In this document: positions 1 through 64,000 of the stretch, piece after piece | Position numbering within the stretch: position 1 is the stretch's first letter | Layout: every line of letters starts with the position of its first letter | NCBI RefSeq assembly: GCF_902809865.1 | Contig: NZ_CADDWH010000001.1 | Span: 806,001 to 870,000, forward strand | Origin: Halobacillus sp. Marseille-Q1614 | GTDB lineage: Bacteria; Bacillota; Bacilli; Bacillales; Halobacillaceae | Reading direction: 5' to 3' | Length of the DNA: 64,000 bases | Program-made: the position numbers and the translations under genes | Notes under the pieces: generated by a model | The model's database searches: none | The model's input: the letters and a program-made list of their open reading frames with translations, nothing else | Told to the model about the DNA's origin: nothing

Positions 1-112
1 TATTCCTTACTTTAACGTTTCTGCGCTCTCTAATAGCTTTTCCTTTTGCATCATATCCAGTTACAACGGAAAGACGAAATGAGCCCTTACCACGTTTCTC
101 AATGCTTCCCAT
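1..112 (-). CDS. int: Site-specific tyrosine integrase, N-terminal part only
   Basis: The complementary strand begins ATG at 112 after the ribosome site AAAGGAGG and reads MGSIEKRGKGSFRLSVVTG before running off the window. This opening is typical of the arm-binding domain of phage/ICE tyrosine recombinases. The catalytic domain lies outside the window, so activity cannot be judged. The stop of the upstream ImmA-like gene lies just before the int ribosome site, which suggests one immA-int transcript, as in ICEBs1-type elements. It would integrate and excise the element. Confidence 0.75.
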   Translation of the reverse strand, partial: MGSIEKRGKGSFRLSVVTGYDAKGKAIRERRNVKVRN

Positions 113-126
113 AGCTTCAACCTCCT

Positions 127-654
127 TTACAAGTAACGTAAACTATCTTCAGCAATACACGTGGTACAATTTTCTTCCCTTGCTGAAATGTATCTTCTTT
201 GAATCTGATCCAGTCTTTCCACACATAAACTAGGCGACACCTTAAAGTCTTGGGACAATCTTTCGATGATTTCTGGATCCTGGAGATTGTACTTCTTAAT
301 CATGTGATAGGGGAGAGCAGCATATAGAGTAAAGTTACGAGCATCTCGCTCCTGAAGCTCTCTAAAGGCTTCAGGCATCATCGTTTGTTTTCCTACATGG
401 CGAAGAGCGTGACAAAATTCATGAAAAAATTGTTCGCGTTGAATCAGTGGATCTTTAGTGGAGTTAATAACGATTTCTTCATACCTTCCAAATCGGGTAT
501 ATCTTGATTCATGCGGCTTGTAGTGGATGAAAATTTGATATTTCATCGCTATTTTCTTGATTTTGAGGTCATCTGGGTATTCAATTGTGTGCTTTATGTA
601 CCAGTTGGACACGCAATCTTCTAGTGCTGTTGTCGTGTATTGCGGGAAATTCAT
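127..654 (-). CDS. immA: ImmA/IrrE-type zinc metallopeptidase
   Basis: A 175-residue protein with the zinc-binding motif HEFCHALRH (HExxH) near residue 79. Length and motif fit the ImmA/IrrE (COG2856) family. In ICEBs1 and related phages ImmA cleaves the ImmR repressor after DNA damage and so induces excision and transfer. Its stop sits against the int ribosome site, suggesting co-transcription. Its usual partner gene, an ImmR-like repressor, is not adjacent but lies at 23.4-23.8 kb, beyond a large cargo block. A LexA box lies 28 bp upstream of the start. Confidence 0.75.
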   Translation of the reverse strand: MNFPQYTTTALEDCVSNWYIKHTIEYPDDLKIKKIAMKYQIFIHYKPHESRYTRFGRYEEIVINSTKDPLIQREQFFHEFCHALRHVGKQTMMPEAFRELQERDARNFTLYAALPYHMIKKYNLQDPEIIERLSQDFKVSPSLCVERLDQIQRRYISAREENCTTCIAEDSLRYL

Positions 655-681
655 ACTATCACCTTCCTGTTAGTATTATAC

Positions 682-693
682 GAACAAATGTTC
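682..693 (-). promoter_or_regulatory. LexA (SOS) box upstream of immA-int
   Basis: GAACAAATGTTC matches the Bacillus LexA consensus GAAC-N4-GTTC exactly and is a near-perfect palindrome. Its position just upstream of immA fits direct LexA repression of immA-int. Confidence 0.65.
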
Positions 694-783
694 TTGTTTT
701 CAAATGTTTTTCTATAAAAAAGGCCATAGATAATTATTATCTATGACTCAAGTGAATATTTAGCTATATATTTTTATTACTAG

Positions 784-1062
784 TTAATTCATATCTCTTT
801 GTTTTGCTCTCGTTCTCCATGCAGTTAAAATACTTTCATTCCAAAATGAATCTCCGTTAATTTGTTTACCGTCGGATACTTCTTTTGCTATGTCCCTTAT
901 ATCATCAGCGAACTTAGGATTAAGTTCAGCTTCAATTATTAACCAAGATCTGATTTCATTTGGTTCAAATTCTTCGTTTCCTTTTTTTAGGGTTCTGAAT
1001 AAGTCAATGGTAGCGCTTTTATCTGCGGGATGATGTTTACAGCCATGGAAATGACCCAGGTC
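784..1062 (-). pseudogene. C-terminal part of an unknown gene split by the IS21 element
   Basis: The frame is open for 94 codons but its only ATG lies inside the end of the insertion sequence, so it has no start of its own. From HPADKSATIDLFRTL onward it reads like the natural continuation of the protein at 3594-4124, which ends in STGIS just before its stop. I recall families in which STGxxHPxD continues unbroken, so I read the two pieces as one interrupted gene. About 59 extra bases outside the IS ends would also need explaining. Function unknown. Confidence 0.5.
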
Positions 1063-1183
1063 TGCCATCTTTTTGATCCAACTCTACCAATATATTGATC
1101 CACTTAAGACAAAGCTGATCCACCCTCCTATATAATAAAGAAGCACCTTAACGGTGCCATTTTATTATGTAGGGGGTTTTTTT

Positions 1184-2746
1184 GTGGTTAAGTATCGAGA
1201 GATATTAAGGCTTCAGGCACAAGGAGTCACTCAAAGGGGGATAGCTTCAAGTTGTGGACATTCCAGGAACACTGTAAGGGAAGTGCTAAAACGAGCGGAG
1301 GAAAAAGGTGTATGTTGGCCATTGGACAAGGATGTGACTGACTTAGATTTACTGTCCATTCTGTTCCCGGAAAAGAAACTTCCTTCCGATCATCGGCGCA
1401 AGCCAGATGGTGAATATATTCATAAGGAATTGGCGAAGTCAGGTGTCACTTTATCTCTATTATGGGATGAATACTCTGTGCAGAGCAGGGCGAATAATGA
1501 AATCCCATACAGCTATCGCCAGTTTTGCAGGTTTTATAATGACTATGCACGAAAAACGAAAGCTACCATGCGTATTAAAAGGAAACCTGGAGAACAGCTG
1601 GAAGTTGACTGGGCAGGGGATACAATGCATCTGACCGACCACTTAACTGGTGAGAAGATACCTGTGTATATTTTCGTTAGTGTTTTACCTTGTAGTCAGT
1701 ATGCATATGTAGAAGCATTTTTGTCCATGAACAGTGAAAGCTGGATTACAGCTCATATTCATGCTTTTGAATTTTTTGGGGGAATCCCGAGAATTATCGT
1801 CCCTGATAACTTAAAAACTGGTGTAACGAAATCATCTCGTACTGAACCTATCATTAACCCGACTTATCAAGAGATGGCTGAACATTATCAGACAACTATA
1901 ATCCCAGCACGAGTCTCTCACCCAAAAGATAAACCAAGTGTAGAAGTTACTGTAGGCCACATATCAACGTGGATTATTGCTTCTCTTCGTAATCAAAAAT
2001 TCTTTACTCTCATAGAAGTTAATAAGGCAATAAAAGAGAAGTTAGAAGAATTCAATACTAAAGATTTTCAGAAAAAAAGTGGAAATAGGCAGAAAGCATT
2101 TTTAGAGGAAGAAAAGTTCGCTCTTATGCCTCTGCCTACTTCATCCTATGAAATGGCGACTTGGACAACGGCGACTGTCCAACCCGACTATCATATAAAA
2201 GCTGATTCTAAATTTTATTCTGTTCCTTATGATTATATCAAATGTACAGTAGACGTCAGAATGACTAGAACAATAGTAGAAGTATTTTATAAAAATGCAC
2301 GGATTGCCTCCCATAAGAGATTAAGTAGATATGGGGATTCTTTTCAAACGATTCCAGATCATATGCCTAGAAAACACCAGCAATATTTAGAGCTTGATAA
2401 AGAGTACATTTTAAAATGGGGGAAGTCCGCAGGACCGTTCACATTATTAACCATTGAAAAGATTTTAGAAAGCTACCCAACTGAAAAGCAAGGCTTAAAA
2501 TCAACCTTCGGTTTAATTAAGTTAGCAGATAAGTATTCCATTGAACGTGTCGAAGACGCCTGCGAAAGAATTTTGTCCTATACTCCAAGACCTAAACTCA
2601 AAAGTGTTCAGACCATTTTAAAAACGGGCCAGGATAAATTCGATCCTAAAATGGTGACAAAAAAATCTAGTGAACGAAAAAATGATAGCGCTTATGGTTT
2701 TACACGCGGTGCGAACTATTATGGAGGTAAAAATCATGACAACTGA
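1184..2746 (+). CDS. istA: IS21-family transposase IstA
   Basis: A DDE transposase of 520 residues from GTG at 1184, chosen because AGGGGG lies nine bases upstream; the earlier in-frame start lacks a ribosome site. An N-terminal helix-turn-helix (QAQGVTQRGIASSCGHSRNT) is followed by a retroviral-integrase-type core: D in VDWAGDTM, D in IIVPDNLKTGV, and an E in KPSVEVTVGH. The order and spacing fit IS21 IstA proteins. The gene looks intact and overlaps istB, the usual coupling. It acts with IstB to move the element. Confidence 0.9.
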   Translation: MVKYREILRLQAQGVTQRGIASSCGHSRNTVREVLKRAEEKGVCWPLDKDVTDLDLLSILFPEKKLPSDHRRKPDGEYIHKELAKSGVTLSLLWDEYSVQSRANNEIPYSYRQFCRFYNDYARKTKATMRIKRKPGEQLEVDWAGDTMHLTDHLTGEKIPVYIFVSVLPCSQYAYVEAFLSMNSESWITAHIHAFEFFGGIPRIIVPDNLKTGVTKSSRTEPIINPTYQEMAEHYQTTIIPARVSHPKDKPSVEVTVGHISTWIIASLRNQKFFTLIEVNKAIKEKLEEFNTKDFQKKSGNRQKAFLEEEKFALMPLPTSSYEMATWTTATVQPDYHIKADSKFYSVPYDYIKCTVDVRMTRTIVEVFYKNARIASHKRLSRYGDSFQTIPDHMPRKHQQYLELDKEYILKWGKSAGPFTLLTIEKILESYPTEKQGLKSTFGLIKLADKYSIERVEDACERILSYTPRPKLKSVQTILKTGQDKFDPKMVTKKSSERKNDSAYGFTRGANYYGGKNHDN

Positions 2747-3479
2747 TAATACTCTAATAAAATTAAATGAAATGCGTATGACAGCAATGGCAGAGAAATT
2801 TACTGAACAATTAAGTAACCCTGAATATCAAGAATTATCATTTGAGGATCGTTTTGGATTACTGGTTGACATGGAATGGTCACGAAGACAAAATAGTAAA
2901 CTCGATCGATTGATAAAGGCAGCTGAATTAAGAGACACTCAAGCATGTATTGAAGACATCAGGTATTACTCTGACCGGAAATTGGACAAAAACCAAATCT
3001 TGCGTTTGGCGACAGGTAGCTATATTGAAGAGCACCACAACATCATTCTTATGGGCGCCTCTGGAAATGGTAAAACATACTTGGGTTGTGCCTTTGGCAA
3101 CGCAGCATGTCGGCAGTTTTATAAAGTGAAATACACCCGTCTCCCCGACTTATTAGACGAATTAGCCATCGCTAGAGGCGAAGGGATCTACAGAAAAGTA
3201 ATGAAAAAATATAAAAAAGTTAACTTACTCATATTAGACGAATGGCTTCTAACACCTCTAAATGATACGGAAGCAAGAGACCTTCTAGAAATTGTGGAGG
3301 CACGTCACCAACAAGGATCCACTATTTTCTGTTCACAATTTGATCCGCGAGGATGGCATGAAAAAATAGGAGAAAGCACACTGGCTGACGCCATTCTCGA
3401 TCGAATCGTTCACGATTCATATAATATTGTCATTGACGGAGAAATGTCGATGAGAGAACGTTACGGATTACACCAGTAA
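2736..3479 (+). CDS. istB: IS21-family ATPase IstB
   Basis: An AAA+ ATPase helper of 247 residues. ATG 2736 is chosen for its ATGGAGG ribosome site; it overlaps the istA end by 11 bases. Walker A is GASGNGKT and Walker B is LLILDEW, both in the DnaC-like arrangement of IstB. The C-terminal end GEMSMRERYG is typical of the family. IstB binds target DNA and activates IstA. The gene is complete. Confidence 0.9.
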   Translation: MTTDNTLIKLNEMRMTAMAEKFTEQLSNPEYQELSFEDRFGLLVDMEWSRRQNSKLDRLIKAAELRDTQACIEDIRYYSDRKLDKNQILRLATGSYIEEHHNIILMGASGNGKTYLGCAFGNAACRQFYKVKYTRLPDLLDELAIARGEGIYRKVMKKYKKVNLLILDEWLLTPLNDTEARDLLEIVEARHQQGSTIFCSQFDPRGWHEKIGESTLADAILDRIVHDSYNIVIDGEMSMRERYGLHQ

Positions 3480-3593
3480 AACTCAGATCCACCATCATGT
3501 ATGGTAGTGGCTCACTTATGGCGCGAGTGGCTCAATTCCTTGTCCTAAGTGGATCAAAAAGATGGCAGAGGCGGATCTAACCTCTGTCTTTCT

Positions 3594-4124
3594 TCAGGAG
3601 ATTCCAGTAGACGTGTTTATACTCTCTAATAAATCTCTGAGAGCTTCATCTACAACTGGATTCTTGATAAACTGTTCTGCGTTTTTCTTATCATTTGTCT
3701 CCAATTCTTTCGCATTCCATGTCTTAATCCAATTTTGAATGTTACTATTCCAACCCCAAGGGATAACTAATACTTTTCTCAATTCTGTGTAGGAATCGAT
3801 TTTATTTAATAATTTGGAACTTGGGTATAGAACAAGACAAGGGCCAGAGTTATTCACATTTTTACTGCGTTCAGTTATAAGAATCAATTTCCCTAAATTA
3901 TTTGGTAAACGTGCTTCGTTATTCTTAGAGAGGATATTTGTATAATCTTTTCCTAATGTATCACTTATTACCCCCGTTAAATTTTGTTTGGTAGGTACAC
4001 ATAAAAATGCATTTTGGTTTCCATCTTTTTCACATTGCTTTATAAGCCATTGAATACCTCTTTTTAAAGCTTCATAGTTTCCACCTTCGCTATTAATATA
4101 AAAGCTATCTCGTTTACGCGCCAT
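3594..4124 (-). pseudogene. N-terminal part of an unknown gene interrupted near its 3' end
   Basis: A 176-residue frame from MARKRDSFYINSEGG with a good ribosome site (AGGAGGTAATAAAA). I do not recognise a catalytic motif. It ends in LLESINTSTGIS and then a stop 27 bases from the IS21 end. The IS-flanking frame at 784-1062 carries the sequence that seems to follow on (HPADKSATIDLFRTL). I therefore treat both as halves of one gene for a protein of about 260 residues. It lies 20 bases downstream of the SAP-nuclease gene on the same strand and could form an operon with it. The short form may still be translated. Confidence 0.5.
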
Positions 4125-4144
4125 TTTTATTACCTCCTGTAAAT

Positions 4145-6631
4145 TTATTGTAAACTATCACAAGCAATACCATCAGTATCCCTATTCAAATCATGAGGAT
4201 CATTCGCTGGCCCACCAGCAGCTTCAAAAAATGCTTGTGCTGAAGCATGGTCAGGGAAGTCACCACAGTCACGATCAGGTCCAAATGGATCATAAAGAAG
4301 TCCGTTATTAGACGGTTCTGAAGGTTCAGGCTGTGGAGATGGCTCCGGTTCAGGCGCTGGTTCCGATTCTTCCTCAAAGTGGTAACCATGGTCGTGATCT
4401 TTATGTGCATAACCTTCAATTGACCAGACACCATTGCCAGAGTCGATTGCTTTCTGTTGAGCTGCATGAAATTCATCAAGCATGGTTAAGTCGTTGTATA
4501 AGTAAGCAGTTCGTGCCAATCCTTTTTCCAGCAATTTTTCTTGAATAGTTTCACCATCAATATATACATAAGCTAGTAATCGACCGTAATTGTCACGCTC
4601 TTCGCTTCCAACTTTCACTCTAACTTCTTCTCCGGATAGAGTATCCTTAACAAACTGAGATGCTTCAGGTCCGTAAGGTTGAACTGGTTCAGAAGGGTGT
4701 ACCGTTTCAGGTGTGTCAATAAGTAAGAGACGGACATCTTCTGTTTTACCATCCATGTTCACTTCAATTGTGTCTCCGTCTATGACTCGAGTTACTGTAG
4801 CGTTTGTTTCATTTTTCTTTTTTTCAGCAGCTTCTGCTTCAGCCTTTTCTTTAGCTTCTTTATCTTTTTCAGCTTGTGCCTTTTCTTCAGCTTCTTTTTC
4901 TTTACGCTCTTTCTCTGCTTGAGTCTGTTCTTCAGCCTCTTTTTTATCTTTTTCTTCCTGCTCTTTTTGTTCTTCAACTTCTTTAGCTTCTTTTTCTTCG
5001 GCTGCCTTTAATTCTTCTTCACTGTTTGGGTCTGCTCCATCGCCATTACTAGAGTTTTCAGGTGATGTGTCTGTCTCAGCCATCACATCCTCTGTAGTAG
5101 TTTCATCTGTTAAATCATCATTTTCCCCAGAAAGAGCATCTACACTAGTCCCGATCAAAAGGATATAGATAAGGATAGATGTCACCATTTTCCATGCTTT
5201 ACCGGTTCTAAACCCTACAATTTTCTGGTACCATTTTCTTTCTTTTTTTTCAATTTTTACATTGCACTTTTCTTCGGCGGTACTTAATACTTTTTTACTA
5301 TCGCTATATATCTTATAAATTTTTCCATTTAACGTTAGAAGAGTACTCATAGCTCTAAAATCAATCGAAGCATGAGCTACTGATTTCCAATGTGTTTGTT
5401 CAAGTTGTATTAGTTTTCCCTTTTGATAGGAGTAAGCAAATATTCCGGTATGAGTAATTGCAGAGTACTGACTGGGTTCATTTGATTTATATAATCCGCC
5501 CTCTACCATATAAATAAAATCAGAGTGCATACTCATTATTAGATTTTTAACCAACTCTTTTTTAGGTAAAGCTTTCTCATTCTGATTAGATGGTTGTTTT
5601 CCCTTTTGAGATGTAAAATTTTCATTTGAAATGTCTGTGCCTTGCTCGTTTGTAGATATTCCTGTTTCGTTTATTTGAGGTTTAATGTTATAAGATTCTA
5701 TTACCAGTGACCTAAATTTCTCTTCATCGTCCTCTATGTGTGCCAGCAAGCAATTGAAGCAGTTTTCTGCATCTAGAGCGTGGTGGGGGAGGGTGTTCTT
5801 TAGTTCAACCCATGATTTATTGAATATCCATTTGAGGTCATTTTGGTTTAATTCTAAGATTTCATTTAATTGATTCAGTCGCTTACTTGTGGGCATAGGT
5901 GATATATTTTCTGGATTATCAATAATAAATCCATTGTGTAAACCACTAGTGCTTAATATAAATGCATGAAGATAATAATTATGTGCAGATTCATAATCTT
6001 CCTCATTGTATAATTGATTGGCCATATTAATTAAGACAATAGTCAATAATCCAAAATTACGCTCTCTCTCATATCTGCTTTTGGCACGAGTATAAAGACC
6101 CCATGAAATCTCGCTGTTACTTGGAGTAAGATTGCTCTGATTTACAAAACGAATTGCACTAGCAGGATAATAAATACCATCTTTAGAAGAGGACTTGTGT
6201 GCAGGAACAATATAATAGTACCTATTAAATACTTCCTCACCTTTAGAAGTTAGTTTCAAGGTGGTATCAATAATATGATGCTGAAGATCAGCCAAAGTTA
6301 TTTCCTCTTTTATGCGATCTACAAGAATTGCTTTTTTTCCTGAAATTTTAAGGTTGTGGTGTTTTAAAATCTCTTTAAGCTCTGCAACCTTGAAGTCTGG
6401 AAGTGATTCATAAATAGTAGCTTGTTCTAAGTAGTCTTCATTAATTAACTTCTCTGCTGATCTGTGAGCATCAATTCCATAATCATATTCAAAATACAGT
6501 GGAAAAGTAGCTTTCATAAAGTTTTTGCCACTTAGCCAATCCAAAAGGATTACTTCCCCTGGTAATAATCCATTTTCTAAAGGTCTCTTATAAATCACGT
6601 CTATTTCATCCCGAAAGTCATCATTCGGCAT
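4145..6631 (-). CDS. Membrane protein fusing SAP, PH-like, SNase and Excalibur domains
   Basis: An 828-residue mosaic. Residues 78-112 look like a SAP DNA-binding motif (VAELKEILKHHNLKISGKKA). The middle region up to about 330 is helical and may be TPR-like. Residues about 365-450 resemble a bacterial PH-like domain. One membrane helix lies at about 481-498. A Lys/Glu-rich stretch at about 530-606 probably forms a rod. Residues 608-745 are a staphylococcal-nuclease domain with its key residues (DGDTIEV, VRLLLIDTPE, YGRLLAYVY). The end (about 783-828) is an Excalibur calcium-binding motif (DRDCGDF, DTDGIACDS). The predicted layout puts SAP inside and the nuclease outside the cell. The role is unknown; DNA handling at the envelope is an inference. 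Confidence 0.8.
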   Translation of the reverse strand: MPNDDFRDEIDVIYKRPLENGLLPGEVILLDWLSGKNFMKATFPLYFEYDYGIDAHRSAEKLINEDYLEQATIYESLPDFKVAELKEILKHHNLKISGKKAILVDRIKEEITLADLQHHIIDTTLKLTSKGEEVFNRYYYIVPAHKSSSKDGIYYPASAIRFVNQSNLTPSNSEISWGLYTRAKSRYERERNFGLLTIVLINMANQLYNEEDYESAHNYYLHAFILSTSGLHNGFIIDNPENISPMPTSKRLNQLNEILELNQNDLKWIFNKSWVELKNTLPHHALDAENCFNCLLAHIEDDEEKFRSLVIESYNIKPQINETGISTNEQGTDISNENFTSQKGKQPSNQNEKALPKKELVKNLIMSMHSDFIYMVEGGLYKSNEPSQYSAITHTGIFAYSYQKGKLIQLEQTHWKSVAHASIDFRAMSTLLTLNGKIYKIYSDSKKVLSTAEEKCNVKIEKKERKWYQKIVGFRTGKAWKMVTSILIYILLIGTSVDALSGENDDLTDETTTEDVMAETDTSPENSSNGDGADPNSEEELKAAEEKEAKEVEEQKEQEEKDKKEAEEQTQAEKERKEKEAEEKAQAEKDKEAKEKAEAEAAEKKKNETNATVTRVIDGDTIEVNMDGKTEDVRLLLIDTPETVHPSEPVQPYGPEASQFVKDTLSGEEVRVKVGSEERDNYGRLLAYVYIDGETIQEKLLEKGLARTAYLYNDLTMLDEFHAAQQKAIDSGNGVWSIEGYAHKDHDHGYHFEEESEPAPEPEPSPQPEPSEPSNNGLLYDPFGPDRDCGDFPDHASAQAFFEAAGGPANDPHDLNRDTDGIACDSLQ

Positions 6632-6808
6632 ATTATCAACCTCTCATGTTCGAGTATTTTAAAACAATTACTTTAATTATAGAAAATTTCAGCTACTAGA
6701 TATATAGAAAATACAAATTTTTCATGTAAAGTAAGAAAAAAGATCCTCAATAAATCACGCCTAATAAAAAGGCTGAGTTAAAGTTTGTTGTTGATATTTG
6801 AATAATTA
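6632..6808. other. Intergenic stretch between divergent genes
   Basis: AT-rich spacer holding the start regions of the SAP-nuclease gene (leftward) and the small SOS gene (rightward). No repeat or gene seen apart from the LexA box at its right edge. Confidence 0.4.
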
Positions 6809-6820
6809 GAACAAATGTTC
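6809..6820 (+). promoter_or_regulatory. LexA (SOS) box before a small gene
   Basis: GAACAAATGTTC, identical to the box upstream of immA, fits GAAC-N4-GTTC. It lies immediately upstream of the ribosome site GAAGGAG of the small gene. Confidence 0.65.
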
Positions 6821-6847
6821 TGTGAAGGAGTTATCAAATATAAGTGG

Positions 6848-7054
6848 GTGACGACCGTGAGAGCAACAGATATTCTTAAAGCCATTGAAAAACTTAATCC
6901 AGAGGAAAAGCATAGTTTACGGGAATATTTAATCGATGCTCTTACAGAGTCATCCTTAACAGGGGCGGTACTGCAAGGAATCTCGGAACGAAAGCCAAAC
7001 CTGACCTGGTTTCAGGTATTAGAGAGCATCCATTGTCAGCGGTATGAAGGATGA
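6848..7054 (+). CDS. Small protein of unknown function, probably SOS-regulated
   Basis: A protein of about 68 residues, helical and charged (ATDILKAIEKLNPEEKHSLR). An ATG at 6815 is in frame but lies inside the LexA box and has no ribosome site. GTG 6848 or GTG 6857 are more likely because GAAGGAG precedes them, though at a wide spacing. The stop overlaps an ATG (ATGA) that opens a 21-codon frame (MNDMMVKRGLFPSVETYDTL), perhaps a truncated second gene. I do not recognise the family. Its LexA box suggests induction by DNA damage. Confidence 0.55.
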   Translation: MTTVRATDILKAIEKLNPEEKHSLREYLIDALTESSLTGAVLQGISERKPNLTWFQVLESIHCQRYEG

Positions 7055-7165
7055 ACGATATGATGGTAAAAAGGGGTTTATTTCCAAGTGTCGAAACCTA
7101 TGATACCCTTAGATGATTTACTTTCACGATGTAACCATTGAATCTTGTTCTCCTAAGCGGATATT

Positions 7166-7225
7166 TATCTCGAAACTGAGTCTTAAAGTAAAGGGCAGGA
7201 TTGTTGAAGACTCATTTTCAAGATA
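7166..7225. repeat. Array repeat R1, short form with both ends
   Basis: TATCTCGAAACTGAGTCTT and AAGACTCATTTTCAAGATA face each other across about 22 bases and match at 17 of 19 positions. This is the first of fifteen copies of the array repeat up to 23.2 kb. It lacks the internal terminator hairpin seen in the longer copies. Confidence 0.75.
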
Positions 7226-7346
7226 TTGAACTGAAATAAGGATTATTTGTGTAATATTTGGTGTTTTGTTTATATTGTTTGTTAAACTTTTCCTGTAAAA
7301 TAGGAATTGACATTAGGGAATTTAGAAAAAGTGGGGAGGTTATAAA

Positions 7347-9611
7347 TTGATAGAAAAGATTAGTATTAAGAAAGTAGCATCCTATGATTCAACAGGAATT
7401 CAAGTTAATTTGAGTAAGATTAATTATATATACGGAAGCAATGGTACTGGAAAGACAACTATTTCTGAATTACTAAGAAATAGCGACAAACCAAAGTATT
7501 CTTATTGCAATATAGAAAGAAAACAAGAAAGTTCTGACTTTGATCTGTATGTTTATAATAGAAGTTTTGTCCAGGAAAACTTCAATATCCGTAATGAAAT
7601 AAAGGGGATTTTTACTTTAGGAAAAGAATCTACGGATATATTAGACTTAATTGATGAAAAAATGAAGGATGCTGAAAAACATCAGGGGCGGATTAGTAAT
7701 TTAGAAAATAACATAAATCAAAGAACAGAGCAGTTAGATATCTTAAAAACAAATTTTTCAAATCAATGCTGGAAATTAAAACAAAAATATGATGAAAATT
7801 TTAAAGAGGCATTTACTGGTTTACGCAATAATAGAGACAGATTTATGGAAAGGTGTATGGATGAAGCCGTAAATAATAGAAATGAACTATTTAATTTTGA
7901 AGAATTAAAAAATAGAGTAGAGTCGGTCTTTAAAGCCCCCCAAGCAAAAGTAGGAATAATTCCAACAATTAACTATGATAGTTCTTTAGAGCAACAATCA
8001 ATATTTCAAACAAAAATAATAGGTAAAAAAGATATAGATGTTGCTAGATTAATTACTAAACTAAATATAAGCGACTGGATACAACAAGGGCACATACATA
8101 TGGAGGATACAGATGGTTTATGCCCATTTTGCCAACGAGAACTTCCTGAAGGATTTAAGGAAAAGTTGGATGAATATTTTGATGAAACATATAACGAACA
8201 AATACAAAATCTTAATTCATCAATAGAAAAATATAAAAGAAATACATTTAGCTTTTTTGAAAAGTACAAATTTCTTATTAATGAAGATATCCCTTTCATT
8301 AATAAGGAAAAAATAACTTCTCTACTTGAAATTATGAAATCAACATATAACGAAAATATTCAGTTGCTTGAAAGGAAGATCAATGAACCAAGTAGAGATG
8401 TTGAGTTGAGTTCCATAACAAGCTACCTCGAGCAAATAAAATCAGAGGTAGAACAAGCAAATGAACAAATAGCAGAATTAAACAGGGTAATTGAAAATAT
8501 TAAGGAAGAAAAAGAGAGGTTAATAAAAGATATATGGCGATTTATTGTGGAAGAGAATAAAAGCCACTATGAAAATTACAAGAGTAATTTCAGAATACAG
8601 AATAGAGCTTTAGAAGGAATGAGAAAAGGTAAGGAAGTACAAAAGGACCATAAAAAAAGACTGGAAGAAGAGGTTATTGAGTTGCAGAATCAGCTTACAA
8701 GTGTTTTACCTTCCATTCATGAAATTAATACGCTTCTTAAATCCTTTGGTTTCACAAATTTTCAGTTAGCTGAATCTGATGAACAGGGTAATTACAAGAT
8801 CGTAAGAGAAAATGGCGAAGATGCGAATGAAACGTTAAGTGAAGGGGAGAAAACCTTTATTACTTTCCTATATTTTTATCAACTTATTAATGGAAGTAAT
8901 GATCAAGACAAAGTAAATACCGCAAGAGTAATTGTTATTGATGATCCAATTTCTAGCCTAGACAGCAATATACTATTTATGGTAAGTAACCTGATAAATA
9001 ATCTAAAGAAAAAGGTAAGGCGTAGTGATTCAAACTTTAAACAATTGATCATTTTGACTCACAACATTTATTTCCATAAGGAAATTTCCTTCAATAAGGG
9101 TATGAGCAATAAAAAGCAACCTGATGAATCATTTTGGATTATCAGGAAGACGGGTAATATATCTTACATTAGTAGGTACGAAGAAAACCCAATTAAGAAT
9201 TCATATGAACTACTATGGAAAGAATTACGGGAAAATCCTAATTCAATAACAACACCAAACATTATGAGAAGAATATTAGAAAACTACTTTAAGTTCTTCG
9301 GTAACGTGGATGTTAATGAAATCGTTGAAGGGTTTCCTGATGAAGAAAAGGTGGTTTGTAATTCTTTACTTTCCTGGGCTAACGATGGTTCGCATCATGT
9401 GAACGATGATTTATATATTGACAGTAATCAGGAAGCAAATCAGACTTACTTTAATATATTTTGGCGGATATTCAAAAATTCTAATCATATGTCTCACTTC
9501 AACATGATGATGAGCGAATTTGAATTTGAAAGTGAAGAAGATCCGGCTATAGATGAAGTTAGAAGCCAAATTCATGAGGCTATGGAGCAGGCTTCAGCCA
9601 GTGAGGAATAG
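7347..9611 (+). CDS. RloC/PrrC-like AAA ATPase, putative anticodon nuclease
   Basis: 754 residues from TTG 7347 behind GGGGAGGT. It is an SMC/Rad50-type ATPase of the AAA_13 group: Walker A GSNGTGKTT (30-38), long coiled coils with a CPFC zinc hook near 260, ABC signature LSEGEKT (about 497), Walker B VIVIDDPISSLD (about 530) and an H-loop LTHN. The C-terminal part has RRILE near 641 and SHH near 683. This resembles the Arg-x3-Glu...His triad of PrrC/RloC tRNA anticodon nucleases, though the Glu-His spacing is a little longer than in PrrC. Such proteins stop phage growth by cutting host tRNA. The ATPase class is firm; the nuclease call is inference. Confidence 0.7.
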   Translation: MIEKISIKKVASYDSTGIQVNLSKINYIYGSNGTGKTTISELLRNSDKPKYSYCNIERKQESSDFDLYVYNRSFVQENFNIRNEIKGIFTLGKESTDILDLIDEKMKDAEKHQGRISNLENNINQRTEQLDILKTNFSNQCWKLKQKYDENFKEAFTGLRNNRDRFMERCMDEAVNNRNELFNFEELKNRVESVFKAPQAKVGIIPTINYDSSLEQQSIFQTKIIGKKDIDVARLITKLNISDWIQQGHIHMEDTDGLCPFCQRELPEGFKEKLDEYFDETYNEQIQNLNSSIEKYKRNTFSFFEKYKFLINEDIPFINKEKITSLLEIMKSTYNENIQLLERKINEPSRDVELSSITSYLEQIKSEVEQANEQIAELNRVIENIKEEKERLIKDIWRFIVEENKSHYENYKSNFRIQNRALEGMRKGKEVQKDHKKRLEEEVIELQNQLTSVLPSIHEINTLLKSFGFTNFQLAESDEQGNYKIVRENGEDANETLSEGEKTFITFLYFYQLINGSNDQDKVNTARVIVIDDPISSLDSNILFMVSNLINNLKKKVRRSDSNFKQLIILTHNIYFHKEISFNKGMSNKKQPDESFWIIRKTGNISYISRYEENPIKNSYELLWKELRENPNSITTPNIMRRILENYFKFFGNVDVNEIVEGFPDEEKVVCNSLLSWANDGSHHVNDDLYIDSNQEANQTYFNIFWRIFKNSNHMSHFNMMMSEFEFESEEDPAIDEVRSQIHEAMEQASASEE

Positions 9612-9614
9612 AAT

Positions 9615-9639
9615 AGCATTGAAAGGAAATGCTTTTTTT
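9615..9639 (+). terminator. Rho-independent terminator after the RloC-like gene
   Basis: AGCATT-gaaagga-AATGCT stem followed by seven T residues, a few bases after the stop codon. Confidence 0.7.
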
Positions 9640-9845
9640 GTATAAAAAGAATTTGGAAGAATCATTAGTTAATTGTTAAATTATGCAGAATACCGAATAC
9701 AAATTGTAAAAGAATTAAATGAAATTTATGAAAGCATTATTAATGATCTTATATAACAACGTCGATAAAGAAAGTCTTAAAAGTGTTCTTGCTTAATTCA
9801 TTTAATTGTTTCAACAGCTTCATTGCATGATAGAGGAGGCTAGGT

Positions 9846-10706
9846 ATGGGAAGGGATGCTATTGGAAGAAAGAAAAGAAGAAGGTTAAGAAAAGAAGTTG
9901 GTTTTGGCTGCCCAGTGGAAGGGTGCAGAGTCCCATTTCTCGAATTTCATCATTTCGACCCACCTTTTAATGAAGGGAAAATGCATAACGAAGATGGAAT
10001 GATAGCTCTTTGTCCAATTCACCACAGACAAGCTGATCAAAGAGCTTGGTCAATTGAAGACCTACATGAAATGAAAAGAGCTCCTTACAGGGAAAAGCCA
10101 AAAGGTAAGTTAGGTTGGAGTATCGATGAAGGAATAGTAATATCAGGAGGTAACTATTTCTTTTCTCCTTCATTAACTATGAGAATCAAAGGAAAAGAAT
10201 TATTTAAATTAGAACAAGATCATAAAGGGAAAATTTTTGTCAATGCGCTACTTTGGAATAATAAAAAAGAAATCATAGCTGAAGTTAAAAATAACGATAT
10301 GTTAATAAATCATATGAGAGTAGAGGATATTGACTGTATGGCTTCTGGTAAAGAGATTCATTTTAAAGCTCCCGATAATTCTAATCATGTAAGAATTAGA
10401 TTCGAACAGCAATCCATTGAGAAATGCTTGGCTCAAGCAGAAAATACCTTAGATGAAAGTATTGTTGAACAAGTTTTTTCTATAATAAAAGAACGTGTGG
10501 CTAATGGAATGATAAATGTTATAAAATTTAGCAGTACTATAAGAGAAGACGACTTTATATTCCACGCCGGAGACTCTAAAATTACTTTTGATTTTAGAAA
10601 AATTGGGTTAGATAAAGCAGAATACTACGGTAGCGCTCATGGGGTCAATGGAGCACTAAATTTTAGAAAGAAGGACGGTCAAGAATTAATATATCTAGGG
10701 AAATAG
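9846..10706 (+). CDS. HNH-nuclease-like protein
   Basis: 286 residues from ATG 9846 with GAGGAGG upstream. The first 80 residues carry CPVEGC, FHHFDP and CPIHHRQAD, the Cys/His layout of an HNH (treble-clef) nuclease. The rest (about 90-286) is unlike anything I recognise and is rich in beta-type sequence (IKFSSTIREDDFIF). It could be a restriction-like or mobile-element nuclease with a C-terminal sensing domain. It sits between the RloC-like gene and array repeat R2 and may be the first cassette-like unit. Catalysis is unproven. Confidence 0.6.
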   Translation: MGRDAIGRKKRRRLRKEVGFGCPVEGCRVPFLEFHHFDPPFNEGKMHNEDGMIALCPIHHRQADQRAWSIEDLHEMKRAPYREKPKGKLGWSIDEGIVISGGNYFFSPSLTMRIKGKELFKLEQDHKGKIFVNALLWNNKKEIIAEVKNNDMLINHMRVEDIDCMASGKEIHFKAPDNSNHVRIRFEQQSIEKCLAQAENTLDESIVEQVFSIIKERVANGMINVIKFSSTIREDDFIFHAGDSKITFDFRKIGLDKAEYYGSAHGVNGALNFRKKDGQELIYLGK

Positions 10707-10805
10707 TCTACTGTAAAGGTTGAGAATTTAAAAAATAACTGTATTTTTTAAAAGGTCGGTAAATCACAAAATGTCCGTAGTGAAATATTAACTTTTAAGG
10801 TAATA

Positions 10806-10909
10806 TATTTTGAAATCGAGTCTTCATGATAAGGGGAGCAAATCTGCAATAAAAGGGTTTGCTCTTTTTACTTAATTTGGCAAGAATCGTTGAAGACTCA
10901 GTTTCGAGA
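10806..10909. repeat. Array repeat R2, full form with terminator core
   Basis: Left end TTTTGAAATCGAGTCTTCA and right end TGAAGACTCAGTTTCGAGAA are imperfect inverted copies. Between them GAGCAAA...TTTGCTC plus TTTTT (10836-10869) forms a terminator. It separates the HNH gene from the M1 peptidase gene; the whole 10707-11031 gap has no other gene I can support. Confidence 0.8.
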
Positions 10910-11031
10910 AATTAAACTCTATATTTATATAAAGTTGTTGTTTAGTTGGAAGTTGTGTAGAAACTATATTTTGCTAACTGTTCCCTTGGTATATTGGATG
11001 TTATATATTAAAAACGAAAGGGGCAGAGTTT

Positions 11032-12414
11032 TTGAAAAAGTGTCTCTACATGATTTTACTACTAATATTATTGACTTCTTGTAACTCAATTGGTCATAAA
11101 GAAGAATTAAAAGAAAATAAGGCAGAGTTTTCTCCTATGGAACTTCCAGCAGGCAGTAAAAGTAACTATGATTTATCGCTGAGTTTAGATGAAAATGGTG
11201 AATTTAAGGTGAAAGCATCCATTGAGATCACAAATTTGTCGAAGGATGCTTGGGAGTCCCTCGTTTTCTACTTTATACCTAATATGTTCACTCAGGATAA
11301 TGCTCCTGAACTAGATAAGCCTGGGTCACTAAATGTCCAAAAAGTTTCTGTAAATGGTAAAGAGGTTAATTATTTTTTAGAGAAAGATACTTTTACAGTA
11401 CCATTAAAAGAGAAGGTTCAGTCTAAAGAAGAGAAAAACATTGAGATTACTTATTCTTTTACTCTCCCTGAAAAAGGTCATAGATATACAGAAAATGATT
11501 CAAATTATTATTTAGCTCAATGGTATCCGATGGTTCCTACATACAGAGATGGTTGGAATAAAGAAGAATATCGTTCTAAAGGAGAATCTTATCACACCAC
11601 TTTCAGTGACTTTGATTTCAGTTATAAAGTTCCAGAAGAGTATACCGTGATAACTTCAAGTGATACTGAGAACCTTCCTACACTTAAGGAACAGAAAGTG
11701 AAAGCTGAATCCGTTAAAGAATTTTACGTGGCAATCTTACGTCATCCTGAAATACTCGAGAAGGAAAAGCAAGGGGTAACAATTCGTATCTTTAGCTCAG
11801 ATCAGACTAATAGAAAGGAAGAAGTATTAGAAACAGCACTCCAAGCTCTGGATTACTTCCAAAATAAAATTGGACCTTATCCACATAAACAGTTAGATAT
11901 TATTCTCAGTGATATAGGTATGGAATACCCAGGTGTAGTGACAGTTGATAATTCGAGAGGGGTAAGAATGGAATCACTAAAGGATGAAGTCGTGCACGAA
12001 ATCGCCCATCAATGGTTTTATGGTGTCATCAACAATGACCCTTATAGAGATGCTTGGTTAGATGAAGGGTTAGCAAATTTAGCAACCTCCTTGTTTCTTG
12101 CAGACGTTGAGTCAGAAGATGTTCAGTTGCCTAATGAATTCTACCCTAATCTTCAACCCGTAAATTTACCTTTAGATCACTACCAAAAAGATTATCATAC
12201 TCAAGTATATGGGAACTCACCGATCGGTCTTTGGAATATTTTTAGGCAGCATGGAGGAAAAGAAGCAGCAGAAAACTTCCTTACAAAGTATTATTTGACC
12301 TATAAATATAAAGAAGTAAACACAGAGGAATTTACAAGGTTCCTAAATCATCAATTGGACATTAAGGATCCTTCTATTTATGATGACTGGTTACAATTAA
12401 AGCATAGCCAATAA
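11032..12414 (+). CDS. M1-family zinc metallopeptidase lipoprotein
   Basis: 460 residues from TTG 11032 (AAAGGGG upstream). The start MKKCLYMILLLILLTSC is a lipoprotein signal with lipobox LTSC, so the protein should be anchored outside the membrane. The zinc site is HEIAHQWF near residue 322 with the third ligand in WLDEGLAN about 20 residues on, as in M1 aminopeptidases. It is shorter than classical M1 enzymes and lacks a clear C-terminal ARM-type region. Substrate unknown. It forms one unit with repeats R2 before it and R3 after it. Confidence 0.8.
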   Translation: MKKCLYMILLLILLTSCNSIGHKEELKENKAEFSPMELPAGSKSNYDLSLSLDENGEFKVKASIEITNLSKDAWESLVFYFIPNMFTQDNAPELDKPGSLNVQKVSVNGKEVNYFLEKDTFTVPLKEKVQSKEEKNIEITYSFTLPEKGHRYTENDSNYYLAQWYPMVPTYRDGWNKEEYRSKGESYHTTFSDFDFSYKVPEEYTVITSSDTENLPTLKEQKVKAESVKEFYVAILRHPEILEKEKQGVTIRIFSSDQTNRKEEVLETALQALDYFQNKIGPYPHKQLDIILSDIGMEYPGVVTVDNSRGVRMESLKDEVVHEIAHQWFYGVINNDPYRDAWLDEGLANLATSLFLADVESEDVQLPNEFYPNLQPVNLPLDHYQKDYHTQVYGNSPIGLWNIFRQHGGKEAAENFLTKYYLTYKYKEVNTEEFTRFLNHQLDIKDPSIYDDWLQLKHSQ

Positions 12415-12430
12415 AGGAAGAGTCAAGAAT

Positions 12431-12550
12431 TGTCTTGAAATCAAGTGTTCATGAAATGGGAGCAATTTAGCAATAACAAACCTTCATTAGAGGGTATTTG
12501 TTGTCTTTAGTCACAAGGCGTGATTCCGGAAAGGAATTACGCCTTTTTAA
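12431..12550. repeat. Array repeat R3 with two terminator-like hairpins
   Basis: TGTCTTGAAATCAAGTGTTC opens a copy whose core has decayed (GGGAGCAATTTAGC). Further on, AAGGCGT...ACGCCTT followed by T residues makes a strong terminator. The right inverted end is not recognisable. Confidence 0.65.
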
Positions 12551-12634
12551 TAAATTCTGTTGAGTAAAGGGTAATAATTTGAAATAATTGGAACTAAACG
12601 TAGCCATGAGATTAGTAACTAAGGGAGGTGAAGC

Positions 12635-13144
12635 ATGAAGATTAGAAAGGCAACCGTAACAGATGCAGAGGGAGTGGCAAAAGTTCAGGTTGATAGCTGG
12701 TATTCAACTTACAAGGACATAGTACCTGAAGAGTATTTAAGGAAGATGACCTACGAAAGCCGGGAAAAAAAGTGGAAAGACATAATCTCTAAGCAGCCAG
12801 TTTTTATAGCTGAAGACAATAAGGGAAAAATAATAGGCTTCTCTAACGGCGGGCCTGAAAGGACAGGAAAGTATCCTGAATTTGAAGGAGAACTTTATGC
12901 CATTTACATATTAAAAGATCATCAAAGAAAAGGTTTAGGAAAACAGCTATTAAAGCCAATAATACAAGAACTAGAAGATCAAGGTATATATTCAATGCTT
13001 GTTTTAGTATTAGAAGACAATCATTCCCGTTTTTTTTATGAAAAAGTTGGAGCTGAAAAATTGGATATTATTGAGATTGAAGTCTCTCGGAAAAGACTAA
13101 GTGAAGTTGTTTATGGATGGAAGGATATTCGGAAAATCAAATAA
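12635..13144 (+). CDS. GNAT-family N-acetyltransferase
   Basis: 169 residues from ATG 12635 (AGGGAGGTG upstream). It opens MKIRKATVTDAEGVAKVQVDSW. The acetyl-CoA-binding motif A reads LYAIYILKDHQRKGLGKQLL (Q/RxxGxG/A), followed by a motif-B-like FFYEKVGAEK. All core GNAT elements are present, so it is likely active. The substrate cannot be told from sequence; relatives modify small molecules or protein termini. Lone unit between R3 and R4. Confidence 0.85.
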   Translation: MKIRKATVTDAEGVAKVQVDSWYSTYKDIVPEEYLRKMTYESREKKWKDIISKQPVFIAEDNKGKIIGFSNGGPERTGKYPEFEGELYAIYILKDHQRKGLGKQLLKPIIQELEDQGIYSMLVLVLEDNHSRFFYEKVGAEKLDIIEIEVSRKRLSEVVYGWKDIRKIK

Positions 13145-13157
13145 CTGATTTAACTTT

Positions 13158-13176
13158 ATTTTGAAATCGAGTCTTG
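13158..13176. repeat. Array repeat R4, left end only
   Basis: ATTTTGAAATCGAGTCTTGG matches the repeat's left end; the terminator core and right end are missing. Confidence 0.6.
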
Positions 13177-13234
13177 GAGCGTTACTGAAATTTTATGTAA
13201 TTATATTCATAAGATAAGTGAGGGGGGAGTAATA

Positions 13235-13492
13235 ATGATTTTTTTAAAAAGCACTGTTAATGAGCTAATTCCGTATGCCATTGTTTTATTGCTTGTTGTT
13301 TCTATAGAGCTAATATTTGGTTTAGGGTGGAATCTATATCTTGTTTTTATTTTTGCTATTGGTTTTTTTGCCATAATGATTATCGAAAAAATTCGACGTG
13401 ATTATAAGAAGAACTGGATTAATTTAGTAGCTGCTTTAATATTTGCTTTATTAGTTATTTGGATAGCCACAGTCTACACCAATATAATATAA
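13235..13492 (+). CDS. Small membrane protein of unknown function
   Basis: 85 residues from ATG 13235 behind GAGGGGGG. Three hydrophobic stretches are visible: about 9-26 (IPYAIVLLLVVSIELIFG), 30-48, and a C-terminal one (ALIFALLVIWIATVYT). A short basic loop (KIRRDYKKN) lies between the second and third. I do not recognise the family. It is a separate unit between repeats R4 and R5. Confidence 0.65.
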   Translation: MIFLKSTVNELIPYAIVLLLVVSIELIFGLGWNLYLVFIFAIGFFAIMIIEKIRRDYKKNWINLVAALIFALLVIWIATVYTNII

Positions 13493-13520
13493 TTTATATT
13501 TTGCATGTACTGCACGCAAA

Positions 13521-13581
13521 TTATCTTGATACTGAGTTTTCTTTTATAGAGAGCTATCCTCCAATAAAGACGATAGCTTTT
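13521..13581. repeat. Array repeat R5 with terminator hairpin
   Basis: TTATCTTGATACTGAGTTTTC is the left end. AGCTAT...ATAGCT with T residues (13552-13581) is the hairpin. The segment from 13551 onward recurs at 21229. Confidence 0.65.
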
Positions 13582-13639
13582 GTAACTCACGGAGAAGGCT
13601 AGTTGAAGAAGGGATTTGATATTTACGAGGGGGTTTAAA

Positions 13640-14104
13640 ATGATCTTTGAGGAAATTGATATAAAGAAACATCGAGATACAGTAGTTCAATTTCGGAAAG
13701 ATTCATTTTATGTAAGTTTTGGGAATGCTATGGGGTTCGGTGAAGAAGAGGAATATTTAAGCTGGTTAGCTGAAAAAATTAGAGATTTTCCGGAAGGTTT
13801 TGTTTTAGCCAAGGAAGATGGTAAATATATCGGACAACTTGAATTAACTATACGTGAATACGAAGGCAATAAAATTGGGTATGTAAATTTGTATTATTTA
13901 ACACCCGAAATGCGTGGCCAGGGTAAAGGGAAAACTTTACACCACTACGCTAAGCAATTCTTTAAAAACAATGAAGTTAGTGAGTATCATCTAAGGGTTT
14001 CTCCATCAAATAACAACGCGATCAAGTTTTATCGTACAATCGGAATGGATGAAGTCGGTACAGAAGTTGATGGAAAAGTAATTAGGATGAAAGGTTATTT
14101 ATAA
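13640..14104 (+). CDS. GNAT-family N-acetyltransferase, copy A of a duplicated unit
   Basis: 154 residues from ATG 13640; GAGGGGG lies eight bases upstream, and the in-frame start 24 bases earlier has no ribosome site. The acetyl-CoA-binding motif is LYYLTPEMRGQGKGKTLHHY and the C-terminal NNNAIKFYRTIGM is typical of the fold. The protein is identical to the one at 21318-21782. The match extends from 13551 to about 14157 with only about three differences after the stop, so the whole unit was copied recently. Substrate unknown. Confidence 0.85.
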   Translation: MIFEEIDIKKHRDTVVQFRKDSFYVSFGNAMGFGEEEEYLSWLAEKIRDFPEGFVLAKEDGKYIGQLELTIREYEGNKIGYVNLYYLTPEMRGQGKGKTLHHYAKQFFKNNEVSEYHLRVSPSNNNAIKFYRTIGMDEVGTEVDGKVIRMKGYL

Positions 14105-14150
14105 GATTTCATATTGTGCTAGGGGATGTATTAGTTAACATTTTATAAAA

Positions 14151-14222
14151 ATATCTTGACATCAAGTCTTCCGTAAATGGGAGCAAATCTGCAATAGAAG
14201 GGTTTGCTTCTTTTCCTTTATT
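14151..14222. repeat. Array repeat R6 with terminator core
   Basis: ATATCTTGACATCAAGTCTTCC is followed by GAGCAAA...TTTGCTTC and a T-rich run. The right inverted end is not clear. Confidence 0.7.
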
Positions 14223-14320
14223 ATGGGCAGGTAAGTCTCAACTCCAACGAATCTCTACATTATAGAATTTATATTGAATATTGTAGTTATAAGGTTGTAT
14301 ATTTTATTAGAGGTGATTAT

Positions 14321-14800
14321 ATGTATTGGTTTCTCATACAACTCTGTATTTCGCTGTCCTTATTAGTTTTTTCCACTTTTGTCACGTGGTATGAGGGAAG
14401 TGCATTATTAGAGAATCCTTGGGAATGGGAGTATTCCACTCCTTTTTCAGAGCGTCTCCATGAAAACATACATAGTGATGAGCAAATATCACAGTTAGAT
14501 TACTTTGTATATGCTGCAAAATTTCATCCAACGTTTCCAACTATTATGGCCATTAGTAGTATTTATCTAATTTTATTAATCGGATATCAATTCTTAAAAG
14601 CACACATTAAAAAGTTAACTTTATACTTATCTCTTTGGGGTATTATATTTTTGGCAACTAGCTTTTTTATAATGAACTCACCTACTTCAGGAGGGAAAAT
14701 ATTTACTTCTATTTACATGGTAAGTGGAGTTCTATGTTTCTCTATAGTTGGCTTTACTTTTTTTAAAAGAACTCATAAACCATCAGCTGAAAAAGTGTAA
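14321..14800 (+). CDS. Membrane protein of unknown function
   Basis: 159 residues from ATG 14321, chosen because TTAGAGGTGAT precedes it; the longer frame from 14204 runs back into repeat R6. It has an N-terminal helix (LIQLCISLSLLVFSTFVTW), then a soluble loop of about 60 residues, then three hydrophobic segments toward the end (IMAISSIYLILLIG, LTLYLSLWGIIFLATSFFI, SIYMVSGVLCFSIVGFTFF). Four helices in all. No family recognised. Separate unit between R6 and R7. Confidence 0.65.
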   Translation: MYWFLIQLCISLSLLVFSTFVTWYEGSALLENPWEWEYSTPFSERLHENIHSDEQISQLDYFVYAAKFHPTFPTIMAISSIYLILLIGYQFLKAHIKKLTLYLSLWGIIFLATSFFIMNSPTSGGKIFTSIYMVSGVLCFSIVGFTFFKRTHKPSAEKV

Positions 14801-14860
14801 ATATCTTGAGTTCAAATATTCAAGTTTATGGGGCTATTGTTTAATAGAGCATTACCCCTT
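14801..14860. repeat. Array repeat R7, diverged
   Basis: ATATCTTGAGTTCAAATATT keeps the left end; the core shows GGGG...CCCC with a following TTTCTT. It starts directly at the stop codon of the membrane gene. Confidence 0.55.
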
Positions 14861-14927
14861 TCTTACATAAACACAGGCAATAACGTTGTGCTAAATATTT
14901 ATTCAGGAACTTATATGGAGGAAAATT

Positions 14928-15353
14928 ATGAAAATAACTCAACAATGGAATCAAGAAGACAGTAATTATATTCGTAAAAAGGTAATTGAACACAATCTTT
15001 CTAAATTACCAGATGAAGTAAAACACCCAGTCAAGAACATTAGCTTTATGCTTCGAAATGAAGAGGAGAAAATTTTAGGTGGCATTACTGGAAGGATTTT
15101 TTGGTATAACTTACATATTGAATTCTTATGGGTTGATGAATCTCTTAGAGGAAAAGGCTACGGAAAACAGTTATTAGATAATATAGAGGAAATAGCAAGA
15201 GAGAATAGATGCAACCTCATTCAACTAGATACATTTAGCTTTCAAGCCCCAAATTTCTATCAGAAATATGGTTATGAAATAGTAGGTGTAATAGAAGATC
15301 ATCCTAATAATAATAATCAACAGTATTATCTTTCCAAGAAACTGGCTTATTGA
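14928..15353 (+). CDS. GNAT-family N-acetyltransferase
   Basis: 141 residues from ATG 14928 with TATGGAGG upstream. The acetyl-CoA motif is [20 protein letters not shown], followed by [16 protein letters not shown]. It resembles small single-domain GNAT enzymes of Bacillus and is unlike the other two kinds in this array. All key elements are present. The target is unknown. Single unit flanked by R7 and R8. Confidence 0.85.
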
Positions 15354-15382
15354 GATATGGTGTATAACTAAGGGGTAACAAG

Positions 15383-15462
15383 TTGAAGACTTCCCAAGAC
15401 ATATCTCGAAATTGAGTCTTAAAGTAACGGGGGGCAAATCTTGAATAAGACATGCGTTTTTT
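15383..15462. repeat. Array repeat R8
   Basis: A right-end-like GTTGAAGACTT lies just before a full left end ATATCTCGAAATTGAGTCTT (15401-15420). GGGGGGCAAATCTTGAATAAG follows. The two ends adjoin in the reverse of the usual order, as if two copies had met. Confidence 0.65.
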
Positions 15463-15519
15463 GTATGGGGAAAGGTCATTTTATGAATAAATACAATCTG
15501 AACAGGAATGGGGACTTGT

Positions 15520-16362
15520 ATGACTGAAATTAAAGAAATAGGATCTTTATGTTCTTTAGACGACAAAGGCTATATCATAAACCAGTCTGATTACAAAAAT
15601 ATCAACAAGAAATTCAGAGAAGTCATCCAACTTATAAAGGAAAGCTGTCTTTACGCTTTACCAAAGGAAATTCACAGCATTTACATAAGAGGTTCTGTGC
15701 CAAGAGGGTTAGACATTGAAGGTGTATCGGATGTGGACGCAATAATTGTAACCTATTCCAATCCTCAAGAACTTGACTTGGATTGGGTTGAGGAGACGGA
15801 ACAATTTATTGATCAAAAATTCTCTTTTATCAACGGTGTAGAATTAGGATTCAGCCCTTTAAGTGAGGTTGAGGTGTTGAAATATTGCTCTATGATCCCC
15901 TTTATTCTAAAAACCTATGGTATTTGTGTTTATGGCGAAAACCTAATAAGTAAGCTCCCTGATTATAAACCCGACAGCTCCCTGGCGAATGAACACCTCA
16001 TTCACTTAACATCTCTGATTAATAAGGCCAAGCATGATTTAACAGGAAATGACGATATTGAGGACATTAAGGATTGCTGTTCTTGGATCATGAGAATTAT
16101 TGTGAGGGCTGGTGGTGCGCTTGTCATTGTTCGAGAACAATCGTACACAAGGGATCTATACCCAGCCTATAAACTATTTTCGAAGCACTATCCAGAAAAA
16201 GAGCATGAGATGAGAACAGCCCTTTGGTACGCAATCAACCCCTTATCAAGTCCAGAAGAAATATTAAAATTCTTGAATTGCTTTGGCAGTTGGATTGAGA
16301 TGGAAACAGAAAATTGGCTTGATATTTATAACCCGAAAAAAGAAATGCACCTGCCGCTTTGA
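15520..16362 (+). CDS. Nucleotidyltransferase-domain protein
   Basis: 280 residues. ATG 15520 is preferred; the ATG twelve bases earlier lies in the ribosome site. The polymerase-beta-type motif is IRGSVPRGLDIEGVSDVDAI, i.e. GS-x-x-RG then DxD, the metal-binding pattern of aminoglycoside adenylyltransferases and similar enzymes. The C-terminal half is helical. It could add a nucleotide to a small molecule or a protein. It may share a transcript with the MazG-like gene downstream, since no array repeat separates them. Confidence 0.75.
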   Translation: MTEIKEIGSLCSLDDKGYIINQSDYKNINKKFREVIQLIKESCLYALPKEIHSIYIRGSVPRGLDIEGVSDVDAIIVTYSNPQELDLDWVEETEQFIDQKFSFINGVELGFSPLSEVEVLKYCSMIPFILKTYGICVYGENLISKLPDYKPDSSLANEHLIHLTSLINKAKHDLTGNDDIEDIKDCCSWIMRIIVRAGGALVIVREQSYTRDLYPAYKLFSKHYPEKEHEMRTALWYAINPLSSPEEILKFLNCFGSWIEMETENWLDIYNPKKEMHLPL

Positions 16363-16443
16363 TTAAAACGAAGGCACCGTCGATTAAGCTGCTTTTTTTA
16401 TAAATAGTTTATAAGACAAATAAGATTAAAAGTGAGGATTCGT

Positions 16444-16788
16444 ATGAAACAATTAACATTCGGTGAGCTACAGAACTACCTAGCACTAAAATATACAGAA
16501 GAACGCACTTCATCTGGTTTATTTATGAAACTAGTAGAAGAGATCGGGGAGGTAGCAGAGGCACTAAACCAGTTAGAAGGTCGGAAGGAAAATTCAGATG
16601 ATGCTTCTTTAGAAAAAGAGTTAGTTGATGTTATACACTACGCAGTGTCAATTGCGAGTATAAATGATATTGATTTAACAAAAGCCATTATAAAAAAGGA
16701 TAAACAAGCTGCAATTAAATATAATCAATCTCCAAATTTAGAAGAATTTTTAGTAGTAGAGAATAAAGAACATTATTTTGAAAAATAG
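16444..16788 (+). CDS. MazG-like nucleotide pyrophosphohydrolase
   Basis: 114 residues from ATG 16444, with AGTGAGG at good spacing; a GTG start 12 bases earlier is less likely. The pattern LVEEIGEVAEAL (ExxE) and LVDVIHYAVSIA (ExxD-type) is the metal-binding four-helix core of MazG-like enzymes. They hydrolyse nucleoside triphosphates to monophosphates, often as house-cleaning enzymes. It is a single-domain form. It lies 81 bases after the nucleotidyltransferase gene. Confidence 0.75.
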   Translation: MKQLTFGELQNYLALKYTEERTSSGLFMKLVEEIGEVAEALNQLEGRKENSDDASLEKELVDVIHYAVSIASINDIDLTKAIIKKDKQAAIKYNQSPNLEEFLVVENKEHYFEK

Positions 16789-16842
16789 AAAATCTAAAAA
16801 CTGTTCAACAACCGGGTTCGTTTGCTAAGTATTTAATCCAAG

Positions 16843-16905
16843 TTATCTCGAAGTCAAGTTTTCTAGTAAGGGAGCGATAGTTAAACAGTAGCCTTCGCTT
16901 TTTAA
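16843..16905. repeat. Array repeat R9
   Basis: TTATCTCGAAGTCAAGTTTTC is the left end. GGGAGCGA...TTCGCTTTTT makes a diverged terminator core. Confidence 0.65.
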
Positions 16906-16954
16906 ATAACGAAGTAGGATAGTTTAATGAGAGAGCAGAGAGGTGAGCAATAAA

Positions 16955-17719
16955 ATGTTTAAATGGACTCCTAATAAGTTTACTAACGAAGATAGACTCA
17001 AAACTGCTTATAAAATATTGAAAAATTTGAAAGGTAGATATAAAGACTCATTAATTTCAGTTGCAGTTGAAGGGTCAACAGCTAAAGGGTTGGATGCACC
17101 AGAATCAGACTTAGAGTTAAGAGTACTTTTGGATAAAGACTTTAATTATCATAGGTGGTATGCATTCTTTTATGAAGGTATGTTTGTAGGGGTTAGCTAT
17201 AATTCTGTTTCCAGAACCTTAGAGGCTTCCAAAGTGATTGATTATGAATGGTCAATAAGTGGCGATAACTTGGAAACTGCTGAAGTAATCTTTGACCCGC
17301 ATTATATTTATGATGATCTGAAGGTAAATAATAAGTTTGCTGAGCAAAATGCAAATTTTAACGAACTAATAGTGGAGGCTATCACGGATATGTATGAACA
17401 TATCTATAAAGTTTTTACATTGTCATCTACAAATTACATAGGTATTACTCAGGAGGTAACCAATATAGCTTATTGGTCAGCATTAACGGTTGGTTTAGCT
17501 AACAGATATAAATATAAATCAAATAAAAATATGGTTGAAGAGAGCTTCGTATTGAATAATATACCAGAAAATTATGAACTAAATATAAGAAGCTTGTTTT
17601 TAAATGCACAGTTGAATGATATCCAAAGTGCTGTGAGTAATTTATGGGTAACTTTTGATAACTGGGCTTATCAGGAGTTTGGAATAAATTTAAATGATGA
17701 CAAATTACAATATATTTAA
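16955..17719 (+). CDS. Kanamycin-nucleotidyltransferase-like protein
   Basis: 254 residues from ATG 16955 (GAGGTGA upstream). The active-site pattern is VEGSTAKGLDAPESDLELRV, with GS and DxE as in ANT(4')-type kanamycin nucleotidyltransferase. The second half also follows that family: LANRYKYKSNKNMVEES, then LNAQLNDIQSAVSNLWVTF and a closing YQEFGI. The relation to ANT(4') is recalled from memory and is distant. It may adenylylate an aminoglycoside or something else; resistance is an inference. Single unit between R9 and R10. Confidence 0.7.
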   Translation: MFKWTPNKFTNEDRLKTAYKILKNLKGRYKDSLISVAVEGSTAKGLDAPESDLELRVLLDKDFNYHRWYAFFYEGMFVGVSYNSVSRTLEASKVIDYEWSISGDNLETAEVIFDPHYIYDDLKVNNKFAEQNANFNELIVEAITDMYEHIYKVFTLSSTNYIGITQEVTNIAYWSALTVGLANRYKYKSNKNMVEESFVLNNIPENYELNIRSLFLNAQLNDIQSAVSNLWVTFDNWAYQEFGINLNDDKLQYI

Positions 17720-17755
17720 AATTATGGGTGAGTAAGTAAAAGATTAATTGATTAT

Positions 17756-17860
17756 ATCTCGAATTCGAGTCTTCCACAAAAGGGGGCAAATCTGTAACAA
17801 AAGGGTTTGCTCCTTTTATTTATTATTTAGGCAGGTTTAAGGAAGACTTGAATTCGAGAT
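17756..17860. repeat. Array repeat R10, best complete copy
   Basis: Left end ATCTCGAATTCGAGTCTTCC (17756-17775) and right end GGAAGACTTGAATTCGAGAT (17841-17860) match as inverted repeats at 19 of 20 positions. Between them GGGGGCAAA...TTTGCTCCTTTT forms the terminator. This 105-bp copy best defines the element. Confidence 0.85.
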
Positions 17861-17930
17861 GAATTGAACATGATAAAATAAATTTGAGAAGTGCAACCCC
17901 AAAATAAATTAAAGTAAAGGTAGTGAAAAT

Positions 17931-18410
17931 ATGGATGATTTTCTACCAATAAAAGAAGACCTAGCTTTAATAAGAACTGAAAAAATGACATTTAAGCAGT
18001 ACAACTCCATTCATTCTTATCCAGTTTATAATGTTCAATCTTTTTTCAATGCTATCAATAAACTTACTTATGAAAGGGTCCTAATAGGAGGAGAAGTGAA
18101 CAATAGTTTTTATAATGAAGAAGAGGTGAATTTTAATTTTGAATCAAAAAAGACATTCTCTTTGAATAAATCAAAGAAATATCTTGAATTAATTTTTAAC
18201 AAAAATGATTTCATTAAAGAATTTGATTTAATTAACCAAATTTACTTATTAACCGAAATAAATGATTTTTTCTTTTTGGTTTTAAATCCGATAAAAGGAA
18301 AAAAATACTATGACGTGTTAAGTGAAAAAGTTAGTGTTGAGATAGATGGAGAACACGAAAGAATACTGTGGTTTGAATATGATGCCACTGATATCTATGT
18401 TGCAAGTTGA
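17931..18410 (+). CDS. Protein of unknown function
   Basis: 159 residues from ATG 17931 (GGTAGTG upstream, weak). It is AT-rich and acidic with many aromatic residues, has no signal peptide or membrane helix, and shows no motif I recognise. Its size and lone placement between R10 and R11 fit the other cassette-like units. An immunity-type or small enzyme role is possible but nothing in the sequence proves it. Confidence 0.6.
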   Translation: MDDFLPIKEDLALIRTEKMTFKQYNSIHSYPVYNVQSFFNAINKLTYERVLIGGEVNNSFYNEEEVNFNFESKKTFSLNKSKKYLELIFNKNDFIKEFDLINQIYLLTEINDFFFLVLNPIKGKKYYDVLSEKVSVEIDGEHERILWFEYDATDIYVAS

Positions 18411-18424
18411 CTCTCCTCTAGATT

Positions 18425-18532
18425 TGTCTCAATTTCGATAAATCGATAAAAGGGAACAAATCTGTAAAAAAGGTTTGTTCCCTTTTACTTATGTTTAAGA
18501 TGTCATCTGAAAGGTTTGGTTACGAGATATAT
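18425..18532. repeat. Array repeat R11 with strong terminator
   Basis: TTTGTCTCAATTTCGATAAA is a diverged left end and GGTTACGAGATATATT a diverged right end. The core GGGAACAAA...TTTGTTCCC plus TTTT (18452-18487) is a perfect nine-base stem. Confidence 0.7.
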
Positions 18533-18678
18533 TAAATAAACTCCTTCCATTGGTGATACAATGAATAAAGCGTGTTTGTTAAATAATTACATATATAGTG
18601 TGAAAGTTTCCTGTAATTGACCATTTTGCGATCGCCGGGATTTTTGTCTGTTTAATCTGAGATGCAAGGAGGGTTTTT

Positions 18679-18936
18679 ATGAGTAATAATAGGATTGAGA
18701 AGTTAAGGAAAAAAGCTTCACTCGTGAAGCAGATAGATGCCCCTTCAATATTAGCCGTTGATTTAAATGACATTCTTGAAAGTAATATAAAAGTAACGAA
18801 GTTGATAGATGAAATAGATTCATTAGACAAAAAAGATGAATTAGAAGATCTTTTAATTAACTTGGAAATTGAATTAGATCACATAAACTGGCATTATAAA
18901 AGCTTTAAAAAACAATTAAGTAAGTTATATGAATGA
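18679..18936 (+). CDS. Small helical protein of unknown function
   Basis: 85 residues from ATG 18679 with AAGGAGGG upstream. The sequence is charged and probably all helical, likely coiled coil (ILAVDLNDILESNIKVTKLI then ELEDLLINLEIELDHINW). No motif recognised. It is 47 bases upstream of the SprT-like gene with no repeat between, so the two may be one operon and one unit. Confidence 0.6.
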   Translation: MSNNRIEKLRKKASLVKQIDAPSILAVDLNDILESNIKVTKLIDEIDSLDKKDELEDLLINLEIELDHINWHYKSFKKQLSKLYE

Positions 18937-18983
18937 AATTAGTTAAAAACCTTTGGAAAAAATAGAAACCCCAGGGTGATGAA

Positions 18984-19409
18984 ATGGTTAGAAATGAAAA
19001 TCGAATAGGTTTAAGGATAAGAAGCGATAAAGAAGTAAATAGCGCAGTAAGAGAATCCTGTATTAATTTCGCTAAATGGCTTCGAACAACTCAGGAATTC
19101 CCGATTAGGGTTGTGGTATATCTTAAGAAAGATTCTATTTTAAAAACAATAGAAATAGAAGAGTTTGCAAGTGCTACATTTTTTGCTCCTTCCAATAAAA
19201 CACATGAGCCATATATAAGAATAGCCACAGGTGATTATGAACAGTTGGTATCTGATAGGGGAGAAATAGATGCATTATGGGCAATTTTAAAAAGTATGGC
19301 TCATGAACTAGTGCATTATCATCAATGGATTAATGACAAATATTTTGATGAGGATGAGGCGGAAAGGCTGAGTGAATATTTGTTGGATGAATTTGCAGAA
19401 ACTCTTTAG
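18984..19409 (+). CDS. SprT-like zinc metalloprotein
   Basis: 141 residues from ATG 18984 (GGGTGATGAA upstream, weak). The motif MAHELVHYHQWI is HExxH with a further His, and an acidic C-terminal helix (DEDEAERLSEYLLDEF) could supply another ligand. It resembles small SprT/WLM-like metallopeptidases. The substrate is unknown. It probably works with, or at least is co-transcribed with, the preceding helical protein. Confidence 0.6.
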   Translation: MVRNENRIGLRIRSDKEVNSAVRESCINFAKWLRTTQEFPIRVVVYLKKDSILKTIEIEEFASATFFAPSNKTHEPYIRIATGDYEQLVSDRGEIDALWAILKSMAHELVHYHQWINDKYFDEDEAERLSEYLLDEFAETL

Positions 19410-19417
19410 TAGGATTA

Positions 19418-19449
19418 AAAAAAGAGCTCGTTGCTCTTTTCTTTTTTTA
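19418..19449 (+). terminator. Terminator after the SprT-like gene
   Basis: AAAGAGC-tcgtt-GCTCTTT stem followed by CTTTTTTT, shortly after the stop codon. Confidence 0.7.
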
Positions 19450-19457
19450 AATAGCAT

Positions 19458-19480
19458 TCATCTCAGTTTCAAGTTATCAA
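19458..19480. repeat. Array repeat R12, partial
   Basis: CATCTCAGTTTCAAGTTATC resembles the left end; no hairpin follows. It abuts the truncated acetyltransferase copy. Confidence 0.45.
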
Positions 19481-19542
19481 TTTTGTAACTAACGGAGAAG
19501 GCTAGTTGAAAAAGGGATTTGATATTTACGAGGAGGTTTAAA

Positions 19543-19806
19543 ATGATCTTTGAGGAAATTGATATAAAGAAACATCGAGATACAGTAGTTCAATTTCGGA
19601 AAGATTCATTTAATGTAAGTTTTGGGAATGCTATGGGGTTCGGTGAAGAAGGGGAATATTTAAGCTGGCTAGCTGAAAAAATTAGAGATTTTCCGGAAGG
19701 TTTTGTTTTAGCCAAAGAAGATGGTAAATATATCGGACAACTTGAATTAACTATACGTGAATACGAAGGCAATAAAATTGGGTATGTAAATCCATGGATT
19801 ATGTAA
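19543..19806 (+). pseudogene. Truncated copy C of the duplicated GNAT gene
   Basis: The first 83 or so codons match the acetyltransferase at 13640 and 21318 with a few substitutions (FNVSF for FYVSF, EEGEY for EEEEY). Similarity begins near 19481, in the leader, and stops abruptly at 19791 after GTAAAT, before the acetyl-CoA-binding motif. Five unrelated codons and a stop follow. It cannot be an active enzyme. It differs from copies A and B more than they differ from each other, so it is the older event. Confidence 0.8.
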
Positions 19807-19887
19807 TTAAGTTATTATTGGGGTACCGCCAGCAAAACGCGGAAAACGTACGCTAAGCATGAAATAAAAATCTCAGAGATGAAAAAA

Positions 19888-19930
19888 GGAGAGGAGAGAC
19901 TTAATTATTAAGCCTCTCCTCTCCTTTTTT
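19888..19930. terminator. Strong two-way terminator
   Basis: GGAGAGGAGAG...CTCTCCTCTCC forms an 11-base stem with an extended inner helix and T runs on one side, A runs on the other. It could end the truncated gene and the SpoIID-like gene alike. Confidence 0.75.
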
Positions 19931-20016
19931 CATTATTAATGTGGCATGTTGACTTTCTCGAATTTTTCTTCTATTGGTAATGCAATAAGGGCATATGGCC
20001 CTGATGGGGAGGATAA

Positions 20017-21024
20017 TTAGCTTTGATTTACTTTTGAGATTTCTAAAAGAAATTTTTCATTATCAACAATTTTCACTCCTGTATAGTAGTGTTGAATAAT
20101 TTCTTGATATGTTTTCCCGGATTTCGCCATACCATTCGCCCCATATTGGCTCATTCCTACCCCATGACCATATCCTTCAGAAGAAATGACAATGTGGTCC
20201 CCTTTCTTTTTCCAATGAAAGTCAGATGAAGGTAAATTAAGTTTCTCTCTAATTTGTTTACCCGTTAATTCTTTCCCGTTTAACGTTACCTGGCGTACAC
20301 GGTCTCCGTTAGTCCTTTCCGATATGGAAGCTTCTAAATCAGGCTCTTGTTCGAGGTCAACACTAAGTTTTTCTTCGAAGACAGATACCGGTATAACTGT
20401 TTGATTAGAAGCTTTAGGAGAATCCTTGTCCCATGGACTTTCTACACTTCTAAGGTATGGAAGTTCTGCTGACCAATAATCCTCTGAATTCTCAGTAAAA
20501 CCATTACTTGTAGAAAAGTAAGACGCTGTAATTAAACGATCTTCATAAACGATTACTTGCCCTTGGGTATCATGAACGGCCTCTTTTATTTTATTGATTT
20601 TTTGGATATAGTTCGCGCCCCATTTTTCTTTTAAATCTGCTGTACTACTAAACACTTGGTGAGTGACTGTGTCTGTTACATCGGCTTTTTGGGGAACTGA
20701 GTGGTCTGGATTTAGCAATAATGAGGTAATATACGTTCTCGCACTGAGTGCTTGTGCTTTCAAGGCTTCCTTCTCAAATTCTTCTGGCATTTCACTAGCA
20801 ACTACACCAACTACATAATGTTCTAAAGGGAGTTTTTCTACCACATCTTTTTGAGTACGATAAACACTTACTTCAGTTGATTGGTCTAGTATAATAGTTT
20901 CATCTATACTATTATTTTCTGTCTTCTCTGTAGTTGTCTGGCTTACTTCGTGCTCTTGGGGATTTACATAAGGAACTACGACAGCAGTTGGCAAGATTAC
21001 TATTAATGATGTCATTATTAACAT
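20017..21024 (-). CDS. SpoIID/LytB-domain protein (stage II sporulation protein D homologue)
   Basis: 335 residues from ATG 21024. It carries SpoIID hallmarks: ASEMPEEFEKEALKAQALSA near residue 92 and the C-terminal GYGHGVGMSQYGANGM. SpoIID is a membrane-anchored lytic transglycosylase needed for engulfment during sporulation. The N-terminal hydrophobic stretch is short here. Reading on upstream gives IKPISILYF in frame, ending at ATA 21051, which has an ideal GGAGGGGG six bases away, so the true start may be a rare ATA codon. Alone among cassette-region genes it is on the minus strand and has no spoIIQ or murAA neighbour, suggesting a paralogue. Confidence 0.8.
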   Translation of the reverse strand: MLIMTSLIVILPTAVVVPYVNPQEHEVSQTTTEKTENNSIDETIILDQSTEVSVYRTQKDVVEKLPLEHYVVGVVASEMPEEFEKEALKAQALSARTYITSLLLNPDHSVPQKADVTDTVTHQVFSSTADLKEKWGANYIQKINKIKEAVHDTQGQVIVYEDRLITASYFSTSNGFTENSEDYWSAELPYLRSVESPWDKDSPKASNQTVIPVSVFEEKLSVDLEQEPDLEASISERTNGDRVRQVTLNGKELTGKQIREKLNLPSSDFHWKKKGDHIVISSEGYGHGVGMSQYGANGMAKSGKTYQEIIQHYYTGVKIVDNEKFLLEISKVNQS

Positions 21025-21197
21025 AAAATATAGAATAGATATTGGTTTTATATTAATCCCCCTCCATTTAAATGTTTTTATGGTATTATCTTACTGACAT
21101 GCGTCCTTCTTTATTCCTCTATTTTGGGTCGATTTCATTGGACCAGATGGGGATTTCTTAAAGAAGAGAACGAAGTTTTCACCATGAACGAGGAATA

Positions 21198-21258
21198 TTA
21201 TCTTGAATTTAAATCTTCCGTTATTGGGGAGCTATCCTCCAATAAAGACGATAGCTTT
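21198..21258. repeat. Array repeat R13 with terminator hairpin
   Basis: TTATCTTGAATTTAAATCTTCC is the left end; GGGGAGCTAT...ATAGCT follows. From 21229 the sequence equals that after R5. Confidence 0.65.
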
Positions 21259-21317
21259 TGTAACTCACGGAGAAGGCTAGTTGAAGAAGGGATTTGATAT
21301 TTACGAGGGGGTTTAAA

Positions 21318-21782
21318 ATGATCTTTGAGGAAATTGATATAAAGAAACATCGAGATACAGTAGTTCAATTTCGGAAAGATTCATTTTATGTAAGTTTTGG
21401 GAATGCTATGGGGTTCGGTGAAGAAGAGGAATATTTAAGCTGGTTAGCTGAAAAAATTAGAGATTTTCCGGAAGGTTTTGTTTTAGCCAAGGAAGATGGT
21501 AAATATATCGGACAACTTGAATTAACTATACGTGAATACGAAGGCAATAAAATTGGGTATGTAAATTTGTATTATTTAACACCCGAAATGCGTGGCCAGG
21601 GTAAAGGGAAAACTTTACACCACTACGCTAAGCAATTCTTTAAAAACAATGAAGTTAGTGAGTATCATCTAAGGGTTTCTCCATCAAATAACAACGCGAT
21701 CAAGTTTTATCGTACAATCGGAATGGATGAAGTCGGTACAGAAGTTGATGGAAAAGTAATTAGGATGAAAGGTTATTTATAA
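21318..21782 (+). CDS. GNAT-family N-acetyltransferase, copy B of a duplicated unit
   Basis: 154 residues, identical in protein sequence to the product at 13640-14104, with the same ribosome site (GAGGGGG) and ATG 21318. The acetyl-CoA motif EMRGQGKGKTLHHY is present. The shared segment runs from 21229 to about 21835 and is bounded on both sides by array repeats (R13 and R14), exactly as copy A is bounded by R5 and R6. This boundary pattern is the best sign that units move or duplicate as wholes. Confidence 0.85.
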   Translation: MIFEEIDIKKHRDTVVQFRKDSFYVSFGNAMGFGEEEEYLSWLAEKIRDFPEGFVLAKEDGKYIGQLELTIREYEGNKIGYVNLYYLTPEMRGQGKGKTLHHYAKQFFKNNEVSEYHLRVSPSNNNAIKFYRTIGMDEVGTEVDGKVIRMKGYL

Positions 21783-21828
21783 GATTTCATATTGTACTAG
21801 GGTATGCATTAGTTAACATTTTATAAAA

Positions 21829-21870
21829 ATATCTCGAAATCAAGTCTTCCATAATTGGGAGCATTTCTTG
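21829..21870. repeat. Array repeat R14, left end
   Basis: ATATCTCGAAATCAAGTCTTCC followed by GGGAGCATTTC. No terminator stem or right end. Confidence 0.65.
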
Positions 21871-21908
21871 AGTAAACATATACAAGAACATCACAGGGGA
21901 GATAATAA

Positions 21909-23162
21909 ATGACTAAAGGATTATATGAATTTATAAGTGAAGCAGAGTTAAAAAAGTATGCAGAACTTGCTGTGCGAGCTGGAGTAAATCTGCAAAAACA
22001 TCAATTGTTGATTATTCATAGTGATATACAAAATGCTACGTTTGCCCGTCTAATCCAAACGGTAGCCTACGAGGCAGGGGCTTCAAATGTATTTATAGAT
22101 TGGAAAGATGAACAGGCTGCCAAAGAATTTTACTTAAATGCAACAGATGATGCCATCGATCACTTTCCTGATTGGCAGGCTGCCCGTTTCAAGGAATGGG
22201 AAGATGGAGGTGCTGCTTACATACATATTATTTCTGAAAACTTAGATGTCTTCGAGGAGGTTTCTACAGACAGGATAAATCGTTATCTAAAGGCTTCTCG
22301 TACGAAATTGAAGGACCATCATGCAAAAATCAGATCCCATGAGGTACGTTGGTGTCTTATAGCTGTACCTTCTTTTGAATGGGCTTCGAAAGTATATCCT
22401 CACGTAAGTAAAGAAGAAGCCGTGCAATCGTTATGGCAAGCGATCTTAAGTGGAGCGCGGGTAGATGGAACAGATCCTATCAAAGACTGGGAAAATCATG
22501 ACCGTGCCTTCGATTCTCGAAAAAAGATCCTCAACGAGAGCCAATTTGAAGCCCTGCATTTTACAAATAGCCGTGGAACTGATTTGTTCGTTGGTCTACC
22601 TAAAAATCATCTTTATATCGGCGGGGGTGTCATAGATAAAAAGGGAATACCTTTCTTTCCGAACATTCCTACGGAAGAAGTATTTACGGCTCCCCATAAA
22701 AATAAGGTGAATGGAAAATTGGTAGGTACTAAACCTCTTGTCTATGGGGGAAGTGTCATCGATGAATTTCATCTAATTTTTCAAGATGGAAGGATTACCG
22801 ACTATTATGCCGCAAAGGGACAGGATGTGTTACAGGATCTCATCGAAACAGATGAAGGTTCTCATTATCTAGGTGAGATTGCCTTGGTCTCTAATAAATC
22901 TCCTCTTGCTCAGATAGATACCCTTTTTTACAATAACCTGTTTGATGAAAACACGTCCTGTCATATTGGAATCGGAAATGCATCTCCCTCCAATATTCAA
23001 AATGGTGTTGACCAAACTGAGGAAAAGTTGAAGGCGGCGGGTCTAAATGCTTCACTTTTGTTAGTCAATGTGACTTTTGGTACCGAAGATATGAAAGTAG
23101 TGGGGATTGAAGAAGGTGGAACTGAAGTCCTGCTAATGAAGGATGGGGATTTCCAATTCTAA
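21909..23162 (+). CDS. M29-family aminopeptidase (AmpS/PepS type)
   Basis: 417 residues, the usual length for thermophilic-type M29 aminopeptidases. ATG 21909 follows AGGGGAGA. Family features include the opening LKKYAELAVRAGVNLQKHQ, the region PFFPNIPTEEVFTAPHKNKV with a metal-binding Glu, LGEIALV with a second Glu, and the final histidine region around FDENTSCHIGIGNA. It is a cytosolic metal-dependent exopeptidase. It appears complete. Bacillus genomes carry such genes in the chromosome, so this could be a captured copy. Confidence 0.85.
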   Translation: MTKGLYEFISEAELKKYAELAVRAGVNLQKHQLLIIHSDIQNATFARLIQTVAYEAGASNVFIDWKDEQAAKEFYLNATDDAIDHFPDWQAARFKEWEDGGAAYIHIISENLDVFEEVSTDRINRYLKASRTKLKDHHAKIRSHEVRWCLIAVPSFEWASKVYPHVSKEEAVQSLWQAILSGARVDGTDPIKDWENHDRAFDSRKKILNESQFEALHFTNSRGTDLFVGLPKNHLYIGGGVIDKKGIPFFPNIPTEEVFTAPHKNKVNGKLVGTKPLVYGGSVIDEFHLIFQDGRITDYYAAKGQDVLQDLIETDEGSHYLGEIALVSNKSPLAQIDTLFYNNLFDENTSCHIGIGNASPSNIQNGVDQTEEKLKAAGLNASLLLVNVTFGTEDMKVVGIEEGGTEVLLMKDGDFQF

Positions 23163-23210
23163 ATCGTCTTCAACTTAAAAACAGAGAAAACTGAGTTGGA
23201 AATCTGTTTC

Positions 23211-23250
23211 AATATCTCGAAATCAAGTCTTCTGTTGTTGGGGAGCTTTA
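23211..23250. repeat. Array repeat R15, last copy before the ICE regulatory region
   Basis: ATATCTCGAAATCAAGTCTTC followed by GGGGAGCTTTAGTTG. Left end only. It marks the right limit of the array. Confidence 0.65.
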
Positions 23251-23274
23251 GTTGAATAAGCCCAATATAAAAAA

Positions 23275-23310
23275 GAGGAACTTCAATGAAATTGGAAGTT
23301 CCTCATTTTG
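23275..23310 (+). terminator. Terminator at the array's right edge
   Basis: GAGGAACTTC...GAAGTTCCTC is a ten-base stem followed by ATTTTGTT. Confidence 0.7.
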
Positions 23311-23343
23311 TTAGTAATATCAACACTCAACTTTAACAGAGTC

Positions 23344-23380
23344 AATAAAAAAACACACCAAAAGTGGGTGTGCTTTTTGG
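23344..23380 (-). terminator. Terminator of the ImmR-like gene
   Basis: On the minus strand GCACACCC-actttt-GGTGTGTT runs into a T tract, 20-50 bases after the stop codon. Confidence 0.65.
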
Positions 23381-23397
23381 TTTATTCACAAAATACT

Positions 23398-23823
23398 TTA
23401 TTTTTTATCACTTTCTATTTCTTTTGATTTCTGAATTAAGTATTGAAAATAACTCTCCAATTCCTTTATCTGTTCCGGCCCCATGGACTTCCACTTCTCA
23501 ATATCAAAAAAAGACATATCATCAATTTCGTACTTCTCAAGAAGGCGGTTTATCTCTGATAAAGAATCAAAGTCATTTTCTTTACGTGGTGTAAGGTTGT
23601 GACTATTAATTCTTCCTAATAAGTAATCAGTGGATACATCGAAATAATCAGCAATTTTTTGTAGTGTTTCATAATCTGGCTGCCTCGAACCAGATTCATA
23701 TCGAGAGAGTTGTACGTTAGAAACACCTATTGATTCAGAAACTCTCTTTTGTGAGAGATTATTTCTATCCCGTAAATGTTTAATTCTTTTACCTATAATA
23801 TTCAAGGAAGATCTTCCTTCCAT
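23398..23823 (-). CDS. immR: XRE-family repressor, ImmR-like
   Basis: 141 residues. The N-terminal half is a clear Cro/C1-type helix-turn-helix (LSQKRVSESIGVSNVQLSRY, then IADYFDVSTDYLLG). The C-terminal half is acidic and helical, as in ImmR of ICEBs1 and SinR-like repressors. It is divergent from an XRE gene at 23968, with four operator-like palindromes between. By analogy it keeps the element silent until cleaved by ImmA, whose gene is here about 22.7 kb away. Confidence 0.75.
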   Translation of the reverse strand: MEGRSSLNIIGKRIKHLRDRNNLSQKRVSESIGVSNVQLSRYESGSRQPDYETLQKIADYFDVSTDYLLGRINSHNLTPRKENDFDSLSEINRLLEKYEIDDMSFFDIEKWKSMGPEQIKELESYFQYLIQKSKEIESDKK

Positions 23824-23855
23824 CAGTATTCATGAATACCATTATTTTAACATTA

Positions 23856-23954
23856 TTACCTAATTGGTAAAAACATATTTCCGAATTGGTAATTTATATC
23901 TTTACATTTCCAAAATGGTAATGTAAGATGTGATTATAGTTACCAAATTGGTAA
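23856..23954. promoter_or_regulatory. Four operator-like palindromes between divergent regulators
   Basis: Related 15-mers lie at 23856-23870 (TTACCTAATTGGTAA), 23878-23892 (TTTCCGAATTGGTAA), 23907-23921 (TTTCCAAAATGGTAA) and 23940-23954 (TTACCAAATTGGTAA). The common half-site is TTACC/GGTAA. Their place between immR and xre fits binding by one or both repressors. Confidence 0.75.
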
Positions 23955-23967
23955 TGAGGAGGTGGAA

Positions 23968-24225
23968 ATGATGTTTGAACAAAAAGTAGACTTAAAAAAA
24001 ATAAAAGCCGCTAGAAAAAGTAATGACATTTCTCTTGAACGAATGGCTGAAATACTTGGCTACAACAGTCCTAATGGATACTTTTATTTAGAATCAGGAA
24101 AAAGTAAATTTACTGCAGAAAAACTAGCAAAGGTAAGCGAATTTTTAGGTATTCCAATCGATCAACTATTTATTAAGTATAAAGTTTCCGATTTGGAAAC
24201 TTGTGATTCTGAGGAGGTGATTTAA
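23968..24225 (+). CDS. XRE-family regulator
   Basis: 85 residues from ATG 23968 (GAGGAGG upstream). It is little more than a Cro/C1-type helix-turn-helix (ISLERMAEILGYNSPNGYFY, then LAKVSEFLGIPIDQLF). The start overlaps the last operator region. Near its 3' end the DNA reads GTTTCCGATTTGGAAAC, similar to the upstream operators. It is followed without a gap by the excisionase-like gene. It may act as a Cro-like counter-regulator to the ImmR-like protein. Confidence 0.75.
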   Translation: MMFEQKVDLKKIKAARKSNDISLERMAEILGYNSPNGYFYLESGKSKFTAEKLAKVSEFLGIPIDQLFIKYKVSDLETCDSEEVI

Positions 24226-24417
24226 ATGCAAAGAGTAACAATGACTACTCAAGAAACCGCTGATTATCTTGGTGTATGTATTGAAACCATTTATAAGATG
24301 GTCCAACTCAACGAAATTCCACATTTTAGAGTGCGTCGGCGTATCTTTTTCTCCCAAGATGCAGTTAATAATTGGATTAAAGATCAGGAGTCCAACTATG
24401 AACATCAAGCTATGTAA
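24226..24417 (+). CDS. xis: Excisionase-family helix-turn-helix protein
   Basis: 63 residues; the ATG directly follows the previous stop, with GAGGAGGTGA as ribosome site. The sequence TTQETADYLGVCIETIYKMV then IPHFRVRRRIFFSQDAVNNW is the winged MerR/excisionase-type domain. In ICEs such small proteins direct the integrase toward excision. The position in the early rightward operon matches that role. A pure transcription factor role cannot be excluded. Confidence 0.7.
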   Translation: MQRVTMTTQETADYLGVCIETIYKMVQLNEIPHFRVRRRIFFSQDAVNNWIKDQESNYEHQAM

Positions 24418-24473
24418 CTTAAGTTTAAGACAATAATTGTTAACAAAGTGGTACAAAAAGGAGACTACATCTA

Positions 24474-24992
24474 TTGAAGGGTAATCGTGTTGGAAGAACT
24501 TTGAAGGAGTTGAGAGAGAAAATGGATAAAACACAAGAACAACTTTCAAGTGAGGTTTTACAATCTAGAGAATCTTTAAGTAAGCAAGAAAACGGAAATA
24601 GGTCGGTTCAGCCAGGCTTAACAAGACAATTTATTGACAAGTACAACGATCCATGGTTGGCACTAGAGGCAGCTAATGAATATATCGGCTGGGGTGTAAC
24701 CAAATTAGATGGTCCTAAGGCTGATAATCTTAGCAGTATTGTTCAATCAGAAGTAGAAGAAGCACTTCATGGCGTACTTGATTCTATTGCTAGAGTTGAA
24801 ATTAATAAAGTTCCTAATTTTGTTCACTCTATGGATCTCCAAGATATTCGAATTTCTGCTAGTGAAATTGTTGAAGCAGTTTACTGGTCACTTATGTACT
24901 TAGCTATCGTGTGTGAGACTTACAACATGGGATGGCTAGAGTTGTGGGAAGAGCATTATTCTAAATTAAAATCCAATGGTTATGTACTCTAA
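24474..24992 (+). CDS. XRE-type regulator with long C-terminal domain
   Basis: 172 residues from TTG 24474 (AAAAAGGAGA upstream). The first 50 residues form a helix-turn-helix (TQEQLSSEVLQSRESLSKQE). The remaining 120 are helical and unrecognised. Similar proteins occur in conjugative elements and phages next to replication genes. Its target is unknown. It lies between the excisionase-like gene and the replication-initiator-like gene. Confidence 0.65.
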   Translation: MKGNRVGRTLKELREKMDKTQEQLSSEVLQSRESLSKQENGNRSVQPGLTRQFIDKYNDPWLALEAANEYIGWGVTKLDGPKADNLSSIVQSEVEEALHGVLDSIARVEINKVPNFVHSMDLQDIRISASEIVEAVYWSLMYLAIVCETYNMGWLELWEEHYSKLKSNGYVL

Positions 24993-25028
24993 ACCCAAAA
25001 TATTTTAAAAATTGCAGGAGGTGAAAGA

Positions 25029-26051
25029 ATGCAAGGTTGGATAAAGCTTCATCGTAAAATCATTCAAAGTGAGATTTTTGAAAATGAAAAAATGTTAAAG
25101 ATTTTTATCTATTGCCTAACGAAATCAAGTCATAAAAATACTGAATCTAGAGTGGGTAGGCAGAAGGTTCAACTTAAACCAGGACAATTTATATTTGGTC
25201 GTAAAAAGGCTGCATCTGAATTGAACATGAATGAATCGACGGTTCGTGATTACTTAAAAATATTAGAGGAAGATGATGTAATTACTATTCTTTCCACCAA
25301 CAAATATAGTGTCATAACCGTTGAAAACTGGGCAAATTACCAATCTAACGATGAAGAATACGACAACAAATCATCAGCAGATAACCAGCAAAAGAACAGC
25401 ACTTCGCCATCAGATAGACAGCAAAAAGACACATACAAGAATGGCAGAGAACTTAAAGAAGTTAAGAATGTAAAAGAATTTATTACAACAACTACTTCTG
25501 AACGAGTGGAATGTGAAGCCATTAAATTTTATCAAAACAACTTTGGTATTATACGTCCTCAAATCTCAGAAGAAATAATGACCTGGAGTAAGGATCTTGG
25601 AGATCCATTGACCGTGGAAGCAATGAAGCGCTCTCTAGATCGTAATAAACCAAGGTGGGGATACGTGAAAAGTATTCTTCAGTCCTGGGTAAATAAAGGA
25701 ATTCAAACTATAGAACAAACTGAGGCTGAAGAAGTTGAATATAAGAATAGACGCCCTAATGAAGCTAGGTATACCAGACAACCACAAAACCAAGAGGTGA
25801 TTCCCGATTGGTTCAAAAACTGTGCAGAGCAAGAAAGTCATAATACAAATAAACCGCCTAGCATTGAAGATATAGCTCGAATCATTGAGTTATCCATCAA
25901 GTTAAATAGACCGAGAGAGAGAATTCTTGAATCTATTGATCATCGGTATAAACTCTCTGAAGAAGATATAGCTTCGATTCAGGAAGGTAAATACACTGCC
26001 TTAGATATTTTACTCGAACAATCGAACCCTAGTGTGGTTGGAGATCCATAA
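25029..26051 (+). CDS. DnaD-type replication initiator/replisome organiser-like protein
   Basis: 340 residues from ATG 25029 (GCAGGAGGTG upstream). The N-terminal domain (MQGWIKLHRKIIQSEIFENE then NMNESTVRDYLKILEEDDVI) is the winged-helix part of phage replisome organisers. A central DnaD-like helical region follows (AIKFYQNNFGIIRPQISEEI, PRWGYVKSILQSW). Such proteins open an origin and load helicase. It suggests the ICE replicates after excision. The C-terminal 90 residues are variable. The origin itself was not located. Confidence 0.7.
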   Translation: MQGWIKLHRKIIQSEIFENEKMLKIFIYCLTKSSHKNTESRVGRQKVQLKPGQFIFGRKKAASELNMNESTVRDYLKILEEDDVITILSTNKYSVITVENWANYQSNDEEYDNKSSADNQQKNSTSPSDRQQKDTYKNGRELKEVKNVKEFITTTTSERVECEAIKFYQNNFGIIRPQISEEIMTWSKDLGDPLTVEAMKRSLDRNKPRWGYVKSILQSWVNKGIQTIEQTEAEEVEYKNRRPNEARYTRQPQNQEVIPDWFKNCAEQESHNTNKPPSIEDIARIIELSIKLNRPRERILESIDHRYKLSEEDIASIQEGKYTALDILLEQSNPSVVGDP

Positions 26052-26068
26052 ACAAGGGAGGTAGGAAA

Positions 26069-26305
26069 GTGGGAAAAACCAAAAATAAACACTTTGCTTA
26101 TTATGATATTGCATCACAAGCGGATAATGTAAAAACCTTTGAAGGAAAAAGATATGATGTACACGGTATTTGGGCGGTAGATCGCTATGGAACTACTAAA
26201 AAACTTGCCAGTATCTATTACCGAATTCGAACCGTGAAGAATGATCGATTTAAAACCATTGCAAAACGCAAAAACCCTAAGAGTGAACTAATACCCGTCA
26301 GGTAA
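26069..26305 (+). CDS. Small basic protein of unknown function
   Basis: 78 residues from GTG 26069 (GGGAGGT upstream). It is rich in Lys and Arg (RIRTVKNDRFKTIAKRKNPK) and has no motif I recognise. It ends the regulatory/replication operon, 18 bases after the replication gene. DNA or RNA binding is possible from its charge alone. Confidence 0.6.
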   Translation: MGKTKNKHFAYYDIASQADNVKTFEGKRYDVHGIWAVDRYGTTKKLASIYYRIRTVKNDRFKTIAKRKNPKSELIPVR

Positions 26306-26321
26306 ATGTAACGATTTTAAT

Positions 26322-26655
26322 ACGTGCTTAAATAGCACGTATGGAACTTTGAAAACTACATATCTACGTTAGGAAAAGAAAGGTCACAGAACTTTCCTAG
26401 CTGTCGATAATCGTTCGGTGCGTGTCACGTGAAACGCATCTAGTGACCGGATAAGCGTTGTATCAATAATGGTTCTTCTATTTGGAGTGAGGATATAGCC
26501 AATGAAACTTTTAATAGTAAAACCTAGATGCATAAAGTTCTACGTATATGCTAGAAACGTTGTGCATTGCAGAACACTATGATTAACATGGTGGGTCTGC
26601 ATAGGGTTGATTGTATCTAGCCAAAAACAATCTCTTTATATAATAAGGATTCCTT
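26322..26655 (+). ncRNA. Candidate structured RNA/leader before the conjugation genes
   Basis: This gene-free stretch holds several nested inverted repeats: ACGTGCT/AGCACGT, TAGGAAA/TTTCCTA, TGCGT/ACGCA interlocked with GTCAC/GTGAC (a possible pseudoknot), and GCTAGA...TCTAGC enclosing TGCAGA/TCTGCA and CACTAT/ATGGTG. It sits between the replication and transfer modules, where a long leader or an origin could lie. I cannot assign it to a known RNA family. Confidence 0.45.
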
Positions 26656-26727
26656 TCCAAGATGTGGATTTATGTTTAAGTAGGTGTTAGAATCGTTATA
26701 CAGTTCACTCGAGAAGGGAATGATCTG

Positions 26728-27165
26728 ATGAAAAAGTATTGGATCAGTAGTTTCTCTGGTTTGATATTAGCTATCATTCTTGTAGGTTGTGGAGCTCAAG
26801 GAGCCACAGGTGAAGTAGAGTCTTTATCACCAGACGAAATGAGAAGTCACATCGAAGAAAATGACACAGCCTTTATATTACTTAATAATACGGAGGATAA
26901 GGAAGATCGGACAGAAAAGATTGAATTAGTTGAAGATAAGATTAATTCGATTAGTGTGAAAGAAATAAATGCTAAGTCTCCAGAGATGCTAGATAATAAT
27001 TTAAAGCCAGAAGACTTAGGGTTAAAAAGCATCCAGTTTGAGACTTTGGGCTTTTATGAGGATGGAAAATTAAAAGACTATGTTTCCTTAAGAAGTGTTG
27101 ATTTTCCTTCAGAAGATAGTAAGGAAAAAGCTTTGCAAGAATTTATTGACAATAACGCATCATAA
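26728..27165 (+). CDS. Lipoprotein of unknown function
   Basis: 145 residues from ATG 26728 (GAAGGGA upstream). The signal peptide ends in LVGCGAQG, a lipobox, so it should be a membrane-anchored lipoprotein. The mature part is acidic with no known motif. It is the first gene after the structured leader and is followed by its own terminator. Lipoproteins in this place of Gram-positive conjugative elements often act in surface exclusion or coupling, but that is only a guess here. Confidence 0.65.
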   Translation: MKKYWISSFSGLILAIILVGCGAQGATGEVESLSPDEMRSHIEENDTAFILLNNTEDKEDRTEKIELVEDKINSISVKEINAKSPEMLDNNLKPEDLGLKSIQFETLGFYEDGKLKDYVSLRSVDFPSEDSKEKALQEFIDNNAS

Positions 27166-27166
27166 C

Positions 27167-27199
27167 GGAAGTGATCTTTAATAGATCGCTTCTTTTTTT
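27167..27199 (+). terminator. Terminator after the lipoprotein gene
   Basis: GAAGTGATCT-ttaat-AGATCGCTTC followed by TTTTTTT, immediately after the stop codon. Confidence 0.75.
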
Positions 27200-27231
27200 A
27201 TGCCAAAAAACCTTTAAAGGAGGTGATCACA

Positions 27232-27420
27232 ATGGGAGCGACAAATCGTGAACTAAAACAATCGAAGGACTTGGTTCAAACCCTATTAACTATTCAAGAC
27301 CTATCTTACAATGATTGGCTACATGAAAAACACCAAGAGTATATTCAAGACAATCAGGATGTTGTTATGAAATCTTTGTTGCATTACAAAGGGTTGAATG
27401 AAGAGAAAGAAAAATTTTAA
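27232..27420 (+). CDS. Small protein of unknown function in the transfer operon
   Basis: 62 residues from ATG 27232, nine bases after AAAGGAGGT; a GTG nine bases earlier is too close to the ribosome site. It is mostly helical and charged (KQSKDLVQTLLTIQDLSYND) with no motif recognised. It begins the run of closely spaced transfer genes. Confidence 0.6.
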   Translation: MGATNRELKQSKDLVQTLLTIQDLSYNDWLHEKHQEYIQDNQDVVMKSLLHYKGLNEEKEKF

Positions 27421-27437
27421 AAGGAGTGTATCGATCG

Positions 27438-27701
27438 ATGAAATTTCTAACTAATTATTCTATGCTTTCCGCCATTAGTAATCTTCAATCTACTGGGGCT
27501 TCGATACTGACTGCTATGCAGTTGCTCGGTATTATTTCAGCTGCCATTGCCTTTGGAATTGGAGCTTATCATCTTATTTGGGGAGGTGTTCGAGGGCGTC
27601 AGAGTTCGATTGTTTGGTTTATTGGTGGGGCAGTAGGTCTTGTGGTTCTAATGGGTGCAACAGCTATTGCTCAATACATTGATAGCCAGGTAGTTTTTTA
27701 A
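27438..27701 (+). CDS. VirB2-like small membrane protein
   Basis: 87 residues from ATG 27438 (AAAGGAGTG upstream). Two membrane helices are clear (ILTAMQLLGIISAAIAFGIG and IVWFIGGAVGLVVLMGATAI) with a short basic loop (GGVRGRQ) between. This is the layout of VirB2/TrbC-type pilin-like subunits. The position before the VirD4, VirB6, VirB3 and VirB4 homologues supports the call. Gram-positive systems need not make a pilus. Confidence 0.6.
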   Translation: MKFLTNYSMLSAISNLQSTGASILTAMQLLGIISAAIAFGIGAYHLIWGGVRGRQSSIVWFIGGAVGLVVLMGATAIAQYIDSQVVF

Positions 27702-27716
27702 AGGAGCGATATACGA

Positions 27717-28826
27717 ATGCGAGTATTATTCACGTCAAAGCTAGATGGAGAGATTACTAGTTTTCACCCTTATTCTTTTGCAGAAGTCGTAGAAAAGACA
27801 GAAATTCTTGATAAGAAGTGGAAGAAAAAGAATGCTCAACCGGTACATCTCGATTTTATGCTATCAAATGAAGAAGGAGATAAACTGTATAGTGGGACGT
27901 ATGTCGTTGGATCGGAAGATACCACAAATATTTACGACCATATTTGTCAGAAGCTTTTCCAACTCCCCATGAGAAATCATCAACATGAAAACGAAAGGGA
28001 CATTCTTTTGCAACAATTAACGTCCCATACGCCAACGAATTATCAAATGGATGTTACGGAATTAGTAAAAAAGAATACGGAGAAATCCTCTACATGGACT
28101 CGAACGAGTAAACATGGAAAGATTCTTGCTATTTCTTTGATTAGTTTGCTTGTCATAGCCATTACTATTTCAATTACGTTAGCCGTTATGGTAAGTAATC
28201 AAGCGAAAGCTTTGAATAATGCGAAAGGGGAATTGACAGAGGTAAGGACAATGAAACAAGCATACGAAACAGCGTTGAGTGGTGATAGGAATGAAGCTGT
28301 TAACCATATGAAAAATAAAAAAGATCTAAGTGCATCTGAACAAAAAGCGTTGGTTTACCTTTTAGTTTCAGAAAAGAATTATAAAGAAGCTCTTCATTAT
28401 GCAGAAAAAAATCAATCAACATTTTTAGCTAGTCAAGTGATGAAGCTCCATGGAATAGAGGAGCTCAAGAAATTCCAAGAATCCTATCCAAGTCCAGTCG
28501 GTGCTTTCGAAGTGGCTTTCCACACTGAAGAGTATGAAAAAGCGATCAATATTGAAAAGCTGCCTATGGTAGATGAACTTTATAAGGAAAAAGGGTTGGC
28601 CTATTTGAGGGTGGATCAACTAGAAGAAGCGAAGAAAATGGCAAGTGAGGCCAAAAGTGATGATTTGAATGAAAAAATCAACGAATATGAGGAATTAGAA
28701 GAACAGTTAAAGAAGGTGAACAGTCAAATAGAAACTGAGAAACAATCAGAAAGTGAAGACCAAGATAAAATCAAGGCCTTAGAAGAAGAAATAGACGAGC
28801 TAAAAGCTCAACAAAATAGTATATAG
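27717..28826 (+). CDS. Single-pass membrane protein with TPR-like/coiled-coil domain
   Basis: 369 residues from ATG 27717 (AAAGGAGCG upstream). Residues 1-130 form a soluble N-terminal domain, then one helix (ILAISLISLLVIAITISITL), then a helical domain with TPR-like repeats (ALVYLLVSEKNYKEALHYAE, GLAYLRVDQLEEAKKMASEA) and a Glu/Lys-rich coiled-coil tail. The layout recalls EssB/YukC of type VII secretion, but I cannot confirm homology. It is probably a structural part of the transfer machine. Confidence 0.55.
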   Translation: MRVLFTSKLDGEITSFHPYSFAEVVEKTEILDKKWKKKNAQPVHLDFMLSNEEGDKLYSGTYVVGSEDTTNIYDHICQKLFQLPMRNHQHENERDILLQQLTSHTPTNYQMDVTELVKKNTEKSSTWTRTSKHGKILAISLISLLVIAITISITLAVMVSNQAKALNNAKGELTEVRTMKQAYETALSGDRNEAVNHMKNKKDLSASEQKALVYLLVSEKNYKEALHYAEKNQSTFLASQVMKLHGIEELKKFQESYPSPVGAFEVAFHTEEYEKAINIEKLPMVDELYKEKGLAYLRVDQLEEAKKMASEAKSDDLNEKINEYEELEEQLKKVNSQIETEKQSESEDQDKIKALEEEIDELKAQQNSI

Positions 28827-28839
28827 GAGGGCGATTATT

Positions 28840-31383
28840 TTGAAATCGATCATCGCTAAAAAGCAGGTGCTTATCCCATTAAGCATCTGCTTTTTTATGG
28901 TGACGATGCTTATGGCCACATTTATTTGGAATGTGGGGCTTGCCATGTGGGAAACCTTAAAAACATTTCCTTATTTTAACCAGCCATTAGTAATAGAAGC
29001 ATCGTATTTTACTGATTTTCATGTGAAGGAGCAGCCGTATTTCTACGGAGTGGCGGCTTTTTTAAGTCTCCTGGGTATCGCTTATATGATTTATAAACTT
29101 CGCAGCAACTTTAGTCCTGTTGGAACCGATGAAAAAGGATCCCAGCGATTTGCTACGAGGAAAGAAATTCACCAACAATACAAAGCTATCCCTGATCGCA
29201 GGAGTTCCTATTCTGGTCAAGGTGGCCCTGTATTAGCTCGCAAAGGGGAGAACGCTTATATCGATCCATCTCCCGTCAATAACTTGATTATTGGGACAAC
29301 ACGAAGTGGGAAAGGGCAAACGTATGTGATTCCCACAATTGATGCCTATTCTCGGGCGGAGAACCAACCATCTTTAGTGATGAATGATCCTAAGGGCGAA
29401 CTGTTCGCTTCTAGCCGTGAAACCCTTGAAAGTCGAGGGTATGAAGTAGAAGTTCTTAACTTAATGAACCCCATGCAAAGCATGAGCTTTAACCTGCTGG
29501 AACTAGTTAAACAATCCTATCAAGATGGTGACTATTCTACAGCTCAAACGCTATGTGAAACGATCACTCACATGCTCTACCACAACCCTCAAGCGAAAGA
29601 GCCTATGTGGGATGACTCGGCTAAATCACTTGTCAATGCGATGATCCTAGCGATTACGGAGAAAAGCATAACAGAAGGAACAGAAGAAAAAATCACGATG
29701 TATACCGTAGCTAACATGTTAGCAGAATTAGGAACGCAAAATGACATCGATGAAAATGGTCAAGAATTTAACGCGCTGGATCAATATTTTCAAAGCTTAC
29801 CCCAATCGCATGTAGCAAAAGAGCAGTATGCGACGAGTAATTTCTCTAAAGGAAATACGCGGTCCAGCATTTTTACAACGGCTATGAATGGGTTAACGAA
29901 GTTTACGATGAGCGAAACCGCTAAGATGACAGCGAAGAACTCGTTAGATTTGAAGAAGGTAGGATTTGGTCAATTTGTTAAAGGCCAAGGTGCTCCTTTT
30001 TCAAAGGTGTTTGTCACATTCCCAGATGGTGTAAAGGAAACCAATCAATCCGGAGAGAGTGGAACCTGGACGATTAACTTTTCATCAAAATTGAAGCCAG
30101 GGGACATCATAACTGTTCAACAAGATAAAGAGCCCGTTTCTTCTAAGAAAAGAAGGAATTCAACGAAAGATCAAAAGAAAGATGATGAAGAAAAGCAGAG
30201 ATGTGAAGTGGCCATCAAGGTGAAGGAGATTCATGAGGATACGGGAGAGGTTCATTTTTCCTCTTCCTCTCTTTCCGATAGTGAAATTAGAGTGGAACGA
30301 ATTACTTATTTCACAAAACCTATAGCTATCTTCATGGTTACGCCGGATTACGATACATCGACTCACGCGATTCCTTCTATTTTTGTGAGCCAGTTGTATT
30401 ATGTGTTATCCAAAAATGCAGCCATAGCAAAGGGGCAGAAATGTTTGCGTGAAGTAGTCTTTATGCTGGACGAATTCGGAAATATGCCCGCTATTGCAGA
30501 CATGGACAATAAAATAACGGTTTGCCTGGGAAGAAATATACGTTTTCACTTAATTATTCAATCCTACGCTCAGTTAAAAGACTTATACGGGGAGGATGGA
30601 CAGGCAACGATCCGAGGAAATTGCGGGAATGAAATTTACATTTTAAGTGCGGATTATGATTCAGCTTCTTCTTTTTCATCCAAATTAGGTAAAAAAACAT
30701 TAAATACGCAAACACGGTCTGGCTCTACTTTCTCTTTAGATAAGTCGAAAACAGAAAGTACGGAAGGCAGAGACCTCCTAACGGCCAACGAATTGCAAGA
30801 ATTAGAGGAAGGAGACACGGTAGTTCGTCGTGTATTAATGAGGCGAGATAAGAAGAGGAGAAAAATACGAGCATTTCCCATATACAATACAGGCAAACAC
30901 AGTATGAAGTATGCTCACACGTATTTAAGTCAGTATTTTGATACGAGCCGATCCATCACGGAAGAAGAAATACACACCCCGCACCGTTATATTCAACCAA
31001 AAGAATTAGTAATTGATTTTTATAACCATTCCCTTCCCAAAACGGAGAAGGAAAACAACTTGGAGAAATTATCTGGTGAAGCTGAAAATGGTCCGTTTGA
31101 AGAAGATAGTGTGGGAAGAGAACCATGGAAAGAACAAAAGGTAGGAGAATTTCTTGATAAAAGTACCCTTCATATGGTTCATCAACAGGTGGCACCCCTT
31201 TTACATCACAGTAAGGAAGAGATGGATCAGGAACCTATGGAGGTATTTCTTGACCATATAAAACTGTTAGGAGAGGGACAGGAAATTAACCGGCAAGTGT
31301 ATGATCACATACGTAAGCAAACGGACAAATTAAAAGAAGAGCAAGAGCACCCTAGGAATGAAAAAGAAAAGACTCCCATGTAA
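28840..31383 (+). CDS. Type IV coupling protein, VirD4/TraG family
   Basis: 847 residues from TTG 28840 (GGAGGGCG upstream). Two N-terminal membrane helices are followed by Walker A IIGTTRSGKGQT (near 150), the family motif VMNDPKGELFA, and Walker B VFMLDEFGNMPAI (near 541). An unusual inserted stretch of about 100 residues (around 375-490) includes a Lys-rich segment (KKRRNSTKDQKKDD). VirD4 proteins bring the relaxase-DNA complex to the secretion channel at the inner membrane. The gene looks intact. Confidence 0.9.
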   Translation: MKSIIAKKQVLIPLSICFFMVTMLMATFIWNVGLAMWETLKTFPYFNQPLVIEASYFTDFHVKEQPYFYGVAAFLSLLGIAYMIYKLRSNFSPVGTDEKGSQRFATRKEIHQQYKAIPDRRSSYSGQGGPVLARKGENAYIDPSPVNNLIIGTTRSGKGQTYVIPTIDAYSRAENQPSLVMNDPKGELFASSRETLESRGYEVEVLNLMNPMQSMSFNLLELVKQSYQDGDYSTAQTLCETITHMLYHNPQAKEPMWDDSAKSLVNAMILAITEKSITEGTEEKITMYTVANMLAELGTQNDIDENGQEFNALDQYFQSLPQSHVAKEQYATSNFSKGNTRSSIFTTAMNGLTKFTMSETAKMTAKNSLDLKKVGFGQFVKGQGAPFSKVFVTFPDGVKETNQSGESGTWTINFSSKLKPGDIITVQQDKEPVSSKKRRNSTKDQKKDDEEKQRCEVAIKVKEIHEDTGEVHFSSSSLSDSEIRVERITYFTKPIAIFMVTPDYDTSTHAIPSIFVSQLYYVLSKNAAIAKGQKCLREVVFMLDEFGNMPAIADMDNKITVCLGRNIRFHLIIQSYAQLKDLYGEDGQATIRGNCGNEIYILSADYDSASSFSSKLGKKTLNTQTRSGSTFSLDKSKTESTEGRDLLTANELQELEEGDTVVRRVLMRRDKKRRKIRAFPIYNTGKHSMKYAHTYLSQYFDTSRSITEEEIHTPHRYIQPKELVIDFYNHSLPKTEKENNLEKLSGEAENGPFEEDSVGREPWKEQKVGEFLDKSTLHMVHQQVAPLLHHSKEEMDQEPMEVFLDHIKLLGEGQEINRQVYDHIRKQTDKLKEEQEHPRNEKEKTPM

Positions 31384-31404
31384 GGGATACGAGGGGGTGA
31401 AACG

Positions 31405-33258
31405 ATGTCAGATGAGGAACTTTTAGAGAAGTTGCTGGAGTTTTCAGAGGTTTTGTCAACGAATAATATCTTCATATCGGGCTTACGGATCATGGGCTGG
31501 GGGATTATATTACTTCTGAAGATGATCGTGGATAGCCTAGAAGGCATGGTCGATAGTGTCTTAACACTAACAGATTTCTTCTTAAGTGAACCCGTCCAAA
31601 GTTTTCTAGATACCATTCAACCTGTGCTTTACGTATTATTAGCTATTTCATTAGCGATGATCGGTTTTCGTTTGATTTTCAATAAAGAGAAAAATCGTGC
31701 CGATCTGCCAATGAACCTTTTCCTATCCGTGATGACCATTAGTCTATTAACGTTTGGGATGGGACAAGTCAATGATTTTACTGAGGATGCAGTCAATGTG
31801 GCCCAAGTGAACACCGACTCCTTCACGACTTCCGACCGAGTGATGACCGACTATGTTACGGATATTGCAGTATACGATGAAACAGGATGGGAAAGCTCAG
31901 ATGTTGATAACCAGCATCATATAAGTCCTGACTCTATAGATAAAATCTCTATTAATGAGACCATTACTAGGGAGTTCGAAAAGGCAAATGGAGATCAACT
32001 ATCCTCTGAAGGAAAAGAGATCATAATGAATAAAGTTGGCTTAGAATCAAACGGGGAAGAAGGACTAGTAGAGTTAGGCAAAAGTGGTTTATTTGACTTC
32101 TTGCCTGAAAATTATTACCGGTGGCATATCGATTGGTTTACAGCCATTGTGACTCTGGGAGTTATGGCTTTTACGATGATTCTCATATCCATTAAAATCG
32201 CTAAGCTATGTTTTGAACTTGGGTTTAATCATATCGTTGCTCTTATTATGGCTTATGCCGATATCTCAACTGGGCAACGATTAAAAGCGATTATCAAGAA
32301 TATTGGTAGTATCTTTGCTTCGCTTATTATGATTTTCCTAAGCTTGCGGGTGCATATGTATTACACCACCTTTATCGGTGAAAACCTTGAAGGGATAGGC
32401 TATTTAGTAGCCCTGATTGCAGGGAGTCTAGCTGTGATTGATGGACCGAATATTGTTCAGAAGCTATTCGGCATAGATGCTGGGCTGAAAAACGCTTGGC
32501 ATGTGGCTATGGGAGGTTACCTAGCATCCAAAACGCTAGGACCACCTGCAAAAAAAGCAGCCGGAGCTATTGCTAGTGGGGGAACTAGTGCCGTTATGAA
32601 TACGGGAGCTGGCGCAGCTGGTGCCGTTGCAGGAATGGCAGGAAGTAAACCAAAAGGTCAGTCACAAGGATCTGAACAAAATAAGCAAACGGCTAGTCCG
32701 ACAAAGAGTAACAGAGCTCAGGAAGAGAGAAAGCCTCAAAAGCAAGAACTAAGTCCAATGGATTCCTCCCAGAGAGGCCGTTCACCTTCTCGTAAAGGGT
32801 CCACTTTATCTGGGAAATCCATGAATTCTACTCCTCAAGAAATTAGCGAAGAAAATCAGCAACCTTCCTCTTATTCATATAACCATCAGCGTTCAAATGA
32901 TGAAGGAGGTCAAGGGAGTCATCAAACAAGTACTTCAGTGGAAAAGAGAGAAAATAAAAACTCAGGGTTAAATGGAAAGCCTCTAGAACAAACAGAACAG
33001 AACCCTAATCATGATGGTAAGAAAGTTCAAGGAACCACAACTTCACCTCAAGAAGCTCCAGCAACTACAGATGAGATACCGATGCCTAATCAGCACAGAA
33101 CGGAGCAGAGAACCATTAGTCAATACGTCAGGGATCAAGCTAAGGAACGCATTCAAAATAACAGAAAGGTACAGGGGGCAAAACGAACGTACGATTTATC
33201 ACGAAATTCCACGGAAAACTGGAAAAATAAAATCAAGAAACGCGGACAAGGATCTTAA
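31405..33258 (+). CDS. VirB6/TrbL-like polytopic membrane protein
   Basis: 617 residues from ATG 31405 (GAGGGGGTG upstream). At least five hydrophobic helices are visible in residues 25-370 (for example PVLYVLLAISLAMIGF and VTLGVMAFTMILISIKI). Then comes a Gly/Ala-rich stretch (GAGAAGAVAGMAG) and a long polar, Gln/Ser-rich tail. This is typical of VirB6/TrbL proteins of Gram-positive elements, which form the membrane pore. It lies between the VirD4 and VirB3-like genes. Confidence 0.75.
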   Translation: MSDEELLEKLLEFSEVLSTNNIFISGLRIMGWGIILLLKMIVDSLEGMVDSVLTLTDFFLSEPVQSFLDTIQPVLYVLLAISLAMIGFRLIFNKEKNRADLPMNLFLSVMTISLLTFGMGQVNDFTEDAVNVAQVNTDSFTTSDRVMTDYVTDIAVYDETGWESSDVDNQHHISPDSIDKISINETITREFEKANGDQLSSEGKEIIMNKVGLESNGEEGLVELGKSGLFDFLPENYYRWHIDWFTAIVTLGVMAFTMILISIKIAKLCFELGFNHIVALIMAYADISTGQRLKAIIKNIGSIFASLIMIFLSLRVHMYYTTFIGENLEGIGYLVALIAGSLAVIDGPNIVQKLFGIDAGLKNAWHVAMGGYLASKTLGPPAKKAAGAIASGGTSAVMNTGAGAAGAVAGMAGSKPKGQSQGSEQNKQTASPTKSNRAQEERKPQKQELSPMDSSQRGRSPSRKGSTLSGKSMNSTPQEISEENQQPSSYSYNHQRSNDEGGQGSHQTSTSVEKRENKNSGLNGKPLEQTEQNPNHDGKKVQGTTTSPQEAPATTDEIPMPNQHRTEQRTISQYVRDQAKERIQNNRKVQGAKRTYDLSRNSTENWKNKIKKRGQGS

Positions 33259-33297
33259 CTTTGTTCGCGTTTTTGTTTTGAGAAAGGAGAAAGGACC

Positions 33298-33600
33298 TTG
33301 CAGTACAAAATTCCTTCTGAAATTGGAAGTGAGCTTAAAATCAACCGGCTGTTTTACCTTACCGATCTCCTAGTGGTTTTAATCTTAGGAGGGATCGGCT
33401 TTACTTTTCGATATGTGGTGCATCCTTCTTTGGTTTGGTACTACGCGATCTTTTGGATTTTGTTGATGATTGCTTGGTTAATACGAACGAAAACGAATCC
33501 AAAGCTTCGGATGGCGAAAGTGTTGCTTTTAGCTGTCAGCCGCGATCGATTAACCTATTGTGCGATAGATACAGAGGAAGAAAAGAAAGGAGATTCTTAA
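33298..33600 (+). CDS. VirB3/PrgI-like small membrane protein
   Basis: 100 residues from TTG 33298 (AAAGGAGAAAGG upstream). Two adjacent helices (LTDLLVVLILGGIGFTFRYV and WYYAIFWILLMIAWLI) follow a short soluble start (YKIPSEIGSELKI). This fits PrgI-like/VirB3 proteins that partner VirB4. The stop directly adjoins the next ATG. Confidence 0.65.
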   Translation: MQYKIPSEIGSELKINRLFYLTDLLVVLILGGIGFTFRYVVHPSLVWYYAIFWILLMIAWLIRTKTNPKLRMAKVLLLAVSRDRLTYCAIDTEEEKKGDS

Positions 33601-34254
33601 ATGCCTCGGAGAGAAAAAGAAGATGTTTTGTTTTTCGAAGATAGCGAGGAGCAACAAGCTCTTTTTGATGAACGAGCCGAACGGAAGGTTAAAGACAGAA
33701 ACTCTAAGACTGGGAAGAAAAAAAGAGAACTAGCCAAAGCTTCCATTGCCGAAGTTATCCCGATTCAAGATATGACACCTGATGGATCCTTTGAACTTCA
33801 AAGGAACAAAGGGTACATGGACGTGATGCAGCTGCAGAGTAAGGATATTTATTCTCCCTCTACGCAAGAAACGGAGTACGACATTATGATGATGGCTAAA
33901 TTCTTTCAATCCTATGCTCACGACATTAAGGTTGTTTCTATGAATTTTCCAGTGGATATGCAAAAGCAATTAGACGCGATCCACCGTAAAATTGCTCAAA
34001 ATACAGCCCCTTTATATGAACGATTTTTACTTAAGAAAAGGGATGAATTGCAGTTTTTAGAAACTCATCGAACCAACCGCGAGTTTTATTTATATATTTA
34101 TGCCTCAAGCCTTAAGCAGCTAGCTGAATATCGTAATAACTGTCGTCGGTACCTTGGACGAGTGACTCCAATCATTGAATTAACCGATGAAAAGAAGCTT
34201 GATTTAATTTATAAGCTCAACAATCTTAATACCAAATTGGAAAAAAGGGGGTAG
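33601..34254 (+). CDS. VirB4-associated soluble protein
   Basis: 217 residues; ATG 33601 follows the previous stop without a gap. No membrane helix. The end (YLGRVTPIIELTDEKKLDLI) and the section DVMQLQSKDIYSPSTQETEY look like proteins that precede virB4 genes in Gram-positive elements. I do not know its role. The gene ends six bases before virB4 begins, which supports a common complex. Confidence 0.6.
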   Translation: MPRREKEDVLFFEDSEEQQALFDERAERKVKDRNSKTGKKKRELAKASIAEVIPIQDMTPDGSFELQRNKGYMDVMQLQSKDIYSPSTQETEYDIMMMAKFFQSYAHDIKVVSMNFPVDMQKQLDAIHRKIAQNTAPLYERFLLKKRDELQFLETHRTNREFYLYIYASSLKQLAEYRNNCRRYLGRVTPIIELTDEKKLDLIYKLNNLNTKLEKRG

Positions 34255-34259
34255 AAGAA

Positions 34260-35804
34260 TTGTTTTCTTTCCTTAAAAAGAGAAACGATGAAGAGGAAAC
34301 CGAGTATCGGGGATATAATCCCTACTTATTAGCTCATGTACAACCCCAGGGTGGCATTCACTTTCAAGAATCTTATATTCGCAAAGGAGATGGCTATGAA
34401 GCTTGTGTCCATGTCTATTCCTTTCCTAAGAACGTGTCTGATTTCTGGTTAGAACCGATTTTCAATATGGAAAATGTGATTACCACCATGGATGTCGTAT
34501 CAGACGATCGTTACAAAGTACGCGATGGATTAAATAAAGGGATGGCCGAACAAAGTTCCCGTATCATCAACGAGAAAGATAATGCAGGGATTATCGAGGC
34601 ACAAAATAATTACGATGATTTACGAGAGCTTTATAACCAAGTATCCGAAGAGGGTGAGATCGTAAAGCGTGTCCATCTTCGACATTACGTCAGCGCCCCT
34701 ACAAAAGCTGAATTAGAGGATAAAGTGAAAGCTGTAGTGTCCAACTTACAAGATGAAAACTTCCGAGGGTCCATCTTCTTAAATGAACAGGAGTATGAAT
34801 GGCAATCCCTTCTATCGAATTATACAGAACAATCCACTTATCGGAATAAACGGGAAGGGCAGCCGATTCCAGCATTAGGTTTAGCTGGTGGTTTTCCTTT
34901 TCATTTTACGAGTCTTAATGATCCCTACGGCACTTTTTACGGAACCACGTTAACCGGAGGGAATGTGGTTTTTGATTTATTTCATCGGGATAAGCAGCGA
35001 AAAAGTTATAACGGGGTCATGGTCGGAGCGATGGGAGCCGGAAAATCTACTACACTCAAGAAGATTATGCTAGATAATGCGATCAAAGGATATAAGGTTC
35101 GAACGTTTGACGTAACTGGGGAATTCGCAGAATTAACAGAAGCTCTAGGAGGAAAGCAAATTGCCTTAGATGGATCGGATGGTGTCATTAATCCCTTACA
35201 AGTCTATCGAACTGCTGAAGACGAGTACACGTCCTTTACTCAGCATTTATCGAAGTTGACCACGTTTTATAAGTTTTTAGCTCCAGAAGCTACAGATAGT
35301 GAACTGAAAGAGTACGAGAATCTACTAAGGAAGCTTTATGAAAAGACAGGACTATGGAGAGAGGAGGAAGACTCGAACATTACGAAACGCTCGGTGAATG
35401 ATTATCCTATATTTACAGATTTCCTGGCGTTTATTGAAGACCATCTCTATGAAAACATCGAGGAAGGAAAGCAGTGGGAGAAGGTGAGCCAGGAAAGAAA
35501 ACGGCGACTGGAAAGTATTGAATTGAACATTCGTAACATCGTGGAAACTTACGCTCACTTGTTCAATGGAGCTTCAACGATCGAACACTTTGATGCTCAA
35601 CAAGTAGTCACCTTTACGTTGCGAGGACTATCCCAAATGCGAGCTGAGGTTTTTCAAGCGCAACTGTTTAACGTACTGAATCTCCTCTGGGATTCAATGC
35701 TGACCAATGGAGCCCCACAGTTCGATGCATATGATCGAGGAGAACTCGCGTTTGAAGATGCAGTTCGTTATTTAATTTTAATGGACGAAGCTCATCACAT
35801 TATC
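34260..35804 (+). CDS. VirB4-like ATPase, exon 1 (before the group II intron)
   Basis: 515 codons from TTG 34260 (GGGGGTAG upstream). Walker A is GAMGAGKSTT near residue 255; Walker B is LILMDEAHH near 505, only a few codons before the intron. Exon 1 ends at 35804 on a codon boundary (CATCACATTATC). After splicing, codons from 38362 continue in frame and give a protein of about 640 residues, normal for VirB4/TraE proteins. It powers the transfer channel at the membrane. Without splicing the reading frame runs three codons into the intron and stops. Confidence 0.85.
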
Positions 35805-38361
35805 GTGCGCCCGTAAGGGGCTTATGCGATTGCCTAAAAAGGCTGGAGAAGACGACTCTTCATCGTCAACCACCTTATCCTAAGGGGAAACCCACGGGGG
35901 AGTGTAGCATGGTGTGTAAAGGCACAAGTCAGGTAAGCCATACATCCTGCGACTGAGTGTCGAGACGAAACGATTGAGAAGGAATAAAGCTTGACTGCCT
36001 GAACCCCAGTGCAAGGAGAGTAATGGTGTTCCTTTACCTACTATGGTTAAGAGGTATTGCTGATATGATAAACGCATTTAACAGGGCGTTTAATCAAAAA
36101 GTGCAAAGTATTTAATAATTGCTTCTGCATGTCGTCCACAATATCAGTCCGCGCTCAGTATAGAGTGAAAGCACAAAAAGGGATTCCTAACTCAATCATA
36201 ATTATCGCTAAGTTGCTAAACGGGGATTACCTAAGTTGAAACGCCTATTAAGTAGGCTATTGAGGATGATACCAAGTGGTAAAAAGCAAGGTATGTGGCT
36301 CATGAAAAATCAATAAGGTAACGGAGTTCTCGTAGTAGTCCAAGCTAGGGAAAGCCTGGCATATGGCGAAGGGGAACAGTCTATCCTATCTAAAAAAACA
36401 AAAGGAAGGTTATGGTGGAGACCATGCGAAGACCTGAATTAATTTTAGACATTCTAAGAGAAAAAGCCGGAAATAAAGATTATGTATTTGAAGGGCTCTA
36501 CAAAAATCTCTATAATCCTGACTTCTACCTAAAAGCATATGGGAAGATATATGCTAAAGAAGGTAATATGACGAAGGGAACGGACGGGAAAACAATAGAT
36601 GGCTTTAATCTTGAACTTGTAGAAAAGCTAATCGAATCGCTAAAGGACGAGTCCTACAGACCCAATCCTGCAAAAAGAATATACATCCCTAAGAAAAACG
36701 GAAAGAAAAGACCATTAGGAATACCATCTTTCAATGATAAATTAGTCCAAGAAGTTGTAAAACAAATATTAGAAAGCATTTACGAGGAACGTTTCCTCGA
36801 TTCATCACATGGCTTCAGACCCAAGAAGAGTTGCCATACCGCACTAATGGAAGTGAAAAGTAAATGCTCAGGTGTGAAATGGTGGATTGAGGGAGATATT
36901 AAAGGCTTTTTCGACAACATCGAACACCACACATTAATCAAGCTATTAAGAAAAACGATAAAGGACGAAAAATTTATCAACTTAATTTGGAAATTCCTAA
37001 AGGCGGGCTACGTTGAAGACTGGACGTTAAACCACACTTACAGTGGAACTCCGCAAGGCGGAATTATCAGTCCTATTCTGGCCAATATCTACCTTCACGA
37101 ATTAGATAAGTTCCTGGAGGAGTTGAAAGCAACCTTCAACGGAGGTAAGAGACGAAGAAATAATCCTGAATATCACAGTCTGAACAGTAAAATATGGAAT
37201 CGTAATAAAAAACTTAGGGATCAAAAGCTCAGCGAGGAAGAAGCAAAACAAGTTAAAAACGAGATTAAAGAACTGTCGAGACAAAGAGAAAAACTCTCGT
37301 CGGAAGATCCAATGGACGAGAACTTCAAGCGACTACAATACGTTCGTTATGCAGACGACTTTGTAGTAGCAGTCATAGGAAGCAAGGATTTCACACGACA
37401 AATTAGAGATGAAATTGCCAATTTTCTAAGTAGTAGTCTGAGGTTAGAACTCTCAATGGAAAAAACACTTATAACGCATGCAGCTTCCAAACGAATGTCC
37501 TTTTTAGGATACGAGGTAAGCGTTGGAGGAAACAAGAAAACAACCTCCTCTAATGGCATTACCAGAAGAAGCGTAAAAGGTATTCCTATGTTACATCTAC
37601 CACATGAAAAGATGCGAGACTTCTTATTTAGAAATCGTTACATGGTAGAGAAAAACGGACAGTGGAAAGCATGTCATCGCGCTAACTTAATTCATAACGA
37701 CGATATAGAAATTCTATCAAGTTATAACGCAGAAATAAGAGGGTTCTATGAATACTATAAATTGGCAGTAGACGTAAGAAAGTTAAGTGGTGTCCACAAT
37801 ATCATTAAGACAAGCTGCGCCATGACACTAGCCAACAAATACAAAACATCTTGCCACAAAATTTATCGGAAGTTTGACCAAAATGGCACCTTCGGTGTTT
37901 TTTTCAAAACAACAAAAGGAACAAGATTTCGTCCCTTCTATAATGAAGGTTTTAAGACAGTCAAAATCCCTTCTCAAAGAAACATGGGACTGTTGGAAAA
38001 CCACATAGATTCTCAACCCAATCAAATGAAATATAAAGCACGCACTTCTATTGAAAATAGATTACTAGCCAACAAATGCGAGCATTGCGGAAGAGAAGGA
38101 AAATGTGAAGTCCATCATGTGAGGAAATTAAAAGACCTCAAAGGTAAGAAAAAATGGGAAGAATTTATGATAGCTAGAAATCGAAAAACTCTTGTCCTTT
38201 GTAGAAGTTGTCATGTCAAACTCCACGCCGGAAAATTGGATTAGAATGACTCTAGGATAGATGGCGAGCCGTATACTCCGAAAGGAGTACGTACGGTTCT
38301 GAGGGGAGTTCTTAGAAACCTACCGTTAGAAATACGGAAAGGCGCTGGGTTCTTACCTTAC
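35805..38361 (+). mobile_element. Group II intron inserted in virB4
   Basis: The 5' end GTGCGCCCGTAAGGGG is a group II intron start. Domain V is at 38266-38299 (GAGCCGTATACTCC-GAAA-GGAGTACGTACGGTTC, 34 bases with a GAAA loop). The 3' end falls at AC 38361, which makes exon 2 resume in frame. The intron is 2557 bp with the protein gene in domain IV (36412-38244). The ribozyme parts before it run 35805-36411. It is in the same direction as virB4, so splicing can restore the host gene. Confidence 0.9.
36412..38244 (+). CDS. ltrA: Group II intron-encoded reverse transcriptase/maturase/HNH endonuclease
   Basis: 610 residues from ATG 36412. Reverse-transcriptase blocks are complete: KRPLGIPSFNDKLVQ, HGFRPKKSCHTA, EGDIKGFFDNI, SGTPQGGIISPILANIYL, and the active site VRYADDFVV (YADD). 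A maturase (X) domain follows around residues 400-520. The C-terminal end is an HNH nuclease (CEHCGREG, EVHHVRKL, LCRSCHVKLH). All parts needed for retrohoming appear intact. Confidence 0.9.
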   Translation: MVETMRRPELILDILREKAGNKDYVFEGLYKNLYNPDFYLKAYGKIYAKEGNMTKGTDGKTIDGFNLELVEKLIESLKDESYRPNPAKRIYIPKKNGKKRPLGIPSFNDKLVQEVVKQILESIYEERFLDSSHGFRPKKSCHTALMEVKSKCSGVKWWIEGDIKGFFDNIEHHTLIKLLRKTIKDEKFINLIWKFLKAGYVEDWTLNHTYSGTPQGGIISPILANIYLHELDKFLEELKATFNGGKRRRNNPEYHSLNSKIWNRNKKLRDQKLSEEEAKQVKNEIKELSRQREKLSSEDPMDENFKRLQYVRYADDFVVAVIGSKDFTRQIRDEIANFLSSSLRLELSMEKTLITHAASKRMSFLGYEVSVGGNKKTTSSNGITRRSVKGIPMLHLPHEKMRDFLFRNRYMVEKNGQWKACHRANLIHNDDIEILSSYNAEIRGFYEYYKLAVDVRKLSGVHNIIKTSCAMTLANKYKTSCHKIYRKFDQNGTFGVFFKTTKGTRFRPFYNEGFKTVKIPSQRNMGLLENHIDSQPNQMKYKARTSIENRLLANKCEHCGREGKCEVHHVRKLKDLKGKKKWEEFMIARNRKTLVLCRSCHVKLHAGKLD

Positions 38362-38739
38362 AATACAAAGAAGAAAAGTGAGAGTGCTCTTGATTTTCTT
38401 ACAAAGTTTAGCCGAGAGGCCAGGAAGTATTTTGGTGCTCTTCTCTATGCCAGTCACACCATCCGTGATTTTGTTCCTGAGGGTTCGGATCAGAGTATGG
38501 TAGAGGAAATCAAGAAGCTTTTTGAACTGACCCAATACAAAATTATTATGCAGCAAGATAGTAACAACTTAGAGATGATGCAGCAAATATTCATGGGGCA
38601 GTTAAGCCAAAGTGAATTAAAAGATATCCCTTACCTACAAACAGGGGAGACGATGTTAAGCATCCGTGCGGTTGAAAACATTCGTTTCAAGGTAGAGGTA
38701 TCGGACGAAGAATTAGCCTTGTTTGGAGGAGGTGCATAA
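38362..38739 (+). CDS. VirB4-like ATPase, exon 2 (after the group II intron)
   Basis: 125 codons in frame with exon 1. It begins NTKKKSESALDFLTKFSREA and contains YASHTIRDF, then FELTQYKIIMQQDSNN, the C-terminal blocks of VirB4 ATPases that follow Walker B. It has no ribosome site at its start, as expected of an exon. The stop lies two bases before the next gene's start. Confidence 0.85.
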   Translation, partial: NTKKKSESALDFLTKFSREARKYFGALLYASHTIRDFVPEGSDQSMVEEIKKLFELTQYKIIMQQDSNNLEMMQQIFMGQLSQSELKDIPYLQTGETMLSIRAVENIRFKVEVSDEELALFGGGA

Positions 38740-38741
38740 GG

Positions 38742-39842
38742 ATGCCTTGGTCCCTCCTCCTGGGGTTAGTCCCTCGGAAAGTATGGCTTTGGTTGATTGG
38801 TATTCTGGTAGCTCTTTTCCTTCTACAAATGCTTTTGTATGCTTCAGTCATTACAGGGTTAATCGGTTATCAAAAGTCTTCCTCCAGTGAGGACGTGAGG
38901 TCCGTTGATGTGGTAAATGGAACAGCGCAAGTTTCAGCCGCACTAGAAGAGTACCGTCCTCTGTTTGAAGAATATGCTGAAAAGTATGGGGTGTCCAAGT
39001 ATGTGGAGCTTCTCTTGGCCAAAACGATGCAGGAATCTGGTGGACGTCTTGATGATGTGATGCAAGCAAGTGAGTCTCTCGGTCTACCTCCAAACACGAT
39101 AGAGGATCCTGAAAGAAGCATTAATGTCGGGATCCGATACTTCTCTGAAATGCTGGAGAAAGCAGGGGGAGATATTAAGCTAACCCTCCAAGCTTATAAC
39201 TTCGGTGGAGGGTTCATTGATTACGCAAACGAACACAACAATGGAGAATACAGCAAAGAGTTAGCGATCGAATTTTCAAGAATGAAGTACCAGGAATTGA
39301 AGCATACAGGCATGTATTCCTGCATTAGACCTGAATCGGCAGAAACAGGAGCTTGTTATGGGGATATTGGTTATGTTGAGGCCGTTTTAAGTTACCTTAA
39401 AGGTGGAGTTATTGAAGCAGATTTACAACCTACGGGAGATTGGGTTATGCCCGTTGAAGGAGCACTCACACAAACCTCTGATTACGGCATGCGCTCAGAT
39501 CCCTTTGATGGAACACCGGACATGCATAGAGGGATTGATTTTGCTTGTACGAACGCCGTAACGCCTATTCAAAGCGTAGATAACGGTCAAGTGGTTGGTG
39601 TGGTAAGAAAAAACTCTGGATATGGAAATAACGTTCTTGTCAAACATGAAGAGGGACTTTATAGTCACTATGCTCATTTGTATACGATAAGTGTACAAAA
39701 CGGGGAGATGATTCAAAAAGGAACAAAAGTAGGCAAGTGTGGTTCGACAGGAAACTCTACAGGTCCCCATCTACATTTCGAAGTTCGGACCAAAAAACAG
39801 TATCGTTCTGATGTGAATCCTGCACCCTATCTTGGACTTTAA
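38742..39842 (+). CDS. Two-domain cell-wall hydrolase (lytic transglycosylase plus M23 peptidase)
   Basis: 366 residues from ATG 38742 (GGAGGAGGTG upstream). One N-terminal membrane helix (VWLWLIGILVALFLLQMLLY). Residues about 65-220 are a lysozyme-like domain with the catalytic region LLLAKTMQESGGR and NVGIRYFSEML. Residues about 240-366 are an M23 endopeptidase with HRGIDFAC, SHYAHLY and GPHLHFEV, all zinc ligands present. It matches the VirB1/CwlT role: local opening of the wall for the transfer channel. Domain order differs from some relatives that pair with NlpC/P60. Confidence 0.85.
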   Translation: MPWSLLLGLVPRKVWLWLIGILVALFLLQMLLYASVITGLIGYQKSSSSEDVRSVDVVNGTAQVSAALEEYRPLFEEYAEKYGVSKYVELLLAKTMQESGGRLDDVMQASESLGLPPNTIEDPERSINVGIRYFSEMLEKAGGDIKLTLQAYNFGGGFIDYANEHNNGEYSKELAIEFSRMKYQELKHTGMYSCIRPESAETGACYGDIGYVEAVLSYLKGGVIEADLQPTGDWVMPVEGALTQTSDYGMRSDPFDGTPDMHRGIDFACTNAVTPIQSVDNGQVVGVVRKNSGYGNNVLVKHEEGLYSHYAHLYTISVQNGEMIQKGTKVGKCGSTGNSTGPHLHFEVRTKKQYRSDVNPAPYLGL

Positions 39843-39857
39843 GAAAGGAGAACGTTG

Positions 39858-40436
39858 ATGAATAGACGTGTTCTTTTTGTCCTGTTTGTCGTTCTGTTAA
39901 TTGTTCTCACATCGGTTAATATATATGCTGCACGCACAGAATCGAGTGATGATCTACAGGAAAGCTTGCATCAATTAAAAGTGAAAAACGAAAAGATTAT
40001 GGAAGAAAACACTGAATTAGAGATGACATTACAAAAACAGGAACCTGCTGACATTCAAGCGAGATATGACGCTTTAGTGAAGCAGGTTTCTGTGTTTATA
40101 GAGGTTGCTTTTACACAGGATAAAGAGACCTACCAAGAAAGGAAAAAAGAAGCACACAAGGTGATGAGTAAAGATTTAGCTGCAACCTTCTTTCCTACAG
40201 ATACCTATAAAGGAAACAGGAAAACGGAGGCGGATGAAGTAGAAATTTTCATCAAAACAGGTAATCTCACAAACAATAAAGCTAGCGTATTAGTTAAGTT
40301 TAAACACACGCTCTATTCTTTACAGAGCGATCAAAAACAGGTGTCTCCTGTGTTCCTCAGAATAAATGCTCATAGAGAAGAAGGGCACTGGGTAATAACA
40401 GATTTTCAAGACGTAGAAGAGGAGGGCTATTCATGA
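39858..40436 (+). CDS. Membrane-anchored transfer protein, possibly VirB8-like
   Basis: 192 residues from ATG 39858 (AAAGGAG upstream). It has an N-terminal helix (VLFVLFVVLLIVLTSVNIYA), a short coiled coil, and a soluble C-terminal domain of about 120 residues (ARYDALVKQVSVFIEVAFTQ ... GHWVITDFQDVEE). The layout and the closing beta pattern recall NTF2-like VirB8/TcpC proteins, but this is by shape only. Its stop overlaps the next start (ATGA). Confidence 0.5.
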   Translation: MNRRVLFVLFVVLLIVLTSVNIYAARTESSDDLQESLHQLKVKNEKIMEENTELEMTLQKQEPADIQARYDALVKQVSVFIEVAFTQDKETYQERKKEAHKVMSKDLAATFFPTDTYKGNRKTEADEVEIFIKTGNLTNNKASVLVKFKHTLYSLQSDQKQVSPVFLRINAHREEGHWVITDFQDVEEEGYS

Positions 40437-41296
40437 AGAAACAAACGAAACACATCACGGAAGGAACCTCAAAAAAATATCTTATTGGATTAAGCGTCAT
40501 GGCTATGGCGCTTCTTTTTTTCTTGTTTTCTGGTTTTATATTTGGTGATGAAAAGCAGAGTAAAGTTCAACAAACGCCTGTCAATGAACCTCTAAACTTA
40601 CAAGGATCAGGCGAACTGACCATAAAAGACTGGGTTTATAATCCAACGAAAAAGTTGATGGTTGTCACCTTAAATCTTAATAAATCAACCACTTTATTAG
40701 ATGGAAAGTTAAGCTTCACGGCTCAGGAAAAAGAGCATCCAAAACGCGATTTACCAACGCACGTTGAGTATAACGATGAAAGCAGATATGTCATTAGCAT
40801 CCAACAGGTAAGTCCTTCCTTTGATGTAATGGCCTTAGATATAAATAAGGAAAATGCCAATACGCTTTTAACGGAAGAGAGTACTCAAAATTCCTTGAAA
40901 GAGGGTGAGGAAAAGAAAGAGTTGGCACGTATTTATACAGATCAACGTAGAGTGGAAATGGACAAACAAATAACCATCTTAACGGAGCAGAAATATGAAG
41001 TAGATGCTGTATCTGAACAGATCGAAGAGGCAAAAGAAACAATAAAAGAGAAGAAGGAAAGTATTCAAATGATCGATGAACGAATCAAAGAAATTGAACA
41101 GAAAAACGTTGAATTAGAATCAGAGCTTCTTTACGAAACGGAGGAAGAGAAAAAGCAAACGGAGGCTAGAATTCATCACCTAGAAAATGAGAAAGACCAG
41201 ATCAATCAAGAGGCAGCTGAACATGAACTAACTATTCAAACCATCGTTGAAAAGATTGAAATGTTAGAAGAAAAAAGAGAAATGATTTCGAACTAA
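40433..41296 (+). CDS. Membrane protein with long coiled coil
   Basis: 287 residues from ATG 40433, overlapping the previous stop by four bases. One N-terminal helix (YLIGLSVMAMALLFFLFSGF), a beta-rich domain (LTIKDWVYNPTKKLMVVTLN) and a C-terminal coiled coil of over 100 residues made largely of Glu and Lys. No known motif. Probably part of the transfer machine or its envelope scaffold. It ends just before the origin region. Confidence 0.55.
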   Translation: MKKQTKHITEGTSKKYLIGLSVMAMALLFFLFSGFIFGDEKQSKVQQTPVNEPLNLQGSGELTIKDWVYNPTKKLMVVTLNLNKSTTLLDGKLSFTAQEKEHPKRDLPTHVEYNDESRYVISIQQVSPSFDVMALDINKENANTLLTEESTQNSLKEGEEKKELARIYTDQRRVEMDKQITILTEQKYEVDAVSEQIEEAKETIKEKKESIQMIDERIKEIEQKNVELESELLYETEEEKKQTEARIHHLENEKDQINQEAAEHELTIQTIVEKIEMLEEKREMISN

Positions 41297-41332
41297 AAAG
41301 GACGAAGGTTGTTATTAAGGACAACACAGGGG

Positions 41333-41490
41333 CCGCACATCTCCTGTGCAGGGACCACACATCACGTCGAATACACGAATGAACGTTCCTGTTTTAGCCG
41401 CACAGCGACCGCACATCTGGAGATTTTCTTGTTCCCTCGTTTTGCCCGGCTCTGCCGGGATTCACACGCCAAGTGGGAACAAAAACCCCT
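41333..41490. other. oriT: Putative origin of transfer (oriT)
   Basis: Directly upstream of the mobilisation genes lie several related 10-mers (CCGCACATCT near 41333 and 41409, CCACACATCA near 41355, CCGCACAGCG near 41398). They are followed by an eight-base inverted repeat TTGTTCCC (41429) / GGGAACAA (41475) that encloses the hairpin CCCGGC-tct-GCCGGG. This nesting of repeats beside a relaxase gene is typical of oriT. The nick site was not determined. Confidence 0.6.
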
Positions 41491-41546
41491 TATGCTCTTC
41501 TCTTTATTCACTAGTTTTAGGGACTTCATCAAAGGGAGTGATTGTA

Positions 41547-41804
41547 ATGGAAGTTAGAATTCGATATATGGATCCGAAAACTGTTCAACGAATTGACGAA
41601 CTTGCGGAAGAAAAAGGATTAAGTCGGCAAGAGTTTTTACATGCTCAATTGAATCAGTTAGCTGTCTTTCGAGAAGAGAACTATCGTGAACAAAGACTGC
41701 AGCAATTAGTCGATCGCAACATTCAAACGATGGCTCATTGTTATACAGCGATTCGAGAAATGAATGATCTCTTACAGATTGAAGAACCAGGTGAAGAAGC
41801 ATGA
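41547..41804 (+). CDS. Ribbon-helix-helix relaxase accessory protein (MobC-like)
   Basis: 85 residues from ATG 41547 (AAAGGGAGTG upstream); the longer upstream frame is only the oriT region read through. The start MEVRIRYMDPKTVQRIDELAEEKGLSRQEF is a ribbon-helix-helix domain, and the rest is helical. Such proteins bind oriT and help the relaxase. The stop overlaps the relaxase start (ATGA). Confidence 0.7.
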   Translation: MEVRIRYMDPKTVQRIDELAEEKGLSRQEFLHAQLNQLAVFREENYREQRLQQLVDRNIQTMAHCYTAIREMNDLLQIEEPGEEA

Positions 41805-42964
41805 GTGAAACCGTAACGCCTGGAGTGGTTTTAAAAACAAAATTCGTGACTGCAAATAAAAAAGGATTCCAAGATTATGTGCAATACGTAGATCGTGAAG
41901 AGGCCAAAGGAAAGGGGGATGCTCATCGGTCCATGTTTAGTTTATATAATCACTATATGGACGATCCGGATAAAACATCTGCCTTGTTTACCCAGCAATC
42001 GGATCGTTTATCGGTGGAAGGAAAACAGGGCATTAAATCTTTGTTTGAACAAGCTCAAAAGAAGAACAGTATCATGTGGCAGGACGTCATTACCTTTGAT
42101 AATGATTGGCTTCAAAAACAAGGTGTTTATGATTCAAAGACACACACTTTAGATGAAGAAGCTTTGAAGCAAGTAACACGGAAATCTATGCAGGCCATGA
42201 TGAAAAAAGAAGGATTGCAAAAGAGTGCTGTATGGTCGGCTGCTATTCACTATAACACCGATAACATTCATATTCATGTGGCTACAGTCGAACCAAACCC
42301 GACTCGTGACCGTGGAAAGCGAAAACCGAAAACATTAGACGCGATGAAAAGCGAAGTCGTGAATGGATTGTTAGATCGAACGCAAGAACGAAATCAAATT
42401 AACACGTTGATTCGTGACCATATGGTGAATGAAAAGAAAGAAAATAGCAGCATGAAATGGAGCAATAGAGAAATAAAACCTCTGTTCCTCGATGTGTATA
42501 ATCACTTGCCTAAGGATAAGCGACAGTGGCACTATGGCTATCAAACACTGAATCCTATTCGACCGAAGATTGATAAACTAACGACAAGGTATTTAGATAA
42601 GTATCACGCCAAAAATATGAACCAGCTACATGAAAAATTGGATCAAGAAGTCAATGAATTAAAACAAGCCTATGGGGATGGACCTAAGGATAAGAAGCGA
42701 TATCAGCATTACAAACAAAACAAGTTGGATGACCTCTATAAACGAATGGGCAATGCGTTCTTACAAGAAATGAAACGGTACGATCGTCAGCAGTATCCTA
42801 GACAAACTACCAATACAAATGCCCCTTATAAGTCCATGCCTTCCGGGATTCAATTGCAACGTTCCTTGAGAAGCATTCAACGTTCGTTGGGGCAAACGTA
42901 TGACCAGTTTATCAATGACTTGGATCATCAAAAGTTGGAACGAGAAATCGAAAGAGAAAGGTAG
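41801..42964 (+). CDS. MOBP-type relaxase
   Basis: 387 residues from ATG 41801. The metal-binding motif is IHYNTDNIHIHVATV near residue 150, the HxDxxHxH-like signature of MOBP/MobA relaxases. An N-terminal Tyr near residue 27 or 30 (DYVQYVDRE) is the likely nicking residue, as in MobP2 enzymes. The C-terminal part is basic and helical. It nicks oriT and leads the strand through the channel. The gene appears complete. Confidence 0.85.
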   Translation: MSETVTPGVVLKTKFVTANKKGFQDYVQYVDREEAKGKGDAHRSMFSLYNHYMDDPDKTSALFTQQSDRLSVEGKQGIKSLFEQAQKKNSIMWQDVITFDNDWLQKQGVYDSKTHTLDEEALKQVTRKSMQAMMKKEGLQKSAVWSAAIHYNTDNIHIHVATVEPNPTRDRGKRKPKTLDAMKSEVVNGLLDRTQERNQINTLIRDHMVNEKKENSSMKWSNREIKPLFLDVYNHLPKDKRQWHYGYQTLNPIRPKIDKLTTRYLDKYHAKNMNQLHEKLDQEVNELKQAYGDGPKDKKRYQHYKQNKLDDLYKRMGNAFLQEMKRYDRQQYPRQTTNTNAPYKSMPSGIQLQRSLRSIQRSLGQTYDQFINDLDHQKLEREIERER

Positions 42965-42973
42965 GGGACATGA

Positions 42974-43402
42974 ATGAGAAAACGTCAAAATGTCACGTTG
43001 CATGAAGAGACAATTGCGTTAATTAAAGAGTATCAGGAACAGCATCATATTCGTTATCCTGGTGAAGCTTTAGACCGTATGATTGAGGAATGGGAAGCAC
43101 AGAATGCGAAGGAACAATCACAAGAATATCTCATGAGTTTGATGGCTCAACATTTTCAAGACGTGTTTTCTGAAGAGATGAAACGACTGCGGTTAGCAGC
43201 CAATCGAAGCGATAAAAACACGCAAGTCCTTCTGGAATTAATGAACGGTTTTGCGATGGACCAAAACTTAGAAAGCTGTGTTACTACACCGATCTTTGAG
43301 AGCCAAGCGATGAAGGATGCGAGGCAAGCGGTAGAAGAAAGAATCAGTCATCAGCGTCAGAAGAGAATAAGTGCTGGAGATACTCAACCAGCATCCAGAT
43401 AG
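42974..43402 (+). CDS. Putative ribbon-helix-helix DNA-binding protein
   Basis: 142 residues from ATG 42974 (GTAGGGGA upstream). The N-terminal QNVTLHEETIALIKEYQEQH then YPGEALDRMIEEW looks like a ribbon-helix-helix domain. The rest is helical. It follows the relaxase by nine bases and may regulate or assist transfer-origin processing. Function is inferred from position. Confidence 0.5.
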   Translation: MRKRQNVTLHEETIALIKEYQEQHHIRYPGEALDRMIEEWEAQNAKEQSQEYLMSLMAQHFQDVFSEEMKRLRLAANRSDKNTQVLLELMNGFAMDQNLESCVTTPIFESQAMKDARQAVEERISHQRQKRISAGDTQPASR

Positions 43403-43442
43403 TGGTACTCACTAGGAATTATCTAACAAAGGAGTTGAAGGA

Positions 43443-43724
43443 ATGCTTTTGTTTAATAGCGATTATGAAGTGGGTGTGTTTAAGCGTTTAAGTGAAAATA
43501 ATGAGCTCGTGATGGAGGTGGGACAGGAGGAATATACCTTAACGTTAAGTGAAGAGGAAATGGATGATCTTGAACAGCATTTAGTGAATCAAGAAAACTT
43601 ACTCATTCCTTTTCATAAGAAAACAAAGGAACTAATATTAAATACAGAATCTAATTACGATGAGGAAGAAATGGAAGAACTCATGAACATTAGTGAGGGA
43701 GTTGAGGATCATGGCGAAGACTAA
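43443..43724 (+). CDS. Small acidic protein of unknown function
   Basis: 93 residues from ATG 43443 (AAAGGAGTTGAAGG upstream). Strongly acidic C-terminus (YDEEEMEELMNISEGVEDHG). No motif recognised. It overlaps the start of the next gene by 14 bases, so the two are likely translated together. Confidence 0.6.
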   Translation: MLLFNSDYEVGVFKRLSENNELVMEVGQEEYTLTLSEEEMDDLEQHLVNQENLLIPFHKKTKELILNTESNYDEEEMEELMNISEGVEDHGED

Positions 43725-45189
43725 ACGATCCTATAAACAGAAATCACCGGAAAAGGTAAAAGAGGAGGTTAATCGACTGACAGAGGGGATGGAAAAAAGT
43801 ATTTCGAACCACTTTCATTCTCCCGAACAAATGAAAGAGTATCTAGACTTTATGGGTAAGTTCCATCGTTATTCTCCACGTAATACAGCACTCATTGATT
43901 CACAGTTCCCAGGGGCTGAAGCTGTAGGATCTTACGCCTTCTGGAAAGAAAAGGGATTTTCCGTAAACAAAGGAGAGAAAAGCCTAAAGGTTCTCGTGCC
44001 CAATCGGCTAGGTAAGCAGTTTCAAAATGAAGAGGGCGAATGGAAACCCTTGAAATATGCGACGAAAACAGAAAAGCAACAAGTCAAAGACGGTCAACTC
44101 AATAAACGAGATGGCCGTCTTGTTTATTCTACCGGGAGTGTGTTTGATGTTTCTCAGACAACAGCCACTCAAAAAGATTTGCCACAAATCTTTCCTAACA
44201 AATGGATCGATGGGGAGGTTCAAAATTACAGCCAGCTTCGAAAAGGGATGGAGGATATAGCTGATAACAATAACATTCAAATTGTAGAGCCTTATGAAGA
44301 GTTAGGAGCAGCTAAAGGCGTAAGTTATACAGGGAAAGGAGAAGTCGCTCTTAATCCGCGTAACTCTGAGCGTCAAGATACAAAAACTTTATTACATGAA
44401 TTGACTCACGCCAAGCTTCATACGAAGGAAAATATGAGCGACTACACCAAACCGGAGAAAGAATTTCAGGCTGAAATGACAGCTTATACGGTTGCTTCTT
44501 ATTTCAATATTGACACCAGTGACTACTCATTAGATTATCTGCATCACTGGACTAAGGACCATGAATTTAAAGACCACGAAAGCTTATTACAAGAAGTTCA
44601 GGCAACCGCTAAAGAATTCATTACAACCATTGAAGAATCTATGGGCCAAGAAAAGGAAGGGGAGAAAGATATGAGTGTTAAAGAACAAAAACATGAAATG
44701 GAAGAGGAGAAAAAAGAAAGAGAGATATTACCTTCAGAAAAGCTTCGGGAGATGTACAGAAGCCAGGTGAGCAAGTCTGAGAAGGGTAGCGGGCCTTTTG
44801 TTAAGGCCGAAGAGGAATATTCTCATCAAGACTTCAAAGATGCTTATAAAAAAGAGCTCATGAACTTTATTGAACCAACCGTCGGAAAAGAATTGGATAA
44901 AGAAGAAAACAGTGACCGCCAAGAACGTTTAAATCAGATGCGTACTTTTCAGGAGACTCATAGTAAAGAAGAGGTCTACCAGCTTAAGAAAGAATCTCTT
45001 CAAGAATTAAAAGAGCTGCCTTTAACGGATCGTGGAGAACAACGACTATCCCAAATTGAAAGTAAGTTAGATGGAGAATTCCATGAAGAGAAAGAAAGCA
45101 CCACTTCGAAAATGAAGAATGGAAAAGGGGGTAAGGAGGATTTTCAACAGAAAGAAAAGCAAAAAGAAAAAGTAGAGGTTGAACGCTAG
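43711..45189 (+). CDS. ArdC/LtrC-like antirestriction protein with metallopeptidase motif
   Basis: 492 residues from ATG 43711; earlier in-frame starts overlap the previous gene more and lack a ribosome site. Residues about 20-130 resemble the ArdC single-strand DNA-binding domain (YSPRNTALIDSQFPGAEAVG, FWKEKGFSVNKGEKSLKVLV). The motif LLHELTHAKLH (HExxH) then EFQAEMTAY follows near residue 230-260, as in LtrC-like proteins of lactococcal plasmids. The C-terminal 200 residues are charged coiled coil. It probably protects incoming single-stranded DNA from restriction. Confidence 0.75.
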   Translation: MAKTKRSYKQKSPEKVKEEVNRLTEGMEKSISNHFHSPEQMKEYLDFMGKFHRYSPRNTALIDSQFPGAEAVGSYAFWKEKGFSVNKGEKSLKVLVPNRLGKQFQNEEGEWKPLKYATKTEKQQVKDGQLNKRDGRLVYSTGSVFDVSQTTATQKDLPQIFPNKWIDGEVQNYSQLRKGMEDIADNNNIQIVEPYEELGAAKGVSYTGKGEVALNPRNSERQDTKTLLHELTHAKLHTKENMSDYTKPEKEFQAEMTAYTVASYFNIDTSDYSLDYLHHWTKDHEFKDHESLLQEVQATAKEFITTIEESMGQEKEGEKDMSVKEQKHEMEEEKKEREILPSEKLREMYRSQVSKSEKGSGPFVKAEEEYSHQDFKDAYKKELMNFIEPTVGKELDKEENSDRQERLNQMRTFQETHSKEEVYQLKKESLQELKELPLTDRGEQRLSQIESKLDGEFHEEKESTTSKMKNGKGGKEDFQQKEKQKEKVEVER

Positions 45190-45218
45190 ACAGGGAGAGT
45201 TTCTCCCTGTCTTTTTTT
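45190..45218 (+). terminator. Terminator after the ArdC-like gene
   Basis: ACAGGGAGA-gttt-CTCCCTGT stem and CTTTTTTT, starting at the stop codon. Confidence 0.75.
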
Positions 45219-45249
45219 ATATCTAATTTTAGAAAGGAGGAAGTGCTGC

Positions 45250-46203
45250 ATGGCCAAACATGTAAGCGCGGACCAAGTGGAGGTTGCTCGTAATGTGGAT
45301 CTTATAGACTATCTGGAGCGTAAAGGGGAGCCATTGAAAAGAGAGGGAAGATATTACCGACATCAAGTTCACGACAGCTTAGTGATTAAAGACCAGATGT
45401 ATGCCTGGAACTCTAGAGACGAAAAAGGAGCTGGAGTAATTAACTTTGCCAAAATGTTTTATGGAATGAATTTTCCAGAAGCTGTCCTCGATCTGAATGA
45501 ACAAGGTTATAAAGTGAAAGACAACGTCCAAAAGCAAAAGCCTAAGAAACCTTATCAATATCCTTTCCAATATGAAATGAACGATAAGACAAAGGCTAAG
45601 GGTTATCTTACGAATGAACGGAAGATTCATCCTAAGATTATCAACTGGCTTGATAAAAAGGACTTAATTGCACAGGACAAGCTCGGGAATGTGGTGTTTA
45701 AGTGGAAGCAGCAGGGAGAGATTGTTGGAGCAGACCGCCAAGGAACCTCTCCAATGAAAGATGGACGAATGTTTAAAGGGATTGATAGGAACAGTCATGG
45801 ATCGGCTGGATTTTCGGTTGATATAGGAAAGCCAAATTCTATTTATCTGTTTGAGAGTCCGATCGATGCGTTATCGTACTGGAGTATTAAGAAAGGGAAG
45901 TTACAAGATACTCGCTTAGTTTCCATGTCTGGACTTAAGCGACAGACCATGATTGATGAAATCAAACGGATGGGCAAGGAAGGCCATAAGGTGAATCACA
46001 TAACTTTCTGTACGGATAATGATAAGGCTGGTAGGGAGTTTGCAGTAAAGTATCAAAATTTATTCAAAAATGATGTATCGTCAAATTATTTTCCAAAAGA
46101 GAAAGATTGGAATGAAGATTTAAAAAAAGAAACTAAATTATCTAAAAGAAGAAATCCTTTTCAACCCATAATTAATATGGATATTAATTCAATGAGCAAA
46201 TAG
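45250..46203 (+). CDS. Toprim-domain DNA primase-like protein (DUF3991 type)
   Basis: 317 residues from ATG 45250 (GAAAGGAGG upstream). The N-terminal region (DLIDYLERKGEPLKREGRYY, then WNSRDEKGAGVINFAKMFYG) is the DUF3991-type zinc-less primase start. The Toprim part shows LFESPIDALSYW and FCTDNDKAGREFA (DxD), the catalytic residues. Such proteins prime the complementary strand after transfer. The last 40 codons are visibly more AT-rich than the rest, perhaps a recombined end. Confidence 0.75.
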   Translation: MAKHVSADQVEVARNVDLIDYLERKGEPLKREGRYYRHQVHDSLVIKDQMYAWNSRDEKGAGVINFAKMFYGMNFPEAVLDLNEQGYKVKDNVQKQKPKKPYQYPFQYEMNDKTKAKGYLTNERKIHPKIINWLDKKDLIAQDKLGNVVFKWKQQGEIVGADRQGTSPMKDGRMFKGIDRNSHGSAGFSVDIGKPNSIYLFESPIDALSYWSIKKGKLQDTRLVSMSGLKRQTMIDEIKRMGKEGHKVNHITFCTDNDKAGREFAVKYQNLFKNDVSSNYFPKEKDWNEDLKKETKLSKRRNPFQPIINMDINSMSK

Positions 46204-46210
46204 TTTCTTC

Positions 46211-46465
46211 GTGGTAAGTACTAGAAGGATTATATTTCCTAAGTGGTATAGGAATATAAAAATAGCAATAGACCAATTAAATATGTCTAAAAAGGATATT
46301 CAAATTCGATTAGAAAGAGAAGCCGATAGTAACACTGAGAAGGATCGAAGTGATGTTAGTAGAGTTCTTGATCATGAATTAGAAGATAACGATATTGAGA
46401 ATTACGATTTAGAAATTAAGGTCAACTATAATAGAATTACCAATGCGTATAGAAAAAGAAGGTGA
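46211..46465 (+). CDS. Small hypothetical protein, weakly supported
   Basis: An 84-codon frame from GTG 46211 with no clear ribosome site. The product is highly charged (VSRVLDHELEDNDIENYDLE) with no motif recognised. It follows the primase by seven bases. It could be the trimmed 3' part of a larger gene at the end of the transfer module. AT-rich composition like the end of the primase gene. Confidence 0.4.
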   Translation: MVSTRRIIFPKWYRNIKIAIDQLNMSKKDIQIRLEREADSNTEKDRSDVSRVLDHELEDNDIENYDLEIKVNYNRITNAYRKRR

Positions 46466-46693
46466 ATCACAGAGCAGGTGCTTTGGAGTATTTACGGTTA
46501 AAGTTTGTATAAACGTCTTGCTGCATGAAATTCTTTATTAAGGAGGATAACTGCTTATGATAGAATCGAAGTATATATAATTGATAATCAGTTTATGTAA
46601 ATTAGAGACTTTTTAATGGGAACGTGTGAAAGCTGACAGTAGCTGTCACTAAACGAATTAAACTAGATTAAAGAAATAGACATAGGAGTGTGT
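46466..46693. other. Spacer between the transfer module and the hsd operon
   Basis: It contains a good ribosome site (AAGGAGGATAAC) that leads only to a seven-codon frame, which suggests a deleted gene. No repeat was noticed. The promoter of hsdM presumably lies here. Confidence 0.4.
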
Positions 46694-48295
46694 ATGAGTA
46701 TGGGCGCAGAATTAAATTCAAAATTATTCAGTGCTGCGGATAATCTTCGCAGTAAGATGGATGCTTCGGAGTACAAGAACTATTTACTGGGGCTGATCTT
46801 CTACAAGTACCTCTCGGATAAGCTGTTATTGAAAGTGGTTGAACTGGCAGATGAATCAATGGATACATACGATACGCCGGAAAAGCAGACTGAGCTTTAT
46901 GAAGAGCTCTTGTCAGATGAGGATACGAAGGAAGATTTGATTGCAACGGTCGTCGATACACTCGGTTATGATATTGAACCGCCGTATCTGTTTAGTGTGC
47001 TTGCCGAACAGGCGAAGAAGAATGTGTTTCAATTAAATGACCTGAACAAAGCGTTTATCCAGCTAACCACGAAGTATGATGCCTTCAGTGGGTTATTTGA
47101 CGATGTGGATCTGCAGTCCAAGAAGTTGGGGTCAGACGATCAGCAACGAAACGTCACGGTGACAGACGTGATTAAAAAGCTGAATGATGTGGATCTCATT
47201 GGTTATGAGGGTGACGTGATTGGTGATGCGTATGAGTATTTAATCGGCCAGTTTGCATCGGAAGCCGGTAAGAAAGCCGGTGAATTCTACACCCCGCATA
47301 TGGTATCCGACATGATGGCACAGATTGTGGCTATCGGTCAGGAAGATAAAAAATGGTTTAGTGTCTTTGACCCGACCATGGGATCAGGCTCACTCATGCT
47401 GAATGTGCGGAATTATCTCAATCATCCGGATAAAGTGAAGTACCACGGTCAGGAATTGAACACAACGACGTTTAACTTAGCGAAGATGAACCTGATCCTG
47501 CATGGTGTTGACCCGGAGGAAATGCGGGTGCGTAACGGGGATACGTTGAATAAGGACTGGCCAACGGATGAACCATATACCTTTGACTCTGTTGTGATGA
47601 ACCCGCCATACTCTGCAAAGTGGTCCGCGGATGATACTTTCCTGGATGATTCACGTTTTAATCGTTACGGGAAGTTGGCTCCGAAATCGAAAGCGGATTT
47701 TGCTTTCGTACTTCATGGCTATTATCACTTGAAAGAAACCGGTACGATGGCGATTGTTCTTCCGCACGGGATTCTGTTCCGGGGCGCTGCGGAAGGTGTG
47801 ATCCGCAAAAAGCTCCTTGAAGACGGCAGTATTTATGCAGTCATCGGGATGCCTCCAAACCTATTCTTCGGGACGTCGATTCCAACTACCGTTCTGATTC
47901 TGAAGAAGAATCGAAGCACACGTGATGTTTTGTTCATTGATGCGAGCCGGGAATTTATCAAGGGTAAGAATCAGAATAAGTTATCGAAAGAGAATATAGA
48001 GAAGATCGTTAATACGTACAATAAGCGTGAAAGTGTTGATAAGTACGCTCATCTTGCGACGTTTGAAGAGATCAAAGAGAACGATTATAACTTAAATATC
48101 CCAAGATATGTGGATACGTTTGAAGAAGAAGAACCTGTGGATATGAAAGCAGTTGGCACTGAAATGAAGGAGATTCAACAGAATAAAGAGGCACTGCAGA
48201 AGAGTTTGTTTGAAGATATTTCATCCCTTCAATACAGTGAGGAAGATGCGGAATGGATTCAAGGGGCGTTAGAGGTGTTTAAAGATGGAAAATAA
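46694..48295 (+). CDS. hsdM: Type I restriction-modification methyltransferase subunit HsdM
   Basis: 533 residues; ATG 46694 is chosen because TAGGAG lies five bases upstream (a GTG six bases earlier overlaps it). Residues 1-150 are the HsdM N-terminal domain (MDASEYKNYLLGLIFYKYLS). Motif I is DPTMGSGSLM near 226 and motif IV is NPPYSAKW near 303, the SAM-binding and catalytic parts of an adenine methylase. It is visibly more G+C-rich than the transfer genes. It overlaps hsdS by 11 bases. Confidence 0.9.
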   Translation: MSMGAELNSKLFSAADNLRSKMDASEYKNYLLGLIFYKYLSDKLLLKVVELADESMDTYDTPEKQTELYEELLSDEDTKEDLIATVVDTLGYDIEPPYLFSVLAEQAKKNVFQLNDLNKAFIQLTTKYDAFSGLFDDVDLQSKKLGSDDQQRNVTVTDVIKKLNDVDLIGYEGDVIGDAYEYLIGQFASEAGKKAGEFYTPHMVSDMMAQIVAIGQEDKKWFSVFDPTMGSGSLMLNVRNYLNHPDKVKYHGQELNTTTFNLAKMNLILHGVDPEEMRVRNGDTLNKDWPTDEPYTFDSVVMNPPYSAKWSADDTFLDDSRFNRYGKLAPKSKADFAFVLHGYYHLKETGTMAIVLPHGILFRGAAEGVIRKKLLEDGSIYAVIGMPPNLFFGTSIPTTVLILKKNRSTRDVLFIDASREFIKGKNQNKLSKENIEKIVNTYNKRESVDKYAHLATFEEIKENDYNLNIPRYVDTFEEEEPVDMKAVGTEMKEIQQNKEALQKSLFEDISSLQYSEEDAEWIQGALEVFKDGK

Positions 48296-49499
48296 GAAGA
48301 CCCCGGAAATTCGTTTTAATGAGTTTAATGATAAATGGGATTTATATAGACTTGGCGATATCTCTGAAAGTATGGAGTACGGTCTAAATGCTAGTTCAAA
48401 AGTGTTTGATGGAGAAAATAAATATTTGAGGATTACTGACATTGATGAAAACTCAAATAAGTTTTCACCAATAAAATTAACTTCTCCTTCTGTAGATGTT
48501 AAAAACCTAGAACATTATCAATTGAGGTTTGGGGATATTGTATTTGCTAGAACTGGGGCAAGTACTGGCAAAACATATTGTTATGAAGAGGAAGATGGAA
48601 AAGTCTTTTATGCTGGATTTTTAATTAGAGCCAGAATAAAATCTGAATTTGATCCTAGGTTTATTTTCCAAAATACATTAACGAAACGATATCATAATTT
48701 TGTTAAAATTTCATCGCAAAGATCTGGTCAACCTGGTATAAATGCGAAAGACTATTCAAATTTCAGTATTATGGTTCCACCATATAAAGAACAACAAAAA
48801 ATCGGCCAATACTTCAAACAACTCGATGATCGAATCGCCTTTCAGCAACGCCAGATCGAATTATTAAAAGAAAGCAAACAAGGCTTTTTGCAGAAGATGT
48901 TTCCGAAGGATGGCGAGCGTGTGCCGGAGGTTCGGTTTGATGGGTTTAGTGGGGAGTGGAAACTGCGTAAATTAAGTGATGTTGCAAAATATCGTAATGG
49001 AAAGGCGCATGAAAAAAATATTGATGAAAATGGACAATATGTCGTAGTTAATTCAAAATTTGTTTCATCGAATGGAAATGTAAAAAAATATACCAAAAAT
49101 TTAATTGAACCTTTAACTTCGGGGGAAATAGCGTTTGTGCTCTCTGATGTTCCGAATGGAAAAGCACTTGCAAGGACATATATAATAGATTCTTGTGACA
49201 AATTCAGCCTTAATCAACGAATCGCTGGTATTAAGCCTAAAGAAGATACTGATTCATATTTCTTAAGTATTTTATTGAATAGAAATGTATATTTTTTGAA
49301 ATTTGATAGCGGAGTAGGACAAACTAATTTATCAAGGCAAGAAGTTGAAAGCTTTTCAAATTATTATCCTACATACCATGAACAACAAAAAATAGGCGAA
49401 TTCTTCAAAAACCTCGATGATACAATTGTTATTCACGAGAAAGAACTCAAACTTTTACGAGAAACCAAAAAAGGATTCCTGCAAAAAATGTTTGTCTAG
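48285..49499 (+). CDS. hsdS: Type I specificity subunit HsdS
   Basis: 404 residues from ATG 48285. Two target-recognition domains are separated by a conserved block (EQQKIGQYFKQLDDRIAFQQ, then KQGFLQKMFPKDGERVPEVR) that recurs at the end (EQQKIGEFFKNLDDTI ... KKGFLQKMF). These conserved blocks are G+C-richer than the AT-rich recognition domains, a sign of domain exchange. It decides which sequence HsdM methylates and HsdR cuts. Complete. Confidence 0.9.
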   Translation: MENKKTPEIRFNEFNDKWDLYRLGDISESMEYGLNASSKVFDGENKYLRITDIDENSNKFSPIKLTSPSVDVKNLEHYQLRFGDIVFARTGASTGKTYCYEEEDGKVFYAGFLIRARIKSEFDPRFIFQNTLTKRYHNFVKISSQRSGQPGINAKDYSNFSIMVPPYKEQQKIGQYFKQLDDRIAFQQRQIELLKESKQGFLQKMFPKDGERVPEVRFDGFSGEWKLRKLSDVAKYRNGKAHEKNIDENGQYVVVNSKFVSSNGNVKKYTKNLIEPLTSGEIAFVLSDVPNGKALARTYIIDSCDKFSLNQRIAGIKPKEDTDSYFLSILLNRNVYFLKFDSGVGQTNLSRQEVESFSNYYPTYHEQQKIGEFFKNLDDTIVIHEKELKLLRETKKGFLQKMFV

Positions 49500-49511
49500 G
49501 AGGTTATCCAT

Positions 49512-52500
49512 GTGCAGAGTCTGTCTCATCGTTCGGAGGCTGAAATTGAGAACCATTTGATTCAAGTGTTAGGCGAAGGGTATAACCAGTGGACGTTTCG
49601 TGAGGATTTGAAATCGGAAGATGATCTCTGGCGTAACCTCCGACAAAAGATCACACAGAACAATCTGTCTGAACTCGGTGATACACCACTAACGGATAAA
49701 GAGTTTGAAGCGATTAAAACGGAACTGCTTTTCCGCACACAAACGCCGTTTGATGCGGCGAAGTGGTTAAAAGGAGAAAACGGCATCGCCCGGATCACCA
49801 TAGAACGTGAGGACAGAAACCTGGGGTTCGTTTCCCTTGTCCTGTACTCCAATCAGGATATCGGCGGCGGAATCTCCAGCTATGAAGTCGTCAATCAGAT
49901 TGCGAAGCAGAATGCCACAGGTGAAGGACGGGATCGACGCTTTGACGTGACGCTGCTCATCAACGGTTTACCGATTGTGCAGATTGAACTGAAAAAGGTA
50001 ACGGCGAAAGACGGCGTCTATCAAGCCTTCAATCAAATTAAGAAATATGCCGAAGAAGGCATGTTCCGAAGCAATATCTTTTCAACGCTGCAATTGTTCG
50101 TTGTCTCCAATGAACAAACGACACGATACTTCGCAAACGCAACGCCGAAGAATCTGCACAGGAAGTTCATGTTCAGTTGGCGTACGAAAGATAATAAGAA
50201 GGTGGAGAACCTGTATGAGTTCTGTAAACAGGCCCTGAATATCCCGGATGCCCACCGGCTGATCGCCAACTATACCATCGTCAGTGAAGATCAGGACAAC
50301 AAAACCTTGATGGTGCTGCATCCTTATCAAATTCATGCCATTGAAGCATTATTTACCGCAGCCAACAAACATCAGTCCGGCTATGTCTGGCACGCCACAG
50401 GCTCAGGGAAGACGCTCACGAGCTTTGTCTCGACAAAACTGTTGGCGAAGAAGTCAGGGATTGATCGTACGATTATGCTCGTGGACCGAAAAGACTTGGA
50501 CAGTCAGACAACCAGTGAATTTACGAAGTTCGCTTCGGAATTTAATACGGGCATCTCGTCCGGGAATACGCCTGCCAACAGCTTAATTGTTGGGACCGGC
50601 AGTGCTCAGGAGTTAAGTAAAACGCTCCTTGCCGATGCCAATTCAAATGTTGTGATCATTACAACGCGTCAAAAACTGGACGCAGCGTTAAAGTATGCAA
50701 AGAAACAGGAAGAACAAAAGGGATCGAACCGGTATGAAAAACTGATGGGCCAGCATATTGTCTTCATCGTCGATGAATGCCATCGTGCATTGAGTGCCGA
50801 GAACATGGAAGAGATCAAAGACTTCTTCCCGAATTCCACATGGTTTGGGTTTACCGGTACACCGATTTTTGAAGAAAACAAGAAACAGGCGAAGGGGAAA
50901 CTGGCGAGAACGACCTTTGATCAATACGGGGAAGTTCTCCACACGTATACGATCAAGAATGCCTTAGAAGACGGCTCCGTCCTTGGTTTCCAAGTGGAAC
51001 ATGAAACGACGATTGAACCTACCTCTTTGGATAACATGATCTTTCATAAGCTCCGAACCAATGAAAACTATGCCCATGTGCCAGATGAAGCCCTCAATAC
51101 TGAGATCGATGAGATGACTGGGATTGAAAAGGAAGCCTACATCGACAAGACTTTGTATGAGCAGGACGAGCATATTGATAACGTCATCAAGAAAATTCTC
51201 CGCCCGGATAATGCGTATACGAAGTTTGATTTCAAGAACGGAAAACCGACGAAATCAGCGATTCTGACGACCAGTTCCATTGACATGGCCAAGCGTTTTT
51301 ATCAGGCTATTAAAGCGATGACAAAAGAGGACAACTGGATGGAACAGATTTTCCATGATCGACCGATTCGAGAAGGCCGGACGATGGATGACCCGGATTT
51401 CCCCCGCATTGCTATCACGTACTCGTTGGACGAAAATACGGAAAATGCCATGGAACAGCAACAAGAAATGCAGGACATTATCGATGACTATAATCAGTAT
51501 TACCAAACCGCCTGGTCTCTTCATGACATTGAACGCTACAACGGTGATATAAATAACAGGCTGGCAAGAAAACGGGCAGAGTTTAAACAGATCGGGCATC
51601 AGGTGGATCTGGTTATCGTTGTGGATCGCTTATTGACGGGGTTTGATGCCCCGACGATTCAAACGTTATTCGTGGATCGAAACCTCGAATACGCTGGATT
51701 GATTCAGGCATTCTCCAGAACAAATCGCACATATCCCGATAAAACAAAGGGACTCATCGTCACGTTCCGTAAACCGTTTAAGATGGAAGAGAACGTGGCC
51801 AAGGCTACGAAACTGTATTCGGAAGTCAAAGAAGAATCCGGCTTAATCTATCCAAGCTATGATTCTGCCAAGAAACGCTTTAAAAAGGCTCACAAGGCTT
51901 TATCTGAAATTATTGAAGCAGAAGGTGACATCGATGAGAACTCCCCTATAGAAACGCGTGTGGACTATGTCAAAGCCTTTCAAGAGTTCAATAATGCCTA
52001 TGAAGCCCTGGTCACCTACGATAGTTACAATAACGATATAGATACATCAAAAGCTCTTCAAAATCAGGTTCAGACATTGGAAGAGCAAGTGGGGACTTAT
52101 CATACTGTAAAGGGTTCGTTGATAGACAAAAATCAAGAGAACTACGATGAATCTGGAGATGAACCAGACTTTTCAGAATTAACCTTTTTCAGTGATGCCA
52201 CAACCAAACTGTACGACATTGATTCCAGCTATATCGATCAATTACTGGGAACCTATGAAGCGAATAATCCTGATGTACGTGAAGAGATTGAAAAAGCCCT
52301 GCAAAAATTAAACAAGGCTGAAACAGTAAAAGAAGTCTATCGGAACATCTTGAATGCAATCGATGAAAAGGAAGTCGATGAAGAGGAAGATATTTTTGCA
52401 GTGAAACGGCGGTTCTTTACCGAGAAGAAGGAACAAATTGTTGAGGGATTCAGCATACAATGGTGTGTTTCAAGTAATGAACTGCATGCCTCTGCTATTC

Positions 52501-52682
52501 AGTACATGATAGGGATGGATTCACTTCCAAATATGAAGAGCATAATTGAGAGTAAAGATTATAACACATTTAAGGCCCAGAATCCGGAAGTGAAACCGTT
52601 TAAGTACCCGCAAATGATGAAACGTGAATGGAAAAAAATATTGGATGAACAAATTGTGCCGTTAGATGATGAGTTAAGGTAA
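49512..52682 (+). CDS. hsdR: Type I restriction endonuclease subunit HsdR
   Basis: 1056 residues from GTG 49512 (AGGAGGTTATCC upstream). The N-terminal nuclease has a PD-(D/E)xK core (FDVTLLINGLPIVQIELKK near 143-160). The motor shows Walker A HATGSGKTLTS near 295 and the DEAD-type motif VDECHR near 420, then ITYSLDEN and VVDRLLTGFDAP (motif V/VI region). The end is helical and ends with KYPQMMKREWKKIL. It translocates and cuts unmethylated DNA. Together the three genes form a complete operon. Confidence 0.9.
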   Translation: MQSLSHRSEAEIENHLIQVLGEGYNQWTFREDLKSEDDLWRNLRQKITQNNLSELGDTPLTDKEFEAIKTELLFRTQTPFDAAKWLKGENGIARITIEREDRNLGFVSLVLYSNQDIGGGISSYEVVNQIAKQNATGEGRDRRFDVTLLINGLPIVQIELKKVTAKDGVYQAFNQIKKYAEEGMFRSNIFSTLQLFVVSNEQTTRYFANATPKNLHRKFMFSWRTKDNKKVENLYEFCKQALNIPDAHRLIANYTIVSEDQDNKTLMVLHPYQIHAIEALFTAANKHQSGYVWHATGSGKTLTSFVSTKLLAKKSGIDRTIMLVDRKDLDSQTTSEFTKFASEFNTGISSGNTPANSLIVGTGSAQELSKTLLADANSNVVIITTRQKLDAALKYAKKQEEQKGSNRYEKLMGQHIVFIVDECHRALSAENMEEIKDFFPNSTWFGFTGTPIFEENKKQAKGKLARTTFDQYGEVLHTYTIKNALEDGSVLGFQVEHETTIEPTSLDNMIFHKLRTNENYAHVPDEALNTEIDEMTGIEKEAYIDKTLYEQDEHIDNVIKKILRPDNAYTKFDFKNGKPTKSAILTTSSIDMAKRFYQAIKAMTKEDNWMEQIFHDRPIREGRTMDDPDFPRIAITYSLDENTENAMEQQQEMQDIIDDYNQYYQTAWSLHDIERYNGDINNRLARKRAEFKQIGHQVDLVIVVDRLLTGFDAPTIQTLFVDRNLEYAGLIQAFSRTNRTYPDKTKGLIVTFRKPFKMEENVAKATKLYSEVKEESGLIYPSYDSAKKRFKKAHKALSEIIEAEGDIDENSPIETRVDYVKAFQEFNNAYEALVTYDSYNNDIDTSKALQNQVQTLEEQVGTYHTVKGSLIDKNQENYDESGDEPDFSELTFFSDATTKLYDIDSSYIDQLLGTYEANNPDVREEIEKALQKLNKAETVKEVYRNILNAIDEKEVDEEEDIFAVKRRFFTEKKEQIVEGFSIQWCVSSNELHASAIQYMIGMDSLPNMKSIIESKDYNTFKAQNPEVKPFKYPQMMKREWKKILDEQIVPLDDELR

Positions 52683-52713
52683 GTTGTCATTTACGGTGTA
52701 TTGTTAAATGTAG

Positions 52714-52742
52714 TGGTGGGGGAATCCCCCACCACGCTTTTC
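52714..52742 (+). terminator. Terminator of the hsd operon
   Basis: GTGGTGGGGGAATCCCCCACCAC is a perfect palindrome (split here as GTGGTGGGGGA/ATCCCCCACCAC) followed by GCTTTTCCCTTT. Confidence 0.8.
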
Positions 52743-52766
52743 CCTTTATCTCACGTTCACCTATAA

Positions 52767-52913
52767 AATGATAAACAGAGAGTTATAGACCTATTAAACA
52801 TTTCACAGGCTAGGCAAAGATTAATTGAATTAGCAACAAGTGATCAATTAGGGTTATTCAATAGAAAAGAGTTTGTTGATTTACTTAGAGAAAAAATGTT
52901 AGTGAAATTATAG
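52767..52913 (+). pseudogene. Gene remnant without a start
   Basis: A 48-codon open stretch (LLNISQARQRLIELATSDQL, then FNRKEFVDLLREKML) with normal codon use ends in TAG but has no start or ribosome site. It looks like the 3' end of a lost gene. Family not recognised. Confidence 0.35.
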
Positions 52914-52937
52914 TATTATAATCTTTCGAAGGTATGT

Positions 52938-53048
52938 TCAAAACGTCCCATTTGTTTTTATATCACTTTCAAATCCATTTACTTCTAAATGATCTCTCTC
53001 TAATTCTGTAATGCTCTGTGCCTCTTCAATGAGGAGTGTTTTACTCAT
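52938..53048 (-). pseudogene. Remnant of a response-regulator gene (N-terminal end)
   Basis: 36 codons reading MSKTLLIEEAQSITELERDH then LEVNGFESDIKTNG. This closely follows the start of OmpR-type response regulators (usual form ILIVEDDxSIxELERDYLExNGFEV), but the acidic pair is altered to EEA and a stop follows. The rest of the gene is missing. No ribosome site is obvious. Confidence 0.55.
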
Positions 53049-53098
53049 AATAGCTCTCGGGTTTAGGTTTTAACAAGTAACAAAATAATACTGGTACA

Positions 53099-53171
53099 AA
53101 TTAAAGGTCATTATATTAAATGACCTTTAATTGAAAGTGGAGTAACAAAGGGGTAACATAACCCTTTGTTA
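53099..53171. repeat. Two adjacent perfect inverted repeats
   Basis: AATTAAAGGTCATT-atatta-AATGACCTTTAATT (53099-53132) is followed by TAACAAAGGG-gtaacataa-CCCTTTGTTA (53143-53171). Neither has a T tract typical of a terminator. The remaining 53172-53405 holds no gene I can support. Confidence 0.6.
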
Positions 53172-53405
53172 AGCCATTAATTATCGTTAAAGATGTTACA
53201 TTATCAATCATAAGAAAACGTTAGAAGACGCGGATTAATTAAGTTATGTTAACTCACATTAAACATGTTACAAAGCAATGGACGTAAGGGCCACATACCT
53301 TTACTCATGTTTATTGTTCGTTGGAACCAATTGACGATATGGATTTTGAAAGTAAAAGCAGTGATTTGTTTGGAAAGTCTAATATACCTTGCCTTTGATT
53401 GGAAA

Positions 53406-53444
53406 TACACCCTGGCTCCGTCGAATTTGACGAAACCAGGTGTA
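53406..53444 (-). terminator. Terminator for the small minus-strand gene
   Basis: TACACCctGG...CCaGGTGTA with inner CGTC/GACG pairs, just beyond the stop codon at 53450. Confidence 0.6.
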
Positions 53445-53449
53445 TTAAA

Positions 53450-53680
53450 TTAGTGTTTGTCCTCATTCATATACAGCTCATCCATAATTAAATCTCCTTG
53501 GCCCAAACCTTCTAAATACCCCTCATAAGTTAGAGCTTTAACTTTCAATCGATTAATCTCATAATCCAGATCACCAAAATACATATGCATCTCTTTTAGG
53601 ACCTGCTTCAATTCATCGTTCAAATCCTGCTCCACTAAAACCTCTTGCCACTTGTCCAGCCTTTTCATTGTATTGTTCAT
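53450..53680 (-). CDS. Small helical protein of unknown function
   Basis: 76 residues with an excellent ribosome site (AAGGAGGCG). Acidic and helical (LDKWQEVLVEQDLNDELKQV then YEINRLKVKALTYEGYLEGL). No family recognised. It lies 94 bases downstream of another small gene on the same strand, so both may be co-transcribed from near the LexA box at 54048. Confidence 0.65.
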   Translation of the reverse strand: MNNTMKRLDKWQEVLVEQDLNDELKQVLKEMHMYFGDLDYEINRLKVKALTYEGYLEGLGQGDLIMDELYMNEDKH

Positions 53681-53773
53681 TTGTTTTTCGCCTCCTTAAT
53701 CTATAATCGTTAATTAGGAGGCATTTGGTGTCATTTTTAGCGAAAATTTTTTGTAAATTTCATGTAACGTCGA

Positions 53774-53986
53774 TTAATCTCCACATTTAAGTTCGAAATC
53801 CTCAACATCTCTACTGAATTCCACGGGTATACCCATAAAATTCATCGACAGCATGAGGGGATCTCCTTGTGCATCGAGGATAGGTCTGTTCTTTATCTGT
53901 CCTCCCAGCCATTCCTCGTTCATCTTTATCTTTGTAGCATCATCATTGTAAAATATCGCCATCTCCAAATCCCTAAATAACCTCAT
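53774..53986 (-). CDS. Small protein of unknown function, possibly SOS-regulated
   Basis: 70 residues from ATG 53986; an earlier ATG (54001) lies inside the ribosome site ATGGAGGTC, so the later one is chosen. The sequence (MRLFRDLEMAIFYNDDATKI) shows no motif I know. A LexA box lies 61 bases upstream, between this gene and a divergent small frame. Confidence 0.6.
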   Translation of the reverse strand: MRLFRDLEMAIFYNDDATKIKMNEEWLGGQIKNRPILDAQGDPLMLSMNFMGIPVEFSRDVEDFELKCGD

Positions 53987-54047
53987 ATAAATGACCTCCA
54001 TTCTCTAGTTTGATTTAATATGGAATGAGATATCATATATATTAACA

Positions 54048-54059
54048 GAACAAACGTTC
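54048..54059. promoter_or_regulatory. LexA (SOS) box between divergent small genes
   Basis: GAACAAACGTTC matches GAAC-N4-GTTC; with the following G it also fits the extended form. It may control the genes on either or both sides. Confidence 0.65.
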
Positions 54060-54082
54060 GTATGTAAGAGGGGGCGGCGTTT

Positions 54083-54172
54083 ATGAATGGAATATTGAAA
54101 CGTACTGCCAGGAATTGTGAGGCTTGTCGTTCATTACAAACTTATAAATACCAGCCGAAAAGATTAATTTAA
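54083..54172 (+). CDS. Very small protein (29 residues)
   Basis: ATG 54083 follows AGAGGGGGCGGCG and lies 23 bases after the LexA box. The product is basic and has a CEAC pair (MNGILKRTARNCEACRSLQT). It could be a true SOS small protein or the start of a truncated gene. Weak evidence. Confidence 0.4.
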   Translation: MNGILKRTARNCEACRSLQTYKYQPKRLI

Positions 54173-54275
54173 CCATCTTTAATCATCTTATAGAAATCCA
54201 CCTGTTAATTTTTTCTAATACATATATAATGAAAGGTGTAGAATAAGAACTCTGCTTATTGATAGGAGGCTGGAC

Positions 54276-54734
54276 ATGAAAAGACATGAAGCTTTAATCC
54301 CACTTTCCCACCACCACCATCACGCTTTAGTGTTGGCCCTTGAAATGAAAAAAGCAGGCACAGAAAAAAGCGAAAAGAATTATAAGCAATTAATAAGGGA
54401 AATGATTTCGTTTTGGAAAGAAGATGGCCAAGCGCATTTTAGGGATGAGGAGGAAATTTTACTGCCGGTTTATCTCGAATATGCTGAACAACCTAATGAA
54501 GGTTTGGTCAAACAGGTGCTATATCAACATGCGCAAATCAGAAGTCTGATTAGTCATCTTCGAGAAATCTCAAATACATCCTATGATAAAGTTAATGAAT
54601 TAGGCAAATTACTGGATGAGCATGTACGGCTGGAAGAAAGAGAATTGTTCCCATTGATTGAAGAAGCAGTACCTGATAAATACCTTTATGAAGCAAAAGG
54701 TGGTTTTCATAGAGATTCGTTGAGTGGGAAATAA
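54276..54734 (+). CDS. Hemerythrin-like HHE-domain protein
   Basis: 152 residues from ATG 54276 (ATAGGAGG upstream). The pattern LIPLSHHHHHALVLALEMKK, HFRDEEEILLPVY, QHAQIRSLI and LEERELFPLIEE supplies the His/Glu residues of a di-iron four-helix bundle. Such proteins bind oxygen or nitric oxide or sense iron. It is not a defence gene and may be ordinary host DNA next to the island. Confidence 0.75.
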   Translation: MKRHEALIPLSHHHHHALVLALEMKKAGTEKSEKNYKQLIREMISFWKEDGQAHFRDEEEILLPVYLEYAEQPNEGLVKQVLYQHAQIRSLISHLREISNTSYDKVNELGKLLDEHVRLEERELFPLIEEAVPDKYLYEAKGGFHRDSLSGK

Positions 54735-54946
54735 TACGTATTTGCAAGTGAAAGATCTGCTCCGCCGCCAGCAGAAATCAACCTGTTTAAATCTTATCCT
54801 GTACATTTTGCGTATCACGGAGAAAAATTTGGCAAACCCATGGTTTGCTATTTTATCAACTTTTGTGGGAATTCTTCGGTAGTAATCAAACGTTGTAATC
54901 GTGACTCGCAGTGGAGAGGACATTTAGCCATTCTCTAAAGTTTTTT
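54735..54946. other. Gene-free stretch left of the direct repeat
   Basis: No supported gene. No terminator-like hairpin was noticed directly after the hemerythrin gene. Confidence 0.35.
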
Positions 54947-54967
54947 TGACTGGATTTTGACTGGATA
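54947..54967. repeat. Left copy of a 21-bp direct repeat
   Basis: Two tandem TGACTGGAT units joined by TT and ending in A. The identical 21 bases recur at 62525-62545. The copies bracket 7.6 kb of defence-type genes and could be attachment or target sites. Confidence 0.6.
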
Positions 54968-55137
54968 ATACTCATAATTGTACATGTGCTATTTTTCAAA
55001 AAGTACCTTTATTAATATGAAAAAGCGTTTATAGAAGGAATTTCAGTTCCTATTTCTACCTATTTTTATAAAGAACAAGTATTATGTGGTGAAATTATTA
55101 AAATTTCACATAGTTTTACTGTTTTTCAAGCAAGGAT

Positions 55138-55173
55138 GAGCCCCACCTTTCCCCCAAAAGGTGAGGCTCATTT
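55138..55173. terminator. Terminator-like hairpin
   Basis: GAGCCccaCCTT...AAGGtgaGGCTC followed by ATTTTAA. No gene lies directly before it, so it may belong to deleted DNA. The remainder of 54968-55350 has no gene I can support. Confidence 0.55.
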
Positions 55174-55296
55174 TAATGAGTTCTAAAGTACTCGGTACTT
55201 AATTTCTCTTCAATATTCATGAACTATTTCTACTCATCGTAGATATATTCGATTATAGGGTTCCATGTACGTAATTTATTTGTCTTGGTAGCACTA

Positions 55297-55338
55297 AAAA
55301 AGGACCTCCACTAGGGTTGTACTCTAAAGCGGGTCCTA
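55297..55338 (-). terminator. Possible terminator of the small basic protein gene
   Basis: GGACCcgc...GtGGAGGTCC on the minus strand, just after the stop at 55351. Stem imperfect. Confidence 0.4.
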
Positions 55339-55350
55339 TTTCAATTATGA

Positions 55351-55542
55351 CTATTCTTTTGAAGTTCGATCTTTTGAGGTGCGGTCTTTAAAAAAATCTG
55401 GCAACTCACTGAAGAATTCGGTTTTAATTCCTTCGCGTTCATTGACGGACTTAGTCTTTAACTTCGGTTTCTTTCCAGGGTTGGTAGTTTTGTTTCCCTT
55501 CTTCTTTCGTTTAACAATGTCATCAAAAGAATTATCTCCCAC
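55351..55542 (-). CDS. Small basic protein with C-terminal repeat
   Basis: 63 residues from GTG 55542 (AGGAGGGGGC upstream). It is Lys-rich (VKRKKKGNKTTNPGKKPKLK) and ends in a short tandem repeat (DRTSKDRTSKE). No family recognised. It lies 20 bases downstream of the membrane-protein gene on the same strand and could be the third gene of the reverse-transcriptase operon. Confidence 0.5.
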   Translation of the reverse strand: MGDNSFDDIVKRKKKGNKTTNPGKKPKLKTKSVNEREGIKTEFFSELPDFFKDRTSKDRTSKE

Positions 55543-55561
55543 TATAGCCCCCTCCTTCCTG

Positions 55562-56140
55562 CTAAAGGTTTATGGATAAACAGTACAGACCGATGGTAGT
55601 TGGGACTGTTAATACCACTGCGATTAGGCTTAAATTAAAGAAAAGAGCTTTTTTGTTATTGATTGCCTGATTCTTTGAAAGGATTTCTTTATACAATTCA
55701 AGAAAGGAAGAAGCCATGACATCTACTTTGTTAATTTCATGTTCTTCTTTTAGAGCTCCTACATCAAACCTCTTATATCTCAAGGCAACTAATACAATTA
55801 CGGATAAAACGGTTGAACAGAGCCAGAAGAAAAGGGTACCTAACGCTAATAGTGCATAAAGTATTAGGAAGATTTTATTTGATGTTAACTCCATATTTAA
55901 AGCATCAATTTTACTCAATTCGATTTTAGATATAGCAAAGGTTAACAAGCCTGAAGATAAAGTGATTAAGATTCCTGTACGGGATTCTATTGTGTTTTTT
56001 CTATGCAATTCAAATTCATATTCTTTTAAAAGGATGGATAATATAAACTCTGAAGAGTGATATATGTTATCGCCATCTTCGGCATCAACAAGTTCTTCAT
56101 TCACATCATCTTCCTCAGCCAAAACTTCTTCGTTATTCAT
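55562..56140 (-). CDS. SLATT-like membrane protein, probable effector partner of the reverse transcriptase
   Basis: 192 residues; ATG 56140 is used because an earlier ATG lies within the ribosome site GGAGATGG. An acidic N-terminus is followed by a helix (FELHRKNTIESRTGILITLS) and three hydrophobic segments (GILITLSSGLLTFAI, FLILYALLALGTLFFWLCST, LIAVVLTVPTTIGLYCLSI). This is the rough layout of SLATT-type membrane proteins found with nucleotide- or RT-based defence systems; the match is by shape only. It follows the RT gene by about 100 bases on the same strand. Confidence 0.5.
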   Translation of the reverse strand: MNNEEVLAEEDDVNEELVDAEDGDNIYHSSEFILSILLKEYEFELHRKNTIESRTGILITLSSGLLTFAISKIELSKIDALNMELTSNKIFLILYALLALGTLFFWLCSTVLSVIVLVALRYKRFDVGALKEEHEINKVDVMASSFLELYKEILSKNQAINNKKALFFNLSLIAVVLTVPTTIGLYCLSINL

Positions 56141-56241
56141 CAAAACCATCTCCAGCTATTAATAAACTCATTGGAATCACATTTAGTATATTATACCATT
56201 AATGTGAAAAAAATCATTATATTTGGTGATTTTTATATAAC

Positions 56242-57744
56242 TTAAAAGTGGACAAAAGTGACTTGATTTTCTTTTAAATCTTTCCAATCCCCTTTCAGAT
56301 GAGACTTTGGCAATGCTTCGTAAATAAACAGCCAATATTGATCAATATCTTCTTTATTATTGTTTAATTTCCTTGCTAACTTTTTAAATTCCTTAACTTC
56401 AGAGTTGTAATTAATATGCTTTGCGTACAAAAAACCAAGTATGAAGAGAATACAATGATTACTGTTTCGTAAAAATTTGTAATCTATTTGAGGAATACTA
56501 AAATCGAATTTTATAGCAAAATAAATTGCATAAGAAACTGTCTCGTAGTTGTGAAAATTCACTCCTTCGTTATATATAGTCTGTGAAAACTCTTTTATTT
56601 TGGTTGTATCTACATTAAAAACTTTTAGTATATACTTTTCTAATAACGGTATTAAATAAGGGTAAATTACTGAAAGGTGGAATACGGTTTTTATATAATA
56701 CTCAGAAGCGTTATCTGTAAAGTCCTTAGAACTTAAAGCCTTAATAGTGTAGTTGAGAATCGCTGAATTAAAGTTATTTGAAGGCATTAATTGGATGGAT
56801 AAATCCAACAAAGCTCGCACATCGTTGAAGTCTAATTTCTTTTCATCATGAAGTTGTAGATAAGTGTTTAATTTTCTTACCCATTGCTCAGTAGATCCAG
56901 TTGGTAAAGGTTTAATTTGAGTTTTTTTATGATTTAGCATTAACTTGTATGTGCGAAGTTGCTCAGATAATTCGGTCAAAAACTGTTGACCTTCCTCATA
57001 ACTAGAAACATAGCATGCGTAGTCATCTACATTCCTCATATATTTCCAATTATTTTTTCTTAACTCAAAGTCTATTGAAGTTAAGACTATTTCTGATAAC
57101 AAGTTTGAACTGGTAGGTCCTATTAGTAATCCTTGTGTTTCACCATTAGTAGTATTACGAACATACTTATCTAGTTTGTTATACCAATTGTTAGGGTCAC
57201 GATCATTTTTAGCTGTTGTCTTTCCTACTAGAGCCCATGGTAGAGAATGCGTGTATATACTTGGAAAACAGGTGGATATATCTGCGTTTACTATGTATTT
57301 CTTTCCGATTAACAAGTCTGGTTCTGGGCTTCCGTCAATATAATACTTCTTATAATTCATTTCGAATAATTTTTTTGTGTCTTTTAGTTTTCTAATATGA
57401 ATTCTGCTTCTTTTATGGCTGTCTCCCTCTGTATTTTGTTTGAAATGATTTAATATTTTATCCCAATTCTCTTTTAAATGTTTACAAAGTATTTGGTAGG
57501 CCATTGGGTTAGGGATACCTAACGCCCTAGGTATATTAATGTTTCTCATATTCTCATAATATATATAGGAGCGCTCTTTTTTTGTGTTATTGAAAGAAGG
57601 GGTGTTAGTTTCGCAGTAGTCAAAAAATGGTTTGGAAGTTAAGAATGGCGGCAAATTATCATTAAATAAACCATAAGCTAACAGACCTTCGTATAAATCA
57701 CCCTGTGAAATCTGATTCATTAGCTCATAGTAAGTTTTATTCAT
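56242..57744 (-). CDS. Defence-type (UG/Abi-like) reverse transcriptase
   Basis: 500 residues from ATG 57744 (AAGGAGGA upstream). RT blocks: YIVNADISTCFPSIYTHSLP (motif A Asp), GLLIGPTSSNLLSEIVLTSI (motif B), and RNVDDYACYVSS (motif C). Motif C is NVDD rather than the usual YxDD, but both catalytic Asp remain. No maturase domain, HNH or intron structure is present, and there is no template/variable repeat pair. The C-terminal 250 residues are helical, as in Abi/UG enzymes. These act against phages, often by untemplated or RNA-templated DNA synthesis. Family class not determined. Confidence 0.7.
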   Translation of the reverse strand: MNKTYYELMNQISQGDLYEGLLAYGLFNDNLPPFLTSKPFFDYCETNTPSFNNTKKERSYIYYENMRNINIPRALGIPNPMAYQILCKHLKENWDKILNHFKQNTEGDSHKRSRIHIRKLKDTKKLFEMNYKKYYIDGSPEPDLLIGKKYIVNADISTCFPSIYTHSLPWALVGKTTAKNDRDPNNWYNKLDKYVRNTTNGETQGLLIGPTSSNLLSEIVLTSIDFELRKNNWKYMRNVDDYACYVSSYEEGQQFLTELSEQLRTYKLMLNHKKTQIKPLPTGSTEQWVRKLNTYLQLHDEKKLDFNDVRALLDLSIQLMPSNNFNSAILNYTIKALSSKDFTDNASEYYIKTVFHLSVIYPYLIPLLEKYILKVFNVDTTKIKEFSQTIYNEGVNFHNYETVSYAIYFAIKFDFSIPQIDYKFLRNSNHCILFILGFLYAKHINYNSEVKEFKKLARKLNNNKEDIDQYWLFIYEALPKSHLKGDWKDLKENQVTFVHF

Positions 57745-58237
57745 TAAAATCCTCCTTATACATATACACAATACTTATGTATCAGATATATAAATCTAAT
57801 TACTTAAAATAATACCATATTTTTAAAGGGGAAGAATGGTAGAATGTCGAACTTTGATTCTATGTGCCTGTGAAAGAGGTATGGTTAATTGGAAACACGC
57901 GAAATCATAAAAAAAGCTTTAAACGCTTTAGTATCTGCTAAACGTCCAAGTACCTAAGATGAAAGTGTTATTCACATGACCGACTGTAAAATTAAGATTG
58001 ATTTATGGTGAATTGTAGAGTAGTTACGGGTAAACTTATTAAGTTTAATGAATGTATCCCAGTTTTTGACCTCATTATTCAGAAGGTACCTTTGCTGGCT
58101 ACAATTCAAGTGAGAATAGTTGGATTCAACTTTTCTGGTTCTTCAGGGTTACGTAATTTAGCTGTTAAATTCCTAATTGGTCGCCAATGATTTGATGGGT
58201 AATAGAAATTTAAAATATAAATGGAGAGATTTAGGCA
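57745..58237. other. Upstream region of the RT gene
   Basis: Apart from promoters, it holds a 22-codon frame (57889-57957, TTG start with AGAGGT) reading METREIIKKALNALVSAKRP, likely a truncated gene. No convincing RNA gene next to the RT was recognised, although a short non-coding RNA could lie here. Confidence 0.35.
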
Positions 58238-58444
58238 ATGAGTAATGAAATGCATTATTGTAGTGAAGTAATGCTCAAGAAAATTCAACACAATTTAGAT
58301 TTTAAAGTAAACAATGTTAGGGATTTGACTCATTATTTGGTTATTGAAGGTTTCAAAGAAGAAGATATAGATCGTTGTCTTTTTGAATTAGGACAAAAAG
58401 AGGTTATTAGTTTTGCGGAAAATTCCAACACAACCGGGAAATAA
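58238..58444 (+). CDS. Small protein of unknown function
   Basis: 68 residues from ATG 58238 with GGAGAG ten bases upstream. Helical sequence (VRDLTHYLVIEGFKEEDIDR) with no motif recognised. It reads away from the RT gene and stands alone within the island. Confidence 0.5.
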   Translation: MSNEMHYCSEVMLKKIQHNLDFKVNNVRDLTHYLVIEGFKEEDIDRCLFELGQKEVISFAENSNTTGK

Positions 58445-58783
58445 TAGGATCTTAATGGTTAGCGATAAGAAAGTATATTAAGATTAGAAGAGTAGTGGAA
58501 AATCAACTAATTAATAACCTTCTGGTAAAAAAGGCTAACGTCCAGTGTCAGATGGGATATACCTAAATCCTTTTAATATGAGACGATTATAGTATGAAAT
58601 TTTTGAAACTATATATCGTAGGAAATGTCGATTATACCATGCAAAGGTATGACATACTTTTTGACATACTGCATCTCATAATTGCTTAGGTTTCCCTGAA
58701 TATAACATTTGATTTGAGGATACAGAAGCTTCTCCGACTTGGTTATTTGTATGCTATTGTTTCCTATTTATTTAGACGAATCC

Positions 58784-58803
58784 ATGGGCGGCATTATGCA
58801 AGT
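58784..58803. repeat. Short repeat shared with 62659-62678
   Basis: ATGGGCGGCATTATGCAAGT here and ATGGGCGGCATGATGTAAGT at 62659 agree at 18 of 20 positions. One copy is inside the direct-repeat island, the other just outside. The rest of 58445-58886 shows no gene. Confidence 0.45.
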
Positions 58804-58886
58804 TCGCTCAACAGTTATAAACAGATGCTTGTTTAGGTAAAGCAAATTCATAGAGAGTTTTAACGGAGAAGTAATATAAATTATAT

Positions 58887-58923
58887 AAGGTCCCCCGCCC
58901 TCCATAAAGGGGGGACCTTATTT
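58887..58923. terminator. Strong terminator, probably for the PD-(D/E)XK gene
   Basis: AAGGTCCCCC...GGGGGGACCTT with TTATATAA on one side and ATTT on the other; usable in either direction. It lies about 125 bases past the stop at 59048. Confidence 0.6.
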
Positions 58924-59047
58924 GGCAATGCTTAACTAATTCCTTATCTTCAATTATAAATTTTTCTTTTCCAATTTCATTTAGGAAAGCCTCGTATGTA
59001 TAGGTTTTTTGTTTAGCTTATCTAGTTGTCCCGATTGCATTTATGCA

Positions 59048-60262
59048 TTAGTGGTTTAAGTGTTCTCTGTTATCATTGAAAGTTTGATGAATACTAATGA
59101 GGTCATGATTAAGAAAATCAATAAATTTACTAGATATTTTTTTCAGAGCATCTTCATAATTGGTTTCTTCTTCGAAACTCTTCGGAAGGAACTCACGCGT
59201 GTAGATCGTTGTATACTGATTGTTGTGCTTTCCTAATTTACCCCGAAAAGAACTTTTATTGTTTTTAATAACCTCATAAATCTTCTGTCTAATAGCTTGG
59301 TCACCAGGACCTATAATTAGTTTCAGAACTAACTTGTTGTTTCTGTTCTGAAACTCAAATAACAAGATGCGTTTGGAAGATGTCCAACCGTTCCCTTTCT
59401 TTTCTATCAAAGTATCTATTTCTTTTGTAGAGAATCGAGTATAAGATTTAGAGGATGTATCTAAAATCAATTCTGGTTCTTGTTTGATAAGTTCCTTCAG
59501 ATCCTTGGCGATATCAGAGTATATATCAGGTTTGTATTCAAAAATAAGATCTAGTGCTTTCTTATGCTTATAATAAATTTCTCTGCATACTCTTTCTAAT
59601 TCTTCGTCCCCCACAATATACCTCCTCATAGTTGTTATATATTGATCTAAAAAATGTTTAACACGATTACTTATAATGTCTCCTTTTAGTTCCATTCCTT
59701 GCTCTACAATATTTATGAATTGATCGTAATCAAAGCTAAGCCAATTATCTTTGTCGCTAGCAGGCTCCCCATAAGGTGTCAAAAAAATAAAGATCTTTTG
59801 GTAATCAGGAAACTCTTCTTGAATAATGTAGCGGTATTTTTGTAATTGGTGCTTTGATTCTTTGCTCCACACTTTATTTTCAACCGTTACGACAAATTGG
59901 CTCTTATTAGAAAAAGCTACAACATCCATGTCTCTCCACTCTCTGCGAACTACAAAATCATTGTAATTTAGCAAGGAGATGTCCAGAGGAGTATATGTAA
60001 TGGTTGAGTTATCGTTATGGTTTTGATAAACAATAGACTGAATTACTTTTTTAAGTACATAGTCCCCTAAGCCATGATTTTCGTAAGGTGCTAGTAACCA
60101 ACTGAGGACGTTACTATGGCGAATTTCAGTATTAATTATTCCTAAAGTTTCAAAGACATTAAAGGGTGCAAGCTTTGCGTCTATTCTATCTAAAATTTCG
60201 ATGTCCATTAGAAATTGCTCTAATGCCTCACGATTACTGGTAGTAATTGATGAGTCTTTCAT
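59048..60262 (-). CDS. PD-(D/E)XK nuclease-family protein
   Basis: 404 residues from ATG 60262 (AAGGAGAG upstream). The N-terminal region (ILDRIDAKLAPFNVFETLGI then TEIRHSNVLSWLLAPYENHG) and the core EWRDMDVVAF plus VVTVENKVWSKESKHQLQKY (D...ExK) are typical of the PDDEXK_4 family. Such proteins are common in defence islands and are thought to cut nucleic acid, sometimes as single-gene systems. The C-terminal half is unrecognised. It stands alone between the RT operon and the GIY-YIG pair. Confidence 0.7.
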   Translation of the reverse strand: MKDSSITTSNREALEQFLMDIEILDRIDAKLAPFNVFETLGIINTEIRHSNVLSWLLAPYENHGLGDYVLKKVIQSIVYQNHNDNSTITYTPLDISLLNYNDFVVRREWRDMDVVAFSNKSQFVVTVENKVWSKESKHQLQKYRYIIQEEFPDYQKIFIFLTPYGEPASDKDNWLSFDYDQFINIVEQGMELKGDIISNRVKHFLDQYITTMRRYIVGDEELERVCREIYYKHKKALDLIFEYKPDIYSDIAKDLKELIKQEPELILDTSSKSYTRFSTKEIDTLIEKKGNGWTSSKRILLFEFQNRNNKLVLKLIIGPGDQAIRQKIYEVIKNNKSSFRGKLGKHNNQYTTIYTREFLPKSFEEETNYEDALKKISSKFIDFLNHDLISIHQTFNDNREHLNH

Positions 60263-60457
60263 ATTCACTCTCCTTACGTCAGTGTCTCATTGTATTTTAA
60301 ATACGTCTTTTTAATTATACAAGAGAATAAAGTTCTCTAGAAAATGCTCTCGTATATTTCCTTGCAATTTTTATAGAATTGAGATTATAGATGGTTTTAG
60401 TTCGACTTCAATTCAATAACCTTTACAATAAGAAGAAAAGATAAAAAGGGGTGTCTT

Positions 60458-61321
60458 ATGGGTTACACAGGTCGTACGATACAAATTTTCCTTCCGTTTG
60501 GTTCCCCCCGTGGGGTGAAAATTGCGGAGATCACCAATCGCACTGTTCAAGCAATTTATATTCCAAGAAATGAATTACATAAAGCTGCAGAGCGTCCGGA
60601 GGTTCAAAGTGTAGGAGTTTATTATTTATTTGGACAACACGCTAAAGATTCCAAACCTCAAGTTTACGTAGGAGAAGCAGAAAATTGCTTAACACGGCTA
60701 AAGCAGCATCATCAAAAGAAAGAGTTTTGGGATGGGGCAGTTGTTTTTGTTACGAATAATCAGCAAAACCAATTTACCAAGACAGATGTAAAGTTTTTAG
60801 AACATTTATCTTATGAGGTAGTAAAACGAGTTGGGAGATATAAAATTGACCAAACCGTTCCGCAAGCATCTTTTGTTCCTGAATGGCGGCAAGTTGATCT
60901 ATACGATATCTTTGATACGCTGAAAATTCTATTATCTACTTTAGGTTATCCTGTTTTTGAAGAGATGAGGAAATCTTCCGTGAACGACGCTGCAAATGTC
61001 TTTTATTGTAAAGGGAAAGGAATCGAAGCAAAAGGAGAGTACAATGATGAAGGATTTGTGATTTTTAAGGGTTCTACGATGCAACCTGAGGTAACAAAAA
61101 GCATTCATAATTACCTAATTACAAAAAGAGAGGCATTAATAAATGACGGTGTAGTGTTCAAGAACGATTTAGGATGGTATGAGTTTAATGAAGATTATCA
61201 GTTCACTTCTCCCAGCCAAGCAGCTGCCGTGGTGTTAGGAAGAGCTGCAAATGGGTGGACAGCATGGAAAAATAAAGACAAACAAACCCTTGATGAGTTG
61301 AAGAGAAAAGACTTGGAATAA
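60458..61321 (+). CDS. GIY-YIG nuclease with DUF4357-type C-terminus
   Basis: 287 residues from ATG 60458 (AAAAGGGGTG upstream). The GIY-YIG core is GVYYLFG ... VYVGEAENCLTRLKQHH, with the conserved Arg and a later Glu (FLEHLSYEVV). The C-terminal part (SPSQAAAVVLGRAANGWTAW) matches DUF4357, often fused to such nucleases. It lies 22 bases before the MrcB-HNH gene, so the two form a likely operon and may work as one nuclease system. Confidence 0.75.
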   Translation: MGYTGRTIQIFLPFGSPRGVKIAEITNRTVQAIYIPRNELHKAAERPEVQSVGVYYLFGQHAKDSKPQVYVGEAENCLTRLKQHHQKKEFWDGAVVFVTNNQQNQFTKTDVKFLEHLSYEVVKRVGRYKIDQTVPQASFVPEWRQVDLYDIFDTLKILLSTLGYPVFEEMRKSSVNDAANVFYCKGKGIEAKGEYNDEGFVIFKGSTMQPEVTKSIHNYLITKREALINDGVVFKNDLGWYEFNEDYQFTSPSQAAAVVLGRAANGWTAWKNKDKQTLDELKRKDLE

Positions 61322-61343
61322 GAAAGGGGAAGGGAGGGAGCAC

Positions 61344-62474
61344 ATGAACACAAACTATAATTTACATGAGGCATTTGTATATGTTCTCGACAAATATTTA
61401 CCTGCAAAGACTGAGCAGTTTAAAGAGCATCCAATAGGATCGCATGTACGTCAACGGTTGACAGCCAAACTGGTAGATGAAGCAAATATTAACACTCAAG
61501 AATATTTAGTAACTGGTTCGGTAGGACAAGGGCAATGGGCTGAGGTTCCCTGGATAGGTATCTTCTTAAAAAAAATTACAACCACGGCGACAAAAGGATA
61601 TGATGTTGTATACCTTTTTCCAATGAGTGGTGTATATGTAAGCTTGAATCAAGGATGGACTTACTTTAAAGAGAAATACGGGAGTAAACAAGGTGGAAGA
61701 AAAATAAAAACTGTAGCAAACGCAGTTCGAGATAAGTTACATATGGTACCGGATCGCTTGACCTTATCAATGATCGATTTAAAAGGAGAAGGTCCATTAA
61801 GTAGGGGATATGAGAAAGGTCATATCATAGGGCGCTTTTACTCAAAGGATGCTTTTCCAAGTTCAGAGGAAATCATACGAGACCTACAGGACTTATTAGT
61901 GGTATATCGTGAAGTAGATGTTCTGATTAAGGGGAGGAGCGTTGATCAATTCAATGATTATTTACTTATGAATGATGATGGGCAGTTTGATGAAGAGGAA
62001 GAGGAAGCCTATCAAAGAACAGTTCAAAAACACTTAATCACAGGCGCAGATAAGGATTTAGTTAACAAAGGAGAACCTATTCCAAGACCTGAACCTGTTG
62101 TGCAAAAAGGTGGAAAAGAATGCTGGCCAAGAAATGCAACTATTGCTGCAGAAGCAATTCGTCAAGCTTCTTATCAATGTGAGCTTGTCCCTTCTTTGCC
62201 GTCTTTTACTTCTAAACAAACTGGCTATCCTTTTATGGAAGCACATCACTTAGTCCCTATGCACCTACAAAGTGAGTTTGCGGTAAGTCTAGATCAAGTA
62301 GAGAATATTGTTTGTCTATCCCCCTATGCTCACCGTCTAGTGCATCATGCCTTAGATATAGAACGTGAAACAGCTTTGGAGAATTTGTTTGAAGAAAAAA
62401 TAGAAGGTTTGAAACAAGTGGGAATATACATATCCTTTAATGATTTAAAAAACGCTTATCAAATCAAAAGCTAA
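61344..62474 (+). CDS. MrcB-like N-terminal domain fused to an HNH nuclease
   Basis: 376 residues from ATG 61344 (GGAAGGGAGG upstream). Residues about 1-190 resemble the DNA-recognition domain MrcB_N/DUF3578 (IGSHVRQRLTAKLVDEANIN, VGQGQWAEVPWIGIF, GYDVVYLFPMSG). The C-terminal part is HNH (MEAHHLVPMHLQ, then LVHHALDIE). MrcB-type domains recognise modified bases in some type IV restriction enzymes, so this may cut modified phage DNA. No McrB GTPase motif is present. Confidence 0.75.
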   Translation: MNTNYNLHEAFVYVLDKYLPAKTEQFKEHPIGSHVRQRLTAKLVDEANINTQEYLVTGSVGQGQWAEVPWIGIFLKKITTTATKGYDVVYLFPMSGVYVSLNQGWTYFKEKYGSKQGGRKIKTVANAVRDKLHMVPDRLTLSMIDLKGEGPLSRGYEKGHIIGRFYSKDAFPSSEEIIRDLQDLLVVYREVDVLIKGRSVDQFNDYLLMNDDGQFDEEEEEAYQRTVQKHLITGADKDLVNKGEPIPRPEPVVQKGGKECWPRNATIAAEAIRQASYQCELVPSLPSFTSKQTGYPFMEAHHLVPMHLQSEFAVSLDQVENIVCLSPYAHRLVHHALDIERETALENLFEEKIEGLKQVGIYISFNDLKNAYQIKS

Positions 62475-62524
62475 TAACGCAGTGTGAGGAGTTCCATAGG
62501 ATAATCTGGTAGGTTATTTTTTTA

Positions 62525-62545
62525 TGACTGGATTTTGACTGGATA
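62525..62545. repeat. Right copy of the 21-bp direct repeat
   Basis: Identical to 54947-54967 (two tandem TGACTGGAT units). Flanking bases differ except for a nearby CATAA and ATTTT. It lies 50 bases after the MrcB-HNH stop. Confidence 0.6.
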
Positions 62546-62688
62546 TGGTTCATAAATATTGATATCTTATTTTGCCTGATTTTAAGATAGATCGGTTATA
62601 ATACCTACTATATAGGCGATTTTTACTCTCTTCATTAAGTATTTATTCCACTCAGGGAATGGGCGGCATGATGTAAGTAGACAGAAAG

Positions 62689-62716
62689 AGCCTCATCGTA
62701 TTGGGTGAGGCTTTTT
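62689..62716 (+). terminator. Terminator downstream of the island
   Basis: AGCCTCA-tcgtattggg-TGAGGCT plus TTTTT. Confidence 0.7.
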
Positions 62717-62817
62717 GCTTTGTTAGAGAAATAGAAGAAAAAAGACTATATTTTTTACTTATTTAAAAGGATTACATAAGGTTTTGTAGAATATATAGTT
62801 CTAAAGGAGGTGTGAGA

Positions 62818-63114
62818 TTGGAAAGAGTAACTATGGATTCAGGTTTTGGATATCCTTTGGACTATCCGGTTAACGGAGATATCAATATTTTATTTACAAT
62901 TAAGAAGATTAAAAAGGGAGAAAATGATCGTTACATTCTTATGGAGTACTTGCCGAATTACCCCTTCTGCAAAGTCCTTCAATCGCAAATCCCCAACCTA
63001 GATAACCACGCAAAAAGCTTCTTACTTAGCAAATTGCCTGACATTGATTCAGGAAAATATGATACTTATAATCTTCTTGCCCAGAGATTATATGCCACTG
63101 AAAGAAAATATTAA
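62818..63114 (+). CDS. Small protein of unknown function
   Basis: 98 residues from TTG 62818, seven bases after AAAGGAGGT; a GTG two codons earlier is too close to that site. The sequence (LDYPVNGDINILFTIKKIKK, then NYPFCKVLQSQIPNLDNHAK) has no motif I know. It is followed by a weak terminator and then an IS remnant. Confidence 0.6.
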   Translation: MERVTMDSGFGYPLDYPVNGDINILFTIKKIKKGENDRYILMEYLPNYPFCKVLQSQIPNLDNHAKSFLLSKLPDIDSGKYDTYNLLAQRLYATERKY

Positions 63115-63118
63115 TAGA

Positions 63119-63145
63119 AAGCTCACCTAAATGGTGGGCTTTTTA
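63119..63145 (+). terminator. Terminator after the small gene
   Basis: AGCTCACC-taaat-GGTGGGCT followed by TTTTATTTT. Confidence 0.65.
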
Positions 63146-63149
63146 TTTT

Positions 63150-63400
63150 GTAACTAACGCAATGGGTGAGCTTGTGCAGCTCTTAAAAACGGAAGAATAC
63201 CTGAATAAATCAAAGGTGCAACTCAAACGAATGAGAAATGCCGACCCAACAATCCTCTGAAAAAGATGCAATCGATGATTGCCTTGTGTAATAAACTGAT
63301 AAGAATATTGTTTGCCATCAGTAAGAAACAATTTGAGTTTAGTGAAGAGAAGATGTTAAGAGATATTCCTCATATGAAAGAATTGCAGACAGCAGCTTAA
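63150..63400 (+). pseudogene. IS110-family transposase remnant (C-terminal end)
   Basis: The frame ending at 63400 reads MQSMIALCNKLIRILFAISK then KQFEFSEEKMLRDIPHMKEL, typical of the last residues of IS110-family DEDD transposases. Upstream sequence is related but frameshifted, and no start remains. It is a decayed end of a transposase gene. Confidence 0.6.
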
Positions 63401-63808
63401 TTTTTTGTAGTCATAGTTATCTTAGCTATATAGACATTTGAAGCACGAATTAGTCAGTCAAACCAACTAACCTACGGACATTGACCCTGCAGGGCAGCAT
63501 TTACTGACATCCACCTCATGGAAAGGTTGTACGAAGGAATTTTAGAGCATTGACTCTGTGAGACATGGGAGGGTTCACCTCCATGAAAATTGTGGACATC
63601 CATAAATGCGATTATAAGTTAATCACAACCCAAAATTTAAAGAAACTAGCAATTGGGTGTACACTGTCAGGCTCTGAAAATCCATAATTATACATAAATA
63701 CAACTGAATTCCATCATTTAAATACAGTCTATATACGAACGACTATGAAATTCTGAGAAAACTGGAGAAATCGTAAGATTTTCCTTTCTTTATAGAGGGA
63801 GTTACCTG
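63401..63808. other. Gene-free stretch next to the IS110 remnant
   Basis: No gene supported. The first 200 bases contain paired segments such as CTGCAGG and GGAGGGTTCACCTCC that may be non-coding end sequence of the same element, where IS110-group elements can encode a guide (bridge) RNA. Confidence 0.3.
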
Positions 63809-63895
63809 TAAGACTTGAAATTGAGATACCAGTTAGATTTTTCGAAAATTAAATATAGGCGATATCCTTAACGGGTTATCTCCTTTTTTTTATGC
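63809..63895. repeat. Distant copy of the array repeat (R16)
   Basis: TAAGACTTGAAATTGAGATA is the right end of the array repeat, followed by GGCGATA...TTATCTCC and a long T run. It lies 40 kb from the array. Confidence 0.55.
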
Positions 63896-64000
63896 ACTAT
63901 TCGTTCGGTATATTAGTACAAATAAAATTATGATATCATTAAGAGTGGAATTACTTTCCATATTTAGTGGTTTTATTAGTGTCCATAGTAACTTTAATTT

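Follow-up and report, generated by a model that had tools for sequence, protein, structure and literature searches.

The window analysed here is a 64-kb stretch of DNA from the salt-loving bacterium Halobacillus sp. Marseille-Q1614 (assembly GCF_902809865.1, contig NZ_CADDWH010000001.1, positions 806,001 to 870,000, forward strand). Between 6771 and 23343 it contains one IS1595-type transposon, whose cargo is an array of genes separated by copies of a repeat. The transposon begins and ends with terminal inverted repeats (6771..6800, + strand; 23316..23343, - strand) and is flanked by identical 8-bp target-site duplications, AATAAAAA (6763..6770 and 23344..23351); an earlier note made from the window's sequence mentioned neither feature. 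Its transposase gene (6815..7054, +) is reduced by an internal deletion to a 79-aa remnant of the IS1595 family, recognized by comparison with the transposase at L018:783-1835(-), which matches PF12762 and NF033547; the remnant has no Pfam match of its own. Of the features of a whole IS1595 unit, the terminal repeats and the target duplication are thus present, and the transposase is not intact. Repeat ends in loci L183, L174 and L029 resemble the left terminal inverted repeat, and the L183 target duplication is AAAGAATT.

The earlier note had counted fifteen copies of the repeat; 13 prove to be clear and two decayed, all on the + strand between 7.2 and 23.3 kb. A sliding scan of the window found 13 left-end copies with at most 3 mismatches, and a position-weight scan found the same 13. 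When the 64-kb window was shuffled by single bases (3 shuffles), no left-end match with at most 3 mismatches appeared on either strand. The array starts with a 60-bp palindrome in an attI-like position (7166..7225, +), consisting of an arm, GGGCAG and the inverted arm. Two long complete sites are present (10806..10911 and 17755..17861, both +). The second, called R10 in the earlier note, had been described as having inverted ends around a hairpin, and this was confirmed, the hairpin being terminator-like. The first is built to the same plan (arm, GGGGAGC, terminator-like hairpin, inverted arm), of which the head palindrome is a shorter form. Further cassette sites identified in the scans lie, all on the + strand, at 12431..12463, 13157..13182 (which has lost its spacer), 13522..13554, 14152..14184, 14802..14834, 15402..15436, 16844..16875, 21199..21232, 21830..21862 and 23213..23246, the last being followed by the transposon end. 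The decayed copies, also on the + strand, are found at about 18427 (18427..18470) and, in the sliding scan with 6 mismatches, at 19458..19480. An Rfam search of the window returned one group II intron, and no tRNAs were found in the window.

The first cargo gene encodes an AAA_13 ATPase (7347..9611, +; PF13166). It is followed by an HNH-type gene (9846..10706, +; motif seen by eye, no Pfam match) with array-borne relatives in two other genomes (86% in L142, 77% in L153). Then come, all on the + strand, cassette genes for an M1 peptidase-like protein (11032..12414; PF01433), the acetyltransferase GNAT1 (12635..13144), a small hydrophobic protein (13235..13492; by eye), GNAT2 copy 1 (13616..14104; Pfam; 89% in L082), another hydrophobic protein (14315..14800; by eye, the start being chosen within ORF 14204-14800) and GNAT3 (14928..15353). 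A nucleotidyltransferase-like gene (15508..16362, +; Pfam), related to genes in L159 (90%) and L165 (81%) that both have sites on either side, shares its interval with a MazG gene (16432..16788, +; PF03819). Beyond these lie a kanamycin-nucleotidyltransferase-like cassette gene (16943..17719, +; PF07827), a cassette gene of unknown function (17931..18410, +), two more genes of unknown function (18679..19409, +; no Pfam match for 18984-19409), a truncated third copy of GNAT2 (19519..19806, +), a SpoIID-like gene (20017..21024, -; PF08486), the second of the two full GNAT2 copies (21294..21782, +) and an M29 aminopeptidase gene (21909..23162, +; Pfam) with 73-85% relatives in five other loci. 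The gene names proposed earlier mostly hold in Pfam (three GNAT types, KNTase, MazG, peptidases M1 and M29), the NTP_transf_2 match falling slightly below the cut-off. Sixteen of the 17 listed genes are on the + strand, the SpoIID-like gene being the exception, in keeping with the description of the genes as nearly all on one strand. As the earlier note had also stated, no integrase is seen among the ORFs of the array.

Neighbouring DNA changes at or near the site core

Core sites scoring 17 or more number 392, and arm and core are 7 nt apart in 315 of them. Against these stand 77 inverted arm pairs, of which 29 are short and 48 longer; this list used a more permissive score of 14 and includes some pairs twice. 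Pairs drawn from 365 distinct sites were compared: where the DNA preceding the site is shared and that following it is not, mean identity falls directly after the GGGGGC core, and in the converse pairs it rises there; the core being conserved everywhere, the switch point is not resolvable more finely within it. In 36 same-upstream pairs, mean identity is 0.75-1.0 across the 27 positions before the core, drops to 0.33 at the base immediately following it and is background-like thereafter. The 20 same-downstream pairs show the reverse, with values close to background ahead of the core and of 0.85-1.0 starting with the base that follows it. These counts leave out pairs due to the group II intron, which is inserted in 11 cores (same-downstream pairs fell from 51 to 20, same-upstream pairs from 38 to 36). 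Single pairs give less clear breakpoints than the averages do: the estimated interval overlaps the core in 38 of 56 and, where the shared flanks are at least 93% identical (n = 35), touches it in 26 pairs and misses it in 9. Judged by these comparisons, the repeats look like recombination sites, swap points for whole genes.

A dispersed MITE- or REP-like repeat, lying between genes that are shuffled by ordinary homologous recombination between its copies, might also produce such a pattern. Complete sites do have inverted ends, some sites exist outside large arrays (L010:8346, L011:9265), and the 9 of 35 close pairs with intervals off the core would suit this explanation. It was nevertheless rejected because the mean identity switch falls at the core instead of being spread over the roughly 50 bp of the repeat. 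Moreover, the right arm is absent from most copies, unlike in a MITE, and the polarity of the arrays, their head site and the recombinase adjoining it (see below) fit poorly with a MITE unrelated to gene movement, which we regard as very improbable. The earlier note had also offered spreading terminator-bearing elements as an alternative. Part of this stands, in that a terminator-like hairpin has the core as its 5' stem; the hairpin, however, moves along with the cassette end.

Cassettes and array heads in related genomes

Sites were found in all 44 genomes of the family searched. The arrays comprise 293 intervals with a median of 800 bp, and 313 of their ORFs of 80 aa or more are on the site's strand, as against 43 on the opposite strand. 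The GNAT3 cassette occurs in two genera: an identical protein is encoded in L160, from another genus, and the DNA is nearly unchanged from core to core between unrelated flanks. The GNAT1 cassette is also found in L018 and L019, where its neighbours differ; seven of 11 GNAT1 loci are without any match. The same gene order without gain or loss, which the earlier note would have taken as refutation, was not seen among the shared cassettes examined, whose neighbours differ.

The 60-bp palindrome marks the head of arrays. Within 5 kb of 27 such palindromes (some loci end sooner), there are 70 cassette sites on the 3' side and none on the 5' side, and 24 of the 27 have at least one on the 3' side. 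Of the palindrome's cells, 87.4% are paired; the number of cells changed on both sides is above that of every one of 500 shuffles, and pairs changed on both sides are unremarkable (74/500). It speaks against the mechanism proposed below that the heads remain intact, since insertion at the head centre should split them.

An apparently dedicated recombinase in relatives

In the four intact copies found within the family (at least 66% identity), a gene for a 280-aa XerA-like tyrosine recombinase reads towards the head palindrome and ends 78-101 bp before it. In 7 of the 10 intact copies from families f36, f10 and f20, a cassette site lies within about 1.6 kb of the integrase gene, which in f36 and f10 is located among cassette sites; for the other three (L226, L233 and L234, from f10/f20), the nearest arm-type site is more than 4 kb off, or there is none. 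The earlier note had proposed looking for a recombinase consistently linked to the repeats, and such linkage is seen in the four family copies and in those 7 of 10. It does not extend to every genome: the intact gene is present in 4 of the 44 family genomes and broken pieces in 5 more. R138, K162, H229, R232, H255 and Y264, which we take to be the catalytic residues of the integrase family, are invariant in 27 of 27 integrases.

Host XerC/XerD might conceivably move the cassettes instead, as in the pdif modules of Acinetobacter plasmids, whose genes are separated by short dif-like sites, each with two inverted boxes, on which XerC/XerD act. The present core, too, resembles dif in its inverted boxes on either side of a short centre, many genomes lack the dedicated integrase, and 43 of the 44 family genomes have Xer-type matches (the fragmented G030 has a phage-type relative only); the two matches to the integrase in the window's own genome are both Xer-type. 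The sole match to the dif pattern (C1:1290218, 2 mismatches), however, is unlike the cassette core, and the integrase adjoining the sites groups apart from XerC/XerD in a tree of these integrases and Xer sequences. Its best curated match is the XerA model NF040815 (218 bits, cut-off 220); XerA and archaeal Xer differ in that the present enzyme is linked to cassette sites. The arrays also differ from pdif modules in their dedicated recombinase, their direct-orientation sites with an extra arm, and their length and occurrence in Bacillota. Overall, XerC/XerD seem a quite unlikely mover.

The resemblance to integrons is closer. As in integrons, the cassettes are co-oriented and generally hold one or two ORFs, arrays can be large, some clusters have no integrase, group II introns occur at the sites, and a tyrosine recombinase is found next to an attI-like head site. 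The attC boxes have the consensus RYYYAAC and GTTRRRY, which boxes of some relatives fit by eye (ATTCAAC and GTTGAAT in L230). Neighbours yet change in the centre between the boxes, not at G^TT, and the site plan is arm, GGGGGC, box. The integron-integrase model TIGR02249 gives the 280-aa enzyme 95.6 bits, well under its cut-off of 265, solved IntI4 matches it over residues 209-267 only, and its gene points the same way as the array or lies among the array's sites. The system is integron-like in its working, with a different integrase score and site plan, and a place for it among the classical integrons, as a divergent form, appears unlikely.

Proposed mechanism and significance

The array is very probably a set of gene cassettes joined by recombination sites and moved by a XerA-like tyrosine recombinase; in this genome it resides in an IS1595-family transposon with a broken transposase. 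This agrees with the earlier suggestion of a separate cassette-capture system, which gains support from the change of neighbours at or near the core, the finding of the same cassette beside different neighbours and the recombinase by the head in relatives. A cassette would begin directly behind a GGGGGC core and extend to the following core, with the upstream arm at its 3' end. The recombinase would cut and rejoin within the core, between inverted boxes seen most clearly in relatives (TTATTCAACTAA, 8 bp, TTAGTTGAATAA). A molecule with two cores would release a circle, which could rejoin at a core; the arm would hold the cassettes in a single orientation downstream of the palindrome. Comparison of sequences brings out the sites, their polarity, the neighbour switch points, the sharing between genera, the integrase adjacency and the transposon boundaries. 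From these we infer that catalysis is by the XerA-like integrase, missing from the window's genome; a circle as intermediate, an orienting function of the arm and the use of double-stranded rather than folded single-stranded substrates are presumed.

Two other recombinases were not taken to be the mover. One is a tyrosine recombinase just before the window (L012:14926-15960), which we believe belongs to an adjacent integrative element as its integrase, and the other a 199-aa recombinase (L011:3634-4233).

Beyond the family, we lean slightly towards a second, independently assembled cassette-capture system across the order, with a role in Bacillota like that of integrons in Proteobacteria. It would combine a XerA-like recombinase, head sites and dif-like cores recombined as double strands, the core centre varying by lineage (GGGGGC in the present family, GGGCGC and TCGGAGC elsewhere); in some genera the integrase would itself be a cassette. 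In 20 other-family loci around the integrase, core-like repeats exceeded all five shuffles in 9 and did not in 11. No description of this cassette system was found in the open-licence literature searched. In a 2022 survey of complete genomes (PMC9024848), the only complete integron found in Firmicutes was that of Limnochorda pilosa, besides a few clusters lacking an integrase. If the system is real, Bacillales own large cassette arrays that attC-based tools would probably miss, and acetyltransferases, nucleotidyltransferases, peptidases and unknown genes pass between their genera. Multiple origins of gene-cassette capture would become a testable question, and the system may yield a recombination tool whose core is short and defined.

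The window's transposon resembles IS1595-family transposons with passenger genes in its transposase remnant, terminal repeats and 8-bp target duplication, and differs in that the passenger is a cassette array, not fixed genes. Since the remnant adjoins the window's head, and a serine resolvase (L009:8029-8604) adjoins the head at L009:8811 in this genome's second array, either enzyme might be thought to move the cassettes. This is hardly credible: IS1595 matches occur in only 10 of 44 genomes, as against sites in all 44, the IS1595 terminal repeats are unlike the core, the resolvase was seen at one array, and Tn554-like or ordinary chromosomal genes also precede heads. In one genome, two IS1595 copies have the transposase gene, head and first cassette in common; past the core of that cassette, one has the transposon end and the other different DNA.

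The repeat and its distribution

In the window the repeat lies on the + strand only, in 13 clear and 2 decayed copies. A position-weight scan of 57 loci (1.1 Mb), chosen for holding sites or integrases, returned 595 arm matches; a core follows the arm in 392, at a spacing of 7 nt in 315 of these. The consensus of 375 sites is TATCTcGAaaTC.AGTCTTcaa.aAA.GGGGGC|gaTt.Tt.AAtAa, in which the GGGGGC core looks like the 5' half of the stem of a terminator-like hairpin. Complete repeats occur in a short form, a 60-bp palindrome centred on GGGCAG, and in a long form, mostly of 90-118 bp, with a hairpin between the arms; the short form accounts for 29 of the 77 arm pairs listed, some of which are counted twice. 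Site matches (E 0.01 or better) were present in 44/44 Halobacillaceae genomes, spanning 6 genera, at 2 to at least about 136 per genome. Among 249 genomes sampled from the order, 56 (10 of them Halobacillaceae) gave a match at E 1e-4. The window genome carries a second array on its contig C2 (locus L009). In searches of an open-licence library, to which most subscription papers and all preprints do not belong, no title or abstract start among the papers listed described such arrays for Halobacillus, Pontibacillus or Bacillota.

Cassette neighbours change at or near the core

The 365 distinct sites were compared in pairs. With intron-bearing pairs left out, 36 pairs (of 38) have a common upstream flank and different downstream flanks, and 20 (of 51) show the reverse. 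Mean identity drops to background at base 1 after GGGGGC in the former and climbs at base 1 in the latter. These alignments put the presumptive exchange point within the core or at its edge; since every site has the core conserved, they give no finer resolution. Breakpoints of single pairs are noisier than the averages: of 56 breakpoint intervals, 38 include part of the core, and among 35 pairs with shared flanks at least 93% identical the core is touched in 26 and not in 9. Single cases of changed neighbours include the acetyltransferase gene GNAT2, with two copies in the window; a cassette present twice in L018; GNAT1, found in three species with different neighbours in each; and GNAT3, common to two genera. 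GNAT1 relatives also occur outside arrays: of 11 loci examined, 2 have arrays, L021 and L022 have one weak site match each, and 7 have no site match (≤4 mismatches).

In 11 of the 365 cores a group II intron starts directly after GGGGGC (L018:10911, L082:14355, L083:251, L083:19223, L091:15026, L093:12954, L093:17187, L102:14905, L141:7705, L158:7636 and L165:16300), reminiscent of the group IIC-attC introns of integrons. In 7 of the 11 locus stretches covered, the intron start is followed by a reverse-transcriptase-like frame of 615 aa that has a YADD motif. Window 36412-38361, inside a conjugation gene region, also contains a group II intron (RF00029), together with a reverse-transcriptase frame.

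The head palindrome

Around 27 short palindromes (two duplicate rows excluded), 0 cassette sites lie within 5 kb in the 5' direction and 70 within 5 kb in the 3' direction, with at least one 3' site in 24 of the 27; several loci stop short of the 5-kb limit. The 5' neighbour of the head varies: it is an IS1595 transposase gene or what remains of one (L018, window), the integrase (L102, L141, L142, L143) or ordinary genes (L082, L094, L095, L097). At L096:268-8071 the head is preceded by genes in an order like the tnpA-tnpB-tnpC of Tn554; merR/merA-like genes and one cassette site lie 3' of this head. A serine resolvase gene (L009:8029-8604) is divergent from the C2 array head, about 200 bp before the palindrome at L009:8811.

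In 28 aligned heads, standard pairs fill 87.4% of pair cells. Cells changed on both sides number 32 versus 21.8 in shuffles; pairs so changed number 10 versus 8.2, a value reached in 74 of 500 shuffles. Head palindromes remain intact, which would be unexplained if insertion took place at the head centre.

The integrase

The integrase P0001 (L102:9137-9979) is scored best by XerA models and falls far under the integron cut-off. Intact copies (83-100% identity) occur in 4/44 Halobacillaceae genomes, each 78-101 bp 5' of a head; L143 has intact integrase and head but no array after the head. Broken pieces, several adjoining sites, are found in G001, G002, G007, G018 and G040. Relatives at 44-54% (L145, L146, L147) lie amid genes that by eye resemble phage tail genes, and no sites were found at these three loci. 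In the order sample, 61/249 genomes have an integrase match at E 1e-50, phage-type relatives counted in. In G117, G249 and G210 cassette sites, mostly with centre GGGCGC, flank the gene or adjoin it; in G138 and G166 the sites read TCGGAGC. At further f10/f20-family copies (L226, L233, L234) the nearest arm-type site is more than 4 kb off or absent. Around integrase relatives in other families an armless, core-like repeat occurs; such repeats exceed all five shuffles in 9 of 20 loci and not in 11, the clearest signal being at L216, L219, L223, L229 and L230. A 41-sequence tree puts the 27 integrases together in a single group (72/93; recovered in 74% of bootstrap trees), separate from the group of 11 Xer sequences (100/99). 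Downstream of a groEL-like gene, three genomes have a site (L011:9265) or an integrase island (L142, L143).

Carriers and mobility of the window array

The window array is enclosed by IS1595-type terminal repeats and an 8-bp duplication. L183 is a unit of the same kind with a single cassette; at L173, in the same genome, the first cassette is the same one and is followed after its core by different DNA, with no further site in the 1.4 kb covered beyond it. An IS1595 transposase match occurs in 10/44 Halobacillaceae genomes, so the IS1595-type transposon is one array carrier among several. The window genome has no integrase relative except two Xer-type matches, so the array is at present probably unable to move without an outside supply of the enzyme. 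This genome also has two copies of one gene pair, IS21-type by eye (window 1154-3479 and L011:5600-7925); a transporter gene is apparently split by the L011 copy.

Among the cargo, the MazG gene (window 16432-16788) has about 86% DNA identity to 9 Staphylococcus and Mammaliicoccus plasmids. A truncated GNAT2 copy precedes the SpoIID-like gene at window 20017-21024, which is oriented opposite to the array, and an inverted repeat lies at 19879-19933.
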